A stretch of DNA of 64,000 nt. Source: Dysidea avara (lineage: Eukaryota; Porifera; Demospongiae; Dictyoceratida; Dysideidae). Each line of letters starts with the position of its first letter. Position 1 is the stretch's first letter. The translations under genes and the position numbers were made by a program. The notes beneath the pieces were generated by a model, which saw only the letters and a program-made list of their open reading frames with translations, was not told the origin of the DNA and searched no databases. This document shows, one piece after another, positions 1 to 64,000 of this stretch. The stretch covers positions 23,360,004-23,424,003 of the forward strand of contig NC_089279.1 in the NCBI RefSeq assembly GCF_963678975.1, in the 5' to 3' direction.

Positions 1-671
1 CACTGTTTTTCCTTCTAGCATTACATACTAGGATCTGCAAGTTGGACTTGATCCACATTAAGATAGTACCATAGTGTTGAAGCTTGAAGTAGAGCCAGGA
101 GTGTGGGACCTTATCGAAAGCCTAACTAAAGTCAAGCAAGAGTACATCACAGTGGCCTCTCTAGGTGAGATATTTAGCAAAGTCATTTATACGTTGTAGT
201 AATTAATGGCATTTCACAGCTCTTTTTATGGTGGAAACCATGCACATAAAATGTTTAAATGATTTGATATGCATGATTATACTGTATACTCTGATAATTA
301 TTTTACAACAAATACATGTAAGGGACACGGGTTTGTAGTTGCTTGGATATGATTTTTTACCCTTCTTGTATAATAGGGACCGCTTTAACAGTTTTCCATA
401 TATTTAGCAGTGTGCCTTGATGTAAAGTTGCCTGAAACTGAGATCATTGCCATGTATTACTGGTGATATTTTGTGCCATTTCTGTAAGAAATCTGGCAGG
501 AAGATTGTCAGGTCTGGATGCATTATACTGTTGGATGTTGGATAGCATATGATTTACACCATCCATGTGAATTGGTGACATGTTAGGAGTTGGATCAGTG
601 GTCAGTGTAGGAATGTACGCAAGTGTCATCTTCATTAATAAAAACAGATGGTCATTATTCTTTGTTTTCAT
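1..671 (-). mobile_element. decayed LINE reverse-transcriptase fragment
   Basis: Read on the minus strand, three stretches match LINE reverse transcriptase in the right order. Bases 444-671 give the segment before RT motif 1, with SRPDNLPARFL, like the usual KASGPDxIPxRxL. Bases 300-400 give YKKGKKSYPSNYKPVSLT, like FKKGxxxxxxNYRPISLT. Bases 1-165 give LLLDFS.AFDKVPHS, the box containing the first catalytic aspartate. The pieces sit in different frames with stops between them, so this is a dead copy. The YADD part would lie left of the window. The clade looks like the CR1/L2/Jockey group, but this cannot be settled from such a short decayed piece. Confidence 0.75.
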
Positions 672-2337
672 CTATGTTCAGCCCATAGCATTACAAATGA
701 AGAACACTATGAGTGGGACCTCTGCAGTTACAACAGAAAGTTCCTAAACCTCTCATTAGATACAAATTTAGGTAAGCCATCACGAGGTGCTACCACGAAT
801 CAACTCCTGGCACTGTCTGGAAAGATAACAGGGAGACAAAAGAGGACACAGGTACATCCATGAAGCCTAAAGTATGCCAAAAGGCTGAAATATTGTTGAA
901 CAGTGCAAAAAAACAAGCCTGTGACCTTTAAGTTATGCTTGTCTGAAGGAATTAGTCAGGTAGTCAGGCAGGCAGGGAAAATTCCACTGAATAGTTTTAA
1001 AAGAATTACAGTAGTCTAGCTATAGCTACGTATATACTGCTTTAGCATATTGCTGCAGCTGTTATAGCAAAAACCATGCAAATACTACTACTATACTATA
1101 TTTAGTAGTATGCATGCAAATGCATTTAACTAACACTCAAACCCTCAGCAACACTTAGCTAACTACTTTCATTCTCCATTCCAATTGAGGTACTTTAACA
1201 GAGCAATCACATAACTACTGTAGTAAATTGGATAGCTGCAGGATTGAGCCAGCTTATGTATTTTTCTCCTTTTCAGACATGCTCAATATAACATCCTTAA
1301 ACCTGGTCCTACAGACCTTCAGCACTTGTGCTGTAAACTCATAAAAAATAAATAACAATAGGACAATCAAAGCTATACACTTTAGTCACACCACTTTCCT
1401 TTGTTTATTCACAATTCAAATCATTGTGATTTCTAATTAAAGGTAGTCCACAATCCAATCCTGGGAGAACTTTAAAAACTCAGAGGTACAGTCTCACATG
1501 CCTTACTATTAAAACATTCTTTTTTTTTACTTTCAGAAACCTTTTTAAATATCCCACTGTCCCAGATCTGCCACTGTAAAGCATAGAAGGTAGCTATAGT
1601 ACAGTATCAAATATCTCAAAGCTGACAAAGTCACCATGGCATGCACTTGATAAACAACCTATAGCATTTGGCTCAGGTCTAAAAAAGTTGATTACGATGT
1701 TAGAAACACTCCGACCCTTGCTTTGCATCAAGCCCAATAGCTACATTTGTGGTCCTTCGCTAAAAATATATAAAAGACAATATCCTGATAGAGTAGGTAC
1801 CCTCAAACATCAGAGTGATACCATGGACAAAGCAAACCTTTTAGCAGTTAAATAAAAAAAAGGCTTAGGGTTCCTGTCCCACCTAAATCCACCACTGCTT
1901 TTTGTTCACTTGCACATTTCATGTTTGACCATTACAACCCAACTGGCATTTTCAATGTCAAGATATACATTTCTTTCAAAAATCTACCAACTTAATTAAG
2001 TACAACTACATAAATCTAGTCATAAAATTAGCAAGCATAAAATTTGTAAACATTGTACTATTTATTCATTTATGCTCACATTGGCTAAACTTTAAGCTAA
2101 ACTTTTTTCTACTAATAAACTAGCTGTGTACACATTAACAGATCACAAAGCCAGTCCTCTTTATTGACATCAGAGTAAATAGATAAATAAATAGATAGAT
2201 GGATAAGTAAATAAAATAAATTAATTCAAACTTTGTGAAGGGCATGATTGCATTGTACACAGGTTATTTTGTATGCCATTGGATTTATACACAAGCCAGC
2301 TAGCAGTTTAGATCATTAACTTTATTATTCGCATAGT
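672..2337. other. gene-poor AT-rich stretch
   Basis: No convincing gene. A segment at about 682-771 has an acceptor-like start and a GTAAGC donor, with one open frame containing YEWDLCSYNRKF. It has no homolog among the other units and no neighbouring exon, so it is not called. The rest is AT-rich with short A and T runs and no coding signal or recognisable repeat. Confidence 0.5.
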
Positions 2338-2455
2338 GATTGTGTATGTATGTGTGTGTGTATGTGTCTGTGTGTGTGCGTGTGTCTCTGTGTGTATGTG
2401 TAGCATGTGTGCGTGTGTCTGTCTGTCTGTGTTCGTGTGGGTGTGTGTACCACCA
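2338..2455. repeat. TG-rich microsatellite
   Basis: Imperfect (TG)n tract interrupted by TA, TC and CG steps. An open frame across it is a composition artefact (Val/Cys/Ser repeats). It is followed to about 3.1 kb by DNA rich in ATGCATG words without coding signal. Confidence 0.85.
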
Positions 2456-3175
2456 CATGCAGACTAAAAAGCCTACAAATTATTTTACTTTGAGAGCATA
2501 TTATTCAATGAAAGAGTATCATGCATATTACCAACTATTGGACAGTGTGGACAGCCTGAGTCGTTATGCTAAAAATTTTGCCCAAAATGCTTTCAGGAAT
2601 TTCCCAAAATGTTCACCTATTATGCTCTTCAGTCTTCCTATTACACTTGCATTTTTGCTCCCAGGTTACCAATCTTTCTCTTGGAACATTTCGCATGTTT
2701 ACTGTAACACGATTGCTTCATGTATGTGAGGTGCATGTATCATACAACATGTATGTTACAGTGAGGAGGACATGCATGTACTATCCATGCAATATACATC
2801 TTCCATTGTCATGCATATTACATGCATGTTGGTGTGGTGCATGTAGAATCCCACAATGAAAACTTTATAGTGAGGAATAATTTAGTAAGTCAAAGCCGTT
2901 GTGTGTGTATGACTGTTCTTCATACTGTAGGTGATCCCAAGTAGTCACTAATGCTTCACATAGCAGGGTGGTAGCCATTGATACAGCAGTAACCATAGCA
3001 ATGACTTGCACCATGCATGCATGCCAGTTTTTGGTATCAGTATATGTTATGACGTGCATGTTGACACAAAGATGCATGTTAGTAGTCATGTAACATGTAG
3101 GATCAGCGAATGCTCTATTAGAGTATTTCACTACAAAGTGACTGTTCAATAGACAAATTCCATAATAAGGCTTTA

Positions 3176-3722
3176 TAGAAATAACCATTGCCCCTAGTAA
3201 CCTGAATTTCCCAGTATTATTAGGTGATGATGCCTAAAGTAACTTCTCCAAATTTTGAAAGGATAGCATATATATGTCATAAGATAAGACATTTTGAAAT
3301 TCGTGGTTTTCCCATACATATCTATGTGAGAGGGCTACAGTTTACCCTTCTGGGCAATCACAAAAATGAGGTATTTCAACATATGCAAAAACTAAAATTC
3401 AAAAGTACATATATCTCAATATTACATAATTTGTAGGTGTGAATGTCAACAATAATCTCTCCAAGTTTTAAATGGATAGTGTATATAGGTCATAACTGGG
3501 ATATGACATTCTTTGGATCCCATGATTTGTGTGATTACTGAGAAGGGGCAACTGTTGCCCCTCTCATTGACAATGTATGTGAAAATTGCAACTTCAAAAT
3601 GTCATATCTCATGACTTATTTATGCTATCCTTTTAAAACTTGGAGGAGTGACTTAAGACATTGACAACTACAAACAATGTAAAATTTAGGTTGCTAGGGG
3701 CAACGGTTGAATTTTTCATTAT
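3176..3722. repeat. foldback (long inverted repeat) MITE-like element
   Basis: The outer arms near 3188-3300 and 3590-3715 are inverted copies of each other. The left has CCCCTAGTAACCTGAAT and the right ATTTAGGTTGCTAGGGG, and both carry a GACATTTTGAA / TTCAAAATGTC pair further in. The middle holds a smaller perfect palindrome (GGGGCAACTGTTGCCCC near 3545). No coding capacity. This layout is usual for non-autonomous foldback or MITE copies. Target duplications were not resolved. Confidence 0.6.
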
Positions 3723-5711
3723 TATGAAATTTGTCTATTAGAGAGTATCAATCTAAGGAGCTATGTATTGCACAACTGACTGCTCTATTAGGGAGTATCT
3801 ATCTATTTTTTAGGCTAAATACAATTTGAAATATCTACTCAATAAGCATTCCATCACCCTATTAGTATTATACTTTTGTTATGTTGGCATATTTGACGCA
3901 GGCCTGAGAGGTCATGTTGTTCTATAGTACAAGCTGAATGTGGAAGGAGTTTCAAATCCCAGTCAGCTAAGTGTGGTTTCTTTGGCACTTAGAAGACTAA
4001 CTTACTAGCTACAATTTTCCAACCAGAAAATGTCACTTGGTACTCAACAAAATAATGTAAAAATGTACGTATTTTAATTTAACTATAGAAGAGTTAAAAA
4101 TAGTGTAGTGAGTGTCAAGTTACATATAGCTAGTGTTAACAAAAAGTTTACTTTTACAGAATGAGGTACAGCTACACATACAGAAAACATGGTGGGGATG
4201 TACAGTTTTTAGGTCTACCAGGGACATGTCCTGGTATCCTGTATAATCAACTAACTTACAGTATGTTTGTCTATAATAGTTATAATTGGTTGGTGCAGGA
4301 GTCTTGGAGCATCAAGAACAAGGACACAGGTGATGAAATCGACATGTATACATGTGGTATTGTCAAAATTTGGCTAAATAATAACTCCATAAAATGTCTT
4401 CAATTTCCCTTTAATCAGTTCTAATGATTGATGGATGACTGAGACAAGTCAATAATTGGTAGGGAGTTCACTTAAATTGGGTGAGCTAACTGTAGCATGG
4501 CAAAGGTTTATATAATATCGTATAGAGGGAAGTTTTGACGGAGGGAAAATTTGACGAATTGCTTTCCTGATGATCTTTGGCGGAATAAAATTTGATGAAT
4601 TATCCGGGTTTCGCTCGCCCTTCCTACAGTTAGGGTCCGCAATCCGAAAAATCAACTTCTACAAATCAATCCCCCTACCATTGTGGGATGTTCATTGTAG
4701 TATCCCATTGCTTGATCCACCATGAAACCGGAGGCACGATTGTTGTCTTCACAGAAATATCATTTTCAGTATCTCACAAGATGCAAGATTTATTTTTAAA
4801 ATTTCGTGCTCCACACAAAGGAACGGATGAAACTTGTTACTTAGCTAAATCGTATCCAGAGTTGTTGTAGTTGAAAGCTATGCACAGAAATAAGTAATTG
4901 GAGCCCATTGCAGGTCCGGATTGCCTGATAACTCTTTGTACATTAACAGCATAGCTTGGTGGGACAATCCCTACTTTGACAATGAACAAAATAATTACTA
5001 TATATATATTAATTATAGGAAACCTATCTTGTTTCACTACTTTTTAGCTGTTCCCTTGTTTCACACCATATTTGGTCTTAATTGAAAAAATCCCTATGTA
5101 TATATACATTGGCATGTTATGTACCCTGCTAAATAAAATCTAATTTTATAGAAACTTGTTGAAAGGGTTTGGAGTCAATCTGAAGACATTTTCAGACTTG
5201 GTTATGCCTAACCAATACTGTCAAGCTGTTATGAAGAAAAATTGTGGCTGGTTTTAGGGTGATAAATTTGACCAGTATGCATAAAGTTCAATCCTTCATG
5301 ATCCCTAGTATACAGTACTATTGTACTGTGTGAGATAGCTACATTAGTAATTTAAAGTTGGCATGGCCACCAGAAAATCCATATGACTCCACTGACCTGA
5401 ATGATTTGTACACTACAGCATACCATGACTGTGGCATTTAACTAGCAAAGTTAAATATAAACAGTAAAAGCATGTGTACGTTTCATTTTTCACCTTCCTG
5501 TGTCACTTCATAATATGCTCCATTAGCAGGAGCTAGCTATAAAAGGGGCTAGTTGTTGCCAAAAATCTATCACTGTAAGCAAATAAGCAGGTAACTAGAC
5601 TAGGTATATTCTCCCAGGTGGGGTTGTCTAATCATATTGTGCAAAATATTATCAATGATTAAAATGCCTGCTTGTCAGGGTGTTTTGGGTCACGCACAAG
5701 AAGAGGTTGAC
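3723..5711. other. gene-poor stretch with dispersed repeats
   Basis: No gene called. Near 4520-4680 there is a GAGGGAAGTTTTGACGGAGG-type block whose minus strand reads FIPP...IRQIFPPSK, which looks like a common dispersed repeat rather than a gene. Near 5040-5090 lies half of the foldback family seen whole at 30.3 kb. Near 5145-5310 lies, inverted, the repeat found at 29.64-29.86 kb and 48.72-48.91 kb. Two copies of the CTATTAGAG motif occur near 3735 and 3783. Confidence 0.5.
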
Positions 5712-6370
5712 CGAGGGGTCCGTCACTAGCGAAATCATCGACGATATTTGGAATATGGGCATTGTATTCCATGATATTCCATATTCCTGCATATTTCAGA
5801 TTATATTTCAAATATTCGCGATATTCTTGCATATTCCATATTTCAATTGGATTCCTCAATATTCCTGAATATTCCTCTACATTCCTTCCATGTATTATTT
5901 ATCTAGGCTACTGGTTCATATCAAATGAAGTACTTTTCACACAGTTGGGACGATTACGCCGAGGATTACGCCGAGGATTACGCAGTACGAGCAATGATGG
6001 TTAGCCGGCATGTTGCAATGGAGCCAGCGAGGAGCGGGCCATTTTATATAGACTCAATCAGTAACTGAGCTGGCCAAGACGAATGTAAGTATAACCCCTC
6101 CAGCCAAAACAACTGCTTACCAACAGAGCTACAGCTACTTTCCGCAAACCATCAAGCAGTGGAATAACCTTGAGAATATGTGAGGAGAACAAGAAGTTTG
6201 ATATAATTGACGCCCGCCGCAGATAATTAAATGACGTAATCTTATATCACGTGATAAGAACAATATACGAAAATACACGTACATATACGGAAATATGATT
6301 TGAATATATTCCATATTCCATATTTCAGTTCTGATGTTCGACGATATTCTTGCCAGTGACGGACCCCTCG
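5712..6370. mobile_element. hAT-like non-autonomous element with 8-bp TSD
   Basis: A 659-bp element with perfect 16-bp terminal inverted repeats, CGAGGGGTCCGTCACT at the left and its complement at the right. It is flanked by a perfect 8-bp direct repeat AGGTTGAC (5704-5711 and 6371-6378). Subterminal DNA repeats ATATTCC/GGAATAT words in inverted order, and an internal triplicate of GAGGATTACGCC lies near 5955-5985. No transposase reading frame. The 8-bp target duplication fits hAT superfamily insertion. The perfect ends and target site suggest a fairly recent insertion. Confidence 0.85.
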
Positions 6371-6668
6371 AGGTTGACAGTGAAAAAACAGTCTATAAGT
6401 ATCATACAACTGTTTAAATATATACGTTCTTTGATATTGTATATGCATTAGTTTGCCAGTGATAGTTATAAAGGGCGAAAAGAATGTAATGAATTGCCCG
6501 CCCACGCCCACGCCCAATTTGCGCCTTCGTTAAAATGGCCTTGCTCAAAGACGATTAAATGTCTATGACATAGTTTTCTGTATAAATACTTTGGTTTGTT
6601 TATCATGCTGTAATATTGTGCTGCTGTGTTAGCTATGCTATAATAATATTAATGCTTATACTATTTAA

Positions 6669-6737
6669 TAGTCTCGTGCCCAGACCCCACCCACTGCGTT
6701 GATTCAACGCAGTGGGTGGGGTCTGGGCACGAGACTA
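6669..6737. mobile_element. 69-bp MULE-tip palindrome (TIR-only element)
   Basis: A perfect palindrome: two 34-bp arms starting TAGTCTCGTGCCCAGACCCC, separated by a single T. The arm is the terminal sequence of the MULE at 16861-19633. Flanks are ACTATTTAA (6660-6668) and ATTATTTAA (6738-6746), a 9-bp target duplication with one mismatch, as expected for MULE transposition. There is no internal sequence, so this is a minimal derivative of the MULE family with only its ends left. Confidence 0.85.
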
Positions 6738-6746
6738 ATTATTTAA

Positions 6747-7463
6747 TGATGTTTGTTTCTATTACTTTAGTGCACGGTGGGAGGTGGAAGCGTTCATGAT
6801 GACGATTGGGCAATGTGCAAATAAGGTGAGTGTATGCTTTGTAAAAAGAAGCCCACGTAGCTGTGCAGGGCTCATCTTCTGTACAGATCAGCTTCTGTTT
6901 AGTCTTTCATTATTTTATTTTTCCTGAGGGGTAGCCAACACCCACGCAAAACACAGAAATGGTGTACCAGAGGGGTTGCCAACGCCCACGCAAAGTACCC
7001 AAATGGCGTGTACGAGACTCCCAATCTTTATGTATTTTTAAAAGCATTTAGTGATATTGCTAACTAGTAACTACCTGTACAGTTGTTGATCTACATCTTG
7101 TTCTAGTTATTCATGATCGATCATTGTCTACTTTGTTAAACTCACTTTCTCCATTATTTTTACATGATTTTGGATTTAGGATTTGGTTTCTAATATGTTT
7201 GTGTATTTCTGATTGGATTTCTCACATAGCATACAAGAGTCCCAAGGCATTGGCTACCCCTCGCTTTTTACCAAAAGCCAGTTCATCTCTAGTTGACAAA
7301 GATAGTGTGACCATCTAATTATGATATTACAATCTAAATTAAATTCTTGATCACAGATACACATTTCCCTTGTTGCTATATGTGGCGCACCACAAAATTA
7401 ACCAATGTAAACAACCATTACCATACCTTGTAGTGTTTTATTTTTACGTGAATATGTAGTGAA
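6747..7463. other. gene-poor stretch
   Basis: No gene called. Two near-identical GC-rich words, AGGGGT(A/T)GCCAAC(A/G)CCCACGCAAA, occur near 6928 and 6970, a local duplication of about 45 bp. An open frame at 7124-7318 has no start context or homolog within the window and looks random. Confidence 0.5.
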
Positions 7464-7468
7464 GTGTG

Positions 7469-7522
<54 letters not shown>

Positions 7523-7550
7523 TGTGTGTGTGTGTGTAGTGTGTGCGTGA
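7464..7550. repeat. (GT)n microsatellite
   Basis: Nearly pure GT dinucleotide run, broken by a few TAGT steps at its right end. It is followed by a poly-T run near 7557-7568. Confidence 0.95.
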
Positions 7551-8694
7551 TAAAGATTTTTTTTTTTAATTCACCAATTTAAATGTGACTGTTTTTTCCA
7601 CAGGTTTATATGTTGGAGAACTGCGCATGCAAACAACTAACTTGAAATTTTTATAATGACCATTTTTAAAAATATTTATTTGATTACATGTACAAAATAC
7701 AAAGATGTATCACGTGATCAAAAAGTTATTAGCATGATGTACAAGGACTATTGACCATTGAAAAGTTGATGAATTAAACATTCACTGAAGAACGGAATAG
7801 TTCTCCATTGCAACTCGCCCACGCAATATAGCGCGCGCGTCACTAATAATCAGTGCTCAGCCGGGGTATGCGACTATTGGATTGAGATGGTGATTTTTAT
7901 AAAATTATTTGTACGTGTAAAACGTTCGTCACGAACGGTATAGCTAGCTGAAGTATTCAAGAAAGGATAGATCTAGCCTGGTATAACCTGGATTCGTTAA
8001 AAAGTTCGGGCCTGGATTGTTGGGGTGAGCTCGGGTGAGCCAATATTTTCATTGCCAATGGTTCTATGTGTAATGTTAAACCCCCTACTTTGTACCATGA
8101 AGAAAGCCGTATTAAGCTGTTACATTTCACGTGAAAGTAGATGTCATGCTGGCCATTCCTGCTAGAACCTGGAAAAGGTTTAAAAGTTATCTGACGCTCC
8201 ATAACAGAGCCTTGAAAACCTTCTTCCAGTGTATCTTGCCAATAAAAAAAAAATTATTAAAAGTCGCTTAATTGTTGGATATGGGTAGACACATGAGCAG
8301 TGATATATGCATGTGGTTCACCATGCACCCAATATCATGTATAGGGCAGTCTATTACATGTACTGGCAAGTATACTTGTATGGGCTGTCCCATACATATG
8401 CATATAGGACAAATACATATACAGGTTTGAATGTTAATTTTGCATCATAAACAGCACAGCAAGATATACGGGTGTAATAGAAACTTAAACAGCTTCACCA
8501 TGTAAACAATAACATCACATTGTCCCTTTCATTAGCTTGAAGGTTTTGTAACATATAGTTGGTGGTCTAACAAGTATGCTTCACCTCACCACTATGGCAT
8601 AAAGTATATTTTTGTGTTTGATCTGTGTAGCCCATATTAAGTTTATTACTAAGATACAGTAGCTACGTATATATTGACAATTTACTTCACGCAG
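7551..8694. other. intergenic or intronic stretch before the unit 0 exons
   Basis: No coding exon recognised. By analogy with unit A this should be intron 3 of the unit 0 gene, but no copy of the exon starting PFGRAML was found here. The region has ordinary AT-rich sequence and short CATG-rich words. Confidence 0.4.
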
Positions 8695-8926
8695 TTTTGC
8701 AAGAAGATTGAAACTCACTGTGGACTAAATGAACCACCCGATGTGAATGTAGTTATCAAGCTCAGTCTGGTAGTCATTGGACCACTGGATAGTGAACATA
8801 AGGTTAAGACAGGTAAACTAGTCACACATACATACAAGCCAGTGTATTACAGCCTGTGTCTATAGTTAATCAGATCATTGAAATGCATTCTCGATCAGAT
8901 TGCTACTTTGTGAAGGGTTCTACCAT
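8695..8926 (+). pseudogene. unit 0: exons 4 and 5 of the four-TM channel-like family, cut by BEL/Pao
   Basis: Two pieces match the 3' exons of unit A. Exon 4 (8695-8812, after an acceptor GCAG and before GTAAAC) starts FCKKIETHCG and ends LSLVVIGPLDSEHKVKTG, against FSGKIQTY...LSLVVVGPIDSDRKVSTG in unit A. Its length (118 nt) leaves phase 1, as in A and B. Exon 5 starts at 8866 after TATAG with VNQIIEMHSRSDCYFVKGS, against VNQIIEIHSRSNNYFLEGS. The match stops near 8926, where the BEL/Pao fossil begins, so the rest of exon 5 and exon 6 are missing. The upstream exons 1-3 were not found and may lie left of the window. Divergence from A and B is much larger than that between A and B, so this is an older family member. 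Confidence 0.75.
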
Positions 8927-11900
8927 GAACACTCAGTTCTAATTATGAACACTCAGTCTCCCTGCTAAAACAGAGGTTTGCACAGTCATACAAACTGGTG
9001 AATGCTCACATGCAGGCCTTACTAAACCTCCCTAAGCCCAACAACACCTATTCAAGTCTGCAATCCTTTTATGACACTATTGAGAAACACATGAGGGCAC
9101 TATCTTCATTGGGCAAAGAGCCTGAATCACATGGCTCCTTACTGACCCCAATAGTCTTGACCAAACTACCAAATGAGCTTAAGAAGAACCTAGCTAGAGA
9201 GTATACTAACTCTGAGTGGACGATTGAAATACTATGAACAAAATTTTAAAGGAGCTTCAGGTATTTGAAACAAGCATTTACCATGGAGGAGGCACTTCAG
9301 GGTTTTCTGTATTACCTGACACAATGGCTTCTACATCTTCCTTTCACACAGCAACTCACAAACAACCACATCGCTATACAAGCCAGTCTGAGAGAAAGCT
9401 ACCTACATGTGCATACTGCAAGGGAGCACATTCACCTAATACCTGTAGCACAATTACTAAACCTGAAGAGCGTGTGTCCTTTGTTAAGGAAAATCATTTG
9501 TGTTTCAATTGCTTGGCACATCACAAAGTCTCCCAATGCACCTCTACGTACCGCTGTCGCAAATGTTCCCGAAAACATCACACTAGTCTTTGTACAACAA
9601 ACACCTACCCAGCTAGAGGGTCACACAACACTGAAGCACCCAAGGATGAGAATAAGAAAGCTTCAACTGACACAACAGCTTCTCTTATGACATCAAGCAA
9701 CCCTGTACAACCAGCCAAATCATGTTTGTTAAAAACTGCTATCGCTCCAATTACCTTTGAGAATACCACCATTGAGAGTAACATCCTATTTGATGAAGGC
9801 TCCCAAAGGTCCTTTATTTTACAGGATATAGCACAGAAACTTGGCTTGCAATCACACGCTAGAGAAAGCATATCATTGACATCATTTGGGGCAGAAAAAC
9901 CTTCCTATAGAACATTAGACAAGGCCACTGTATCAGTGCAAACTATCACAGGACACAAAATACCAAAAAGTGCACTTCCACTGCCAAACCCAATGCGTAT
10001 GCCACTCAAACAGTTTACCCACCTTAAAGGGCTTCACCTTGCTCACCCAATCACTGAGAACGAGAACTTCGAGATATCAGTTTTGATCGGAGCTGACCAT
10101 TATTGGCACTTTGTGGAAGATCGTGTAATTCGTGGAAATGGCCCAACTGCAGTACAATCCAAATTGGGTTATCTTTTATCAGGACCACTTCCTTCAGCAA
10201 CACATGTGAGTACCACTCTTGTACATATATTTCATGTTAGTGCTACCTCTACTGATACAACCTGCCATTTAGAGAAGTTCTGGCAAGTAGAATCTGCAGG
10301 TGTAACAACTCCACTACAGAAGACAACAGATCAACAATTTCTGAAGTCATACATTGATTCTTGTGTCACCCCCCAACCAGATGGCTCATACTCTGTAAAA
10401 TTTCCATGGAAACCAGAACACCCTCAATTACCATCAAACTACAGTGTATGCGAGAAGAGAACCAGAGGACTAGTGCGAAGATTAGCAGCAGACCCCAGCC
10501 TATTACAAACATATGGGCAGATTATTTCAGAGCAGCTAGAGCGTGGGTTTATTGAGAAGGTCACTACTGCTTCCAAGAAAGCACACTACATCCCACATCA
10601 TCCAATTAAGAAGCAATCTTCCATTACCCCAATCAGAATTGTTTATGACTGCTGCTGCTGTTTGTCCCCATCTCATCCTAGTCTGAATGATTGTCTGATG
10701 GCTGGACCACCATTCCTTAATGATATGTGTAGCATTTTAATCCGTTTCCATGTCCACAAATATGGCTTCTCTACTGACATAGAAAAGGCTTTTTTACATG
10801 TTACCCTGAATGAAAGTGAAAGAGATTTTACTCGCTTCCTATGGTTATCAGATCACAAGGATCCACATAGCAAACTTCAAGCCTACCGATTTAAGGTGGT
10901 ACTATTCGGCTCAGTAAGTTCACCATTCATGCTGTATGCAGCCCTAAACCACCACCTAGCCAGCAATCTGTCACCAGTATCAGAAGATATCCAGGCCAAC
11001 CTCTATGTGGACAATGTTATCTCAGGGTGCCATCCTGAGGAAGCAGCAATCCAGTATTACAATAGTGCAAGAACAATCATGGCTAAGGCTAAGTTTAACC
11101 TTCGTTCCTGGGCTTCCAATAGCACTCAGCTTCAGACTACAGCGAAACAAGATGGAGTTGCAGAATCAGGTCACATTGTCAAGATTCTTGGACTACAGTG
11201 GAACATTCATTCAGATACTCTCTTTCTTGCTTCAAGGAACATTTACCCTTCAAAACCGAAAGAGATGTCTTACAAGATTCTTCCCGTATATTTGACCCAC
11301 TTGGATTCATATCTCCAGTCATTATTCAAGCAAAGATCTTCATTCAAGAACTATGGGGGCAGCAAATACACTGGGATGAACCGCTTAATGATGACCTGAG
11401 AACCAAGTGGATAGCCATAGCTAAGAATGTGCAAGATGCTATTGCTAAATTTTCAATCTCCAGACACTGTTCTGGACTTGATCAATCAACCCCAGTGACC
11501 ATCCATATCTTTGCTGATGCTAGTACAAAGGCATATGAAGCAGTTGCCTACTCACTCCAAGACAATCAAGTCTCTTTCATAATGTCAAAGACCAGAGTAG
11601 TACCACTCAAACATTTAACATTACCCAGGTTAGAACTGTCAGCGGCTCTACTAGCTTCCAGACTTGCAAATTTCATTCTGAAATCCCTTCAGTTTCAAGT
11701 CAAGCTTCATCTGTGGTCAGACAGCCAAATTGTTTTACACTGGATTACCAGCACTAAGAAACTTCAATCATTTGTGTCAAATCGTGTTGAAGAAATTACC
11801 ACACTCTTTCCTGCTACTTCATGGCATTTTTGTCCAACTACAGAGAATCCAGCTGACCTGCTTACAAGAGGAATTAGTTCACAGCAGCTTATCTCATCCA

Positions 11901-14153
11901 ACCTGTGGAAATCTGGTCCTCGATGGTTAGCTTCACCTCAACAATGGCCAATCTGGCCAGCCACAGATATACAAGCTGCAACACTAGCTGTTGAAGCAGA
12001 CACTTCAGTTTCAGAGTCCACCACCATTCAAACCAACGGATTACACTGCTTGAAGGTTCTTAGTTTACTAATTTGTTAAGCTGCTTTACTGTAGTTGTGC
12101 CCAGTTATACTGATAGTAAAATGTCAGTAACTTTAAGTATATGGAACATAATTGTTTTACTAAGTTTTAAACTCTCAGTAAACATCAGTGAATGCAGGTT
12201 TACTGAAAAGCTACTAAAATTCCAAACAATTAACTGTTCCATATACTGGGGATATACCACTCTAGTAAACTAAGAAACTTCAAGCAGTGTTATGTCAACT
12301 AGTCAATATTGACAAGTACAGCAACCTTACAAAGCCATTCTCAGTCACTGCTTTCGTTCTCAGATTTACTCGCAACTGCAGGAATCCTAACATCAAGTTT
12401 ACTGGACCAATAACCCCTGCAGAATTAACACAAGCACACCTGATGTGGATAAGAGAATGCCAACAAGAAGTCTTTGATAAAGAAATCACTAACCTTCAGA
12501 CTCAGTCTAAATCTAACTCGCCAAATCGGCTTCCATTAGTACGCCAGCTACGTTTATTCCTTGATAAATCTGGCTTACTTTGCTGTGGTGGGAGGATACA
12601 CAATGCCCCGACCACTGAACTGGCAAAGTTCCCTTACCTCTTACCCAGTAAACATTCCCTAACAAGACTCATCATCTACACAACTCATGAGAAACAGCTT
12701 CATGGAAGAGTTAACTTCACGCTAACAGCTTTAAGACAGCGTTATTGGATACCATCTGCCAGGCAGGTTACAAGAAGATTACTCCAACAATGTGTCGTTT
12801 GTAAGAAGGTTAATGGCAAGCCATACCAAGTACCAGATCCGCCTCCGCTTGTTAAGGAGAGAATGCAGAACGCTCAACCATTTGAATTTACAGGAGTCGA
12901 CTTCACTGGAGCACCCTATGCACGAAATCAAGGAGGTGAGAGTAAGATCTATGTTTGTTTGTTTACATGTGCAGTAAGCAGAGCTGTACACTTAGAGATA
13001 GTTATGGATCTAACTGTGGAAACCTTCCTACAAGCCTTTAGAAGATTCAGCAGCCACAAATCTTTGCCTAGGCACCTAATTTCAGACAATGCTTCTACCT
13101 ACATGTCTGCAGCTGAGGAGTTACAACAACTGTTTAATTCGTCACTGCTCACTGAAAACCCACACAGAAAGGGTGTCATGTGGAGATTCATACCCAAACG
13201 TGCCCCCTGGTACGGTGGGTTTTGGGAAAGACTGATTGGTTTGACTAAAACAGCTCTTAAGAAGGTACTTGGACGAACCTTTGCCACCTTATCCTCACTG
13301 CAAACTCTAATAGTGGAAGTAGAAGCAATACTTAATGATCGTCCACTGACATATGTATCGCCAGATGAGAGAGACCCAGAACCATTAACTCCAGCACATC
13401 TGTTATATGGAAGAAGAATAACATCCCTTCTTCATCCAATGGTTGAAGATGATGAACTTGATGACCCTAGTTATGGAACTGAATCAGACCTGAAGAAGAG
13501 AGCTAATGCACAGGCACTAATCCTAAAACATTTTTGGAAGAGATGGAAACTTGAATACCTGACATCATTACGTGAGTTCCATAAAACAACTGGCAACAAT
13601 ATACAGAAGGTGCAAATAGGTGATGTAGTTTTAGTACATGATGACACTCCAAGAATTAGATGGGACCTAGCAGTTATTGAAGATGTCATCAAAGGATCAG
13701 ATGGCTTAATTAGAGCTGCCAAAATCCATACAAAGGGAGGAAGAACTAATCGCCCAATAGCTAAGCTGTATCCCCTTGAGGTGCGCTCTACTGAATGTAT
13801 AGATAGACTCAACTCAACCCTCTCGACTTCAAACCGGATGGGAGATGGAGATAAAGAAGAATCTCGACCTGCCACTGAGAAGAGCAGCTTTGAAGGCACA
13901 CCAGAAGTTCTCTGAATGGGCTGAAGTTCTAAGGGCGCCACCGGAGGATGTCGTGGACTAGTGATAACGGACTTAGATTACTTAGCTAACTATTACATCA
14001 TTTATCACGTGTATATGAATATTGTTGTAGTTAATTTATCGGGGATTGCGCATCCGTGGTCATTTGAAAGTTTAGGGAAATCAAAAATAGCCAATGAAAT
14101 TTGTTTGAGGCACGAGATCAACTGGATCTTGGCGCAAGTCTTGGTGTGGCAGA

Positions 14154-15305
14154 ATGTCCGCGGAAAATACTGGTGGTAATCTCGGTGGTAATAGTACGCC
14201 TACGGTCACAACAGTTGTGAATGTGGTGGGAACAAGGAACACCACAGTGACGTCCAGTGAGCATGGCAAAACTGTGACAGTGCCGGTGTCCAATAATGCA
14301 CCTATTGTTCCCCCAAGAAACCCGCCACCTACTCAGAATTCTTTGCCAATGTTGTTACAGCTACTCAGTCAAGCGTCAAGAAATACTCCTCCAGTCACAG
14401 CTGTTACTAGTCGCAGTCCTCTTGTGCCAGTGAATACACCAGTAAAACCCACGTTGAGTTTTAATGTTAAAATATTCAACCCACTAAAGAAAAAGGACTT
14501 TGAGACTTGTGTTCTTAGAGGAGTGACTAAAGAAGCCATTTTAACACCAACTTTGATGCGAACGGAGTTGAGAAAGCAGTTTGGAGCAAGTTTAATTTCA
14601 GCTGACCCGGATTGTTCAATAGGGTACCTAAAAGGTGGTAGCAAACTGACCATATGTTCCTCAGCTGACATCGATGAGGTATGGAAATGTGGTATGAACG
14701 GAGAGTGTCACCTTGTGGTGTTATGCACCTAACCAAAATGAACATAGCAGTGACAGTGATGATCCTTTGCCACAGAAAAAGAAGCGTAAGAAATTAAGTG
14801 CACTTGAAGAAAAGAACAAGAGAGTGGAATCTGTAATCTCACAGTTACGGGAAAGGCATGGAACTAGATTTACTAACATTCAGTACAGACTCTGGGGGGA
14901 AATGGTTGATGTTGTACTCACAAGTAAGTGTGCATGTGGTAGCTAGTATAATGTGGTGCGTTATGTATAGTTGTACATTATTACAGGTTTTTGGATGATC
15001 CACCCGGCATTCCAGCATTCTGTGGTCGCCAGAAGTCGTCAAACAGTAATAGTACTGTACATGCCCTGACAAATGCCATGTCAGAAATGGCAAAGAATAT
15101 CACTTCAATTAGTGCTGCTCCTAACAAGCCTGATTTATGTACATCAACATCAATCTCACCAGGGAAAGTGGCTAACTTGAGGGCCAGTTACCTACAACAG
15201 TTACGAGATCTGTATCAGCTATTTGATCGTGGTGCTATCACACAATCCGAATTTATTGAACAGAAGAAACCTATATTGGACCAACTTACAAAGCTGAAAC
15301 CTTAA
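14154..15305 (+). pseudogene. accessory ORF1 of the Tc1-like element (PB1-like and SHOCT-like regions)
   Basis: First frame 14154-14732 starts MSAENTGGN. It has a Ser/Thr/Pro/Asn-rich N-terminus, then a compact region with FNVKIF, IGYLKGGSKLTI and SSADIDEVW that resembles a PB1/ubiquitin-like fold (my inference from pattern only). A second frame from about 14713 gives a basic stretch KKKRKKLSALEEKNKR, probably nuclear targeting, and a region with YRLWGEMVD. After a small intron (donor near 14923, acceptor near 14987) a third frame reads LDDPPGIPAFCG and ends LYQLFDRGAITQSEFIEQKK, which resembles SHOCT helices. A one-base insertion near 14713 and two extra T after the acceptor near 14990 break the frame. 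Similar proteins are, to my memory, common in sponge and cnidarian genomes. Role in transposition unknown; DNA binding is plausible. Confidence 0.6.
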
Positions 15306-15461
15306 CTTTATGTTCAAGACTTCACCCGTAATTCATGATTTTAATATGAATGTGTGTATGCGTATGTATGCACATGTCACTGTAGCTTTTGTATCTTCTA
15401 ATCAGTAAAGTTGAAATACATGTCAATGAAAAATTGAAGTTATCAGTTGTGCATGATATTC

Positions 15462-16424
15462 TTAGACATATCCAGAAATCTTTATATATTGTCTACAGTT
15501 ATCCACTGTAACTGACTGAAATGCCATCAGTAATATGCTTGCTATTGACAGTGATGTATTCAGCAATAAGTTATTCGCTTGCAGAAACTGTTTAACTTCT
15601 CCAAAAACACACTCTATTGGGTTTAAGTCTGGTGAATAAGGTGGTAAGAACCTGACCAAGGTTCCAACACCACAAATGGCATTCACGGCAGCATCGGTAT
15701 GGTGAATGGAAGCGTTGTCCAAAACGACTATGAAATTATGATTAATTCCATCAAATGGCATCAAAAGAGGCAGCAGCTGGGTATACAAAAAGTCCAAAAA
15801 GGTATCTCCATTGACAGTATTTTCTGTAATGTACACATCCTGCACACCATCCATTGATAGTATGCCTATAGCAGAGTAACGTACTCCCGAGCTGCAGCTG
15901 GTGGTCCTGAGGAGCAAGACCTCGAATGCCATACCCATATTGACGCAGTGCATTCCTCCTATCACAGCCTGTTTCGTCTATCCATAAAATCATTGCTGGA
16001 TCAAATGCATACATTTCAGCAATGAACTGTGCCCTCAGTAACTCTGATCTTTGTAAAGCTATGTGTGTAATCTTCTGTCGACTGAGCCCCAAATTTATTC
16101 ACTGCACGACATATGGTAGATACATCAACGTGACATCCTGCCTTCTGAAATTCTGCTTGTAGTTCTCTCAGAAATATTCCTGGATTAGACAATATGAGGT
16201 CAATTAAAAGGTATTTATCGCTTTCGCTCAGTTTAGAACAGCAACCATTTCGTCGTACTGTTTTTTCCACCTGACCCGTAGCGTTAAACGTCTCAGCATA
16301 CCTCAACACAGTTCTTTCGCTAACAAAAAGTGTCTTGGCCACATCTTCAGCTGGCTTTCTTAATTAAATAAACATGATGCCAGACAATGCGCCACCGCAA
16401 ATCATTTGAATAAGACCAGGGCAT
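15462..16424 (-). pseudogene. DD34E Tc1/IS630-type transposase
   Basis: Read leftward from an ATG at 16424. The order is MPWSYSNDLRWRIVWHH, an HTH with FVSERTVLRYAETF, a second helix-turn-helix (LRELQAEF...VDVSTICRAVNKFG), then the DDE_3 core: WIDETG (first D), VVLDNASIHH (second D), PPYSPDLNPIECVFGEV (E). There are 34 residues between the second D and the E, hence DD34E. At least two frameshifts break it, one near 16350 and one near 15930. It starts about 80 bp inside the right terminal repeat and converges on ORF1. Confidence 0.85.
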
Positions 16425-16960
16425 TGCTACTTCAATGTGATTGGTTATTAATCACGTGTGACCATGGCCCCAAAACGCTTAAATGACCACGGATGCGCAA
16501 TCCACGATAGTTGTTACAAGATAAGTTAAAGCGGTAGTGTGAGTGAACGCGTGACGTGTTCCTTGGCTTGTATCCTTTGACATCGCGGGTCTAAAACTCT
16601 TCCGATCGTGTCAATCGAACCGGGGTAGAGTAGTCGTTCGTCGTATTTTCATCCCTTCCCCCACAATAAATTATAGTTATAAACTATATAGCTAGGTTTC
16701 TGTACTGTAAAAAATAAATAAATAAAAATGTCTACAAGCCCAAGTAGCATTGCTTTAGGCACAGTAGTTGGCCGTGGCACTGATTTACATTATTTGTAGC
16801 GACGGATGTGCGCGTTCTAGATAGTGCCCAGTTCATTAATTAAATTAATAGACTCTTTCCTAGTCTCGTGCCCAGACCCCACCCACTGCGTTGAATAGGG
16901 TCTGGTGACTTACGCTATGTTTTTGGGCCCGCCGCCATATTGTTTACGCATTTGTATCCA

Positions 16961-17149
16961 TAGTCTCGTGCCCAGACCCCACCCACTGCGTTAATAGGGT
17001 CTGGTGACATTCGCAGGAGTTTTGGGCCCTACGCCATTTTTCTTTTCTGACCAATCGGACGCCTTGATTCAGGTACAACGCGATTTGATAGGCTGGAACT
17101 AGGAAAATGGCCTATTCAACGCAGTGGGTGGGGTCTGGGCACGAGACTA
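16961..17149. mobile_element. nested 189-bp MULE-derived MITE
   Basis: Starts and ends with the same TAGTCTCGTGCCCAGACCCC tips as the surrounding MULE and is flanked by a perfect 9-bp repeat TTGTATCCA (16952-16960 and 17150-17158). It contains only subterminal sequence, no reading frame. It sits in the left end of the larger element and therefore arrived after it, showing that at least one active transposase source existed after the host copy landed. Confidence 0.9.
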
Positions 17150-17408
17150 TTGTATCCATAGCTGTAGTCGGCCATTTTCCTAGTTCCAGCCTGTCAAATG
17201 GGGTGGGGTAAAAGCGGGACGGGGACCGGGACGAAGCCATGTTGACGTAGCTGTGCTCACGTGTCACTGAGAGATTTCTGCAATAAGCCATAGCTGAGAG
17301 CAGCATTCTTTACTTCAGAGGTACTATTTATAATAAAGCTTGAGAGATTTAGCTACATTATACTCAAACTTACAAGACAGACTTATTGTAACGGTGACTT
17401 AAATCAGT

Positions 17409-18810
17409 TTGAGCTACTTAGTATCTGCTGAGACTAATCTCTTTATGGATGACTCAGAAGATGGCTCGAATCACGACACAGATGACTGCACAGTGATTTC
17501 AAATGATGCCAATGGTGCCCTCGAAATGGAGGAGATTGTATCCTATTTAGAAGGAGCTGGAACCAACTACAAAGATTTTTTGAACACCTCTGTCAAGCCA
17601 CCCGTGCAACCCCGAGGAGGAACACTGATATTGTTTGATTTAGGCCCAGATGAATCTCAATGGGAGAGCAACAAAAAGAAGCTAAGGTATAGTGAGCTAT
17701 GCAATCATGAACATATAGAATTATATCAAGAGTTATTATTAACTCTTGCCTATACCTATATTGTTTGTGTATATTATACTGTGCTAAAATTACCTCTTTA
17801 TCTACACAGATGTGACCAATATAGATGGGTCCATAAAGGCACTAGGACTTTTGACCGTGGGAATTATTCTGTGAAGAAGAAGACTGGAGCTATTGATGTA
17901 GCAGGGATAGAAAAGCAAACTGGTGATAACTCCTTCAAGCGGTTGGAATATTGGGGTATTGGCTCAAGCTATTTAATTCACTATCTGGGAGATCACAATG
18001 CATTTGTACCATGTGCACACCGGAACAGCAAGAAAAGTACCAAACCATTTGTACGGTCAGCACCTCACATTAAGGAAAAGGTATAGTGTAATAGTTAAGC
18101 ATGAAATAGTTAGGGACCTGCCTATTATGTTCAAAATTTTGCAGGTTACTAATAAAGGACCAATGATGTCAGCACAGAAAGTTTATCAACAGTTAGTCAC
18201 TGAAGATGAAGGTGGGCCTAGACATGTCATCAACACACCTAGAGACCAGAATCAAATCAAAAACTTCCAGAAAGATGAGAATCGCCAGTTCCGGATTTCA
18301 CATGATGGTATTTACAACACATACCAACTATGTTTCCAGCTGCAACTGAAAGATCGTAAGGGAGAGCCCCAAAATTTTCTTCGAAATTTTCAAGTGTACC
18401 CAACAGTCTGTGTTCACATGGTACCACATCCTCTCTTGGAGAATTTAGAGATGCTTCTGAAAGTTTCCACGACCCCTGTAACCCTGCATTATGACACTGT
18501 TTTCAACATGGGAGATTTCTATCTGTCTACTCAAGTTTTCCGAAATGCTATTTTCAAGAAAGATCCTATCACACCAGTGGCTTTCTTTATCCATTCCAGG
18601 AGGTTTCAGGAAGACCACATGCTGTTTATGAAAACCATAAGAAAGTCACTACCTCTGCTTGCTTCAAAGAAGATTCTAATGGTTACTGATCGAGAATTTG
18701 ATTTTTCTGATGTGTTTCCAATGTGTCTGAATGTTTTTTGTTGGAACCATCTAGAACGTGATTTGCATTTTTACAAACTTCACTTTGAAGGATACAATAC
18801 ATATATATAG
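17409..18810 (+). pseudogene. MULE transposase, C-terminally truncated
   Basis: Three exons with consistent phases: 17409-17686 (donor GTATAG), 17810-18080 (after ACACAG, donor GTATAG) and 18145 onward (after GCAG). Exon 1 is acidic and starts MSYLVSAETNLFMDD. Exon 2 holds a probable DNA-binding part (CDQYRWVHKGTRTF). Exon 3 holds the transposase core: VTLHYDTVFNMGDFY (first acidic residue), PVAFFIHSRRFQEDH, ILMVTDREFDF (second aspartate) and VFCWNHLERDLHF. The usual remainder of a MULE core, including the final catalytic acidic residue, is missing: the frame ends at 18810 and only a short unrelated frame follows at 18881-19114. Intron 1 contains a small CAAGAGT palindrome at 17727-17748. Confidence 0.75.
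17727..17748. repeat. CAAGAGT palindrome, 22 bp
   Basis: Arms CAAGAGTTA and TAACTCTTG around TTAT. Same ends as the four other micro-palindromes in this window, but no 7-bp flanking duplication is visible. It lies in the first intron of the MULE transposase. Confidence 0.5.
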
Positions 18811-19642
18811 ATCAAAAATACATTAGCTACATAAAATCATAATACAGTATTTAATAAGTACAAGTAAAACTGATCAAGAGATGGGGAGTTTACAATGTGG
18901 TCTGGTAATTTGTTTGACTATAAAAAAAGTTATATCGTATCAAGACTTGGATATTTTTATTAAACACCATCAAATTATGATGAAACAACTACAAAGTAAA
19001 TGCAAGTCAATCCTCGGACAACATGCGACCGCACAACTAACCGAAAATGAGGACAGTACACAGGCACGGCAAAGAGTATTTACAAAAACTAAACTTACAA
19101 AACAGGTTTATTAACTTCAACTTGAAACAGGTTAGCTGTCCACTCATTAAAATAGCAACAGAAGAATATTTGCTGAGAAGCAGATATTGAGGCTCTGGCC
19201 ATCCTATTTATTATTGATTGTATGCAAATATTATACAGTAGAAATCACTATAATTGTGGGAGGGGAATAGCTAGTTCAGTGACTGAAGTGCAATCAGGCA
19301 TAGTGCTAGCACAACTATACTCTCAGTATATAAGAGAGGGAATACAGCATCCATAATGAACTAGCTATTTATAGCTATGGAGGCAGAACTAGATTTAGGT
19401 AACCCCGTACAGTGATCTAACTCTAAAGTCACTTTGGTCCCCGTCCCCGTCCCGCTTTTACCCCCTTTCATCCCCGTCCCCGTCCCGCTTTTACCCCACC
19501 CCTGTCAAATCGCGTTGTACCTGAATCAAGGCGTCCGATTGGTCAGAAAAGAAAAATGGCGTAAAGCCCAAAACTCCTGCGAATGTCACCAGACCCTATT
19601 CAACGCAGTGGGTGGGGTCTGGGCACGAGACTAACTCTTTCC

Positions 19643-20861
19643 AAAAGTACGTCATTGCTATGGCAACACCTTTCCGCCATTTTGAATAGGGCCACGGTAA
19701 ATAATCTCGATTGCGCTCCATTGAAATCTGGTGTTAGCAGCAGCTTGAACAGAGCCGTATTGTTGAGGAACAACCCATCAATACCTTTGGGGTGGCAGAA
19801 TTAGTGTTTCTGGTTAAAGGTAGCTGGTTATCATGGCTGAACAAGGCATGAGACATCGACAGCAGTCAACAACAGTAATTGCTTTGTCAGAGTAGAGATT
19901 TCCAACTAAATTAAATAACTAACATTCCATGCATTCATTGGTATGACAAATATTGTGCTATTTTTCAGGGTCATTTTAGTGCAAACCCCACCCCAATTGG
20001 TGGTTTCTATCAAAAGATATAAGCAAAAGAAGTTGACAGTGTGATGATTTTGTGTACAGTATTTTCAATGCTTTTTACATGTATCGCATGGCACCAAACA
20101 CAATATTCAAAGTATCATAAATCTAGATAGGAAGCTAATAATGACATGAAATTTTCACCACATAACTATTTTATGGAGAACAGCATATGAGCTGGGTAAA
20201 AACCTCTCAAGAGTGACCACTTCTTTGTAGACTGACCACTCAGAATATTACATGAATAAAGCAAGTGATTCACAAATAAAACTGTGTGTATTGTGTAATG
20301 CCAAGTATACACAGGTACCTAATGCATTTTCAAGGATAACTAACTAGAAAAATCACTAATAATATAACATGGTAAGTAATGGCATCACAAGTCACAATTA
20401 ACAAATACTTCAGAAACATGACAATCAGATAACAAAATGTAAGACCAATATTATTATTAAAATAGATTTGTTTGGACACTGTTCTGCTTTGTTTGTCACA
20501 TTGTAAGCACTAAGTATAATAATTATTATATGACACAATGACATCACTATACTACAAAGAGAAATTATATATAGTTTCTGACCAAAATTACAATCACTGA
20601 AGCTGTTATAAAATGGATCAAAACAGCAGTAAATACACCAGAATATAACATCAGGTAAGTGTGAAGCCATGTAAGGTTGTTATCACATGCCAGTCTCCAC
20701 TTTTGAAAAGATTATGCTCAACCTTGAACATCATATTGTAATTCCGCGCAAGACAACAAAGTGCTCACCTTCAAACTATACTTGCATCGATGCAGAGGGA
20801 TGCCTTGAAGTCCAGGGTGATTGTAATGCTGAATTCTGAGCAGTGTTAGATGGCGATTTAC
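19643..20861. other. gene-poor stretch
   Basis: No gene called. A short frame at about 19831-19899, after GGTTATCATG, encodes MAEQGMRHRQQST and about 20 residues in all; it could be a first exon but has no support. The rest is AT-rich with no recognised repeat. Confidence 0.4.
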
Positions 20862-21044
20862 CTTTAAAAGGGCCATATTTTCGTCGTAATCCAATGTCAA
20901 TCGTCCTCTAATCAAAAAACACACAGCAAAATCGAAATCAGCATATATGGTTTGCCCAGGAACACTTTCTTCGTCCTCATCTGCCACAGATTCACGCGGA
21001 AACACTTGGAAACTTCGGCTATCACCGGTGCCGTATTCTTCCAA
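20862..21044 (-). CDS. possible first coding exon of an unknown gene
   Basis: Minus-strand ATG at 21044 opens 61 codons ending exactly at a GTAAAT donor (20861-20856), phase 0. The peptide begins MEEYGTGDSRSFQVFP, is acidic (ADEDEESVPG), and continues with FDFAVCFLIRGRLTLDYDENMALLK, which has the alternation of a folded domain and better codon character than surrounding random frames. Downstream exons (below 20800) could not be recognised. No family identified. It could also be a chance frame. Confidence 0.3.
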
Positions 21045-23492
21045 TTAGAATTATGTAGGCAATTATTTGTATGGGATTCCTATGGGGATTTTTATTTCTC
21101 AAACTTTGATTTGACATATTTCAATAAATACCGCATGGATTTTAATCCAGTAAAGTGCATTACGAAGTACGAAGCACTGACTACCATTAACTGGAACGGC
21201 AGCTTGTGAAACCTTTATTGAAGGTGTGTAATTTAAGTAGCAAAAATATGTGTGAAAAATTGGTTGGTTGGAAATCGCTAGTCAGAGGTGTTGTCAGCCC
21301 ATACAATCAAGTTTGCATGATCAGCTGCCACTACAGTCACTATTATCAGTACAAGAGTCAGTGAGGAGTATAAATGGTTAATATAATTCACTTGGGTCTT
21401 CAGCTTATACTGTTTCAGCTAGTTACTGATATACAAGTAGCTACCATAGCATAGATAGTCTATGGTATACTATCTATGACCATAGTAATGTGGTTATTGA
21501 ACATATAGTCAAAATGCAAAATTTTAATTCACACTCATTTCAGAAGTATTATAAGGGGTGTGCAACAACAGTTTCAGAATCAACAAACTTTGGTTTCTTA
21601 TTATACAGTACTTTTAACAATTGTTTGTTTTAATTATTATTATTGATTAGCAAAACCCATTGGGTAAATCGCTATGTACAAAAACAAAATTTTAGTGTCT
21701 ATGCATTTTGCAAACAGTTCTTGAAAGTAAGTAAGTCTATATTGTCAAGATCTTCCATATCTAAATTGTTCCAGTCTGGTATTGATCTTGGTAAGAAAGA
21801 GTTACTATATCGATTTTTTTTGTTCTGGCATACAACTGTAATAGCTTTTTATCTGCTTTACCAGTTAGGCACTGGAGGCAAAGCCTGTATGAGGTGTTTA
21901 CCATGAGACAGGGAACCTAGACGAAAATTGTTGACTAATGTGAAACAGGACAAATACATAGAAGGGGTTTTTAAAAATCTATCCCTAGCCTGACTTTGAT
22001 CTGCAGGCCACTCGGATACTGGCCAAGCGCCACACTCCACTGGACAATTGTTGAAGCGGAAGTACAACCTATTACAATGGTACCAATCACCTAAAAAATG
22101 TTTGCCAGTACTCCCATTTGTATATACACACATTTAAACTCTCAACAAATTAGGATACCCCTCTACTAAGGATACCTTTCCATGGTCCCATTTGTATTCT
22201 ATTCAGTTCATCCCAAGGTGTTCATGCGATCACACCTAGTGCTTCATATGGAAAGAATTGCGGCCAATGAGATCCAAGTATTTTCACTGTATAGTACAAC
22301 ATTCACATGTGACTGCTAGATACATGTCCGATTAAAAGGTGTGCTATAAAACTATCAAATACTACACTTTACAAATCTGCTATAAGTATATGATGCTGGT
22401 CATACTGACTCATGCAAGCTCCCTGATTATCAACAGTAAGTCATATTATCAAAGAATATAATACCAGTGGAGTGTTTTCTCATCAAAATGTTTTTAAGGT
22501 CTATATGGTACTGTATCAAGGATGACATCACTGGATATCTCTTTGGATTAAACTTAACACTGAGTAACATAATTATATGGTTAGAATTTGTGCAATGCAG
22601 GTATCCATTCTGAGAGAGAAAAGATATCTAAACTGTTCAGTCTAATCGGACTTTATGTCTGTAGCACTAGTAACTGAGTCTAGTTAGTCAGCCACCATTG
22701 TACTGGAAGATACATACTAACGTATGAAACTTTCACAAACATACATTACTGTATGTATAACGATGTCACATAAGGTGATCATGCCACATTATATAAGCTA
22801 CGTACATGGAAAAGTGATTACCAGTTCTGTATGTGTTCTTACAAATGCACAGTTAACCACTGCACACTAGTTACAATGCCTTAGTTATTTAACAAGCCAT
22901 ATTATCTGAAATGATGTACCTACTATACTGTTTGCTGAGGCAGCAGTTTCACCTCAAATGATGTTGTCTTTGTCTCAGAAATTCAGTTTACAGCAGAACT
23001 CAGCATCTGTCTTATCAGGAGCTCCGGACTTTGTGAGCTCCCGGTCTCCGTCCCTATCCTTTAATAGTAAGATCAGATGGGTTGCACTGAATTGATCTGC
23101 CAGATTGAAACTTCACAAAATGTAGTATCTACGGTCTGTACATTCCACTCCTTGTCCTTACTCACAATGATTGTCACGAGTAACAATTTATGCTCACAAC
23201 AAAGCCATGGAGAGTGGAAATTTGACTGAAATTATACTTGCGAGAATCCGAGAATCATGGCCATCGTCTTAAATTTCGTCAGAAACATCTGTGGTTTCCT
23301 TTTCCTACTTCTTTTCTTTAAAATACACGAAACGTGACAACTTCACTGCAAAGACTGAATACGCCGGAGAATATGCCATACGCATGGCATAGTAGTCCCA
23401 TTCAAAATGGCGGTCGAAAAGTGGGCGTGGTTTTGGAAAGAGTCTATTGGTGGAGCTCACCGGTAGTGATAGTAAAACTTTTTACGAAGATC
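21045..23492. other. upstream region of unit A
   Basis: No gene called. A small hairpin (CATAGATAGT / ACTATCTATG) lies near 21453-21480. Open frames at 21643-21906 and 21858-22133 are unsupported. The last few hundred bases before 23493 should contain the unit A promoter, but no TATA box or other element stands out. Confidence 0.4.
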
Positions 23493-24570
23493 ATGGCAAA
23501 TCTAGCTGGAAAATTACCCATGGATGTGTTAAATGCTTTGCCGAAAGTCTCTAATTTTGAAGCAGCGGCTGAATTTTCTCAAGCAGAGAACGCGAGAGAG
23601 AACATGAACGCTAAATCCGAGGCTAAATCTGGAGAACGAACAGTAGAACAAAAACTCTTCTTTTGGGACAGCATTGTTTTTTACCTCGCCTCCGCCATTT
23701 TGGGATTAAGTGTCTCTAACATTGTAGTCGACTTTCTGAGACCAGAACCAAACACCGTCACGTGTTTTACTCCATCCGATTATACCATTAATCAAGCTAA
23801 TTATGTCAATAACTTCTGCAACAGTTTTCTACCGTTCACAGAAAATTTTTCACTCAGTCTGGTAGCCCATGGAGTTCTCTTACTTGTTCCACAATATCTA
23901 TGGAAGGCTTACTTCAGTGCTAGAATAGATTTCTTCTTTTCCCATGCAGCAAAGCTGGAGACACTACGTGAAAGAGAAACTGGTGAATACCCTCATAGAA
24001 ACTTCAATGTTGTGGATTACATGCACAGAGAATTTCATGAGAGAAGAGATATGTTAGCAGGATACTTTTTAAAATTGGCAATACAGCTCTTTGTTGTTGT
24101 GTTAGCTTTGACTAGTAGCAATGTACTATTCCTAAACTTCACCATTGAGTTTGATTGTTTTCATCGTGAGGCTGCCAATTCATCACGTACAATGCGGGTA
24201 ATATGCACGTACCCTAAGCTTCAGTTTGTTTCTATTATTAGAGGACTTGACTACGCTTTTTTAGGATTAGCTTTTCTGACAATAGTATATGGATTTTTGT
24301 GGTGTCTGCTACGGAGTCATCCAGAACTGGGGCACAAAGATATTTCATTATTCTGTTATGATTCATGCATTAATTCAAAGTACTACCAGGCTAAAAGTTG
24401 GTATCAACTTAAAAATGACTTGCATTTCTTACTTGTCTCACTGTTTGCTACTAATGCTGGTTTGGGAAGAGTGTTCAAAAGTGTACAAATTGCTAATGAT
24501 ATTTCACAAAGACTGAGCTCTCACCTGGAGTCATTGGATAATTATGATAGCATGAAACATCCTAAAAGAG
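23493..24570 (+). CDS. unit A exon 1 (all four TM segments)
   Basis: Encodes residues 1-359 plus one base. The donor is GAG|GTATGT. An in-frame extension left to 23334 lacks an ATG-type start shared with the paralogs and is not used. The segment from TM1 through HREFHERRD and the segment SWY.LKNDLHF to the end are almost identical in DNA to unit C. The TM3-loop-TM4 part between them is strongly different. Confidence 0.8.
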
Positions 24571-27500
24571 GTATGTAGCTACTATATACTTATATCTAAT
24601 TATGTATATTAACCAACACATTTCTAACTATATTCAAAATTAATCCTAGCTTGTAATGTGTGAAAAGGCATGCTGTATAACATTGATGTAGAAGGAATTC
24701 CATATCCTGAGCCATGTGACTCCTTAGCAGTGGTGTGGCTACTATATTACTAAAATGTGCTTGGTTTTAAAGTATATAGTGTCCCTGGTTTTTGAGAAAG
24801 AAAATGGTATTGTTGAAACCTACATAATGATACTGCTATTTTTGGAGGTTATAGCAAACCGGCTCTTCCTACCTGAGTCTCATTTGCTGTAAAACTTCTT
24901 CCAAGCACAAACAATATTTGTATGTATATTAGGGCTGAAATGATCACAGACTTTTAGCATTTGCTAAAGTTAACAATTGGGTACTCACTGATATGTGACT
25001 GGATTTTGGAAAAATGATTCAAATTGCACATGAGAAGTTTCTAGCTCATTGACAAGCCATTTGACTTTTCATCACAAGAGATGTATTGACAGTAGCTGCA
25101 TGCAATGTTTCCTGCTAAATATGATAGAAATTCTGTGCAGTTGGATGAGCAAAGTAGTAGTATCATGAGTGTGCCCAAAAGAGATGGACTTTAGAATGGA
25201 GTCAGACCACGACTGAAATCCAGACTCAAGATTTCAGGGTTATGCTGGCTTCTTAGTGACTGATGTGCATGCAGTCAAATCAACAAGAAAACATTTGGCC
25301 AGCTATTCACCAGCACTTCATGTCAAGCCAGGTCCTTCACAAGGCCAGCAAAGGCCATTTAAGCATGCCACATCACCTAGAAAAGACACCTCTTAAGAAC
25401 AGTCTAAAGTAATGCTGAGGGTCAAAGCCAACAAATATTATGGTAGCATAGCTATCCACTGGTGGTGTAAATTTGAGTTTAGCTGATGTGCGATTTGGAT
25501 CAGTGTCATAATCTGGTCACATAGTATTACCTTTATATTCAAAATTTGTCAGCAGTTGAGTTTGCACTCACATCTGTTGCATTTAGAACCCCGATTAGAA
25601 TATCTCAATCTAAGGCTGAAATATTATATTCCCAGCTAGCCCCTTTTGCTATGTACTACACCTATTGCAACAATATACAGAAGTTCACAGCCATGTGCTC
25701 AATATATCTCATGATAATAGTTTTGTGTATAACAGAAACTTGTAATACCATACCTGTACATCCTAAAACTGATTTGGCACATGCATGGCTATATCTACAG
25801 TTAATTTTTATCTATTAATATTTTGTAATCACCTTATAGAAGCTGATATGAAGAAAAATTGTAAAAATATCTTCAAAGAAGAGGTATATTAATCATGTGA
25901 TTATGTTTTATGATTGCTTAATTAGAATTTGTTGTTAAAAGATTTTAAGACATAAACTTAATCATTAATCCTGCATCACCATTTTTCTTACCTCATCAAG
26001 AATTTTTTGCACCACTGGTAGCTAAGGGAGGCCAATTAGCACCTTTTATAGTTGGTATATCTTGCTAGAGCAGTCTAAGAAAATTATATTTTGAGTCATT
26101 TTAGCTAGCTATGTAGTTAGTGAAAAATAAAATAAAAATCCACCCTCCCGTACTGCTATTTGAGTACAGGAGGATGAGAAACTAATAATTAAGTTTATGA
26201 GACCTAATGGGTATATATAATGGGTATTTAAGCTACCATCAATTAAACATTAATTCTTACTAACAAAGACTTCAGCTTACCACAATTAAAATGTAGATAT
26301 TTATATATGTGGTGACATAATTACAGTTTATAGGTAGCATTTACCATAGCATTTGTATTTTTGCTTTTTCAACTTACAGCAATGCTAGAGGCAACTCATT
26401 CAAGATATTTAAATCCTAGATACTGTAACTCAAGATGTAGGAGTTCATGCTTTCAGTCAGAATATTACTAGTACCGCAGAGTCTGGTTGTTAGGTGCATA
26501 CACCTAATAAAAGTTCGTAAAAAAAATTGTAATTAACATTTAGACTATGGTATGGCTCATTTACAGGTTTGCTAAATCACTTAGTCACATGACATGCTCC
26601 TCATTTAGTCACCTACACATGTTCATTTAGTAACCCGCCCTCAAGCAATTTTGTACATGATAAATAATTATAATACAAAAGGCACACTGCAGTACTTGAT
26701 AATACTGTAATACTCTTCTTCTCCGTGTTCCACAAATAATTCTGGACAAATACAGCAGATTTCACGTGCGTTCGAATCTTCGTATTCTGTATTGTGCACG
26801 TGCCTTCACTTTTAAAGCCTGGCACGTGCACAATACAGGCTACGCAAAATTCGAACACAAAAGAAATCTGCTGTAGTAGACTAAACGGCGTATGTACTGT
26901 AGCTCTAGCCGATACTTTGATTATCGGTCGAATAATAATTTTTGTGTGCACTGTAAGGACTTCAGGAAGAAACCGTTCCGTTGTTCTACATTGCTCTTTC
27001 ACCCCACACTCATGCTCTGGCTATAAAGGTACATACTTTAAACCATAGTCTAAATAAGTTAGACACTGTGACCAACGGGAACTAAGCGATTTAGTAACCC
27101 CTCTGGCCCTTAGTAGTGCCCTTGCTGCGCTTGGGATGCTACAGCCTTGGGCCATCAGGATTACTAAATCGCTTAGTTCCCTTGATCTTGGTGTCTAACT
27201 ATTATATAGTTGTTAAGTGTATGCACCTAATAAATATATCATGTCGTGAATATGGATTCACTCTCTTGGGGTGGTATGAATTACAGTCATTACAGGTACC
27301 AATATTTTGAGTCCAGTTATTGTGCACTGAATCCTTCATGTGGAGCATAGACTACTAGCTACAGAAGACTGCTTTGCTTGGTAATTAAGTATAGTACAGG
27401 CACATATTTTGGCTTTGTACTTCATGAAACTTTGCACTATACACTATTAGCAAACCTCTAGCATTTCTTCTCTAGTATAGCTTTGTCTCATGTTGGAGCT

Positions 27501-30500
27501 TTGTGTTCGTCCACATACACTTATCACCTAAGTATGGGAAATGGGTATGCACGTCACTTAACAGGTAATATGCACTTAATGTATACGTGCAACCAGACTC
27601 TACGGTATTGGAATAAGCTGCGTATTACGTGGTCACAGCAATCATACTATGTCAGGTTAGGAGACAGTTTGATAGTACATATGCATTATTTTGTAACGCG
27701 TGCAATATTTTATTAGCTACATACATTATGTACTATCAGACACACAGTAGTGTGCGGTGTAGCCCAAGTAGCCGCCATATCACACCAGTGTATTATTTAC
27801 AGGAAGAATAATAACCCAATTTCCCTTTATGAAGCCAGACAATTTTTGCTATGGAAATGCCCTCCGCCTTTAGTTGTCCTTAAGCACAATTCACCAGGCC
27901 TTTCCGTCAAACTTAAAGTTCTTTATTTTTCCCCTTCATCATTTGCGCACTTACCAAAGCTGCCAGAAATACTAACATGTTATCCAATAGCCTTGAAATT
28001 TGGCATGCTGAGTGGAATTTTAAATTTGCATCTTGGTACAAAATTTGATTTGAGTCAATGAATAGTTGCATAATTATTAATAATTATTGAAAAGTTGAGA
28101 AAAGTAACACCAATACATAGTCATGCTTACAGGATAAATTATTTAAGGGAAGAATATGAAGATCAATATGTGGATAGGTTAATTATTGAACATCAAGACT
28201 TTTGTGGCTTGAAAGAATGCAATCACATGATCAAGATTTGCTAACAAGAACAATTACTTGCCACATGAGCTGAAAATCAGTGTACGTACAGGGGCGGATC
28301 CAGACTTATGGAAAGGGAGGGTAAAAATGAACTGAGGCACTACATTGTCTGGTTTGGTAAGGTGAGACCAAAAAAAGGTCACAGCTAGCTGACAATAGCT
28401 GCCCACCTCACCAAATATGCAGTCATACCTGATAAAGTGAATAAAAATCCTTACATAGCTCACTACACACTGCTCTAATATTGTGACTGCTTTATTAGAG
28501 TGACTGCTGTATTAGAGTATCTCGATCTTGGTATACTAAAAAATTTGGAGGGAGGTCAAGAGCCCCCTTTGACCCCTCTGTATCCACCCCTGTGTACATA
28601 TATGTGCAGTATATGTAGATAGATAGATTGGTTTAAATAGTTGGATTTAAAGCTTTTGAGGTATAATGTGAAAACCAACTACATGTAGCAAGTGCGAGAT
28701 TGAATAGTGCGGTCACCCTAATAGAGCAGTCAGCTAAGAAGTAAATGTTCAGCTAAAGAGTTAAGCTACAATCCAGTCACCCTGTAGAAACTTCAGCTAT
28801 GTTATAAGTAACCTTCTAGAGGTTATGTATACAAGTTGAGCTACCACAAAGACGTTTATCACAGACTAACTGCTGCATGTATAAATATATACAGCCTTTA
28901 TGCTCTGCAAAGTATATAAAGAAATTTCTACTAATTTAGTTGCTCATTATGAAGCCAAAACTAACTGTTTGCATTGAAATAAAGATTTTGGGAGTGATGT
29001 TACTGCTTATGCAGTCTTGGTTTGATGTACAACGTGTTTCTCACTTCTCAAGAGAGCAAAATTATCACTTATACGTATTATGGCTTAGCAATTTTAAACA
29101 CTATTTCAGTTACTTAGCTTTTACAGCTTTTTAGAAAATGAGATCGATCCTATCAAAAAATTAAAGTTAAGGTAGTACTACACATGTGGGAGTTTTTGTT
29201 AGTCATGTTCACATTCATTTAAAATTTGATTTGAAGCTATGTACCTAACTAATAGTAAAGTAAGTCTCAATGATTGCTAAGGTCATGGTCTCATTAACAA
29301 GGCCACCTCTTTATCATAGCCATGCATAGTTTTGTTCCACAGGTAAGATTAACGATAAGTTTCACTGTTGTATGGTCAGTTTTCCTGTGATTATTGTGTA
29401 CTCATTGTATATATATATACTGTATCTACTGTATATAGCCATTTGGAAGAGCCATGCTTGAGATCTGCGAAGAAATCTATCAAGAGCAGAAAGAAAAACT
29501 TGCTGTTACTACAATGGGAGCAATGGATATTAAAATGGGAGCAATGAATATTGGATGTGGCTACCACTCTTCTATGTTTGCCATAGCTAGATGGCAGCAT
29601 CAGGTTTAATATGTACATGCAAGCAACTATCATACAGTATGGTAGAACTGTATTAGGGATCATGTAGTTTTGGACTTTCTTGCCCAAAAATATAACCCTA
29701 AAACCAGCCTCAAATTTCCTTCATAACAGCTTGGCAGTATTGGTTAGGCATAGCCAAGCCTAAAAATGCCCTCAGAGTGACCCCAAACCCTTCCAACAAG
29801 TTTCTATGGAAATTTAAAAAAAAAACTATTTAACTGAATTTTCTACTGACTAACTAACTGATGCCTTCAGCCAAGTATAACTCGACAATGGGCTATGGGC
29901 TTGATTTTTTCACTGTTTGACGTCACTTCATCCTGAGATGTGCCTTTTTGCCAACCACAGTATGTACAATGTATGTATCATGGACCTACCTTTGTCCTCC
30001 TTTGTGTTCCAGTTCTTTTCACTGACAACACAAGGTGTCGATTTGCGATAAAGTGATATGGCTTCCCTCTCCATGGCTGTGTCATGCTTTTCGCCTGCAT
30101 TTTCCATAGTGACTGAATTCATTGCAGAGAAATTTCTTGCACTGATCTTCATTTGTAACGCTGTGTAACAAGTGGAGCATAGCTACAAACAAAGTGTAAT
30201 AGCCACCTCACTTTTCAGTGCGTAATTGATTATTGGGGCACACATTCAGATGCAAAATTATTTTATGGAATGCCTGGATTAAAAAAGTAAACAAACAAGT
30301 AGAAGGAAAAATTAGGAATTTTTAAGCTGGATTAGGAATCAAAGAACAAATTGGCAGGGAAACAAGGGAACAGCATAAAAAGTTGTGAAACAAGGGAGGT
30401 TGCCTATACCTGCAGATATACTAGTGGAAATGTAATCCCTAATTCAGTCTATAGGGATTACATTTCCTCTAGTATATCTGCAGGTACAGGTAACCTCCCT

Positions 30501-33500
30501 TGTTTCTCAACTTTTTAGCTGTTCCCTTGTTTCCCTGCATTTTTGGTCTTTGATCCCTAATCCAGCTTAAAACTCATAATTTTTCCTTCTAATTGTATTA
30601 AGCTGTGTATATAGTCAATTTGTAACCATCCAGGAGGTGATTACACAATGCTTATAGGCCACTGCAAATAAATTCTCTGTTTCCCATCCACCACCCACGT
30701 CTGTTGATTATTAGCAGTAAAAGTTTCGTTAATTTTGTAAAGTGTTATCTCATGTATCTGTTTGCTGTCAAAGCCACATTTGTGTTGTGTGCCTGCTGCT
30801 TAATGGATGAAGGTACAAACATAAGCACATACATTTATGCAGTTTGCTATGCCTGTGCTCAGACAAAGATTGTCGTAAGAGAACTGCCCATTTGTGACTG
30901 TCTCTGGGAAAACCGGTCTTATCGCCCATTTAAAAGTATCGAGAAACGTCGGTTTTAAATATTCTGTGTGTTGTAGCTGGCCAATGGTGGTAGCTACGCA
31001 TACCAAATTTTCACACGTTTCACAACAATTTCTTACCTTCCTGATCATCCACTGAAGAAGTAGTCAACAGCTAAGTTTCCCGCCATTTTAGATAGTTTTT
31101 AAACCGAGGTTGTCTGTATCAGGCGAGCTCCAAAGAAGTGTGGGAGGCGGGGGCCCTGGAAGGCGGGCAAGATGGTGTTCAAAATTTGAAAAGAGACGTG
31201 CTGGGATGAATTAGGCCAAGTTATAGGCCATTCAGGGCTCAGAACTGGCTAAAATGAAAGGAAATTTACAGCACAGGTCATTGTCCAACACCACAGAGCT
31301 GTACAGCCACACACAGCCATCTCCTGGTTGGCCAGGGCTCCATCAAGACCCCAGACCACTCGTACGGCTCGCCACTGTTCTCTAGAAAAGCAGCCAGCAA
31401 AAGCAGACCACTTTACTCTGGTCGACTGTGGCAGTGAAACTTGATAGTGCATTCATTAAGCTTTGTGTTTGTGTGAAAAAATCAAACTTCCTGTCTTGGG
31501 CGATAAGAACGGTTTTCGTAGATCCAGTCACATTTTATAACGGAATGATGAAAATGTACCCCCCACCCGCGTGCAATATGAGGACAGGAAACAGAGAATT
31601 TATTTGTAGTGGTAGGATGTTCTATATATGATAGTTCTCTATCAGCAACACACAAAAGTCATGTCAGTACATATTATACATATATCAAGACTCACGGTAG
31701 TGAGTCGCGCGGCCAAGAAACTACAAAGCGCACGCCCAATTAAAAGACGCGCGGCCACTACTGTGAGTTATTTACGTGTAGGGCCGGTTTTGCAATATTA
31801 GTCCTAAATTACGCAACATCTCTCAATAGATTTGTATTGCGTTACGTGATAAAAAATCTTTAGGAGTCGTTATAGTTTTCTTGCGACCTCGCTAAAATAA
31901 AAAAATAACCATCGCAAAATAAAAAATAGGCGTATTTCACTTTATTTCTCTACCTTATGTTACAACTACTGTCACGTTATACCAGTCAACATAGTCGTGT
32001 TTGTATAGTCCATCTAGCACTGACAGTATCCAATCCTGGTTTGCCTATACGCGTATTTTCTTCAATCAATCTCTAATCCCTACAATAACTTTTAAAGACA
32101 CGACGTGGACACAAACTCTAATGCCTGATAAACAAGTTGTGACAGCGTGCTGAACCGTAAGTTCCCTAGGGATGGCGTTTTAAGCAGAAATCTTTTAAAT
32201 TCCATTTAGTACCACACCCCATGCGAGCGTTTATAAATCGCCAGTTGTCTTATGGTTTGAAGAACAAAATCACTAGCGAAGGTGCTTTAAGCATACTCTT
32301 CAATTCTCTATTTACATGTAATTTTTAATAGATTAACCACAAAGGCCGGTAAGGTCAATACAAAAGGTAACAAGCCTTTAGGGGTTACCACCTCTATGTA
32401 GTATGTACCATGTAGCTTGTGTTGTGGCTTTCATTAAGTATTATGCACACACAAATGGTGCAACAAAATTTTGTAATGGATTGCTCGAATGTGGTTGGTG
32501 GTGTTGTGGCTTGAATGTGGTTCGTGGTTTGCCAGTGACCATGTATGAGTTGGGGTTGGTCCACACAACTTACACAATATTCAAATTTCATGATGGCCAT
32601 GATAATTTCTTGCCATATGGTAAACATACAACAATGTGTAACAACGTTAATTAACATCACATCAAGACTTGACTAAAAATAGTTCCAACAATAGTGATGA
32701 TTTCTTGTATGTCAGCATGACGATACTGAGACCTGTAAAAGAATAAGCAGGCACTGAAGTTAACCTTAAATTAAACACTCATGCAACTGACCTGGAACAT
32801 CGGTCGCAACACCAAAAACACTTGTTTCGATATCTGATGACACAATCTAGCAGGCACTGAATTAAAAGAGAATGTACAAAAAATCAATATGCCGGGCTGT
32901 GTCAATAATAGCATGGATAATCAAAATGAACAAAAATTATATCCCAGGCTAAGTGAATGAATAACATAACTGTTGGGTAAGCATGTTAAACCAGAACATT
33001 AGGACATTAGTCAAACCAGAACATTAGACATTAGTCAAACAAAAGTACGCTATCACAACTTGGTCATAATACAATGTTTGTACCACTGGACTTCACACTG
33101 GTTGCCCAAAAATTGTGCCATTCTGGGACAACAGCATAATATTATGAAACAAATAGTTACTACAACACAGAAGGCTTACTGTTGCACTGTCTACACTGAT
33201 ATACCATAATTTAAAAACATAACAGGTGGGCATTAAATACAATACACTTAATATCTGGGTACTAGGAAAAAATCACTAACATCACAACATGTAAACTGAC
33301 CTGGAAATTAACACCCTTGATGCCCCTACAGTCTACACTGGATACTTGTTCGAACCCATCAACACTATGCCTGATACATCTGAGTAGATTGACCTGCAAA
33401 TTCACATCACTAGTATACAGTGATAATTGATAACTGCAAAAACAACAATTGCAATAATACAATTCTTCTGCACGTCAACTGACCTGAAATTCATGACACT

Positions 33501-36500
33501 CAATACCGAGACCTGTAAAAGAATAAGCAGGCACTGAAGTCAACCTTAAATTAAACACACATGCAAACTGACCTGGAACATCGGTCGCAACACCAAAGAC
33601 ATCTGTTTCGATATCTGACAAAACAATCCAGCAGGCACTGAATTAAAAAGAGAATGTGCAAAAAATCAATATGCCGGGCTGTACCAATAAAGGATGAATA
33701 ATCAAAATGAACTAAAAATATATATCCCATATGCAGGTTAAGTGAGTAACATAACTGTTGGGTAAGCATGTAAACCAGAACATTTGGTCATTAGTCAAAC
33801 AAAAGTACGCTATCACAAACTGGTCACTGATAATTGATAACTACAAAAAGAACAATTGCAATAATACAATTCCTCTGAATGTCAACTGACCTGAAATTCA
33901 TGACACCTGTATCTTTGTTCCTGCATGGTCTCATCTTTGTTCCTGCATGGTCTCAACTTACATATGTACCATGATCACATTCAACTGCTAGTGGATAAAC
34001 CAGTATGACCAGATAGCCTGCAAAAACCAACAAGCAGGTGTTAAATACAATACACATACCTAAAGCCTGGAATATGATATAAGCATTATTCCACACTGAT
34101 ATAGTAATAGATTATAGGATGTTGTGGAACTTGCCTAAACGTGTAAACTTGAACATGAGGACAACCGCATAATCTGGACACTTGGAATTGTCCAATACCT
34201 GATGAACCGCAAGTAGGTACTAATGACATTCACTTCAACATTTTATCCCAGCTGGGTGAATCTCTTGTAACTGAGTAAAAAGGTGTTTATTTTCCACCTG
34301 CAACCAAAGTTCTACATTTCTGTGGTTGGGTGTACATAAACTGACCTGGAAAATCAGTATGCCATAGGGGTATGGAAATGGTTCCTTTCCTTCTGTTGTG
34401 ACATTACTTACAGCTGACTGGTAAATGATCATCGATGTCCCCATGGACCCCAACAATGAGTATACCAACAACTTCACAAGTTGGAATGAATTTCCTTTCA
34501 ACATCTGGTGGACAGGTCCAAAAACCCTATCGCACAAACACGGTGAATCAGTGTGTGGCGATGTGACACGTTGCACAAACTTCACTCCTCGTTTCGTTAG
34601 CATTCAAGACCGGCATATATCATAGAGTCCCTCAGTATTCTTGACTCTTACTTTTTCAAGCGTTGCTCAAGCGATGTAGTTTCTCACGAGGGGCTCGAGT
34701 TTCTCAGTAAAGTCGAGCCGATTAAAGTACGCCTCACCATCCAGTTACATTCTTAAACCATTCAATTTAAAACCACGTATCATGAGTGTCCGCTTAAGGT
34801 AATTAGGGACTTTCCACGAGATTTCCCCTAAATAGATCACGTGTTAGTTGTCAATCTGGTGGATTCTGGTGGTATACATGGTTCAACAATGCGGTAAGTG
34901 TAGTATAAGCTGTCAATGAATAATTGTTTGTACACTACTAAACTAAGTTATTTTTGTGTGATAAGCATGCTTGAGGAAGGGTCTGGGGGACGAGACTAAT
35001 GTTTTGACAGCAGTTGATGGACAGCAGTTGATGATGGCCAGGCAAAGAACTGCGAGAAGAACTACTATGATAGTATGATAGTAGGGAAAAATTCCCACCC
35101 CTATAGCTCTGCCTAGGGGCATTAACTAGCATTATCTACAGCTACTGTATTATGTTGCTGATGTGTACATTCAGGCCAAGAATAAAGGTGAAAGTGGTAG
35201 TAAGGCTCAATCCTATTATTCTGCTGAACAGGCAAGGGAGTCTGGGACTCTGGGGACATGTTCCCTCAGGAAAGTATAAGTACTACAACTTTTTTGTTTT
35301 AATTGCTTCATCAAGTATAAAAATTTCAGTCAAAAGGTGATGATCGAGCTCTGGTCTTATGCACTGGTTGGAGTGGTTGTATCGATACTGCACTGTGACA
35401 TCCTTGAGGGGTTAGTGCTGGCATTATCCATGGCAATACTATTCCATCTCCCCGAGTCTTGATGATTGAGTCCTCCATTCCTTTCTCTGCTGCTCCAATC
35501 CTGAAGTTGTGACCACAGTCAAAAGGTGACGATCGAGGCTCTGGTCTTGCATCTATACTGTACTGCAACACCCTTGAGGGGTTAGTACCGGCATTGTCCA
35601 TCGCAATACTGTTCTATCTCCCATATACAAGTCTTGATGGTTGAGTCCTCTATTCCTTTCTCTGCTGCTCTAATCCTGAAGTTGTGACCAAAATATTAAA
35701 AAATGCATATGGTTATAACATGATAAATGATTATGATGATAACAATTACAAATGTATTTATAGCTGTGTAGCAACTGTGAACTAATTAGGCACTTGCAAG
35801 TTTAATTAGGTGTCTGAAGCATTTAACATGCACAGATATGAGATATATTCATCACGTGCAGGCAGTAAAGATAAATTTACTCTAATAGAACAGTCATACT
35901 ACACCGTAAATTCATACTTCCGAATTTACGGTGTTATGAAACAATCATTATTATGTATGGATTTTACTGACTCTCCAAGATAATATTCTGCATTAATGTT
36001 AATTGCTCATTTCCAAAAAAATTACCTTTTAAACCAAATATAGAGTCTATCACTGACAAAAATTAGTGATATCCACCCCAAAAACACCTTCGCTAAAGGC
36101 GCGCCCAAGAAACTACAAGTACCTGGAACCCAATGTAAAAAAGAAAAAGAAAAATCAGCTTAGCTGAAGTGAAAAGTAACTGGTAACTTAAAGAGCTGAT
36201 ATCTGAAGCGGCCAAGAATATACAATTACTAAACTGAGTTTAATCCATGCAAGAACACCTTGGCTATAAAACAGGTGTATACATGAAAGTAACTGGCAAC
36301 TGAAATGGCTGATATCTGAAGCGGCCAAGAATGAATGGTCATATACAACTAATTCAAAAATTTAACACTGAACCTTTATAATTCAGCTGTGTTCTATATT
36401 CACTCTTGCTGCATCGTAAAGTAATTTCTTTTAACTCTAATTGGCTGGTAATTTGGCCACCTTTTTTTGCTCTATTATACTGACTATTAAAAAAGGCGGC

Positions 36501-38903
36501 CAAATTACCAGCCAATTAGAGTTAAAAGAAATTACTTTACGATGCAGCAAGAGTGAATATAGAACACAGCTGAATTATAAAGGTTCAGTGTTAAATTTTT
36601 GAATTAGTTGTATATGACCATTCATTCTTGGCCGCTTCAGATATCAGCCATTTCAGTTGCCAGTTACTTTCATGTATACACCTGTTTTATAGCCAAGGTG
36701 TTCTTGCATGGATTAAACTCAGTTTAGTAATTGTATTCTTGGCCGCTTCAGATATCAGCTCTTTAAGTTACCAGTTACTTTTCACTTCAGCTAAGCTGAT
36801 TTTTCTTTTTCTTTTTTACATTGGGTTCCAGGTACTTGTAGTTTCTTGGGCGCGCCTTTTTTACAGCGAAGGTGTTTTTGGGGTGGATTATATATACACA
36901 TGCATGCATGCAAGCAAATGGATACCACTACTACCAAGAGTATATAATGGGGAGTCCTCCCCATTATATACTCTTGCTACTACCCCTTTTGCTTTTTGGC
37001 ATTGCCTGCAAAATCAGTCTGTCATATTCACTGCACTTTATTATATTTTTCCATTTCCAATTATGCCTTGATATTTAAGTTAAACACATACCAAAGCTAC
37101 AACTGTTACATTAATTGCTTAAGAATGACTGTACCTCAGTGACAATATCCATATTATAGAATCAACGTCAATCAATTCATTTCATCAAATAAACAGTTAA
37201 TGTGTATCTACTTTAGTAATTATTTACATTTGTAGTTATAGACTGTTTCTGTAGTTATAGACTGTTCTGTAATTGATTGGGACAGATCTAGTCCCATGGG
37301 CAACATCAGCAGTAGCTACATGCTGTCTGCCCAATATCAAAAATATGTTTTGAAGTCTGTTGCTATATAAAGTTAAATCACATGAAAGAATGCAACTTTA
37401 AACCAACAATGAATACGACTCACTTGTCATAAATTATAAATTTTGTAGGACAAATATACTTGGATTTTATGCATTCCTGCATGCTGTCTACAATGCTAGA
37501 ATAAGTATGGGAATAATAGTTAGTGGAAATAATTAGGAAATGTATTGAATAAGTTTTAGGATTTTTAATGCTTGGATACACCACTGACACTGTAAAAGCA
37601 TTAAACAGTAGAAAAAGGTACTCCAATTACACAACCATTTACTCTAATAAAGCAGCCAAATTTTAGTTCATAGCAGTCACTTACTTTTATGAATAACCCT
37701 AGCAGATATTTGGCACAATTTTCATAAGAAAATAAAAAATTGCCAGAAAGAATAATTGGATACATAGTAAACTTGAGATAAACTGGTAAATGCATCTAAA
37801 ATAAAACGTTATGTTGATGATTTGGAACTTGCAACAGGTGCATATATGTATATTGCCATATGAGTTGTTATAGAGTAGAATATTATAAGTACATACTTCA
37901 TGAAAGCATGCACACTTCATGTTTACTTCATACAGACTGTCTCCATCATCCTGGATCCTTACTACAGAAATCAAAATGCTATATTCACAAGTGAGGAGTA
38001 TCATGCTTGTCTAATAATAATGAGGATACCTACTAATTTATTTGGTCTGCCGAGAAAACACAAACTTTCAGTGAGAAATTATCAACTTTGAATTTTTGAG
38101 TTCTATTGTCCTTTTTTGAATACTAGGGAATTAGTTATAACCCATCAACATGTTACATGTATTCTTGGTAATGTATTGCTCCTGCATCATATGCTTTGCA
38201 ATTTCACCTCTTATTAACATTTTGTACATTAACTACTCATAGATTTAAACTGCAAATTTGACACATAAAATTAACTAGCTATAGGAGTCATTTGTATTGT
38301 TCTAGCATAACATATATCTTTTCATTTTAGTTTAGTGGTAAGATTCAAACTTATGCTGCACATGGACCAAATGAACCAAACTTTAGGTTCAGTTTGGTAG
38401 TTGTTGGGCCGATAGACAGTGATCGTAAAGTTAGCACAGGTTAGTAGTGACTCACTCATAGATAATGGTATTTACCAAGTTTGCTTTTAGTTAATCAGAT
38501 AATTGAAATACACTCTCGATCAAACAACTATTTTTTAGAGGGTTCAATAATGATTATTTTTCAACCAGTTGAGGTGGAAGGAAAGGACGTTTCTAACATT
38601 TTTAAAAAGTGGACACCAGAATCTATAAAGTGAGATGATTGTATAATGCTGACTACGTATAATTTGTGCAAACTCTTGTTCTCTATTAGGTTCTGGAAAT
38701 CCAGCAATTCATTAAGCATGCTTAAAGCTTGGCTAGGTCATCACCAGTCTGATTCTGATGAAGAATCTGCAATTTCAGTTGATGAATGTAATTCTAAAGA
38801 AGAGGAAGCTATAACCATAGTCAAATGTGGAGACCTGAAGTGCAAGTTTGCACTCAAAATTTATGAGTACCACTATTTTGAGAATGTTGAAACTGCACTT
38901 TAG
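23493..38903 (+). CDS. unit A: four-TM pannexin/innexin/LRRC8-like protein, six exons
   Basis: Six exons join without a stop: 23493-24570, 25840-25883, 29439-29603, 38331-38439, 38491-38629, 38690-38903. Junction phases are 1, 0, 0, 1, 2, and the coding length is 1749 nt (582 residues). Residues 1-58 are cytoplasmic. TM1 is about 59-81, TM2 119-140 (ending VPQYLWK), TM3 187-209, TM4 252-273. Loop cysteines are C91 and C109, then C222 and C238. After TM4 there is a WYQLKNDLHFLLVSLFATN region like the LRRC8 segment after its fourth helix, then a C-terminal tail with no family I recognise and no leucine-rich repeats. By family, such proteins form oligomeric plasma-membrane channels or hemichannels; function here is inferred from topology. 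The start at 23493 is chosen because units B and C begin ATGGCA at the same place. Intron 3 is 8.7 kb and full of mobile DNA. Donor of exon 3 (GTTTAA) is weak. Confidence 0.7.
25840..25883 (+). CDS. unit A exon 2 (44-nt microexon)
   Basis: Acceptor TTATAG, donor GAG|GTATAT. With the leftover G of exon 1 it reads EADMKKNCKNIFKEE. Unit C has the matching exon EADMEGNSANIFKEER at 60284-60330 at the same phase. Conservation of a 44-47 nt open segment with splice sites in otherwise dissimilar introns supports it as a true exon. Confidence 0.7.
25945..26209. mobile_element. MITE in unit A intron 2
   Basis: Right end GATGAGAAACTAATAATTAAG followed by TTTATGAGACCTAA; left end AGACATAAACTTAATCATTAAT is its imperfect complement. 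A better preserved copy is at 52651-52935. No coding capacity. Interior shares TCTTACCTCATCAAG and TGAGTACAGGAGGATGAG with that copy. Confidence 0.65.
26535..27057. mobile_element. MITE-like TIR element with an inner hairpin
   Basis: Ends ATTTAGACTATGGT (left) and ACCATAGTCTAAAT (right) are inverted repeats. Inside, 26752-26805 and 26822-26876 form a second inverted repeat around GGCACGTGCACAATACAG / CTGTATTGTGCACGTGCC. Open frames on both strands across the hairpin mirror each other and are not genes. A direct repeat TTGTTA(A/G)GTG(C/T)AT(A/G)CACC lies outside, near 26487 and 27207. Confidence 0.55.
27057..27200. mobile_element. 144-bp MITE
   Basis: Inverted ends of about 40 bp: left AGTTAGACACTGTGACCAAC and GGAACTAAGCGATTTAGTAA; right TTACTAAATCGCTTAGTTCC and GTGTCTAACT. 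It directly abuts the TIR element on its left. No coding capacity. Confidence 0.65.
28289..28592. mobile_element. hAT-like MITE with 8-bp TSD, absent from unit B
   Basis: Starts CAGGGGCGGATCCAG and ends TATCCACCCCTG. Flanks are TGTACGTA (28281-28288) and TGTACATA (28593-28600), an 8-bp duplication with one mismatch. Unit B has an uninterrupted TGTACGTA at the same place (47720-47727), proving insertion after the duplication. Contains two TTATTAGAG-type motif copies. Its ends match a widely distributed class of hAT-related MITEs. Confidence 0.8.
29439..29603 (+). CDS. unit A exon 3
   Basis: After TATATAG, 55 codons in phase 0-0: PFGRAMLEICEEIYQEQKEK, then a Met/Gly-rich stretch, then CGYHSSMFAIARWQHQ, with donor CAG|GTTTAA. 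Unit B has the same exon at 48524-48670 with 49 codons. The difference is 18 nt in frame, while surrounding intron sequence has many out-of-frame indels, which favours coding use. The donor is non-optimal and should be confirmed by transcripts. Confidence 0.6.
30298..30600. mobile_element. foldback element, unit A copy
   Basis: Two arms of about 150 bp in inverted order around 30455: CAAGGGAGGTTGCC...CTGCAGATATACTAG on the left and CTAGTATATCTGCAG...GGTAACCTCCCTTG on the right. The arms end in AATTTTTCCTTCTA-type sequence. Present at the same place in unit B (49318-49590), so it predates the duplication. A half copy lies near 5040-5090. Confidence 0.75.
30892..31536. mobile_element. TIR element absent from unit B
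   Basis: Ends TGTGACTG...GAAAACCGGTCTTATCGCCC on the left and the complement GGGCGATAAGAACGGTTTTC...CAGTCACA on the right, about 36 bp with a few differences. Unit B reads straight through (GCCCATTTTATAACGG near 49885), giving an empty site. The interior is unusually GC-rich near 31130-31440 with no supported gene. A related single end lies near 60410. Confidence 0.7.
32728..33050 (-). repeat. tandem module, copy 1
   Basis: Near-identical to 33506-33840. Shared words include TGGAACATCGGTCGCAACACC, AAAAATCAATATGCCGGGCTG, and AACTGTTGGGTAAGCATG. On the minus strand it includes a segment bounded by an acceptor (TTTTAATTCAG) and a donor (CCAG|GTCAGTT). Confidence 0.7.
32735..34603 (-). CDS. possible minus-strand gene of repeated mini-exons
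   Basis: On the minus strand the word TTCCAG|GTCAGTTT or a close variant recurs at about 34346, 33884, 33569, 33478, 33298 and 32809, each preceded by an open stretch and a plausible acceptor. The largest open stretches are 34346-34603 (MLTKRGVKFVQRV...PYPYGILIFQ) and 33298-33440 (YQLSLYTSDVNLQ...CRGIKGVNFQ). Phases can be made to agree over some but not all joins, and some proposed exons are under 30 nt. No family recognised. It could equally be a tandem non-coding repeat that happens to contain donor-like words. Confidence 0.25.
33506..33840 (-). repeat. tandem module, copy 2
   Basis: Second copy of the module at 32728-33050. A third, shorter copy of its right part (GATAATTGATAACTxCAAAA to TGACCTGAAATTCATGACAC) is at 33832-33900, matching 33419-33500. 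The modules are offset by about 780 bp. Confidence 0.7.
35333..35690 (-). mobile_element. tandem tyrosine-recombinase fossil (Crypton or DIRS-type)
   Basis: Two tandem segments (35333-35518 and 35521-35690) each contain, on the minus strand, a piece resembling the conserved region around the catalytic histidine-arginine of eukaryotic tyrosine recombinases (HNFRIGAAEKGMEDS, compare HSFRIGAATTAA). Such domains come from Crypton DNA transposons or DIRS-like retroelements; which one cannot be told. Both copies are broken remnants and look old. Confidence 0.55.
36071..36888. repeat. 818-bp near-perfect inverted repeat
   Basis: Left arm 36071-36468 and right arm 36489-36888 are complementary over about 400 bp with only a few small indels, separated by about 20 bp (CTCTATTATACTGAC). 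Outer tips are ATCCACCCC and GGGGTGGAT. Each arm contains two copies of a GATATCTGAAGCGGCCAAGAAT block. An open frame at 36628-37071 lies across one arm and is not a gene. A transcript would fold into a long hairpin. Absent from unit B. Confidence 0.9.
36935..36976. mobile_element. 42-bp palindromic micro-element with 7-bp TSD
   Basis: Two perfect 20-bp arms (CAAGAGTATATAATGGGGAG and its complement) around TC. It is flanked by CTACTAC on both sides (36928-36934, 36977-36983). The matching place in unit B (near 50066) has no palindrome, so it is an insertion. Confidence 0.8.
38331..38903 (+). CDS. unit A exons 4-6 (C-terminal tail and stop)
   Basis: Exon 4 is 38331-38439 (FSGKIQTYAAHG to VSTG), exon 5 38491-38629 (VNQIIEIHSRSNNYF to TPESI), exon 6 38690-38903 (FWKSSNSLSMLKAWLGHHQ, an acidic Ser/Glu stretch, then CGDLKCKFALKIYEY and stop TAG). 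Introns are only 50-60 nt. The same three exons occur in unit B at 54762-55379 and the first two in unit 0 at 8695-8926. The acidic stretch in exon 6 varies in length between A and B in whole codons, as expected for a flexible linker. Family unknown. Confidence 0.7.
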
Positions 38904-40423
38904 AGTAACAGACAGTGTAAAGACAAATTATTGGTAATTTTTATAGTAATAGGTCTGAAATAAGAAACTTTACTGTGCCTGAGTCCATCATAGTACACAT
39001 TTAATCCTTATTTCAGTTAGTTATGTATTTTTATTTTAAAAGAATCATTAATAACCAGGTGGTTAAACACTGCATTGGTAGGTCATCATTAATTTGCAAT
39101 CCATGCCATCTACCAATCTGTGGGCAGAGAAGCAAACTCTGCCCAATCCTATGACGACGGAATGCTCGCCATTACCAAAGCAGCATTACCACGTTGTACA
39201 TCTATGGAAATCTTCTGGATTAAAAATTGTGTAGCTCTATTGACTATTGTCTCCAGTCTGCTCTAGTATTCGTTATGTGTTATATGGCTAAAACTATGTA
39301 CTTGAGTATGAAGCAATACAAAGATCAGTACATACGTTTAATTCTATAAGTTCTGACTCACTGTGCTCACAGAATATGTAGCGGGCAGTCTCATCTTTAA
39401 CTACATTTTCAAATGAGCTAGAATATTTTAAAAGACCTCGTGCTTTTTTAATAACAAACTTCAATGCCCATATGAAGAGTTGTGCTTACAAGGCATAAAA
39501 AAGGACTGCTGTAAATACATTAGCTATGCTCTCAGTTTAACAGTGACATTGATTTAAACCATCATTAATAAATAATGAGATAATACACATACATCCTGAA
39601 AACCTTGGTCACATGCGACCACAAAGACTGGTTCAGAAATGAGACCAGTGTGGGCATGGCAAGGGTAGAAAATAAAATGATAAAACAAGTATAAGGCTAT
39701 AACTACATATACATGCATCTAAATTAAAACTACAATAATTACATAAGGGCACAGCCACTCCCTGCAGTCTCTTGCTATAAAAAATCCTTTGGGATGCCAC
39801 AATGCATATCTTTGAGGCCGGCACCATCCAGCATTTGTCTCACTGAGGACTTGGTTATGTACAAATCCTTATAAACAAAACGGAACACATTGCAAGTGTT
39901 CGTAACAGAAAATTGATGGTAATGACCCAGTACGCTGATCTCAAGGGTCTCATAACAGTTAGTGATATTTAGCCAATCAAGTTCTGATAGTATTTGGTGG
40001 TACTCGATTTTATGTCTTAAATCTTTAATTAAAAATAAATGGTTAGAAGTTACCATGTCTGCAGTTAAACTGTTAAGGTAAACCAATGATTGTAACAGCA
40101 CAATATCAAGTAATTTGTGTACCAACAGAGTGCCAACTAGGGCCGGTTCTTCTTTCTTTTAAAAAAAAAGTAACTTGTGTACTGAATAAATAACCCTCCT
40201 TATATATGCGCAGGGGCGCCCGTAAATATCTTCACCCAAATCACGAGATCTAGTTCCAGATAACGCTCGGTTTCGTTATGGACCTTATCCGCAATGACGT
40301 CAAATCGTTAAATGGCGGCCGATAGTGTGGACACCTTCAGTTGTACAGGGGGGGATTGGGAGAGATGGCGGTTCGCTATGTTAACGTTCACATACTGCAG
40401 CAAGGGGCAAGGTGAGGCATACA

Positions 40424-41268
40424 CAGGGGCGGATCTAGGATTTATAAAAGGGGGGGCTAACTCAAGGTACTAATCTCTTGGGTAGAGGTGTGCAAAGCAT
40501 GCTGAAACTAGGGGGGTCTGGGGGCATGCCCCCCCCCCCCCCCCCCCCCAGGAAAATTTTGAAAAATAGATGCTAAAATACTGCATAACATGCATATTTC
40601 TGCCTGTAGATATTTTATATACTGCCTTTAGATTATAGGTATGGCTCTCTGAAGCAGTTTGCTAATGGTAAAGTTTGGGTAGGTATAGACAACCAAGTAC
40701 ATGATGCATCCTCTCACAATTGCACAACACTGAATAGGTGCATGTTAGAATAATAATGTTGAAAGTAGAAAATTTTGAAATTTGAAGATTGAATCTGAGA
40801 GCATTTTCAATGGAAATTGTGTACCTGAATTAAGTATTGCCATACATATTAATTACACAAGTAGACGAATGAAGCCCTTTACACAGACCTATTCACTTCA
40901 TTGTATGTATAGGTGCAGGCAGATTTGGAAAAATTCCATAACAGAACCAACTACATGTTTCCAGTGAATGTTCTATTAGAGTAGTTAGCTGACTGCTCTA
41001 TTAGAGTATCTCGATCTTGTACACCTCCAATGCTGATCCGGGTCCTTGTTGCATAAAATTTAGCATAAATCCACTGATAATACCTTGGAAAGATGTTTAT
41101 AAGGTGGTTTTATGAGTATTTGTATTATTAGTGATCATATAATTATGCTGAGACAAAATTTCATTATAATACTCAGCATATTGATCAAGTAAAGCCTAAA
41201 TATGAAGGGGGCGCTTCAGCCCCCAAAGCCTGGCCCCTCTTCCCTCTCCCCTCCTAGATCCGCCCCTG
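40424..41268. mobile_element. CAGGGGCGGATC-type element, 845 bp
   Basis: Left end CAGGGGCGGATCTAGGATTT, right end CCTAGATCCGCCCCTG. Contains a run of C near 40530-40550 and two CTCTATTAGAG motifs (40973 and 41000) with GAGTATCTCGATCTTG. Similar to the hAT-like MITE at 28289. A clean 8-bp duplication was not found. No transposase. Confidence 0.65.
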
Positions 41269-41587
41269 ATACATACTTAATTTCAAGACAAATGTGCATG
41301 GTTTTGCGTCGATACCAAAACTTAAGTCTGGTTTCATCTGGGGGACTATTTCGCATTGCCATATCTGACGCTAACTAGCCTCTTACCTTTATTATCCAAT
41401 AGTTACATGTCGTGAAATCCGCAAACAAAGTTCATTTTAGTGATTACAGACGAAGTTCCCATACTACCTTGGTACCGTGGTCTGAAACGGTACCAGTTAA
41501 GGCTAGTTGTTCGTTCGTTATAGTTTTGTTTGTTCTCGTGTACTTTATCGCTCGCCAGGGGAGCATTATTTGGATTGAGGTGGTGGA

Positions 41588-42595
41588 ATGTTTCGACCAA
41601 AGCGTCCTAGAAGTCAGTCGACGTCGCCATCCAAAGTAGACTACAGTAAATGTACGATTTGTGATGAAAGCACCAGCGATGATGCTATGGAGTGTACGTG
41701 GTGTGAGATGGTTCAACATAGGACCTGCTGTAAGATAAGTGTCGAGCAATGTACTGTATTAGGTGAGCTTACAGGTAATATTGTGTTCCTATGCTCCACT
41801 TGTATGCAAAACGTACCCTCTGCCTTCAGATTGTACGATGACTCAAAAGAATTGCACAGCTCCATTGAGTCTAAAATTCAATCACTAGAAACTAATCTTT
41901 TAGCCAAAATCAACTTAATCACTGATTCCTGTGATAAGACCACTCAAGATAAAGAGAAAGCCAGCACATCGATGCAACAAGTCCAAACTCTTTGTGACTC
42001 AATCAAGAAAAAACATGACCAACTGCAAAATGATGTTTCATCCTTAGCAAGCAAAATGAATGATATGCACCAGAATATTCAATCCAAACTGAGCTCACTA
42101 TCATCTGAAGTTATACAGTCTCCAACCACTCCTCACTCTGCCATAGAAGCAATGAATGAGCTCGACGATCGTAATCGCAGGAAATGTAATTTGATTGTGC
42201 ACAAGCTACCTGAAGATTCTAAAGATGAAGAAACTTTTCTTTCTATTTGTATAGATGTGCTGGACCTTGATGCCAAAATTGTTACCATTAAGCGCCTTGG
42301 CCAACAACGTGGGTGGCCACGTTTACTACTAGTGGTGCTGGAAAATGAAGATATTAAAAGGCAAATTCTAGCCAGGTCACCTCGTCTACGCCAGAGTGAC
42401 TCTTGGAAGACGGTTTTTATTACACCTGACCTAACTCGACAAGAACGCGAAGAAGGCAAAAGGTTACGTGATGAACTGAAAAGAAGAAGACAAAATGGGG
42501 AGTCTAATTTGATTATCAACAGGGGCAGAATCATTGTATCATCTCAACGTAGCAACCCTACCTTGAGCAAGTCTCAACCAAATCAGTCCTCCTAA
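41588..42595 (+). CDS. LINE ORF1 protein with PHD-like zinc finger
   Basis: A 335-residue intact frame starting MFRPKRPRSQ. Residues about 20-75 hold a zinc finger with CTIC, CTWC, HRTC and CSTC pairs (C4HC3-like). Residues about 85-190 are rich in Gln/Ser/Leu/Lys and predicted as coiled coil (LSSEVIQS, SLASKMND). The rest has RKCNLIVHKLPE and FITPDLTRQEREEGKRLRDE, which matches the RNA-binding C-terminal domain of L2/CR1-type ORF1 proteins. By family it binds the element RNA and forms multimers in the RNP. It is followed 66 nt later by ORF2 in a different frame. Confidence 0.8.
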   Translation: MFRPKRPRSQSTSPSKVDYSKCTICDESTSDDAMECTWCEMVQHRTCCKISVEQCTVLGELTGNIVFLCSTCMQNVPSAFRLYDDSKELHSSIESKIQSLETNLLAKINLITDSCDKTTQDKEKASTSMQQVQTLCDSIKKKHDQLQNDVSSLASKMNDMHQNIQSKLSSLSSEVIQSPTTPHSAIEAMNELDDRNRRKCNLIVHKLPEDSKDEETFLSICIDVLDLDAKIVTIKRLGQQRGWPRLLLVVLENEDIKRQILARSPRLRQSDSWKTVFITPDLTRQEREEGKRLRDELKRRRQNGESNLIINRGRIIVSSQRSNPTLSKSQPNQSS

Positions 42596-42660
42596 CACAA
42601 ACCAATCAGTAACTTATAACCATAGCAATAACCAATCAGTAACTTATAACCATAGCAGTA

Positions 42661-45461
42661 CATTAAAAATTCTAAGTCTAAATTGTCGTAGTATCCGTAG
42701 CATTGATCGAAGAGCTAGATTTCATGCATTGGTCCAAGAACATCAACCTGATATTATCATTGGGTGTGAATCACAGATAGACCAATCATATAATTCTAGT
42801 GAAGTATTCCCCAAGGGTTATCATGTTTTTCATAAAGATCGTTGTGAAGGTGGTGGTGGTGTTTTTACATGTGTCAATGATAAATTCAGTGCATCTGAAG
42901 TCCCATCACTGGACACGGATGCTGAACTTGTATGGGTTAAGATAACTTTAGCTAAGGATGATCCTATTTTTATTTGTTCATATTATCGTCCTCCTAACAG
43001 TATGCAACACTCATTAATACAACTTCAAGAATCCCTTAACAAGTGATAAATAACTCTACCCAGTTTCCTAACATAATCTTAGCTGGAGATTTTAATCTCC
43101 CAGGAATAGTTTGGTTAGATGGTAATGGCCAACTGGGACAAAATCCAGCTTACGGCTATGAATTAAATTCTCTGTTTTTGGATATTATTTATGACAGTAG
43201 TCTAGAACAATTTGTTACAGATCCAACCAGGAATGAGAATATCCTAGATCTGGTTTTTACCTCCCTTCCAATTGTCTCTGAAACATCTGTTGTTCCAGGA
43301 ATGTCAGATCACGAGGCGGTATTATTCAGTGTTAATGTTGAGACTTATGTACCTCAGAATGTGACAGAACATACTGTATTCTTGTATCATAGGGGAAATA
43401 TTGATGCAATCAGGAAAGATATGATAGATTTGTACTATGCTTATATCTCGGCTGACCCTTATTCTAGGACTGTGGAGGAGAATTGGCAATTATTCAAGAC
43501 AGGTTTACTAGAAAGTATTACCAAGTATGTACCACAAAAAGCCATCAGAAACCGGAAAAGCTTGCCCTGGATAAACCATGACATTAAACGTTGGATGAAA
43601 CAAAGGAAACGCCTTTATAATCGTGCAAAAAAACTAATAAACATGAAGACTGGGCTGCATATCGTTCAGCAAGAAATGAAGTGAATGGTAAACTGGAGTT
43701 AGCACACTCTTCCTACTGTAGAAGAATGTTTGATGATTCTTTTTCTGGCAATCGCAGACAGTTTTGGAAGTACATCAAAGCCAAACGCGAAGATTCATCA
43801 GGAATTTCTCCTTTACTTGTGAATGGTTCCATAGTATCTGATCCACAGGGAAAAGCTGCTGCTTTAAGTGATCAATTCCAGTCTGCATTTACCGTAGATG
43901 ACACATCAAATATATCTAAATTGGATGATAACAGTTTTGTTACTCCTATGCCAGCAATTTATTTTTCAACCAGTGGTATACAAACTTTGTTACATAACCT
44001 CGACCCAAACAAGGCTCAAGGTCCCGATAAGATTGCCCCCTTTGTGTTAAAGAACTGTGCTGCAGAAATAGCTCCCATATTAGAAATTATTTTTAAACAG
44101 TCACTAAACTCAGGGGTTCTCCCTTCTGACTGGCTTACTGCAAATGTCTGTCCTGTCTTTAAGAAGGTAACCGTAATACGCCATCTAATTATCATCCCAT
44201 TTCCTTAACATCATCTTGTTGTAAGATAATGGAACATATAATATTTCACTCTATAATGGATCATGTTCAACATAATAACATTTTAATTGATAATCAACAT
44301 GGATTTAGGTCAGGATTTTCCTGCCAAACACAATTAATCTCGCTGGTAGAAGACATATCTCATGCAATGGACAATGGATTTCAGACAGATGTGATACTAT
44401 TGGATTTTAGTAAAGCTTTTGACACTGTCCCTCAGATACGTCTCCTTAATAAACTCAAAAATTGTAAAATTGATAATCTTATTATGACTTGGATCAAATC
44501 CTGGCTTATCCAACGCACACAATCTGTCGTTGTAGATGGTACTAGTTCCTCACCGGTTTCCGTACTATCAGGTGTGCCTCAAGGGACTGTCTTGGGTCCC
44601 TTATTGTTTTTATTATACATTAACGATATTGCAAATAGAGTGTCATCTTCAATTCGTCTGTTTGCTGATGACTGCATCTTATACAGAGTTATCAAGTGTG
44701 AAAATGATTCTATTATCCTTCAGCGTGATCTTGATCTATTATCGCAGTGGGCAACACTTTGGCAAATGAAGTTCAACATATCTAAGTGTGTACTAATTCG
44801 ATGCTCTCGATCACTTGATCCATTTCAATATGACTACCAACTACATAATCATATTCTAGAAGTAAGAGATGAGCATTTGTATTTGGGTGTCCTGTTACAC
44901 GAATCCCTATCATAGTCTAATCATATTACTAGAACTGCTGCAAAAGCATCACAATTATTCAACTTTTTAAGACGCAACTTGAGTAACTGTTCTCCCTCAG
45001 TTAAAGCCACTGCCTACCTTACTATAGTTCGTCCTGTTTTAGAGTATGCAGCATCAGTATGGGACCCATACCAACAAAATGACATCTTGTCCCTAGAAAA
45101 GGTCCAACGTAGAGCTGCTCAGTGGGTACTGTCTGACTATAATAGACTTAGCAGTGTAACTGATATGCTAGAGATTTTGGATTGGTCGTCACTTGAATCT
45201 AGACGAAGAATTGGTCGACTACAAACATTTTATAAAGGAATCAACAACTTATCAGGATTATCCATTCCACCATACTTCTTGCCAACTCAACGATCCACCA
45301 GACACCACCACACTCACCACTTTATCCAACCCAGTACACGGTCCAGTTATTATCAACATGCTTTTTTTCCAAGAACAATCAAAGATTGGAACAGCTTGCC
45401 AGTATCTGTCATAGAATCAGAAAACATAGATACATTTACTAATTACTTATTGTCTATCTAA
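42661..45461 (+). pseudogene. LINE ORF2: endonuclease and reverse transcriptase, frameshifted
   Basis: AP-type endonuclease starts LKILSLNCRSIRS, with CESQ, YYRPP, then in the next frame LAGDFNLPG and MSDHEAVLF. The RT follows: DKIAPFVLKNC, HGFRSGFSC, VILLDFSKAFDTVP (first D), SGVPQGTVLGPLLF, RLFADDCILY (catalytic DD), LGVLLHES, and a C-terminal part SVWDPYQQNDILSLEKVQRRA ending at 45461. Frame breaks lie near 43045, 43683 and 44165, and a stop near 44915. Otherwise all catalytic residues are visible. By family it nicks target DNA and primes reverse transcription on the element RNA. Confidence 0.85.
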
Positions 45462-45701
45462 TTGTTTGCTGTATATCTTATGTGTATGAGTGATTTCTTT
45501 GGGGTGTTGATCGCCCCCTGGGCTCATCGGCAATTGCCGTCTGCCCAGTAACAATAAATAAATAAAACTACACCCCGCTATACACGGCCATTTTGTCAAT
45601 TATGACGTCATTGCGGATAAGGTCCATTTAAGGGCGGAGCTGTTGTTTGGTGATACATTTGATCAGTCATGGCAGCACTTAGTCCACAAGGATTACCCCA
45701 G

Positions 45702-45960
45702 GTCATAGGCGGTGGAGACGAGATACTCTAATAGAACAGTCAGGATCTGGATACTCTAATAGAGCAGTCACAGTATTCAGAGAAGCAGTGTAGCAAGTTA
45801 CTTAGCTACGTATGTGTAGTTATAAATAAGGAGATATAATTGGTGGAAAGCAGCTATTGTCAGCAGGCTGTGACTTTTTAATTTATTTTTTATTTTTATG
45901 TCTTCAACTTACAGCTGGCCTGGCCCCCTCACTCTTTGGCCTGCTCCACCGCCCCTGTAC
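45702..45960. mobile_element. insertion in unit B exon 1
   Basis: The unit C sequence CCCGCGGATCTACCAGGTCC is interrupted here by about 255 bp whose ends contain TAGGCGGTGGAG and CTCCACCGCCCCTG, an inverted pair. Two CTCTAATAGA(A/G)CAGTCA motifs lie inside (45726 and 45755). It belongs with the CAGGGGCGG-type MITEs. Exact borders and target duplication unresolved. Confidence 0.6.
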
Positions 45961-46331
45961 CAGGTCCACTGTCAAATATTGTTGCACAAGTGTCCGAAGC
46001 AATGAACAGTGAGACTAATCAGACTCGAAATCGGAACTGCCGCAGCCGGAGCGGAAAAAACAGTGGAACAAAAACTTTTCTTCTGGGACAACATCTTTTT
46101 TTTTACCTCGCTACCGCCATTTTGGGATTAAGCGTCTCCAACATCGTTGTCAACTTTTTGAGGCCATAACCAAACGCTGTGTCGTGTTTTACCCCCTTCA
46201 ATTATACGCGTGGGCAAACAGATCATGTCAATAATTTCTGCAACGAGTTTTTACCATTTAAAGAAAATTTTTCACTAGCTCTGGTTACCCATGGAGTTCT
46301 CTTACTTGTCCCACATTATTTATGGAAGGCT

Positions 46332-46764
46332 CAGTGGCGGATACAGGGGGGGTTGCAATGGTTTCAGCTGAAACCCCCTCTGAAAAGTGCGCGCGCCCCT
46401 AATTAATTTACGATTCGTGTGAGTGATACAGTTATACATAGCGTATCACATTGGGAGCTTTCAACTGGCCAAATTTCATACTTTTACCTTTAAAATCGCT
46501 AAAGTATTATGGCGTTGAAGCGTGTTAAGCACCTCTAAAAATAATTATCGTTTTGTGCTGTTTTGCTTCGAAACTTTCTGTGAAGGCCTGGATCAACCAT
46601 GAAACAATGTTTTGGAGTGATTTTTCTGATTCACTATAGATCTAGGCCACTGAGCTATAAGATTGAGTTAACAACCCCAGCTGGACTATAGCTAAGTGGT
46701 ATCACAGTTATTGAAAACTTCCTGAACCTGAAACCCCCTCTGAAAATTCCTAGATCCGTCACTG
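46332..46764. mobile_element. 433-bp TIR element in unit B exon 1, 5-bp TSD
   Basis: Ends CAGTGGCGGATACAGG and CCTAGATCCGTCACTG. The interrupted coding word AAGGCTTACTTC gives a duplication of AGGCT on both sides (46327-46331, 46765-46769). TGAAACCCCCTCTGAAAA occurs near both ends as a direct repeat. Non-coding. Its insertion disrupts TM2 of the encoded protein just after LWKA. Confidence 0.8.
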
Positions 46765-46873
46765 AGGCTTACTTCAGTGCTAGAATAGATTTCTTCTTTT
46801 CCCATGCAGCAAAGCTGGAGATGTTACTATAACTAAAACTAAAACTAAAATTATTGACGAAATTGACTATGAC

Positions 46874-46905
46874 CAAGAGTTCATAATATATATTATGAAC
46901 TCTTG
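46874..46905. mobile_element. 32-bp perfect palindromic micro-element with 7-bp TSD
   Basis: Two 16-bp arms (CAAGAGTTCATAATAT and complement) without a spacer, flanked by CTATGAC on both sides (46867-46873 and 46906-46912). It lies among short AACTAAAA repeats between the broken exon 1 and the duplicated block. Confidence 0.85.
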
Positions 46906-47732
46906 CTATGACTATAACTAAAACTAAAAGTCCTTACTAAAACAACACTAGTCCACATACACTTATCACCTAAGTATGGGAAATGGGTATGCACTTAACA
47001 GGTAATATGCGCTTAATATGTACATGCGCTTAACAACCAGACTCTATGGTATTGGAATGAACTGCATATGATGTGTTCACAGCACACACACTAAGTCAGT
47101 TCAGGAGACTGTTTGATAGTGCATATGTATTTTTTGTAACGCGTACGTGCGTGCAATATTTTACTAGCTACATAGCTATGTTACGTACTATCAGACACAT
47201 GATAGTGTGTTGTGCAGCCCAAGGAGCCGGCACATCACACCAATGTATTATTGACAGGAAGAATAATAACCCAATTTCTCTTTAAGAAGCCAGACAATTT
47301 TTGCTATTCCCTCTGCCTTTTGTTGTCCTTAAGCATAATTCACCAGGCATTTCAGTCAAAACTTGGCTTGAACTTCTTTATTTTCCCCTTCATCATTTGT
47401 TCACTTACCAAAGCTGCCATGAAATACTAACATGTTATCCAATTGCCTTGAAATTTAGCATGCTGAGTGGAGTTTTAAATTTACATCTTGGTGCAAAGTT
47501 TGATTTGAGCCAATGAATAGTTGCAGAATTATTCATGAAAAGTAACACCAATACGTTGTCATGCTTACAGGATAAATCGCTCAAGGGAAGAATATGAAAA
47601 TCAAAACGTGGATAGGTTAACTTTTGAACATCAAAGCTTTTGTGGTTTGAAAGAATGCAATCACATGATCAAGATTTGCTAACTAGAACGATTACTTGCC
47701 ACACAGGCTGAAAATCAGTGTACGTATAATAT

Positions 47733-47761
47733 CAAGAGTTTATACACATTATAAACTCTTG
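47733..47761. mobile_element. 29-bp palindromic micro-element with 7-bp TSD
   Basis: Arms CAAGAGTTTATA and TATAAACTCTTG around CACAT, flanked by ATAATAT on both sides (47726-47732, 47762-47768). Unit A has no palindrome at the matching place but a hAT-like MITE a few bases away. Confidence 0.85.
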
Positions 47762-49317
47762 ATAATATGTGAAGTACATGTAGATAGATAGACTGGTTTA
47801 AAAGAGTTGGGTTTAAAGCTATTGAGGTACAATGTGAAAGCCAACTACATGTAGCAAGTGCAAGATTGAATAGTGCAGTCACCCTAATAGAGCATTCAGC
47901 TAAGAAGTAAATGTTCAGCTAAAGAGTTCAGCTACAATCCAGTCACCCTGATCACAGACTAACTGCTGCATGCATAAATATATACAGTTTTTATGCTCTG
48001 CAAAGCGTATAAAGAAATTTCTAGTAATTTAGTTGCTCATTATGAAACCAAAATTAACTGTTTGCATTGAAATAAAGATTTTGGGAGTGATGTTACTGCT
48101 TATCCAGTCTTGGTTTGATGTACAATGCATTTCTCACTTCTCAAGAGAGCAAAATTATCACTTATATGTATTATGGCTTAGCAATTTTAAACACTATTTC
48201 AGTTACTTAGCTTTTACAGCTTTGTAGAAAATGAGATGGACCCTATCAAAAATTAAAGTTAAGGTAGTACTACACATGTGGGAGTTTTTGTTAGTCGTGT
48301 TTACATTCATTTAAAGTTTGAAGCTATGTACCTAACTAATAGTAAAGTATGTCTCAATGTTTGCTAAGGTTATGGTCTCATTAACAAGGCCACCTCTTTA
48401 TCATAGCCATGCATAGTTTTGTTCCACAGGTAAGATTAGCGATAAGTTTCACTGTTGCATGATCAGTTTTCCTGCACTTATTGTGTACTCATTGTATATA
48501 TATACTGTATCTACTGCATATAGCCATTTGGAAGAGCCATGCTTAAGATTTGCAAAGAAATCTATCAAGAGCAGAAGAAAGCAGGACTCAAAGTCACTAC
48601 AATGGGAGTAATGGATATTGGATGTGGCTACCATTCTTCTATGTTTGCCATAGCTAGATGGCAACATCAGGTTTAATATTTACATGTAAGCATCTATCAC
48701 ACAGTACGGTAGTATTGTATAGTAGGGATCATGCAGTTTTGGGTTTTCTTGTCCAAAAATATCACCCTAAAACCAGCCTCAAATTTCCTTCATAACAGCT
48801 TGGCAGCATTGATTACACATAGCCAAGTCAAAAAATGTCTTCTGACTGACCCCAAATCCTTCCAACAAGTTTCTATGAAAGTTTTAAAAATTCCTGAATT
48901 TTCTACTGACTAACTAACTGCTGCCTTCAGCCAAGCACAACTCAACAATGAATAAGGCTACTGGCTTGATTTTTTCACTGTTTGACATCGCTTCATTGCG
49001 AGACATGCCTTTTTGCCACTGCAGTACGTGCAGTGCATGTAGCATTGTGTTCCAGTTCTTTTCACTGGCAATGCAAGGTGTCGATTTGCAAAAGCGTGAT
49101 ACGGCTTCCCACTGGCTGTGTCATGCTTTTTGTCTGCATTTTCTGTAGAGACTGGATTCATTGTAGAGAAGTTTCTTGTACTGTTCTTCATTTGTAACAA
49201 GTGGAGCATAGCTACAAACGAAGCGTAATGGCCACCTCACTTTTCAGTGCGTAGTTGATTATTGGGGTGTGCATAAGATGCAAAACTATTTTATGGAATG
49301 CCTGACTTAAAAAAGCA

Positions 49318-49590
49318 AACAAACAAGTAGAAGGAAAAATTAGGAATTTGTAAGCTGGATTAGGATCAAAGAACAAAAACGCAGGGAAACAAGGCAACAG
49401 CTAAAAAGTTGTGAAACAAGGGAGGTTGCCTATACCTGCAGATATACTAGTGGACATGTAACTCTATGGTTATAGACTGAGGAGTAGGGATTAGATGTCC
49501 ACTAGTATATCTGCAGGTATAGGCAACCTCCCTTGTTTCACAACTTTTTAGCTGTTCCTGCTTTTTTGTCCTTTGATCCCTACTTCTACT
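49318..49590. mobile_element. foldback element, unit B copy
   Basis: Same element as 30298-30600: CCTGCAGATATACTAGTGGA on the left arm and TCCACTAGTATATCTGCAGG on the right. The right arm is slightly shortened. Confidence 0.75.
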
Positions 49591-50224
49591 TGTATTAAGC
49601 TGTGTATGTAGTTAATTTGTAACCATCCAGAAGGTGACACAAAATGCTTACAGGCCACTGCAAATAAGCTCTCTGTTTCCCATCCGCCGCCCACGTCTGT
49701 TGACTGTTAGCAGTGAAATGTTTCATTAATTTTCTAAAGTGTTAGCTCATGTATCTGTTTGCTGTCAAAGCCACATTTGTGTTGTGTGCCTGCTGCTTAA
49801 TGGATGAAGGTACAAACATGAGCACATACTTTTATGCAGTTTGCTATGCCTGTGTTCAGACAAAGATTACCATAAATAGCTGCCCATTTTATAACGGAAT
49901 GATGATAATGTACCCCCACCAGTATGCAATATGAGGACAGGAAACAGAGAATTTATTTGTAGTGGTAGGATGTTCTATGATGGTTCTCTACCAGCAACAC
50001 ACACAAAAGTCATGTCAGTACATAATATACATATATACACATGCACGCATGTATGCAAATGGATACCACTTGTGCCTCTTTGGATTTTTGGCATTGCCTG
50101 CAAAATCAGTCTATCATATTCACTTTTATTACGTTTTTCTATTTCCAATTATGTCTTAAGTTAAACACATACCAAAGCTACAACTGTTACATTAGAATAA
50201 TTGTACCTCAGTGACAATATCTAT

Positions 50225-51300
50225 ACTATTCAAACTAAATGCTCTATTATTTTATAACCCAGCTCTGGAATCAAAACTTTGAAAATCACCACAACAAAAT
50301 TTACCATTTCACTACAGTGACTGGTATGTATGTTCTATGAATTGAATAGATAATTTAATTGCAACTTCTTCATTCTTTGTTGAGAACCTTCTAATAAGAT
50401 ACTGCCCATTTATGCTGGTTTTCTGCTTATCATGCCAGCATTATGCTCAACGTGTTCGCCTTTTTGTTATGCCAAAAGTTATGCTGTTACAATAGCTAGC
50501 CTATTGCATTAGTTGACAGACTGGTGTGTCTTTTGCAACAGAATTCAAAACTACTATTATAATCTATGACCATGCATAAAACAAGAATATTATGTGTATC
50601 TAAATGTACACTTCCTATGGCAACTTCCCATACGTTTTGACAGTTTGTACTTAGGGTTGGAGCAACCAATACTGTGAAATCATGATGCTATTCAGTATCT
50701 TATGCAGGATCCTGTACAGAGTTGGTCTGAGAGCTATCATACTGCAACCAGGTAATTCTTTCAGAGATGTTGCTATTGCTTGACTGCTTTATAAGAGTAT
50801 CTCAATTTTTGTACCTGAATTGTTGTCAAAGTGAGAAGCAGCTGCTTGATCAGCTTTTACGTATCTAATTCCACCTAATATTTCTGATTTGGAGGTTTTA
50901 AGTTTGAAGCACTGCAAAACGAGTTTCAGTAAACTCTTGATAATTTTTCTCCCTACTGTACCCTTATTTTGCTTGATTACACGCAGCAAAGAGCCATTTC
51001 CTTACTAACTTTAAAAAATACTGGATATATTAATTATTATGATTACAGCTGTAGTGTTTACTAAATCTCAGCTGGCCTACCTTGCAATACCTTTGTAAAG
51101 AAATGTGCCTTCACAAATCTATCAACAATCTTACAGCTCTGAAAACTCCTAACTATAGCTATTTTACTAGTATTCACACAGCAACAAGGATTCACCACCA
51201 GCAAGCTTACTATTTTGCCAACATTAGAACAGATGCCTATATACAGTACATGAACAGTGTTTTTCCTTGAACTATCAGAGAATGAAATGGCCTATCCCAC
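50225..51300. other. block present only in unit B
   Basis: Unit A joins the two sides directly near 37150. No terminal repeats or gene seen. Contains a motif copy GACTGCTTTATAAGAGTATCTC near 50778. Open frames at 50789-50989 and 51082-51270 are unsupported. Confidence 0.45.
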
Positions 51301-52650
51301 ATATTATGGAATCAACGTCAATCAATTCATTTCATCAAATAAACAGTTAATGTATACCTACTTTAGTAATTATTTGTATTTGTAGTTAGACTGTTTCTGT
51401 AATTGATTGGGACAGATCTACCTGTAGTCCCATGGACAACATCAGCAGTAGCTACATGCTGTCTGCCCAGTATCAAAAATATGTTTTGAAGTCTGTTGCT
51501 ATATAAAGTTAAATCATATGAAAGAATGCAACTTTAAAACAACAATGAATACGACTCGCTTGTCATAAATTATAAATTTTATAGGACAAATATACTTGGA
51601 TTATATGCATTCCTGCATGCTGTTTACAATGCTAGAATAAATTTGGGAATAATAGTTAGTGGAAGTAATTAGGAAATGTATTGGATAAGTTTTAGGATTT
51701 TAATTCTTGAATACACCACTGAAACTGTAAAAGCATTAAACAGTAGAAAAAGGTACTCTAATTGCACAACCATTTACTCTAATAAAGCAGTCAAATTTTA
51801 GTCCATAGCAGTCGCTTACTTTATGAATAACCCTAACAAATATTTGGCACAATTTTCATAAGCAACAAAAAAAATTGCCAGAAAGAATAATTGGAAGATT
51901 TTGAGTACATAGTAAACTTGAGATAAACTGGTAAATGCATTTTAAATAAACAGTTATGTTGCTCATTTGGAAGTGTATATACGTATATTGCCATATGAGT
52001 TGTTATAGAGTATAATATTATAAGTACATACCTCATGAAAGCACACTTCATGTTTACTTCATATAAACTTTCTCCATCATCCTGGATCCTTACTACAGGA
52101 ATCAAAATACTGTATTCACAAGTGAGGAGCATCATGCTTGTCTAATAATAATGAGGATACCTACTAATTTGTTTGGTCTGCCGAAGAAGCACAAGGGTAT
52201 AGTAAGGAATTATTTTCAGCTTTGAAATTCGTAGCTTTAACGTTGAGTTTTGTGGTCCTTTTATGAAAAGACTTGAATTGTAGGGAATTAGTAGTAACCC
52301 ACGTACATGTATTTTTGTTAATGTATTATTGGTAACTTTACTCTTGTATCATATGCTTTGCAATTTCACCATTAAGTACGTTAATTCCTTGTATTGAAGT
52401 GTCAACTGCAAATTTGATGCATAAAATTACGTAGGAGTCATTTGTGTCTATAGCAAAGAGCCAAGCTGTGAAAAGGGGTGTGTCCCCTAACAATCCAGGA
52501 TGAAAAAATATGTGAATTTCACATGGTGGCCAAGAAATGGTTGTGATGGTCAGTTAATGGCAAAAATTTTAATAACTAATTCCGGTGAATTTTTGTTGCC
52601 TTTTTCTTTGCTGTAGGAGATCAAAAGCTGATTATATTACCATTTTTGCT

Positions 52651-52935
52651 TATAAGGCCACATAAACTTAATTATTAGTTTCTCATTCCCACCCGCATGG
52701 CCATTTTTCTTACCTCATCAAGGATTTTTTATACCACTGGTGACTGAGTGCAGCTATCCAGCTCCTTCTAAAGTTACTAGTTAGCACCTTGCTAGAGCAG
52801 TATAAGAAAACTGCATTCTGAGCTAGCTAATTCAGTTATCTAGTGAGTAAAAAATATAATAAAAATCCACTCTCTCGCACTGCTATTTTGAGTACAGGAG
52901 GATGAGAAACTAATAATTAAGTTTATGTGGCCTAA
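52651..52935. mobile_element. 285-bp MITE
   Basis: Inverted ends of about 33 bp: AGGCCACATAAACTTAATTA on the left and TAATTAAGTTTATGTGGCCT on the right, continuing TTAGTTTCTCAT. TA-rich flanks suggest a TA target. A diverged copy is at 25945-26209. Confidence 0.8.
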
Positions 52936-53009
52936 TGATGCAATATTATTTTCTGTATGAAAATTATTTCTCTCCTGCAGGTTGGCTGGCTTTTAACAAA
53001 AATTTCTTG

Positions 53010-53665
53010 TTTATAGCTGAACTCTCGATAGACTGACTTCCAATGTAGCTGAATTCCCTACAGTTGGTAGCTGAACTCCCTATAGGGTGACTTGTTTGTA
53101 GTTGAACTCTCCATCTATAGGTGTAGCTAAACTCTCTACAGAATGTCATGTTTGAGCACTCTACAGGGTTTAGCTGAATTCTCTACACAGTGATTTGAAC
53201 TCTCTACTGGGTTACTTGTTTGTATCTGAACTCTCTACTGGGTCAATTGTTTGTGGCTGAACTCTCTACAGAGTGACTATTACTGAACTCTCAATGGGGT
53301 GATTGTTCTGTGGCTAAACTCTCTGCAGGGTAACTTTTGTAGCTGAGCTCTACAGGTGACTTGTTTGTGGCTGAACTCTCTTCACAGGGTGATGTGTTTG
53401 TTGCTGAAACCTCTACAGGGTGACTTGTTATAGCTGAACTGTCTACTAGGTAACTTGTTTGTGGCTGAGCTCTCACAAAGTTATTTGTTTGTAGCTGAGG
53501 GTGACCTGTTTGTAGCTGACTCTCTACAGGATGACTTTCTTGTAGCTGTACATTCTACTCGGTTTTTGTAGATGAACTCTACAGGTGACTTGTTTGTAGC
53601 TGAAACCCTCTACCAGATGAATGGTTTATTACTGAACTCTCTACAGGGTGACTTGTTTGCAGAAG
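53010..53665. repeat. degenerate minisatellite, unit about 30 bp
   Basis: About twenty imperfect copies of TAGCTGAACTCTCTACAGGG followed by TGACTTGTTTG. Units vary from about 20 to 35 bp. Minus-strand frames through it are repeats, not genes. Confidence 0.85.
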
Positions 53666-56600
53666 CATAGCCAGAACCTGGGTCACCCGGGCATCAATAT
53701 TGAAACACTCAAATAGAACAGTCTAAAATGATGCCTCAGGGAGACAAAGGCAAAAATATTGAATTTCCAGTACTGTATATACAAAGCTGTAAATGTCACC
53801 AAAGGTCAAATCTGTGATGGCACTATATCAAAAATGAATGTTGTTAGGTGTTCAACCAATAAGGAAATTTTCATGCTTTTCTATGATAATGCATCTTTTG
53901 CACTATGCCACTCTACTAATTTTTGGCTCAACTAAATTGCCTGGTATGCGTGGCAAGTAATACATTTTTATTAGGCAGTGGATATTGAATTGAAAGTTGG
54001 TTCAATAATGTACCAGCTATTGAACCAACAGTAAACTGCTTTGCCAGGATGCTTGCTTTACTCGCTCAATCCCTAGCTTGCTTTAAACTCACCAAAAACT
54101 TACCTTTATAATACAACTAGTGTGCTTGATACTAGTCTAAGAGTAGTTTGTGTTAGCAATTTGAAATAAAATTTTCGCTTCAGTAACCACTTCCTTTTTG
54201 CATGGCAACAAAACTCAATCCAGTGTTTCTACAAATGCTTGGCATTTTTTGTTATAACTCCATGATTGTTAGCTCGATTTCTTTCAAACCACAAATAGTT
54301 TGCACTACAATGGTTACTCCATATATAGGCTGATTTTAAAGTTATTTATTTACCCTGTAGTAGTGACAAAAAAATGCTGTTGCATCATTAAAAAATTGTA
54401 CAAACCCCTTGTTATTTATCCGATGTGTACGAAACTTTGACTGTAAATGTGCAGCATTGTATGCTTTTACTGCCATCCAAATTTGAAGTAAATTGACGCG
54501 AGTTATGGCAATTTTTCTAAGTGGAGCGAAAAGATGAAGAAACCATGGTGAAATTTGAAGGCACATATCTTGAGGGAGTTTTCACAGCAAAAATGGTTAA
54601 TTTCTGGTCATTATTGAACTACGTATGGTTGCTTGAAAACATCATTCTCTTGCTTCCTGCAAAATACACACTTGTCTGTCAAGTGTCCGTACTGGGCTGC
54701 ATGACACAGTATGGTATGTCATGATTGTTCTAGTGTAACATAATTTATCTTTTCTATCTAGTTTAGTAGTAAGATTCAAACTTATGCTGGATATAATGGA
54801 CCAAATGATGCCGAAAATCCAGATTTTAAGCTCAGTTTGGTAGTTGTTGGACCGATAGATAGTGATTGTAAAGTTAGCACAGGTTAGTAGTGACTCACTC
54901 ACAGAAAGTGACATTTACCAAATTTGCTTCTAGTTAATCAGATAATTGAAATACACTCTCGATCAAACAAGTATTTTGTGAAGGGTTCAATAATGATTAT
55001 ATTTCAACCACTTGAGGTGGAAGGAAAGGACATTTCCAATAGTTTTGCAAATTGGACACCAGAATCAATAGAGTGAGATAGTCATATTGTGTATAATTTG
55101 TACAAACTGTTGTTCTCCATTAGATACTGGAAATCTAGCAATTCATTAAGCAAGCTTAATGCTTGGCTAGGTCATCACCAGTCTGAGATTGTAGATGATA
55201 ATCACAATTACGATGATGAAGAAGATTCTGATGAAGAGTCTACAATTTCAGTTGATGAACGTAACTCTGATAAAAAGAAAGCTATAACCATAGTCAAATG
55301 TGGAGACCTGAAGTGCAAGTTTGCACTCAAAATTTATGAGTACAAGGGCTATTATGAGAATGTTGAAACTGTACTTTAGACTAACAGGCAATGTAAAGAC
55401 AATTTATTGGTAATTTTTATAGTAATAGGTCTGAAATAAGAAACTGTACTGTTCCCGAGTCCATTGTAGTACACGTTTAATCCTTATTTCAGATAGTTAT
55501 GTATTTTTATTTTAAAAGAATCATTAATAACCAGGCGGTTAAACACTACATTAATTGGTAGGTCATCATTTGCAATCCATGCCATCTACCAATCTGTGGG
55601 CAGAGAAGTAAACTCTGCCCAATCCTGCAACGATGGAATGGTTGCCATCACTCAAGCAGCATTACCGCATTGTACATCAATGGAAATCTTCTGGATTAAA
55701 TATTGTGTAGCTCTATTGTCTCCAGTCTGCTCCAGTCTTCATTATGTGTTATATGGCTAAAACTATGTACTTGAGTATGAAGCAATACAAAGATCAGTAT
55801 ACACATGTTTCATTCTACATGACTCACTGTGCTTACAGAATATATAACAGGTACTCTCATATTTAACTATATTTTCAAATGAGCTAGAATATTTTAAAAG
55901 ACTGCATGCTTTTTTTAATAACTAAACTTTAATGTCTATTGAAGAGTTGTGCTTACAAGGCATAAAAAAGGACTGCTGTAAATACACTGTCTACGCTCTC
56001 AGGTTAACAGTGACATTGATCATTAATGAATAATGAGATAATACATATACATCCTGAAAACCTCGGTCACTGCAACCACAAAGACTGGTTCAGAAATGAG
56101 ACCAGTGTGGGCATGGCAAGGGTGGAAAATACAAAAAAAAAGTATAAGGCTATGACTACATATACATGCATCTGAAATTAATACTACTTACATAAGTACT
56201 AAGTAGGGCGCAGCCACTCCCTGCAATCTATTGCCACAAAAATCCTGCAATCATAATAAATAAATAAAAATGCATATCTTTGAGGCACCATCTAGCATTT
56301 GTCTCAGAGGACTTTATTATGGACAAATCCTTATAAACAAAACGGGCAAGTGTTCGTAACGGAAAATTGATGGTAATGACCCAGCACACTAATCCCAAGG
56401 ATCTCATAATAGTTAGTGATATTTAGCCCGCGATCAAATTCTGATAGTAGCTATTTGATGGCCATGGTAGACGATTTCGTTTTAAATCTTTAATTAAAAG
56501 TAAATGGTTAGAAGTTACCATGTCTACTGTTAAATTGTTGAGTGATTGTAACAGCACAATATCGGGTAACTTGTGTACTGAATAAATATCTGGTGAATAC

Positions 56601-56797
56601 ATATGTGCAGGGGCGCCCGTAAATATCCTTATTTGTTTTTGTTTATTATGTGTTTTATCTTATGTCATTAATTTATTAACGAAAAAAAAAAGTAAATAGA
56701 GTCTATCCTTACGCAAATCACGAGACTAGTTCCAAATAACGCTTGGTTTCATTATTTTAGGGGTGGAGCTGTTGTTCGGTGATACATTTGATCAGTC

Positions 56798-59700
56798 ATG
56801 GCAGCACTTAGTCCACAAGGATTACCCGCGGATCTACCAGGTCCACTGTCAAATATCATAGCACAAGTGTCAAAAATGAATACTGAGACTAAATCAGACT
56901 CGAAATCGGAACAGCCTGCTGCAACCGGACCGGAAAAAACAGTGGAGCAAAAGCTTTTCTTCTGGGACAGCATCCTTTTTTACCTCGCTACCGCCATTTT
57001 GGGATTAAGCGTTTCCAACGTCGTTGTCGACTTTCTGAGGCCAGAACCGAACGCTGTATCGTGTTTTACGCCCTTCAATTACACACGTGGGCAAACAGAT
57101 CATGTCAATAATTTCTGCAACGAGTTTTTACCATTTACAGAAAATTTTTCGCTTGCTCTAGTTACCCATGGAGTTCTCTTACTTATCCCACAGTATTTAT
57201 GGAAGGCTTACTTCAGTGCTAGGATAGATTTCTTCTTTTCCCATGCAGCAAAGCTGGAGACATTACGTGAGAGAGAAACTGGGGAATACCCTCATAGGAA
57301 CTTCAATGTTGTGGACTACATGCATAGAGAATTTCATGAGAGAAGAGATATATTAGCAGGATATGTCATTAAGCTATTATCACAACTTATCATCATCATA
57401 TGCTCACTGGCTATTAGCAATGCTTTGTTTACAAAATTCAGCATCATATTTGATTGCCTTTATTTGGAGGAAACTGATTCAGAGCGTTTAAGGACTAGAT
57501 GTTCATATTCCAAGCTTCGTTTTGTTTCTATTTTAAGATGGATTGACTATGCACTTTTAGGACTATCCATCCTGACAATATTGTATGGACTGTGGTGGTG
57601 TTTGCTACGAAGTCATCCAGAACTTGGACATCAAGATACCTCACGATTCTGCTATGACTCATGTATTAATTCAAAACACTACAAGGCTAAAAGTTGGTAT
57701 CGACTTAAAAATGACTTGCATTTCTTACTTGTCTCACTGTTTGCTACTAATGCTGGTTTGGGAAGAGTGTTCAAAAGTGTACAAATTGCTAATGACATCT
57801 CACATGAGCTTAGTGCACACCTGGAGTCATTGGATAATTTTGATAGCATGAAACATCCTCAAAGAGGTAGGTATAACATTTTGTACCATATAGAAGCTTC
57901 CATGTATGCAGCGGCATATCTACAACAAGGCATATGTAACTATCAGGGCTGAAACTGGGTCAGGTCAATCAGGTTGCATATTTTGTTTAGGTCAACCTCA
58001 TATCCAAGTCTGGCCCACATGTGAAATGAATTAATATAATTATATGAAAGTGTACGTGATACCATGTATGTGCCCTAGTCTAGTTCTCCAGCTGCCTAGC
58101 TTCTATCGTGAGTCATGCCCATTTATCAGGAATGTATGATATTGTCTGTAAACGTATGTGGAGCCATGTCCAGGTATAATTGGTGGTTGAAGTCTGTAAA
58201 TATGCCCGAAGCCACGTCCCTCATAAGAAATATGTTTGCTGTCTTATGAGGAACCACACCTGCTAATCGAGCTTTATTTTTAAAACTTACCTGTATTAGA
58301 GTTTTGCAATCATATAGTTATCTGTTTACTGAATATGCTAGCAGAACACCCAAAGTCTAGCTCTAAACCCGTGCCTCAAGCTCGGTTTTACACTAGTAGG
58401 TCTGACTTGGATTACTATCCACATCTGTGGGTCATCTGGTGGTGACCCAGCCTGATGTATATGTATATAAGTTAGCCAGCTTACTAGCGACTGTGTCCAT
58501 GGGGTTTTGTGAACACTTATTGGCATTGAATAGTGAGGGATCATGGGCTGCATTGATCAATAAAAAATTGAGGACTGAATTTATATGTGTAGCTGACATA
58601 TATGTGTAGCTGACAAGCTATACTGTGTAATTGTCTTTTGATTTTACATTTGTTTGTGTCCTGTTAAACCAAATTAAATGTCTTGTTACTTCAATGCTTC
58701 CATACAAGCATGTGAAACAGAAAGCACGTACATGCTCATGTGTGCATGTGTGTGGTAAATGGGAAAGCAAACTGTTCATGTCTCACACAGTAGGGTGAGT
58801 TTTAGGTATGGAGTTTCGGTGCTCATTTGCACACCTTCATCTGTAATCTGGTGAAATACAAATACCAAATCATTTCAAAATGAATTCAATTAGACGGTGC
58901 ACGTAATTGCTTATTATGTCAGATGATTGCTAGAACAAAAGTATTGCATTTCCAAGGCGATTTCTGTGTGAACGTCACTGGCATGCATTAATTGGCTACC
59001 ACAGTAGAAATGATTTAGTATCTGTATTTCACCAGACCCCTACTTTTTGCAAAGGGGCGGGCGGTGCCAGATTACTGTGAGGCACGCTACAGCCTTTTGT
59101 GAGGTGCTAGACTCATAGATACTTGAATAGTACATAGGTGGGTGAGTTGTGGCCATTTATATAGCAGTGGAAGGTTTTGCTGTTTGCTTATAGGCTATAG
59201 TCAGTTAGTTATCAAGACACACGGTAGTGTGTTGTGCAGCCAAGAAAGTTGATTTGTCACATCGTGCATACATTGACAGGAAGAATGAAAACACAACTTT
59301 TGCACATTAATAGCTACATGGTCCTTTCTCCAAAGCACACCATTTACATTATAGCTGCCTGCCGGGTAGGGAAGGCACACACTAAATACATATGACCAAA
59401 TTCACTGTAGCCATTCCTAAGATATGGGTGGTCAAAGTTTTGGTCTTTTCTTCTTTTAAGGGGCTTACTGGGCCAAATTTTCACACTTTGCAAGAATGTT
59501 ATGCAATGCTAACAAGTAACTCAATTGCCTTGAAAGTTGGCACAGATAAAATAGGTGAATTCACATGCTAAGGTTGCTATGAGTCTGAACAGTATTATTG
59601 ATGCTTATTCGTGTAAAAATGTATAAACTTTTGTCATGGCTATAGGGCAAACCAGGTATGGCAATAACTTTAAAATTGCTGTGTACATTGCTTTGTGTTG

Positions 59701-60330
59701 TATTGTACAGTGTATTTTTGATAGTTTCAAAAGCAAAGGAGTAACAGCTTCACAGTTAAAAGGCAAAAATCAAACCAGTGTAAAATTGCTCTAATAGAGG
59801 AGTCACCACAATGTCAAAAGTTTGTCAGAGTTGGTCAAAAGGTTGGCAGAGTTAGCCTTCACACGTAGCACTCAAATCTTTAACCAATGAGATGCTGCCT
59901 GTCATTATTAAAATTTGTTAGCATTAACATCTTTGCAGCCATTCTTAAATTGGCTACCACCTTTGATTTCACAACTTTTTTTCATCCAGGTTTTTGAAGG
60001 CTGTATATTTTGCTGTTGTTTGGTGGATTTAGGTAGTCAATCAGTAGAAAACATTATGTATGTATGAACAAGTAAATATCCATAGAACTAACTGGAAGCA
60101 GTTTGAGCTGCTCTGAGGGCATGTTTTAGTTTGATTACAACTGCCAAGTTGTCATAAAGAAAAGGTGAGGCTGGGTTTCTTTGGTGGGAAAACATACACC
60201 TTCATGATCCCTACTATGCAGTGCTACCATATAGTGATGTAATAGAGAGATATAATGTTATGTGTATTATCATGATTATGTAGAAGCTGATATGGAGGGA
60301 AACAGTGCCAATATCTTTAAGGAAGAGAGG
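56798..60330 (+). CDS. unit C: four-TM pannexin/innexin/LRRC8-like gene, exons 1-2 (partial)
   Basis: Exon 1 (56798-57866) encodes residues 1-356 plus one base, starting MAALSPQGLPADL, with donor GAG|GTAGGT. TM1 about 58-78, loop cysteines C89 and C107, TM2 117-138 with IPQYLWK, TM3 about 186-208, two cysteines in loop 2 (FDCL and RCSY), TM4 about 248-270. The frame runs on to 57952 only by intron read-through. Exon 2 (60284-60330, acceptor TATGTAG) reads EADMEGNSANIFKEER at the same phase as in unit A. Exons 3-6 are not in the window, which ends 3.7 kb later. Intact so far. By family a subunit of an oligomeric membrane channel; this is inference from topology and motif. Confidence 0.7.
57867..60283 (+). 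other. unit C intron 1
   Basis: About 2.4 kb. Contains a MITE at 58847-59036, the CACACGGTAGTGTGT repeat at 59214-59290, and CTCTAATAGAGGAGTCA near 59790. The GGTTTTA...TTCATGATCCCTACTATGCAG repeat near 60120-60235 is a relative of those at 5.2, 29.7 and 48.8 kb. No other exon seen. Confidence 0.5.
58847..59036. mobile_element. 190-bp MITE
   Basis: Inverted ends of about 30 bp: TCTGGTGAAATACAAATACC on the left and TATCTGTATTTCACCAGA on the right, with AAATCATTTC/GAAATGATTT inside. Non-coding. Confidence 0.65.
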
Positions 60331-60759
60331 GTAACATCATGTGTGCAGCTTAACATGTTTGTTTAAAACGTGAATCTTCAATCATGTGAAATATACATTA
60401 AGTGTGACTGGTTCTGGGAAAGCAGCCTTACTGCCCATGATAGCATGTTTGATCTCTTATATTTCACTGTAAAATCAATCAGAGAGTTAATCTGCTTTTA
60501 TTGCATAGCTTAGTGGCAAGCCATACAAGTGGTCTGGGGCTTTGATGGGGCTATGTATGGCTAACTTGAGAATGTCTGAATCTGGCTGTATAACTCCATG
60601 AAAGACCTGTGCTGTACCTTGATAGCAGACAGCTTGGCATAATTCACCTCTATGCATTCTTTGTGCATTGTGTTTGAAATACACCTATTTGCCCTCAATT
60701 CCATCCCAACCCACCACTTTAATTGGACTCACCTATTATGTAGACCTCACAAAAAGTAT

Positions 60760-61301
60760 CAGTGGCAGATCCACAGGCAGGCACAGTGGGCACATGCACC
60801 CCCCCCTTTCAGATGAAAGATAATAACACTATTCTAATAGAGCAGTCAGTCAAATACTCTAATAGAACAGTCACCATATGTAACACTATTAGCTCTTGCT
60901 ATTTAAAATCCTCCATTGAGTATGAAGGCTTGCATCTGCAGCACTAATCCATGGGCACACGTGGCTACAAGTGTATGTAACCTGCTTTTTTGCATATACT
61001 CATGTTCCTTTGTATCTATGTCATTTTTAAATGACAATTTATACTTTAGGCTTATAGCTAAGCTCATGACTGTCACTGATCCCTACATGCAGCTCTTCCT
61101 ATCAATGTAGACCACTTATAAAGTATGATTTATTACTATGATTTAGATATTTGTGTATGAAACTACTCTACATCAAAAAATTCAGTCCCAAAACATGTAA
61201 AATAGCTTCTGGAGGCTGTGCCCCCAGACCTCCTGCTTTACATTACTACCTACTGCCCTAATCATAGTGCAACCCCATATAAAACCCTGGATCTGCCCCT
61301 C
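60760..61301. mobile_element. CAGTGGCAGATCC-type element
   Basis: Left end CAGTGGCAGATCCACAGG, right end CCCTGGATCTGCCCCT, an inverted pair of the CAGGGGCGGATC class. Two CTCTAATAGA(A/G)CAGTCA motifs at about 60834 and 60862. Right border and target duplication uncertain. Small frames inside are not genes. Confidence 0.55.
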
Positions 61302-61973
61302 AGTACATATCTAAATGACGGGAAACTTGGTGGAACAGCTAAAAGGTGTAAAATATGTAATTAGTTTCCCAGAGACAGTCGCACAAATGTTTTTGGAAAT
61401 CAGTTATCTAGCTTGTACAGACATGCATGCATGCAAGTTACATGTAATTACATATAAATATGTAATCCCAGAACGAAGCTCAGTACTGACAAAGCTGTTT
61501 GCTGTTGGTTAAAACTTCTGGGTAGTGTTCAGGATCAAGCACCAGTACATATAAAGTTGATGTAGAAACTACTTAATAGACCTTTTATTTTCTGATCAGA
61601 AATAGCAAAAAGCAAGTATCAAGCTAAAACAGTTATTAAATATTTCTCTAACGCATGCTGTATGGTGCAAAATTTAATGGCAAATTTGATGATTTGCTTG
61701 CAGTTCTTCAATATTTAACCTCTTAAAACTTAAGTTTTCATCATTACAGTACATTAAAGCATTTCATCAAAAATTTACTTTGGATTCACAATTTTTCAAA
61801 TACCATCGTATTCAATAGAGATGTCAATAGAAGGATCGCCTCTTTTCTGTCACACCTTATCAGCTATAAGTCATTAAGTATAAGTCCTTGAAATTAGGTT
61901 AGGTAATCCTAAGGCTGCAGCACATGTTGCGGTCAGACCTTCAGTGCTGGTCACTGTAAAGTGTTAATAATAA
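61302..61973. other. gene-poor stretch in unit C intron 2
   Basis: AT-rich DNA without a recognised gene or repeat. The matching exon 3 (PFGRAML...) of unit C was looked for and not found. Confidence 0.45.
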
Positions 61974-62014
61974 CAAGAGTATATAATGGGGAACTCCCCC
62001 ATTATATACTCTTT
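61974..62014. mobile_element. 41-bp palindromic micro-element
   Basis: Arms AAGAGTATATAATGGGG and CCCCATTATATACTCTT, nearly identical to the copy at 36935. No 7-bp duplication is seen; the right side abuts the tail of a LINE, whose arrival may have displaced the flank. Confidence 0.7.
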
Positions 62015-63640
62015 ATTTTATTTTTATTAGTTTAACCAAAAGGTAAGGTGAATACAAAAGGCAAATATGCCTATATGAGTACCACCTACAAAAACAATAC
62101 AATACAAAACCAAACAACTAAGGATACATTACAAAGACAATTACAGTACATTGAAATAAAAGCCTACATTAAAAACATACATAACTTAATCAGAAACAAA
62201 AAAGAAAATTGTATAACATTCGCCTAAAAGTAGTGCGGCGTGTAGTTGACAGAATGTCAAATGGGATGGAGTTCCACCAAAAAACACTGTTCACAAAAAA
62301 TGAGTAACGGTAAGAGTTTATGGAGGACTGCTTGCATAGAATAGACAATGAGTGTGATCTGGTAGAGGCAGCAGAAGAAAAAGTGAAGTAATCGCTAAAC
62401 TTTAGAGATATATGATGGTGAAGAATATCATAGATAATTGTCAATGACAGATATTTACGTCGGGTGGAAAGAGATGGCCATGATAGCTCTGTACAGCATT
62501 CCTCAGATGATTTAGACCATTTATAGGCCCTAGGACAAAATCTGCTGCCACAAATCCAGCGAGAACCACGGTTTTGTACTCGTTCAAGGGCAATGGAGTT
62601 TTTATGAGTGTGTGGATTCCACACAGTACTTGCATAATCCAGAATAGGAATCACAAGTGACCTAAAGGCCTTTTGTATTGAAGAAGCTTTACAGGTGAAC
62701 ATATGACGGCGTAGGAGATTTAATACTCTAGTAGCTTTCTTGGAAACATGTGAAACATTGCTATTCCATGAAAGTTTGGTGTCTACAATAGCCCCCAAGT
62801 ACTTAACAGACCTGGCCCAATGGAGAAGATGGTTATTGATATTAATAGAGCGGCTTTGTAGGTGTATGTTTGTTTGAAATGCACAGAAGTTCACACTTGG
62901 AAGGATTCAATTGCATCTGCCATTTAGAACACCAATCAGTTATCAGATCTAGGTCATGTTGAAAGGCAATACAGTCAGATGGAGAAACAACTGAGCAATA
63001 CATAGCTACATCATCAGCAAATATTTTCATTGCGGAGCCAACAGCAGATGGTAAATCATTAATATACAAAATAAAAAGTAATGGTCCCAGGATGGAGCCT
63101 TGAGGGACCCCAGATGAGACTGGAGACCAATCAGAAGCACATCCGTTTATGACAACTCGCTGCCTCCTGGCAGTGAGAAATGAAGAAAACCATTTAAGCA
63201 TGGAACCATTTTAACCATAAGCCTTTAACTTCAATAATAAACGTTGATGAGGTACTGAATCGAAGGCTTTCGCAAAATCCAAGAAAACACAATGAATGCT
63301 GAGCTTGGCATTAAGATTAAAAGCCCAGTCATTTACGGCTGACAAAAGCAAGGATGTAGTAGAACGTTTTTTCCTGAAGCCGAATTGAGCATTGCATAGA
63401 AACTGGTGAGACTCCAGCAAAGAATAAAGTTTGTTAAAAATGATTCTCTCCAGAACTTTAACCAAAATGCAGGTTAAGCTAATGGGACGATAATTACAGA
63501 CACGGTGCTTGTTGCCTTTTTTGAAAACAGGTGTTATATTAGCACTAACCCAATCATTTGGAAGTAAGCCATCTGCCAGCGATTTATTGAAAAGAGCAGC
63601 CAAAGGATTGGCCAGTTGTTCAGCACCTTCCTTCTTGATA
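62015..63640 (-). mobile_element. 5'-truncated CR1/L2-like LINE
   Basis: Minus-strand copy ending in an AATAAAAATAAAATAAA-type tail at 62015. The RT is readable in three frames. 63211-63603 has NDWVSANITPVFKKGN, NYRPISLT, FGFRKKRSTT and VFLDFAKAFDSVP. 62842-63201 has SGVPQGSILGPLLF and KIFADDVAMY. 62190-62894 has LGAIVDTKLSW and the C-terminal STVWNPHTHKN...ALERVQNRGSRWI. At least two frame breaks (near 63205 and 62870). The endonuclease and ORF1 are missing because of 5' truncation. It differs clearly from the LINE at 41-45 kb, so two LINE families are present. Confidence 0.85.
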
Positions 63641-63776
63641 ATAATAATAAAATAATGGGATCATGTTGCTATACATATCTACATACACTTATTTAGTTTT
63701 AACTCTGAATCCAACAAACATTCGGTAGTATATAGGATGCACACATTGCACTCATAAACTATATCCAAACCAAAAC

Positions 63777-64000
63777 AGCCAAGCTGTAAAAAAGAGTGTG
63801 GCTCCCAAAAAGGCCAAGGTGAAAAAAGATGTGAAATCCAAGGTGGAGACCAAGAAATGGCTGTGATGGTAGGTTAATAGCAAAAAATTTAATTACGACG
63901 AGTCAGGTGAATTTGTGTTGCCTCCTCCACTAGGATTCGGCACCAAATTCACCTGAATTGTTGTAATTAAAAATTTTGCCATTAACCTACCATCGCCATT
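63777..64000. repeat. dispersed repeat with inverted arms, cut by window end
   Basis: AGCCAAGCTGTAAAAAAGAG...GACCAAGAAATGGCTGTGAT matches 52461-52560. The part 63857-63925 (GGTAGGTTAATAGCAAAAAA...CAGGTGAATTTG) is the complement of 63940-64000 (CAAATTCACCTGAATTG...ATTAACCTACC), so the sequence folds back about an apex near 63932. The element continues outside the window. Confidence 0.6.

What the first reader, a model, noticed from the sequence alone, without database searches (positions are those of the whole stretch)
23493..60330. Tandem family of pannexin/innexin/LRRC8-like channel genes in a probable sponge
Units A and C encode four TM segments, two cysteines in each extracellular loop (unit A C91/C109 and C222/C238) and (V/I)PQYLWK at the end of TM2. 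Established knowledge: two cysteines per loop and a TM2 ending P-x-x-[LI]-W-K are innexin/pannexin traits, the segment after TM4 (KNDLHFLLVSLF) resembles LRRC8, and sponges are usually described as lacking innexins and pannexins. Inference: this is a divergent branch of the superfamily, without leucine-rich repeats and with a new tail, kept as a tandem array of at least four units.
Basis: partly seen in the sequence, partly recalled or inferred. Interest (0 to 1): 0.85.

Follow-up and report, generated by a model that had tools for sequence, protein, structure and literature searches.

The report
Divergent pannexin-like channel genes, possible sponge
Two intact genes here encode distant relatives of the pannexin and innexin proteins that form large pores in animal cell membranes; this would be a surprise if the animal is a sponge, a group said to lack them, but the identity of the animal could not be checked.

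Summary
Units A and C are real genes under purifying selection (dN/dS about 0.17). Both proteins pass Pfam's Innexin cut-off (29.3 bits, cut-off 25; human PANX3 scores 29.7). Profile-profile comparison is best with vertebrate pannexins (84%, E 7e-6), far weaker with LRRC8A, INX-6 and connexin. The 19-residue cysteine cassette of loop 1 matches PANX1-3 and INX-6 in length. Two AlphaFold models were low-confidence (pLDDT 41.5, 45.9); the 50 Foldseek rows listed for each were all pannexin or LRRC8 chains, but TM-scores were 0.20-0.32, so the 3-D fold is not confirmed. 'At least four units' is not supported: two intact genes, one broken copy, one 69-bp relic. The 3' end was not found. The most likely product is a large-pore channel subunit, probably pannexin-like rather than gap-junctional, as both proteins carry loop N-glycosylation sequons. 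The host phylum ('sponge') could not be tested, and it decides how important this is.

The parts
23493..24570 (+). Unit A exon 1: divergent pannexin/innexin-family protein; TM1 about 52-81, loop 1 cysteines C91/C109, TM2 about 119-141, TM3 about 188-214, loop 2 cysteines C222/C238, TM4 about 246-274, cytoplasmic tail to KHPKR; donor AG|GTATGT follows
   Evidence: PF00876 29.3 bits, cut-off 25; dN/dS with unit C 0.17; splice site
25840..25883 (+). Unit A exon 2 (44 nt, continues in phase 1, ends in phase 0): EADMKKNCKNIFKEE; acceptor ...TTATAG, donor GTATAT
   Evidence: 34 of 44 nt shared with unit C exon 2; left flank 42.5% and right flank 40% identical; matching splice phases
45669..46821 (+). 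Unit B: broken copy, closest to unit C; in-frame stop in loop 1, frame shifts, insertions of about 250 and 433 bp, 3' part missing
   Evidence: tblastn and blastn against units A and C; sequence read
56798..57866 (+). Unit C exon 1: paralogue of A; loop 1 cysteines C89/C107, sequon N94-Y-T in the register of PANX2 N86 and PANX3 N71; donor AG|GTAGGT
   Evidence: PF00876 29.3 bits; alignment and cassette table; splice site
60284..60330 (+). Unit C exon 2 (47 nt): EADMEGNSANIFKEER; donor GTAACA
1648..1716 (-). Relic of the TM1/loop 1 region (23 residues, 61% identical to unit A)
   Evidence: tblastn E 4e-5; blastn 44 bp, 82%
27509..40230 (.). Non-coding flank upstream of unit B, duplicated as 46951-56627 upstream of unit C (blocks 82-93% identical)
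   Evidence: self-comparison; all 36 tblastx matches of 60 residues or more carry stops in at least one copy
46951..56627 (.). Second copy of that flank, upstream of unit C

Best explanation
Units A and C are two working genes for divergent subunits of the pannexin/innexin (PF00876) family. Shown: homology to the family, strong purifying selection, the two-cysteine loops, the pannexin/innexin loop 1 cassette, and two conserved exons. Inferred: the subunits assemble as a ring around a wide pore in the plasma membrane that passes ions and small solutes such as ATP, opened and closed through the cytoplasmic loop and tail, which are the most conserved parts between the two paralogues. Inferred more weakly: because unit C has an N-glycosylation sequon at the position of the known PANX2 glycan (N86) and unit A has one inside loop 2 (N229), they act as single-membrane channels like vertebrate pannexins and do not dock into gap junctions. 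Copy number changed by ordinary tandem duplication and decay: an old A versus B/C split, then a recent B/C duplication with the upstream flank, then breakage of B.
For: Pfam Innexin E 6.6e-7 and 6.3e-7, above the curated cut-off, 30.1 bits for the cores, equal to human PANX3 (29.7); no hit for 4 shuffles and 1 reversal. hhalign with PANX1-3: 84.2%, E 7.4e-6, null of 60 column shuffles at most 3.0%; PANX versus INX-6, an accepted kinship, scores 86.7% in the same set-up. Best hits of the A/C profile among 177,635 distinct PDB sequences are three PANX2 constructs (E 0.0089-0.041); PANX2 versus INX-6 gives E 0.016. Foldseek: 50 of 50 listed rows (of 368 and 323 matches with E up to 10) are pannexin or LRRC8 for both models. 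dN/dS 0.17; residues 139-186 (48 of 48) and 307-338 (32 of 32) identical between A and C. The 19-residue cassette is of equal length in A, C, PANX1-3 and INX-6. Unit C N94 lines up with PANX2 N86, shown to be the only PANX2 N-glycan site (PMC6073767, passages).
Against: Both AlphaFold models are poor (mean pLDDT 41.5 and 45.9; query-normalised TM-scores 0.20-0.32 in the listed rows), so the 3-D fold is not independently confirmed; Foldseek's score includes amino-acid similarity and I ran no control model. Single-sequence PDB E-values are marginal (0.014 at best). The seven-row tree groups A/C with LRRC8A, not the pannexins. Pairwise hhalign with PANX1 alone is only 26% and with INX-6 (7.8%) hardly above Cx26 (6.6%). 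The 3' end of the genes is unknown. No expression data. Sequons do not exclude gap junctions: many non-chordate innexins have them and some of these form functional junctions (PMC8769644, passages). The lower dS in 139-186 (0.31) and 307-338 (0.10) allows partial gene conversion as part of the reason for their identity.
Confidence: 0.72

Rival explanations
1. The proteins form true gap junctions between cells, as invertebrate innexins do.
For: Two cysteines per extracellular loop, PQYLWKA close to INX-6 PRFIWKA, and the same cassette length as INX-6; glycosylation sequons occur in innexins that form junctions (PMC8769644, passages).
Against: Profile similarity to INX-6 alone is weak (7.8%) against 84% for pannexins; both units carry loop sequons; the literature seen says no gap junctions are reported in sponges (PMC10280926, passages), relevant only if the host is one.
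Confidence: 0.2
2. The genes are a branch of the LRRC8 (volume-regulated anion channel) line that lacks or has lost the leucine-rich repeats.
For: A/C join LRRC8A in the small tree (84/92); LRRC8A chains are the next natural proteins after PANX2 in the PDB profile search, though not significant (E 3.4); KNDLHFLL resembles KNDFAFML after TM4; Foldseek lists many LRRC8 chains.
Against: No Pannexin_like (PF12534) hit at E up to 10, where LRRC8A itself scores 494.5 bits; hhalign with LRRC8A 16% against a null maximum of 10.7%; the tree program warns that long branches meet; LRRC8A does not show the 19-residue cassette; no row of LRR motifs downstream.
Confidence: 0.12
3. The host is an animal with ordinary innexins (for example a cnidarian, mollusc or ctenophore) and these are merely fast-evolving extra paralogues.
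For: The host phylum was not established; the BEL/Pao element fits many animal phyla.
Against: Only 29-30 bits on PF00876, where INX-6 scores 272, together with low dN/dS, so no sign of relaxed selection between A and C. This is indirect: it does not show that the host lacks ordinary innexins.
Confidence: 0.35
4. Unrelated four-helix membrane proteins whose similarity to pannexins is chance or convergence.
For: Model confidence and single-sequence E-values are poor.
Against: Pfam and profile-profile comparison agree, controls are clean, and the cassette, cysteines and TM2 motif fall in the right order.
Confidence: 0.04

Closest known systems
Vertebrate pannexins, PANX2 nearest (also PANX1, PANX3)
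   Same: Loop 1 cassette C-[FY]-[TS]-P...C of 19 residues; cysteine pair in loop 2; four TM segments; PxxxW-type end of TM2; sequon position of PANX2 N86 and PANX3 N71 kept in unit C; hhalign 84% with PANX1-3 together
   Different: Longer N-terminus before TM1 (roughly 20 residues more than PANX1, about 10 more than PANX2); loop 1 lacks the stretch that PANX has between the second cysteine and TM2; extra residues after TM4 and inside the following helix
Innexins (C. elegans INX-6; Pfam PF00876)
   Same: PF00876 match above the curated cut-off; same cassette length; PxxxWKA after TM2
   Different: 29-30 bits against 272 for INX-6; pairwise hhalign with INX-6 only 7.8%; shorter loops
LRRC8A (volume-regulated anion channel)
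   Same: Order of helices; LWWxLxRS at the end of TM4 (unit C) and KND[LF]xF after it
   Different: No PF12534 match, no row of LRR motifs found downstream, different loop 1 cysteine pattern
Connexins and CALHM
   Same: Four TM segments with loop cysteines (recalled)
   Different: No Pfam match for either at E up to 10, within HMMER's filters; hhalign with Cx26 6.6%, over 25 residues

Membership tests
Innexin/pannexin family (PF00876) | Curated profile score above the gathering cut-off | tested here: met
   29.3 bits for both, cut-off 25; cores 30.1; PANX3 29.7 for scale
Innexin/pannexin family (PF00876) | Four TM segments, two cysteines in each extracellular loop, 19-residue C...C cassette in loop 1 | tested here: met
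   Cysteines and cassette. TM segments: 3 of 4 pass the hydropathy cut-off; TM2 is seen only as a helix in the low-confidence models
Innexin/pannexin family (PF00876) | Pannexin-like subunit fold in 3-D | tested here: inconclusive
   pLDDT 41.5 and 45.9; the 50 listed Foldseek hits of each model are pannexin or LRRC8, but TM-scores are 0.20-0.32
Innexin/pannexin family (PF00876) | Forms a large-pore channel or gap junction | not testable with these tools
   needs expression and electrophysiology
Pannexin subgroup | Closest to PANX1-3 within the superfamily | tested here: inconclusive
   For: hhalign 84.2% against 16, 7.8 and 6.6% for LRRC8A, INX-6 and Cx26. Against: the seven-row tree joins A/C to LRRC8A
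Pannexin subgroup | N-glycosylation sequon in an extracellular loop | tested here: met
   C: N94; A: N229 in loop 2; others lie at membrane borders. Use of the sites untested
LRRC8 | Pannexin_like TM profile PF12534 | tested here: not met
   no match at E up to 10
LRRC8 | C-terminal leucine-rich repeats | tested here: inconclusive
   an LRR pattern hit 3 isolated places downstream of A or C and 1 upstream of A, 3 of these 4 with or beside stop codons and none in a row of repeats; the 3' exons were not found
Sponge gene | Contig belongs to Porifera | not testable with these tools
   no whole genome held; scans of genome and viral contigs with the A/C alignment and of viral contigs with two retroelement proteins confirmed no relative; a repeated 19-mer gave one place in a Sporocytophaga MAG, which shares only that 24-26 bp with the window, and none in viral contigs

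The most novel reading that the evidence does not exclude
These are the first pannexin/innexin-family genes of a sponge. [quoted passage not shown]
Probability: 0.42. Interest if true: 0.85.

Novelty: new variant of a known kind. Interest (0 to 1): 0.62.

Why it matters
Four papers whose passages I saw state that innexins/pannexins have not been found in sponges (PMC6391747; PMC10280926; PMC8769644; PMC9949713), and a review associates this with simple body plans (PMC9816575, passages). If the host is a sponge, that statement is wrong for at least this lineage and the origin of the family must be redrawn. [quoted passage not shown] If the host is another animal, the genes are still a divergent branch, about as far from pannexins by profile as INX-6 is, of interest mainly to comparison within the family.

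Tried and rejected
Tried without result: search for relatives in GTDB contigs and IMG/VR contigs (98 and 102 pattern matches, 0 confirmed); two retroelement proteins in IMG/VR (5 and 1 pattern matches, 0 confirmed); a 19-mer repeated 18 times in the window scanned in both collections (one exact match, in a Sporocytophaga MAG that shares only 24-26 bp of this repeat with the window; none in IMG/VR); Rfam and tRNA scans (none). Third exon by similarity between the regions downstream of A and C: no pair reached the cut-off of 38, while the reverse-strand control gave two pairs above it (97 and 42, probably shared repeats, not examined), so this search is insensitive as well as negative. Rejected: a fourth intact unit; membership of LRRC8; chance similarity; connexin or CALHM. 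The region shared by 27509-40230 and 46951-56627 was considered as downstream exons and rejected: all 36 tblastx matches of at least 60 residues carry stops in one copy or both. YN00 rates failed for several sub-windows; only its whole-core value is quoted.

Literature: nine searches on the question and one on BEL/Pao. The lists are capped (for example 30 of 234); among the listed titles and abstract openings I saw no report of an innexin or pannexin gene from a sponge. For each paper I saw only the listing or passages found by words, never a whole text. Two sponge genome papers hold none of the words innexin, pannexin or gap junction in their main text (PMC12465263; PMC7385117). The library is open-access only, without bioRxiv preprints.
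Full report
What is there. Unit A opens at 23493 and unit C at 56798, both on the plus strand. Their nucleotide similarity ends at 24577/57873, just after an AG|GTATGT (A) and AG|GTAGGT (C) at homologous positions, so the in-frame stop of A (24576-24578) and the run-on of C (residues 357-384) are probably intron sequence. A second exon follows at 25840-25883 (A) and 60284-60330 (C): 34 of 44 bases identical inside, 42.5% and 40% in the 40-base flanks, with the same entry phase and both leaving in phase 0. The best match of A's exon 2 in 1-23000, 26000-56700 (both strands) and the reverse strand downstream of C is 27 of 44. The conceptually spliced tails read KHPKREADMKKNCKNIFKEE and KHPQREADMEGNSANIFKEER. 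A search for a third exon found none, though its control shows it to be insensitive, so the C-terminus is unknown.

Are they genes? Over 311 codons dN is 0.13 and dS 0.75 (NG86); YN00 gives 0.135/0.576 over 309. Differences fall 61/26/94 on codon positions; a simulation of as many random changes gives 60% amino-acid identity on average (maximum of 500: 65%) and 7.5 stops, against 78% and none observed. Selection is uneven: the cytoplasmic loop (139-186) and the stretch after TM4 (307-338) are identical in all 48 and 32 residues, while TM3 and loop 2 (187-245) keep 27 of 58 and the N-terminus 12 of 44. dS is lower in the identical stretches (0.31, 0.10), so some gene conversion is possible.

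What family? Pfam Innexin is the only family above its cut-off for A and C (29.3 bits each, cut-off 25); C also has a sub-threshold DUF6535 match (E 0.045). Trimmed cores give 30.1 bits; 4 shuffles and 1 reversal give nothing. For scale: PANX1 45.8, PANX2 42.9, PANX3 29.7, INX-6 272.1; LRRC8A has no Innexin hit and scores 494.5 on PF12534. In the PDB, a profile of A and C finds three PANX2 constructs first (E 0.0089 to 0.041), then an engineered haemolysin hybrid (1.3) and LRRC8A (3.4-3.5). These E-values are weak taken alone, but PANX2 against INX-6 gives 0.016 and LRRC8A against pannexins 0.35-0.5. Profile-profile: PANX1-3 together 84.2% (E 7.4e-6), PANX2 alone 82.6%, PANX3 51.4%, PANX1 26.1%, LRRC8A 16.0%, INX-6 7.8%, Cx26 6.6%; null from 60 column shuffles at most 3.0% (PANX), 10.7% (LRRC8A), 1.8% (INX-6). 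INX-6 is above its null but hardly above Cx26, LRRC8A is barely above its null, and Cx26 had no null of its own.

Structure. AlphaFold with the two sequences gave mean pLDDT 41.5 (whole unit A) and 45.9 (core). The predicted order is helix, short strand at the first cysteine, long helix, helix, two strands around the second cysteine pair, helix, tail helices. Foldseek against 350,542 PDB chains listed pannexin or LRRC8 chains in 50 of 50 rows for each model (of 368 and 323 matches with E up to 10), best E 2.5e-5 and 4.9e-5; no innexin is among the listed rows. Query-normalised TM-scores of 0.20-0.32 mean the 3-D arrangement was not reproduced, and part of the score is sequence, so this is supporting evidence and not proof. 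I ran no Foldseek control with another low-confidence model.

Motifs. The loop 1 cassette has 19 residues in A, C, PANX1, PANX2, PANX3 and INX-6 (6 of 7 proteins compared; LRRC8A shows no match to the pattern). Unit C's sequon N94 is five residues after the first cysteine, as are PANX2 N86 and PANX3 N71; unit A has D there but N229 inside loop 2. PANX2 N86 is reported as its only N-glycan site (PMC6073767, passages); that PANX3 uses N71 and PANX1 N255 is recalled. Other sequons (A N118, N215; C N116) sit at membrane borders. A seven-row tree puts A/C with LRRC8A (84/92), with a warning that long branches meet; I give it little weight but it speaks against the pannexin placement.

History of the array. 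The flank 27509-40230 (upstream of B) matches 46951-56627 (upstream of C) in blocks of 82-93% identity, and B matches C at 89-96% in pieces. So B and C with their upstream flanks are a recent tandem duplication, with a LINE lying between 41579 and 45461, and A is the older paralogue. B is broken: stop codon in loop 1, frame shifts, an insertion near the start and another at 46332-46764, and nothing recognisable after about codon 156. A relic of 23 residues lies at 1648-1716 minus. Two intact genes, one broken copy and one relic are less than the 'at least four units' claimed.

How it most likely works. By homology, subunits form a ring with a wide pore, the loop disulfides shape the outer mouth, and the constrained cytoplasmic parts gate it (inference). 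The sequons favour a single-membrane, pannexin-like channel over a docked gap junction (inference; 67% of ctenophore innexins carry loop sequons too, and some innexins with sequons form junctions, PMC8769644, passages). Divergence of TM3 and loop 2 between A and C suggests different partners or permeants (inference).

Host. A BEL/Pao element (Peptidase_A17 157.5 bits, DUF5641 74.4 bits) fits an animal, and BEL/Pao is reported from the sponge Amphimedon (24 elements, PMC3118150, passages), but also from many other phyla. No tool gave the species. The significance of the finding therefore hangs on an untested point, and I score it accordingly.

Noticed in passing
36095-36859: Near-perfect palindrome: nested arms of 248 and 126 nt, both 100% complementary, 21-nt centre. 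Either a recent inverted duplication or an assembly artefact.
   Followed up: no
window, 18 sites from 1191 to 60873: A 19-base repeat TGACTGCTCTATTAGAGTA with up to 3 mismatches occurs 18 times against 0.03 expected; perhaps the end of a high-copy small mobile element, and a possible fingerprint of the host genome.
   Followed up: partly
9228-13915 (+): BEL/Pao LTR retrotransposon: RVT_1, DUF1758, Peptidase_A17, integrase, DUF5641.
   Followed up: partly
41579-45461 (+) and 62190-63660 (-): Two non-LTR retrotransposons; in the first, endonuclease and reverse transcriptase matched Pfam. The second was recognised by eye only from its reading frames.
   Followed up: partly
15462-15977 (-): DDE_3 transposase fragment.
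   Followed up: no
14109-14732 and 17403-18810 (+): Open frames of 207, 227 and 277 residues without any Pfam match at E 0.01; the latter two lie between inverted repeats at 16861-17149 and 19501-19633, perhaps an undescribed mobile element.
   Followed up: no
53196-53659: Minisatellite of about 16 copies of a 31-bp unit.
   Followed up: no
46332-46764: The insertion in unit B starts CAGTGGCGGAT and ends ATCCGTCACTG, with AGGCT on both sides, as a small DNA transposon with a target-site duplication would (read by eye).
   Followed up: no
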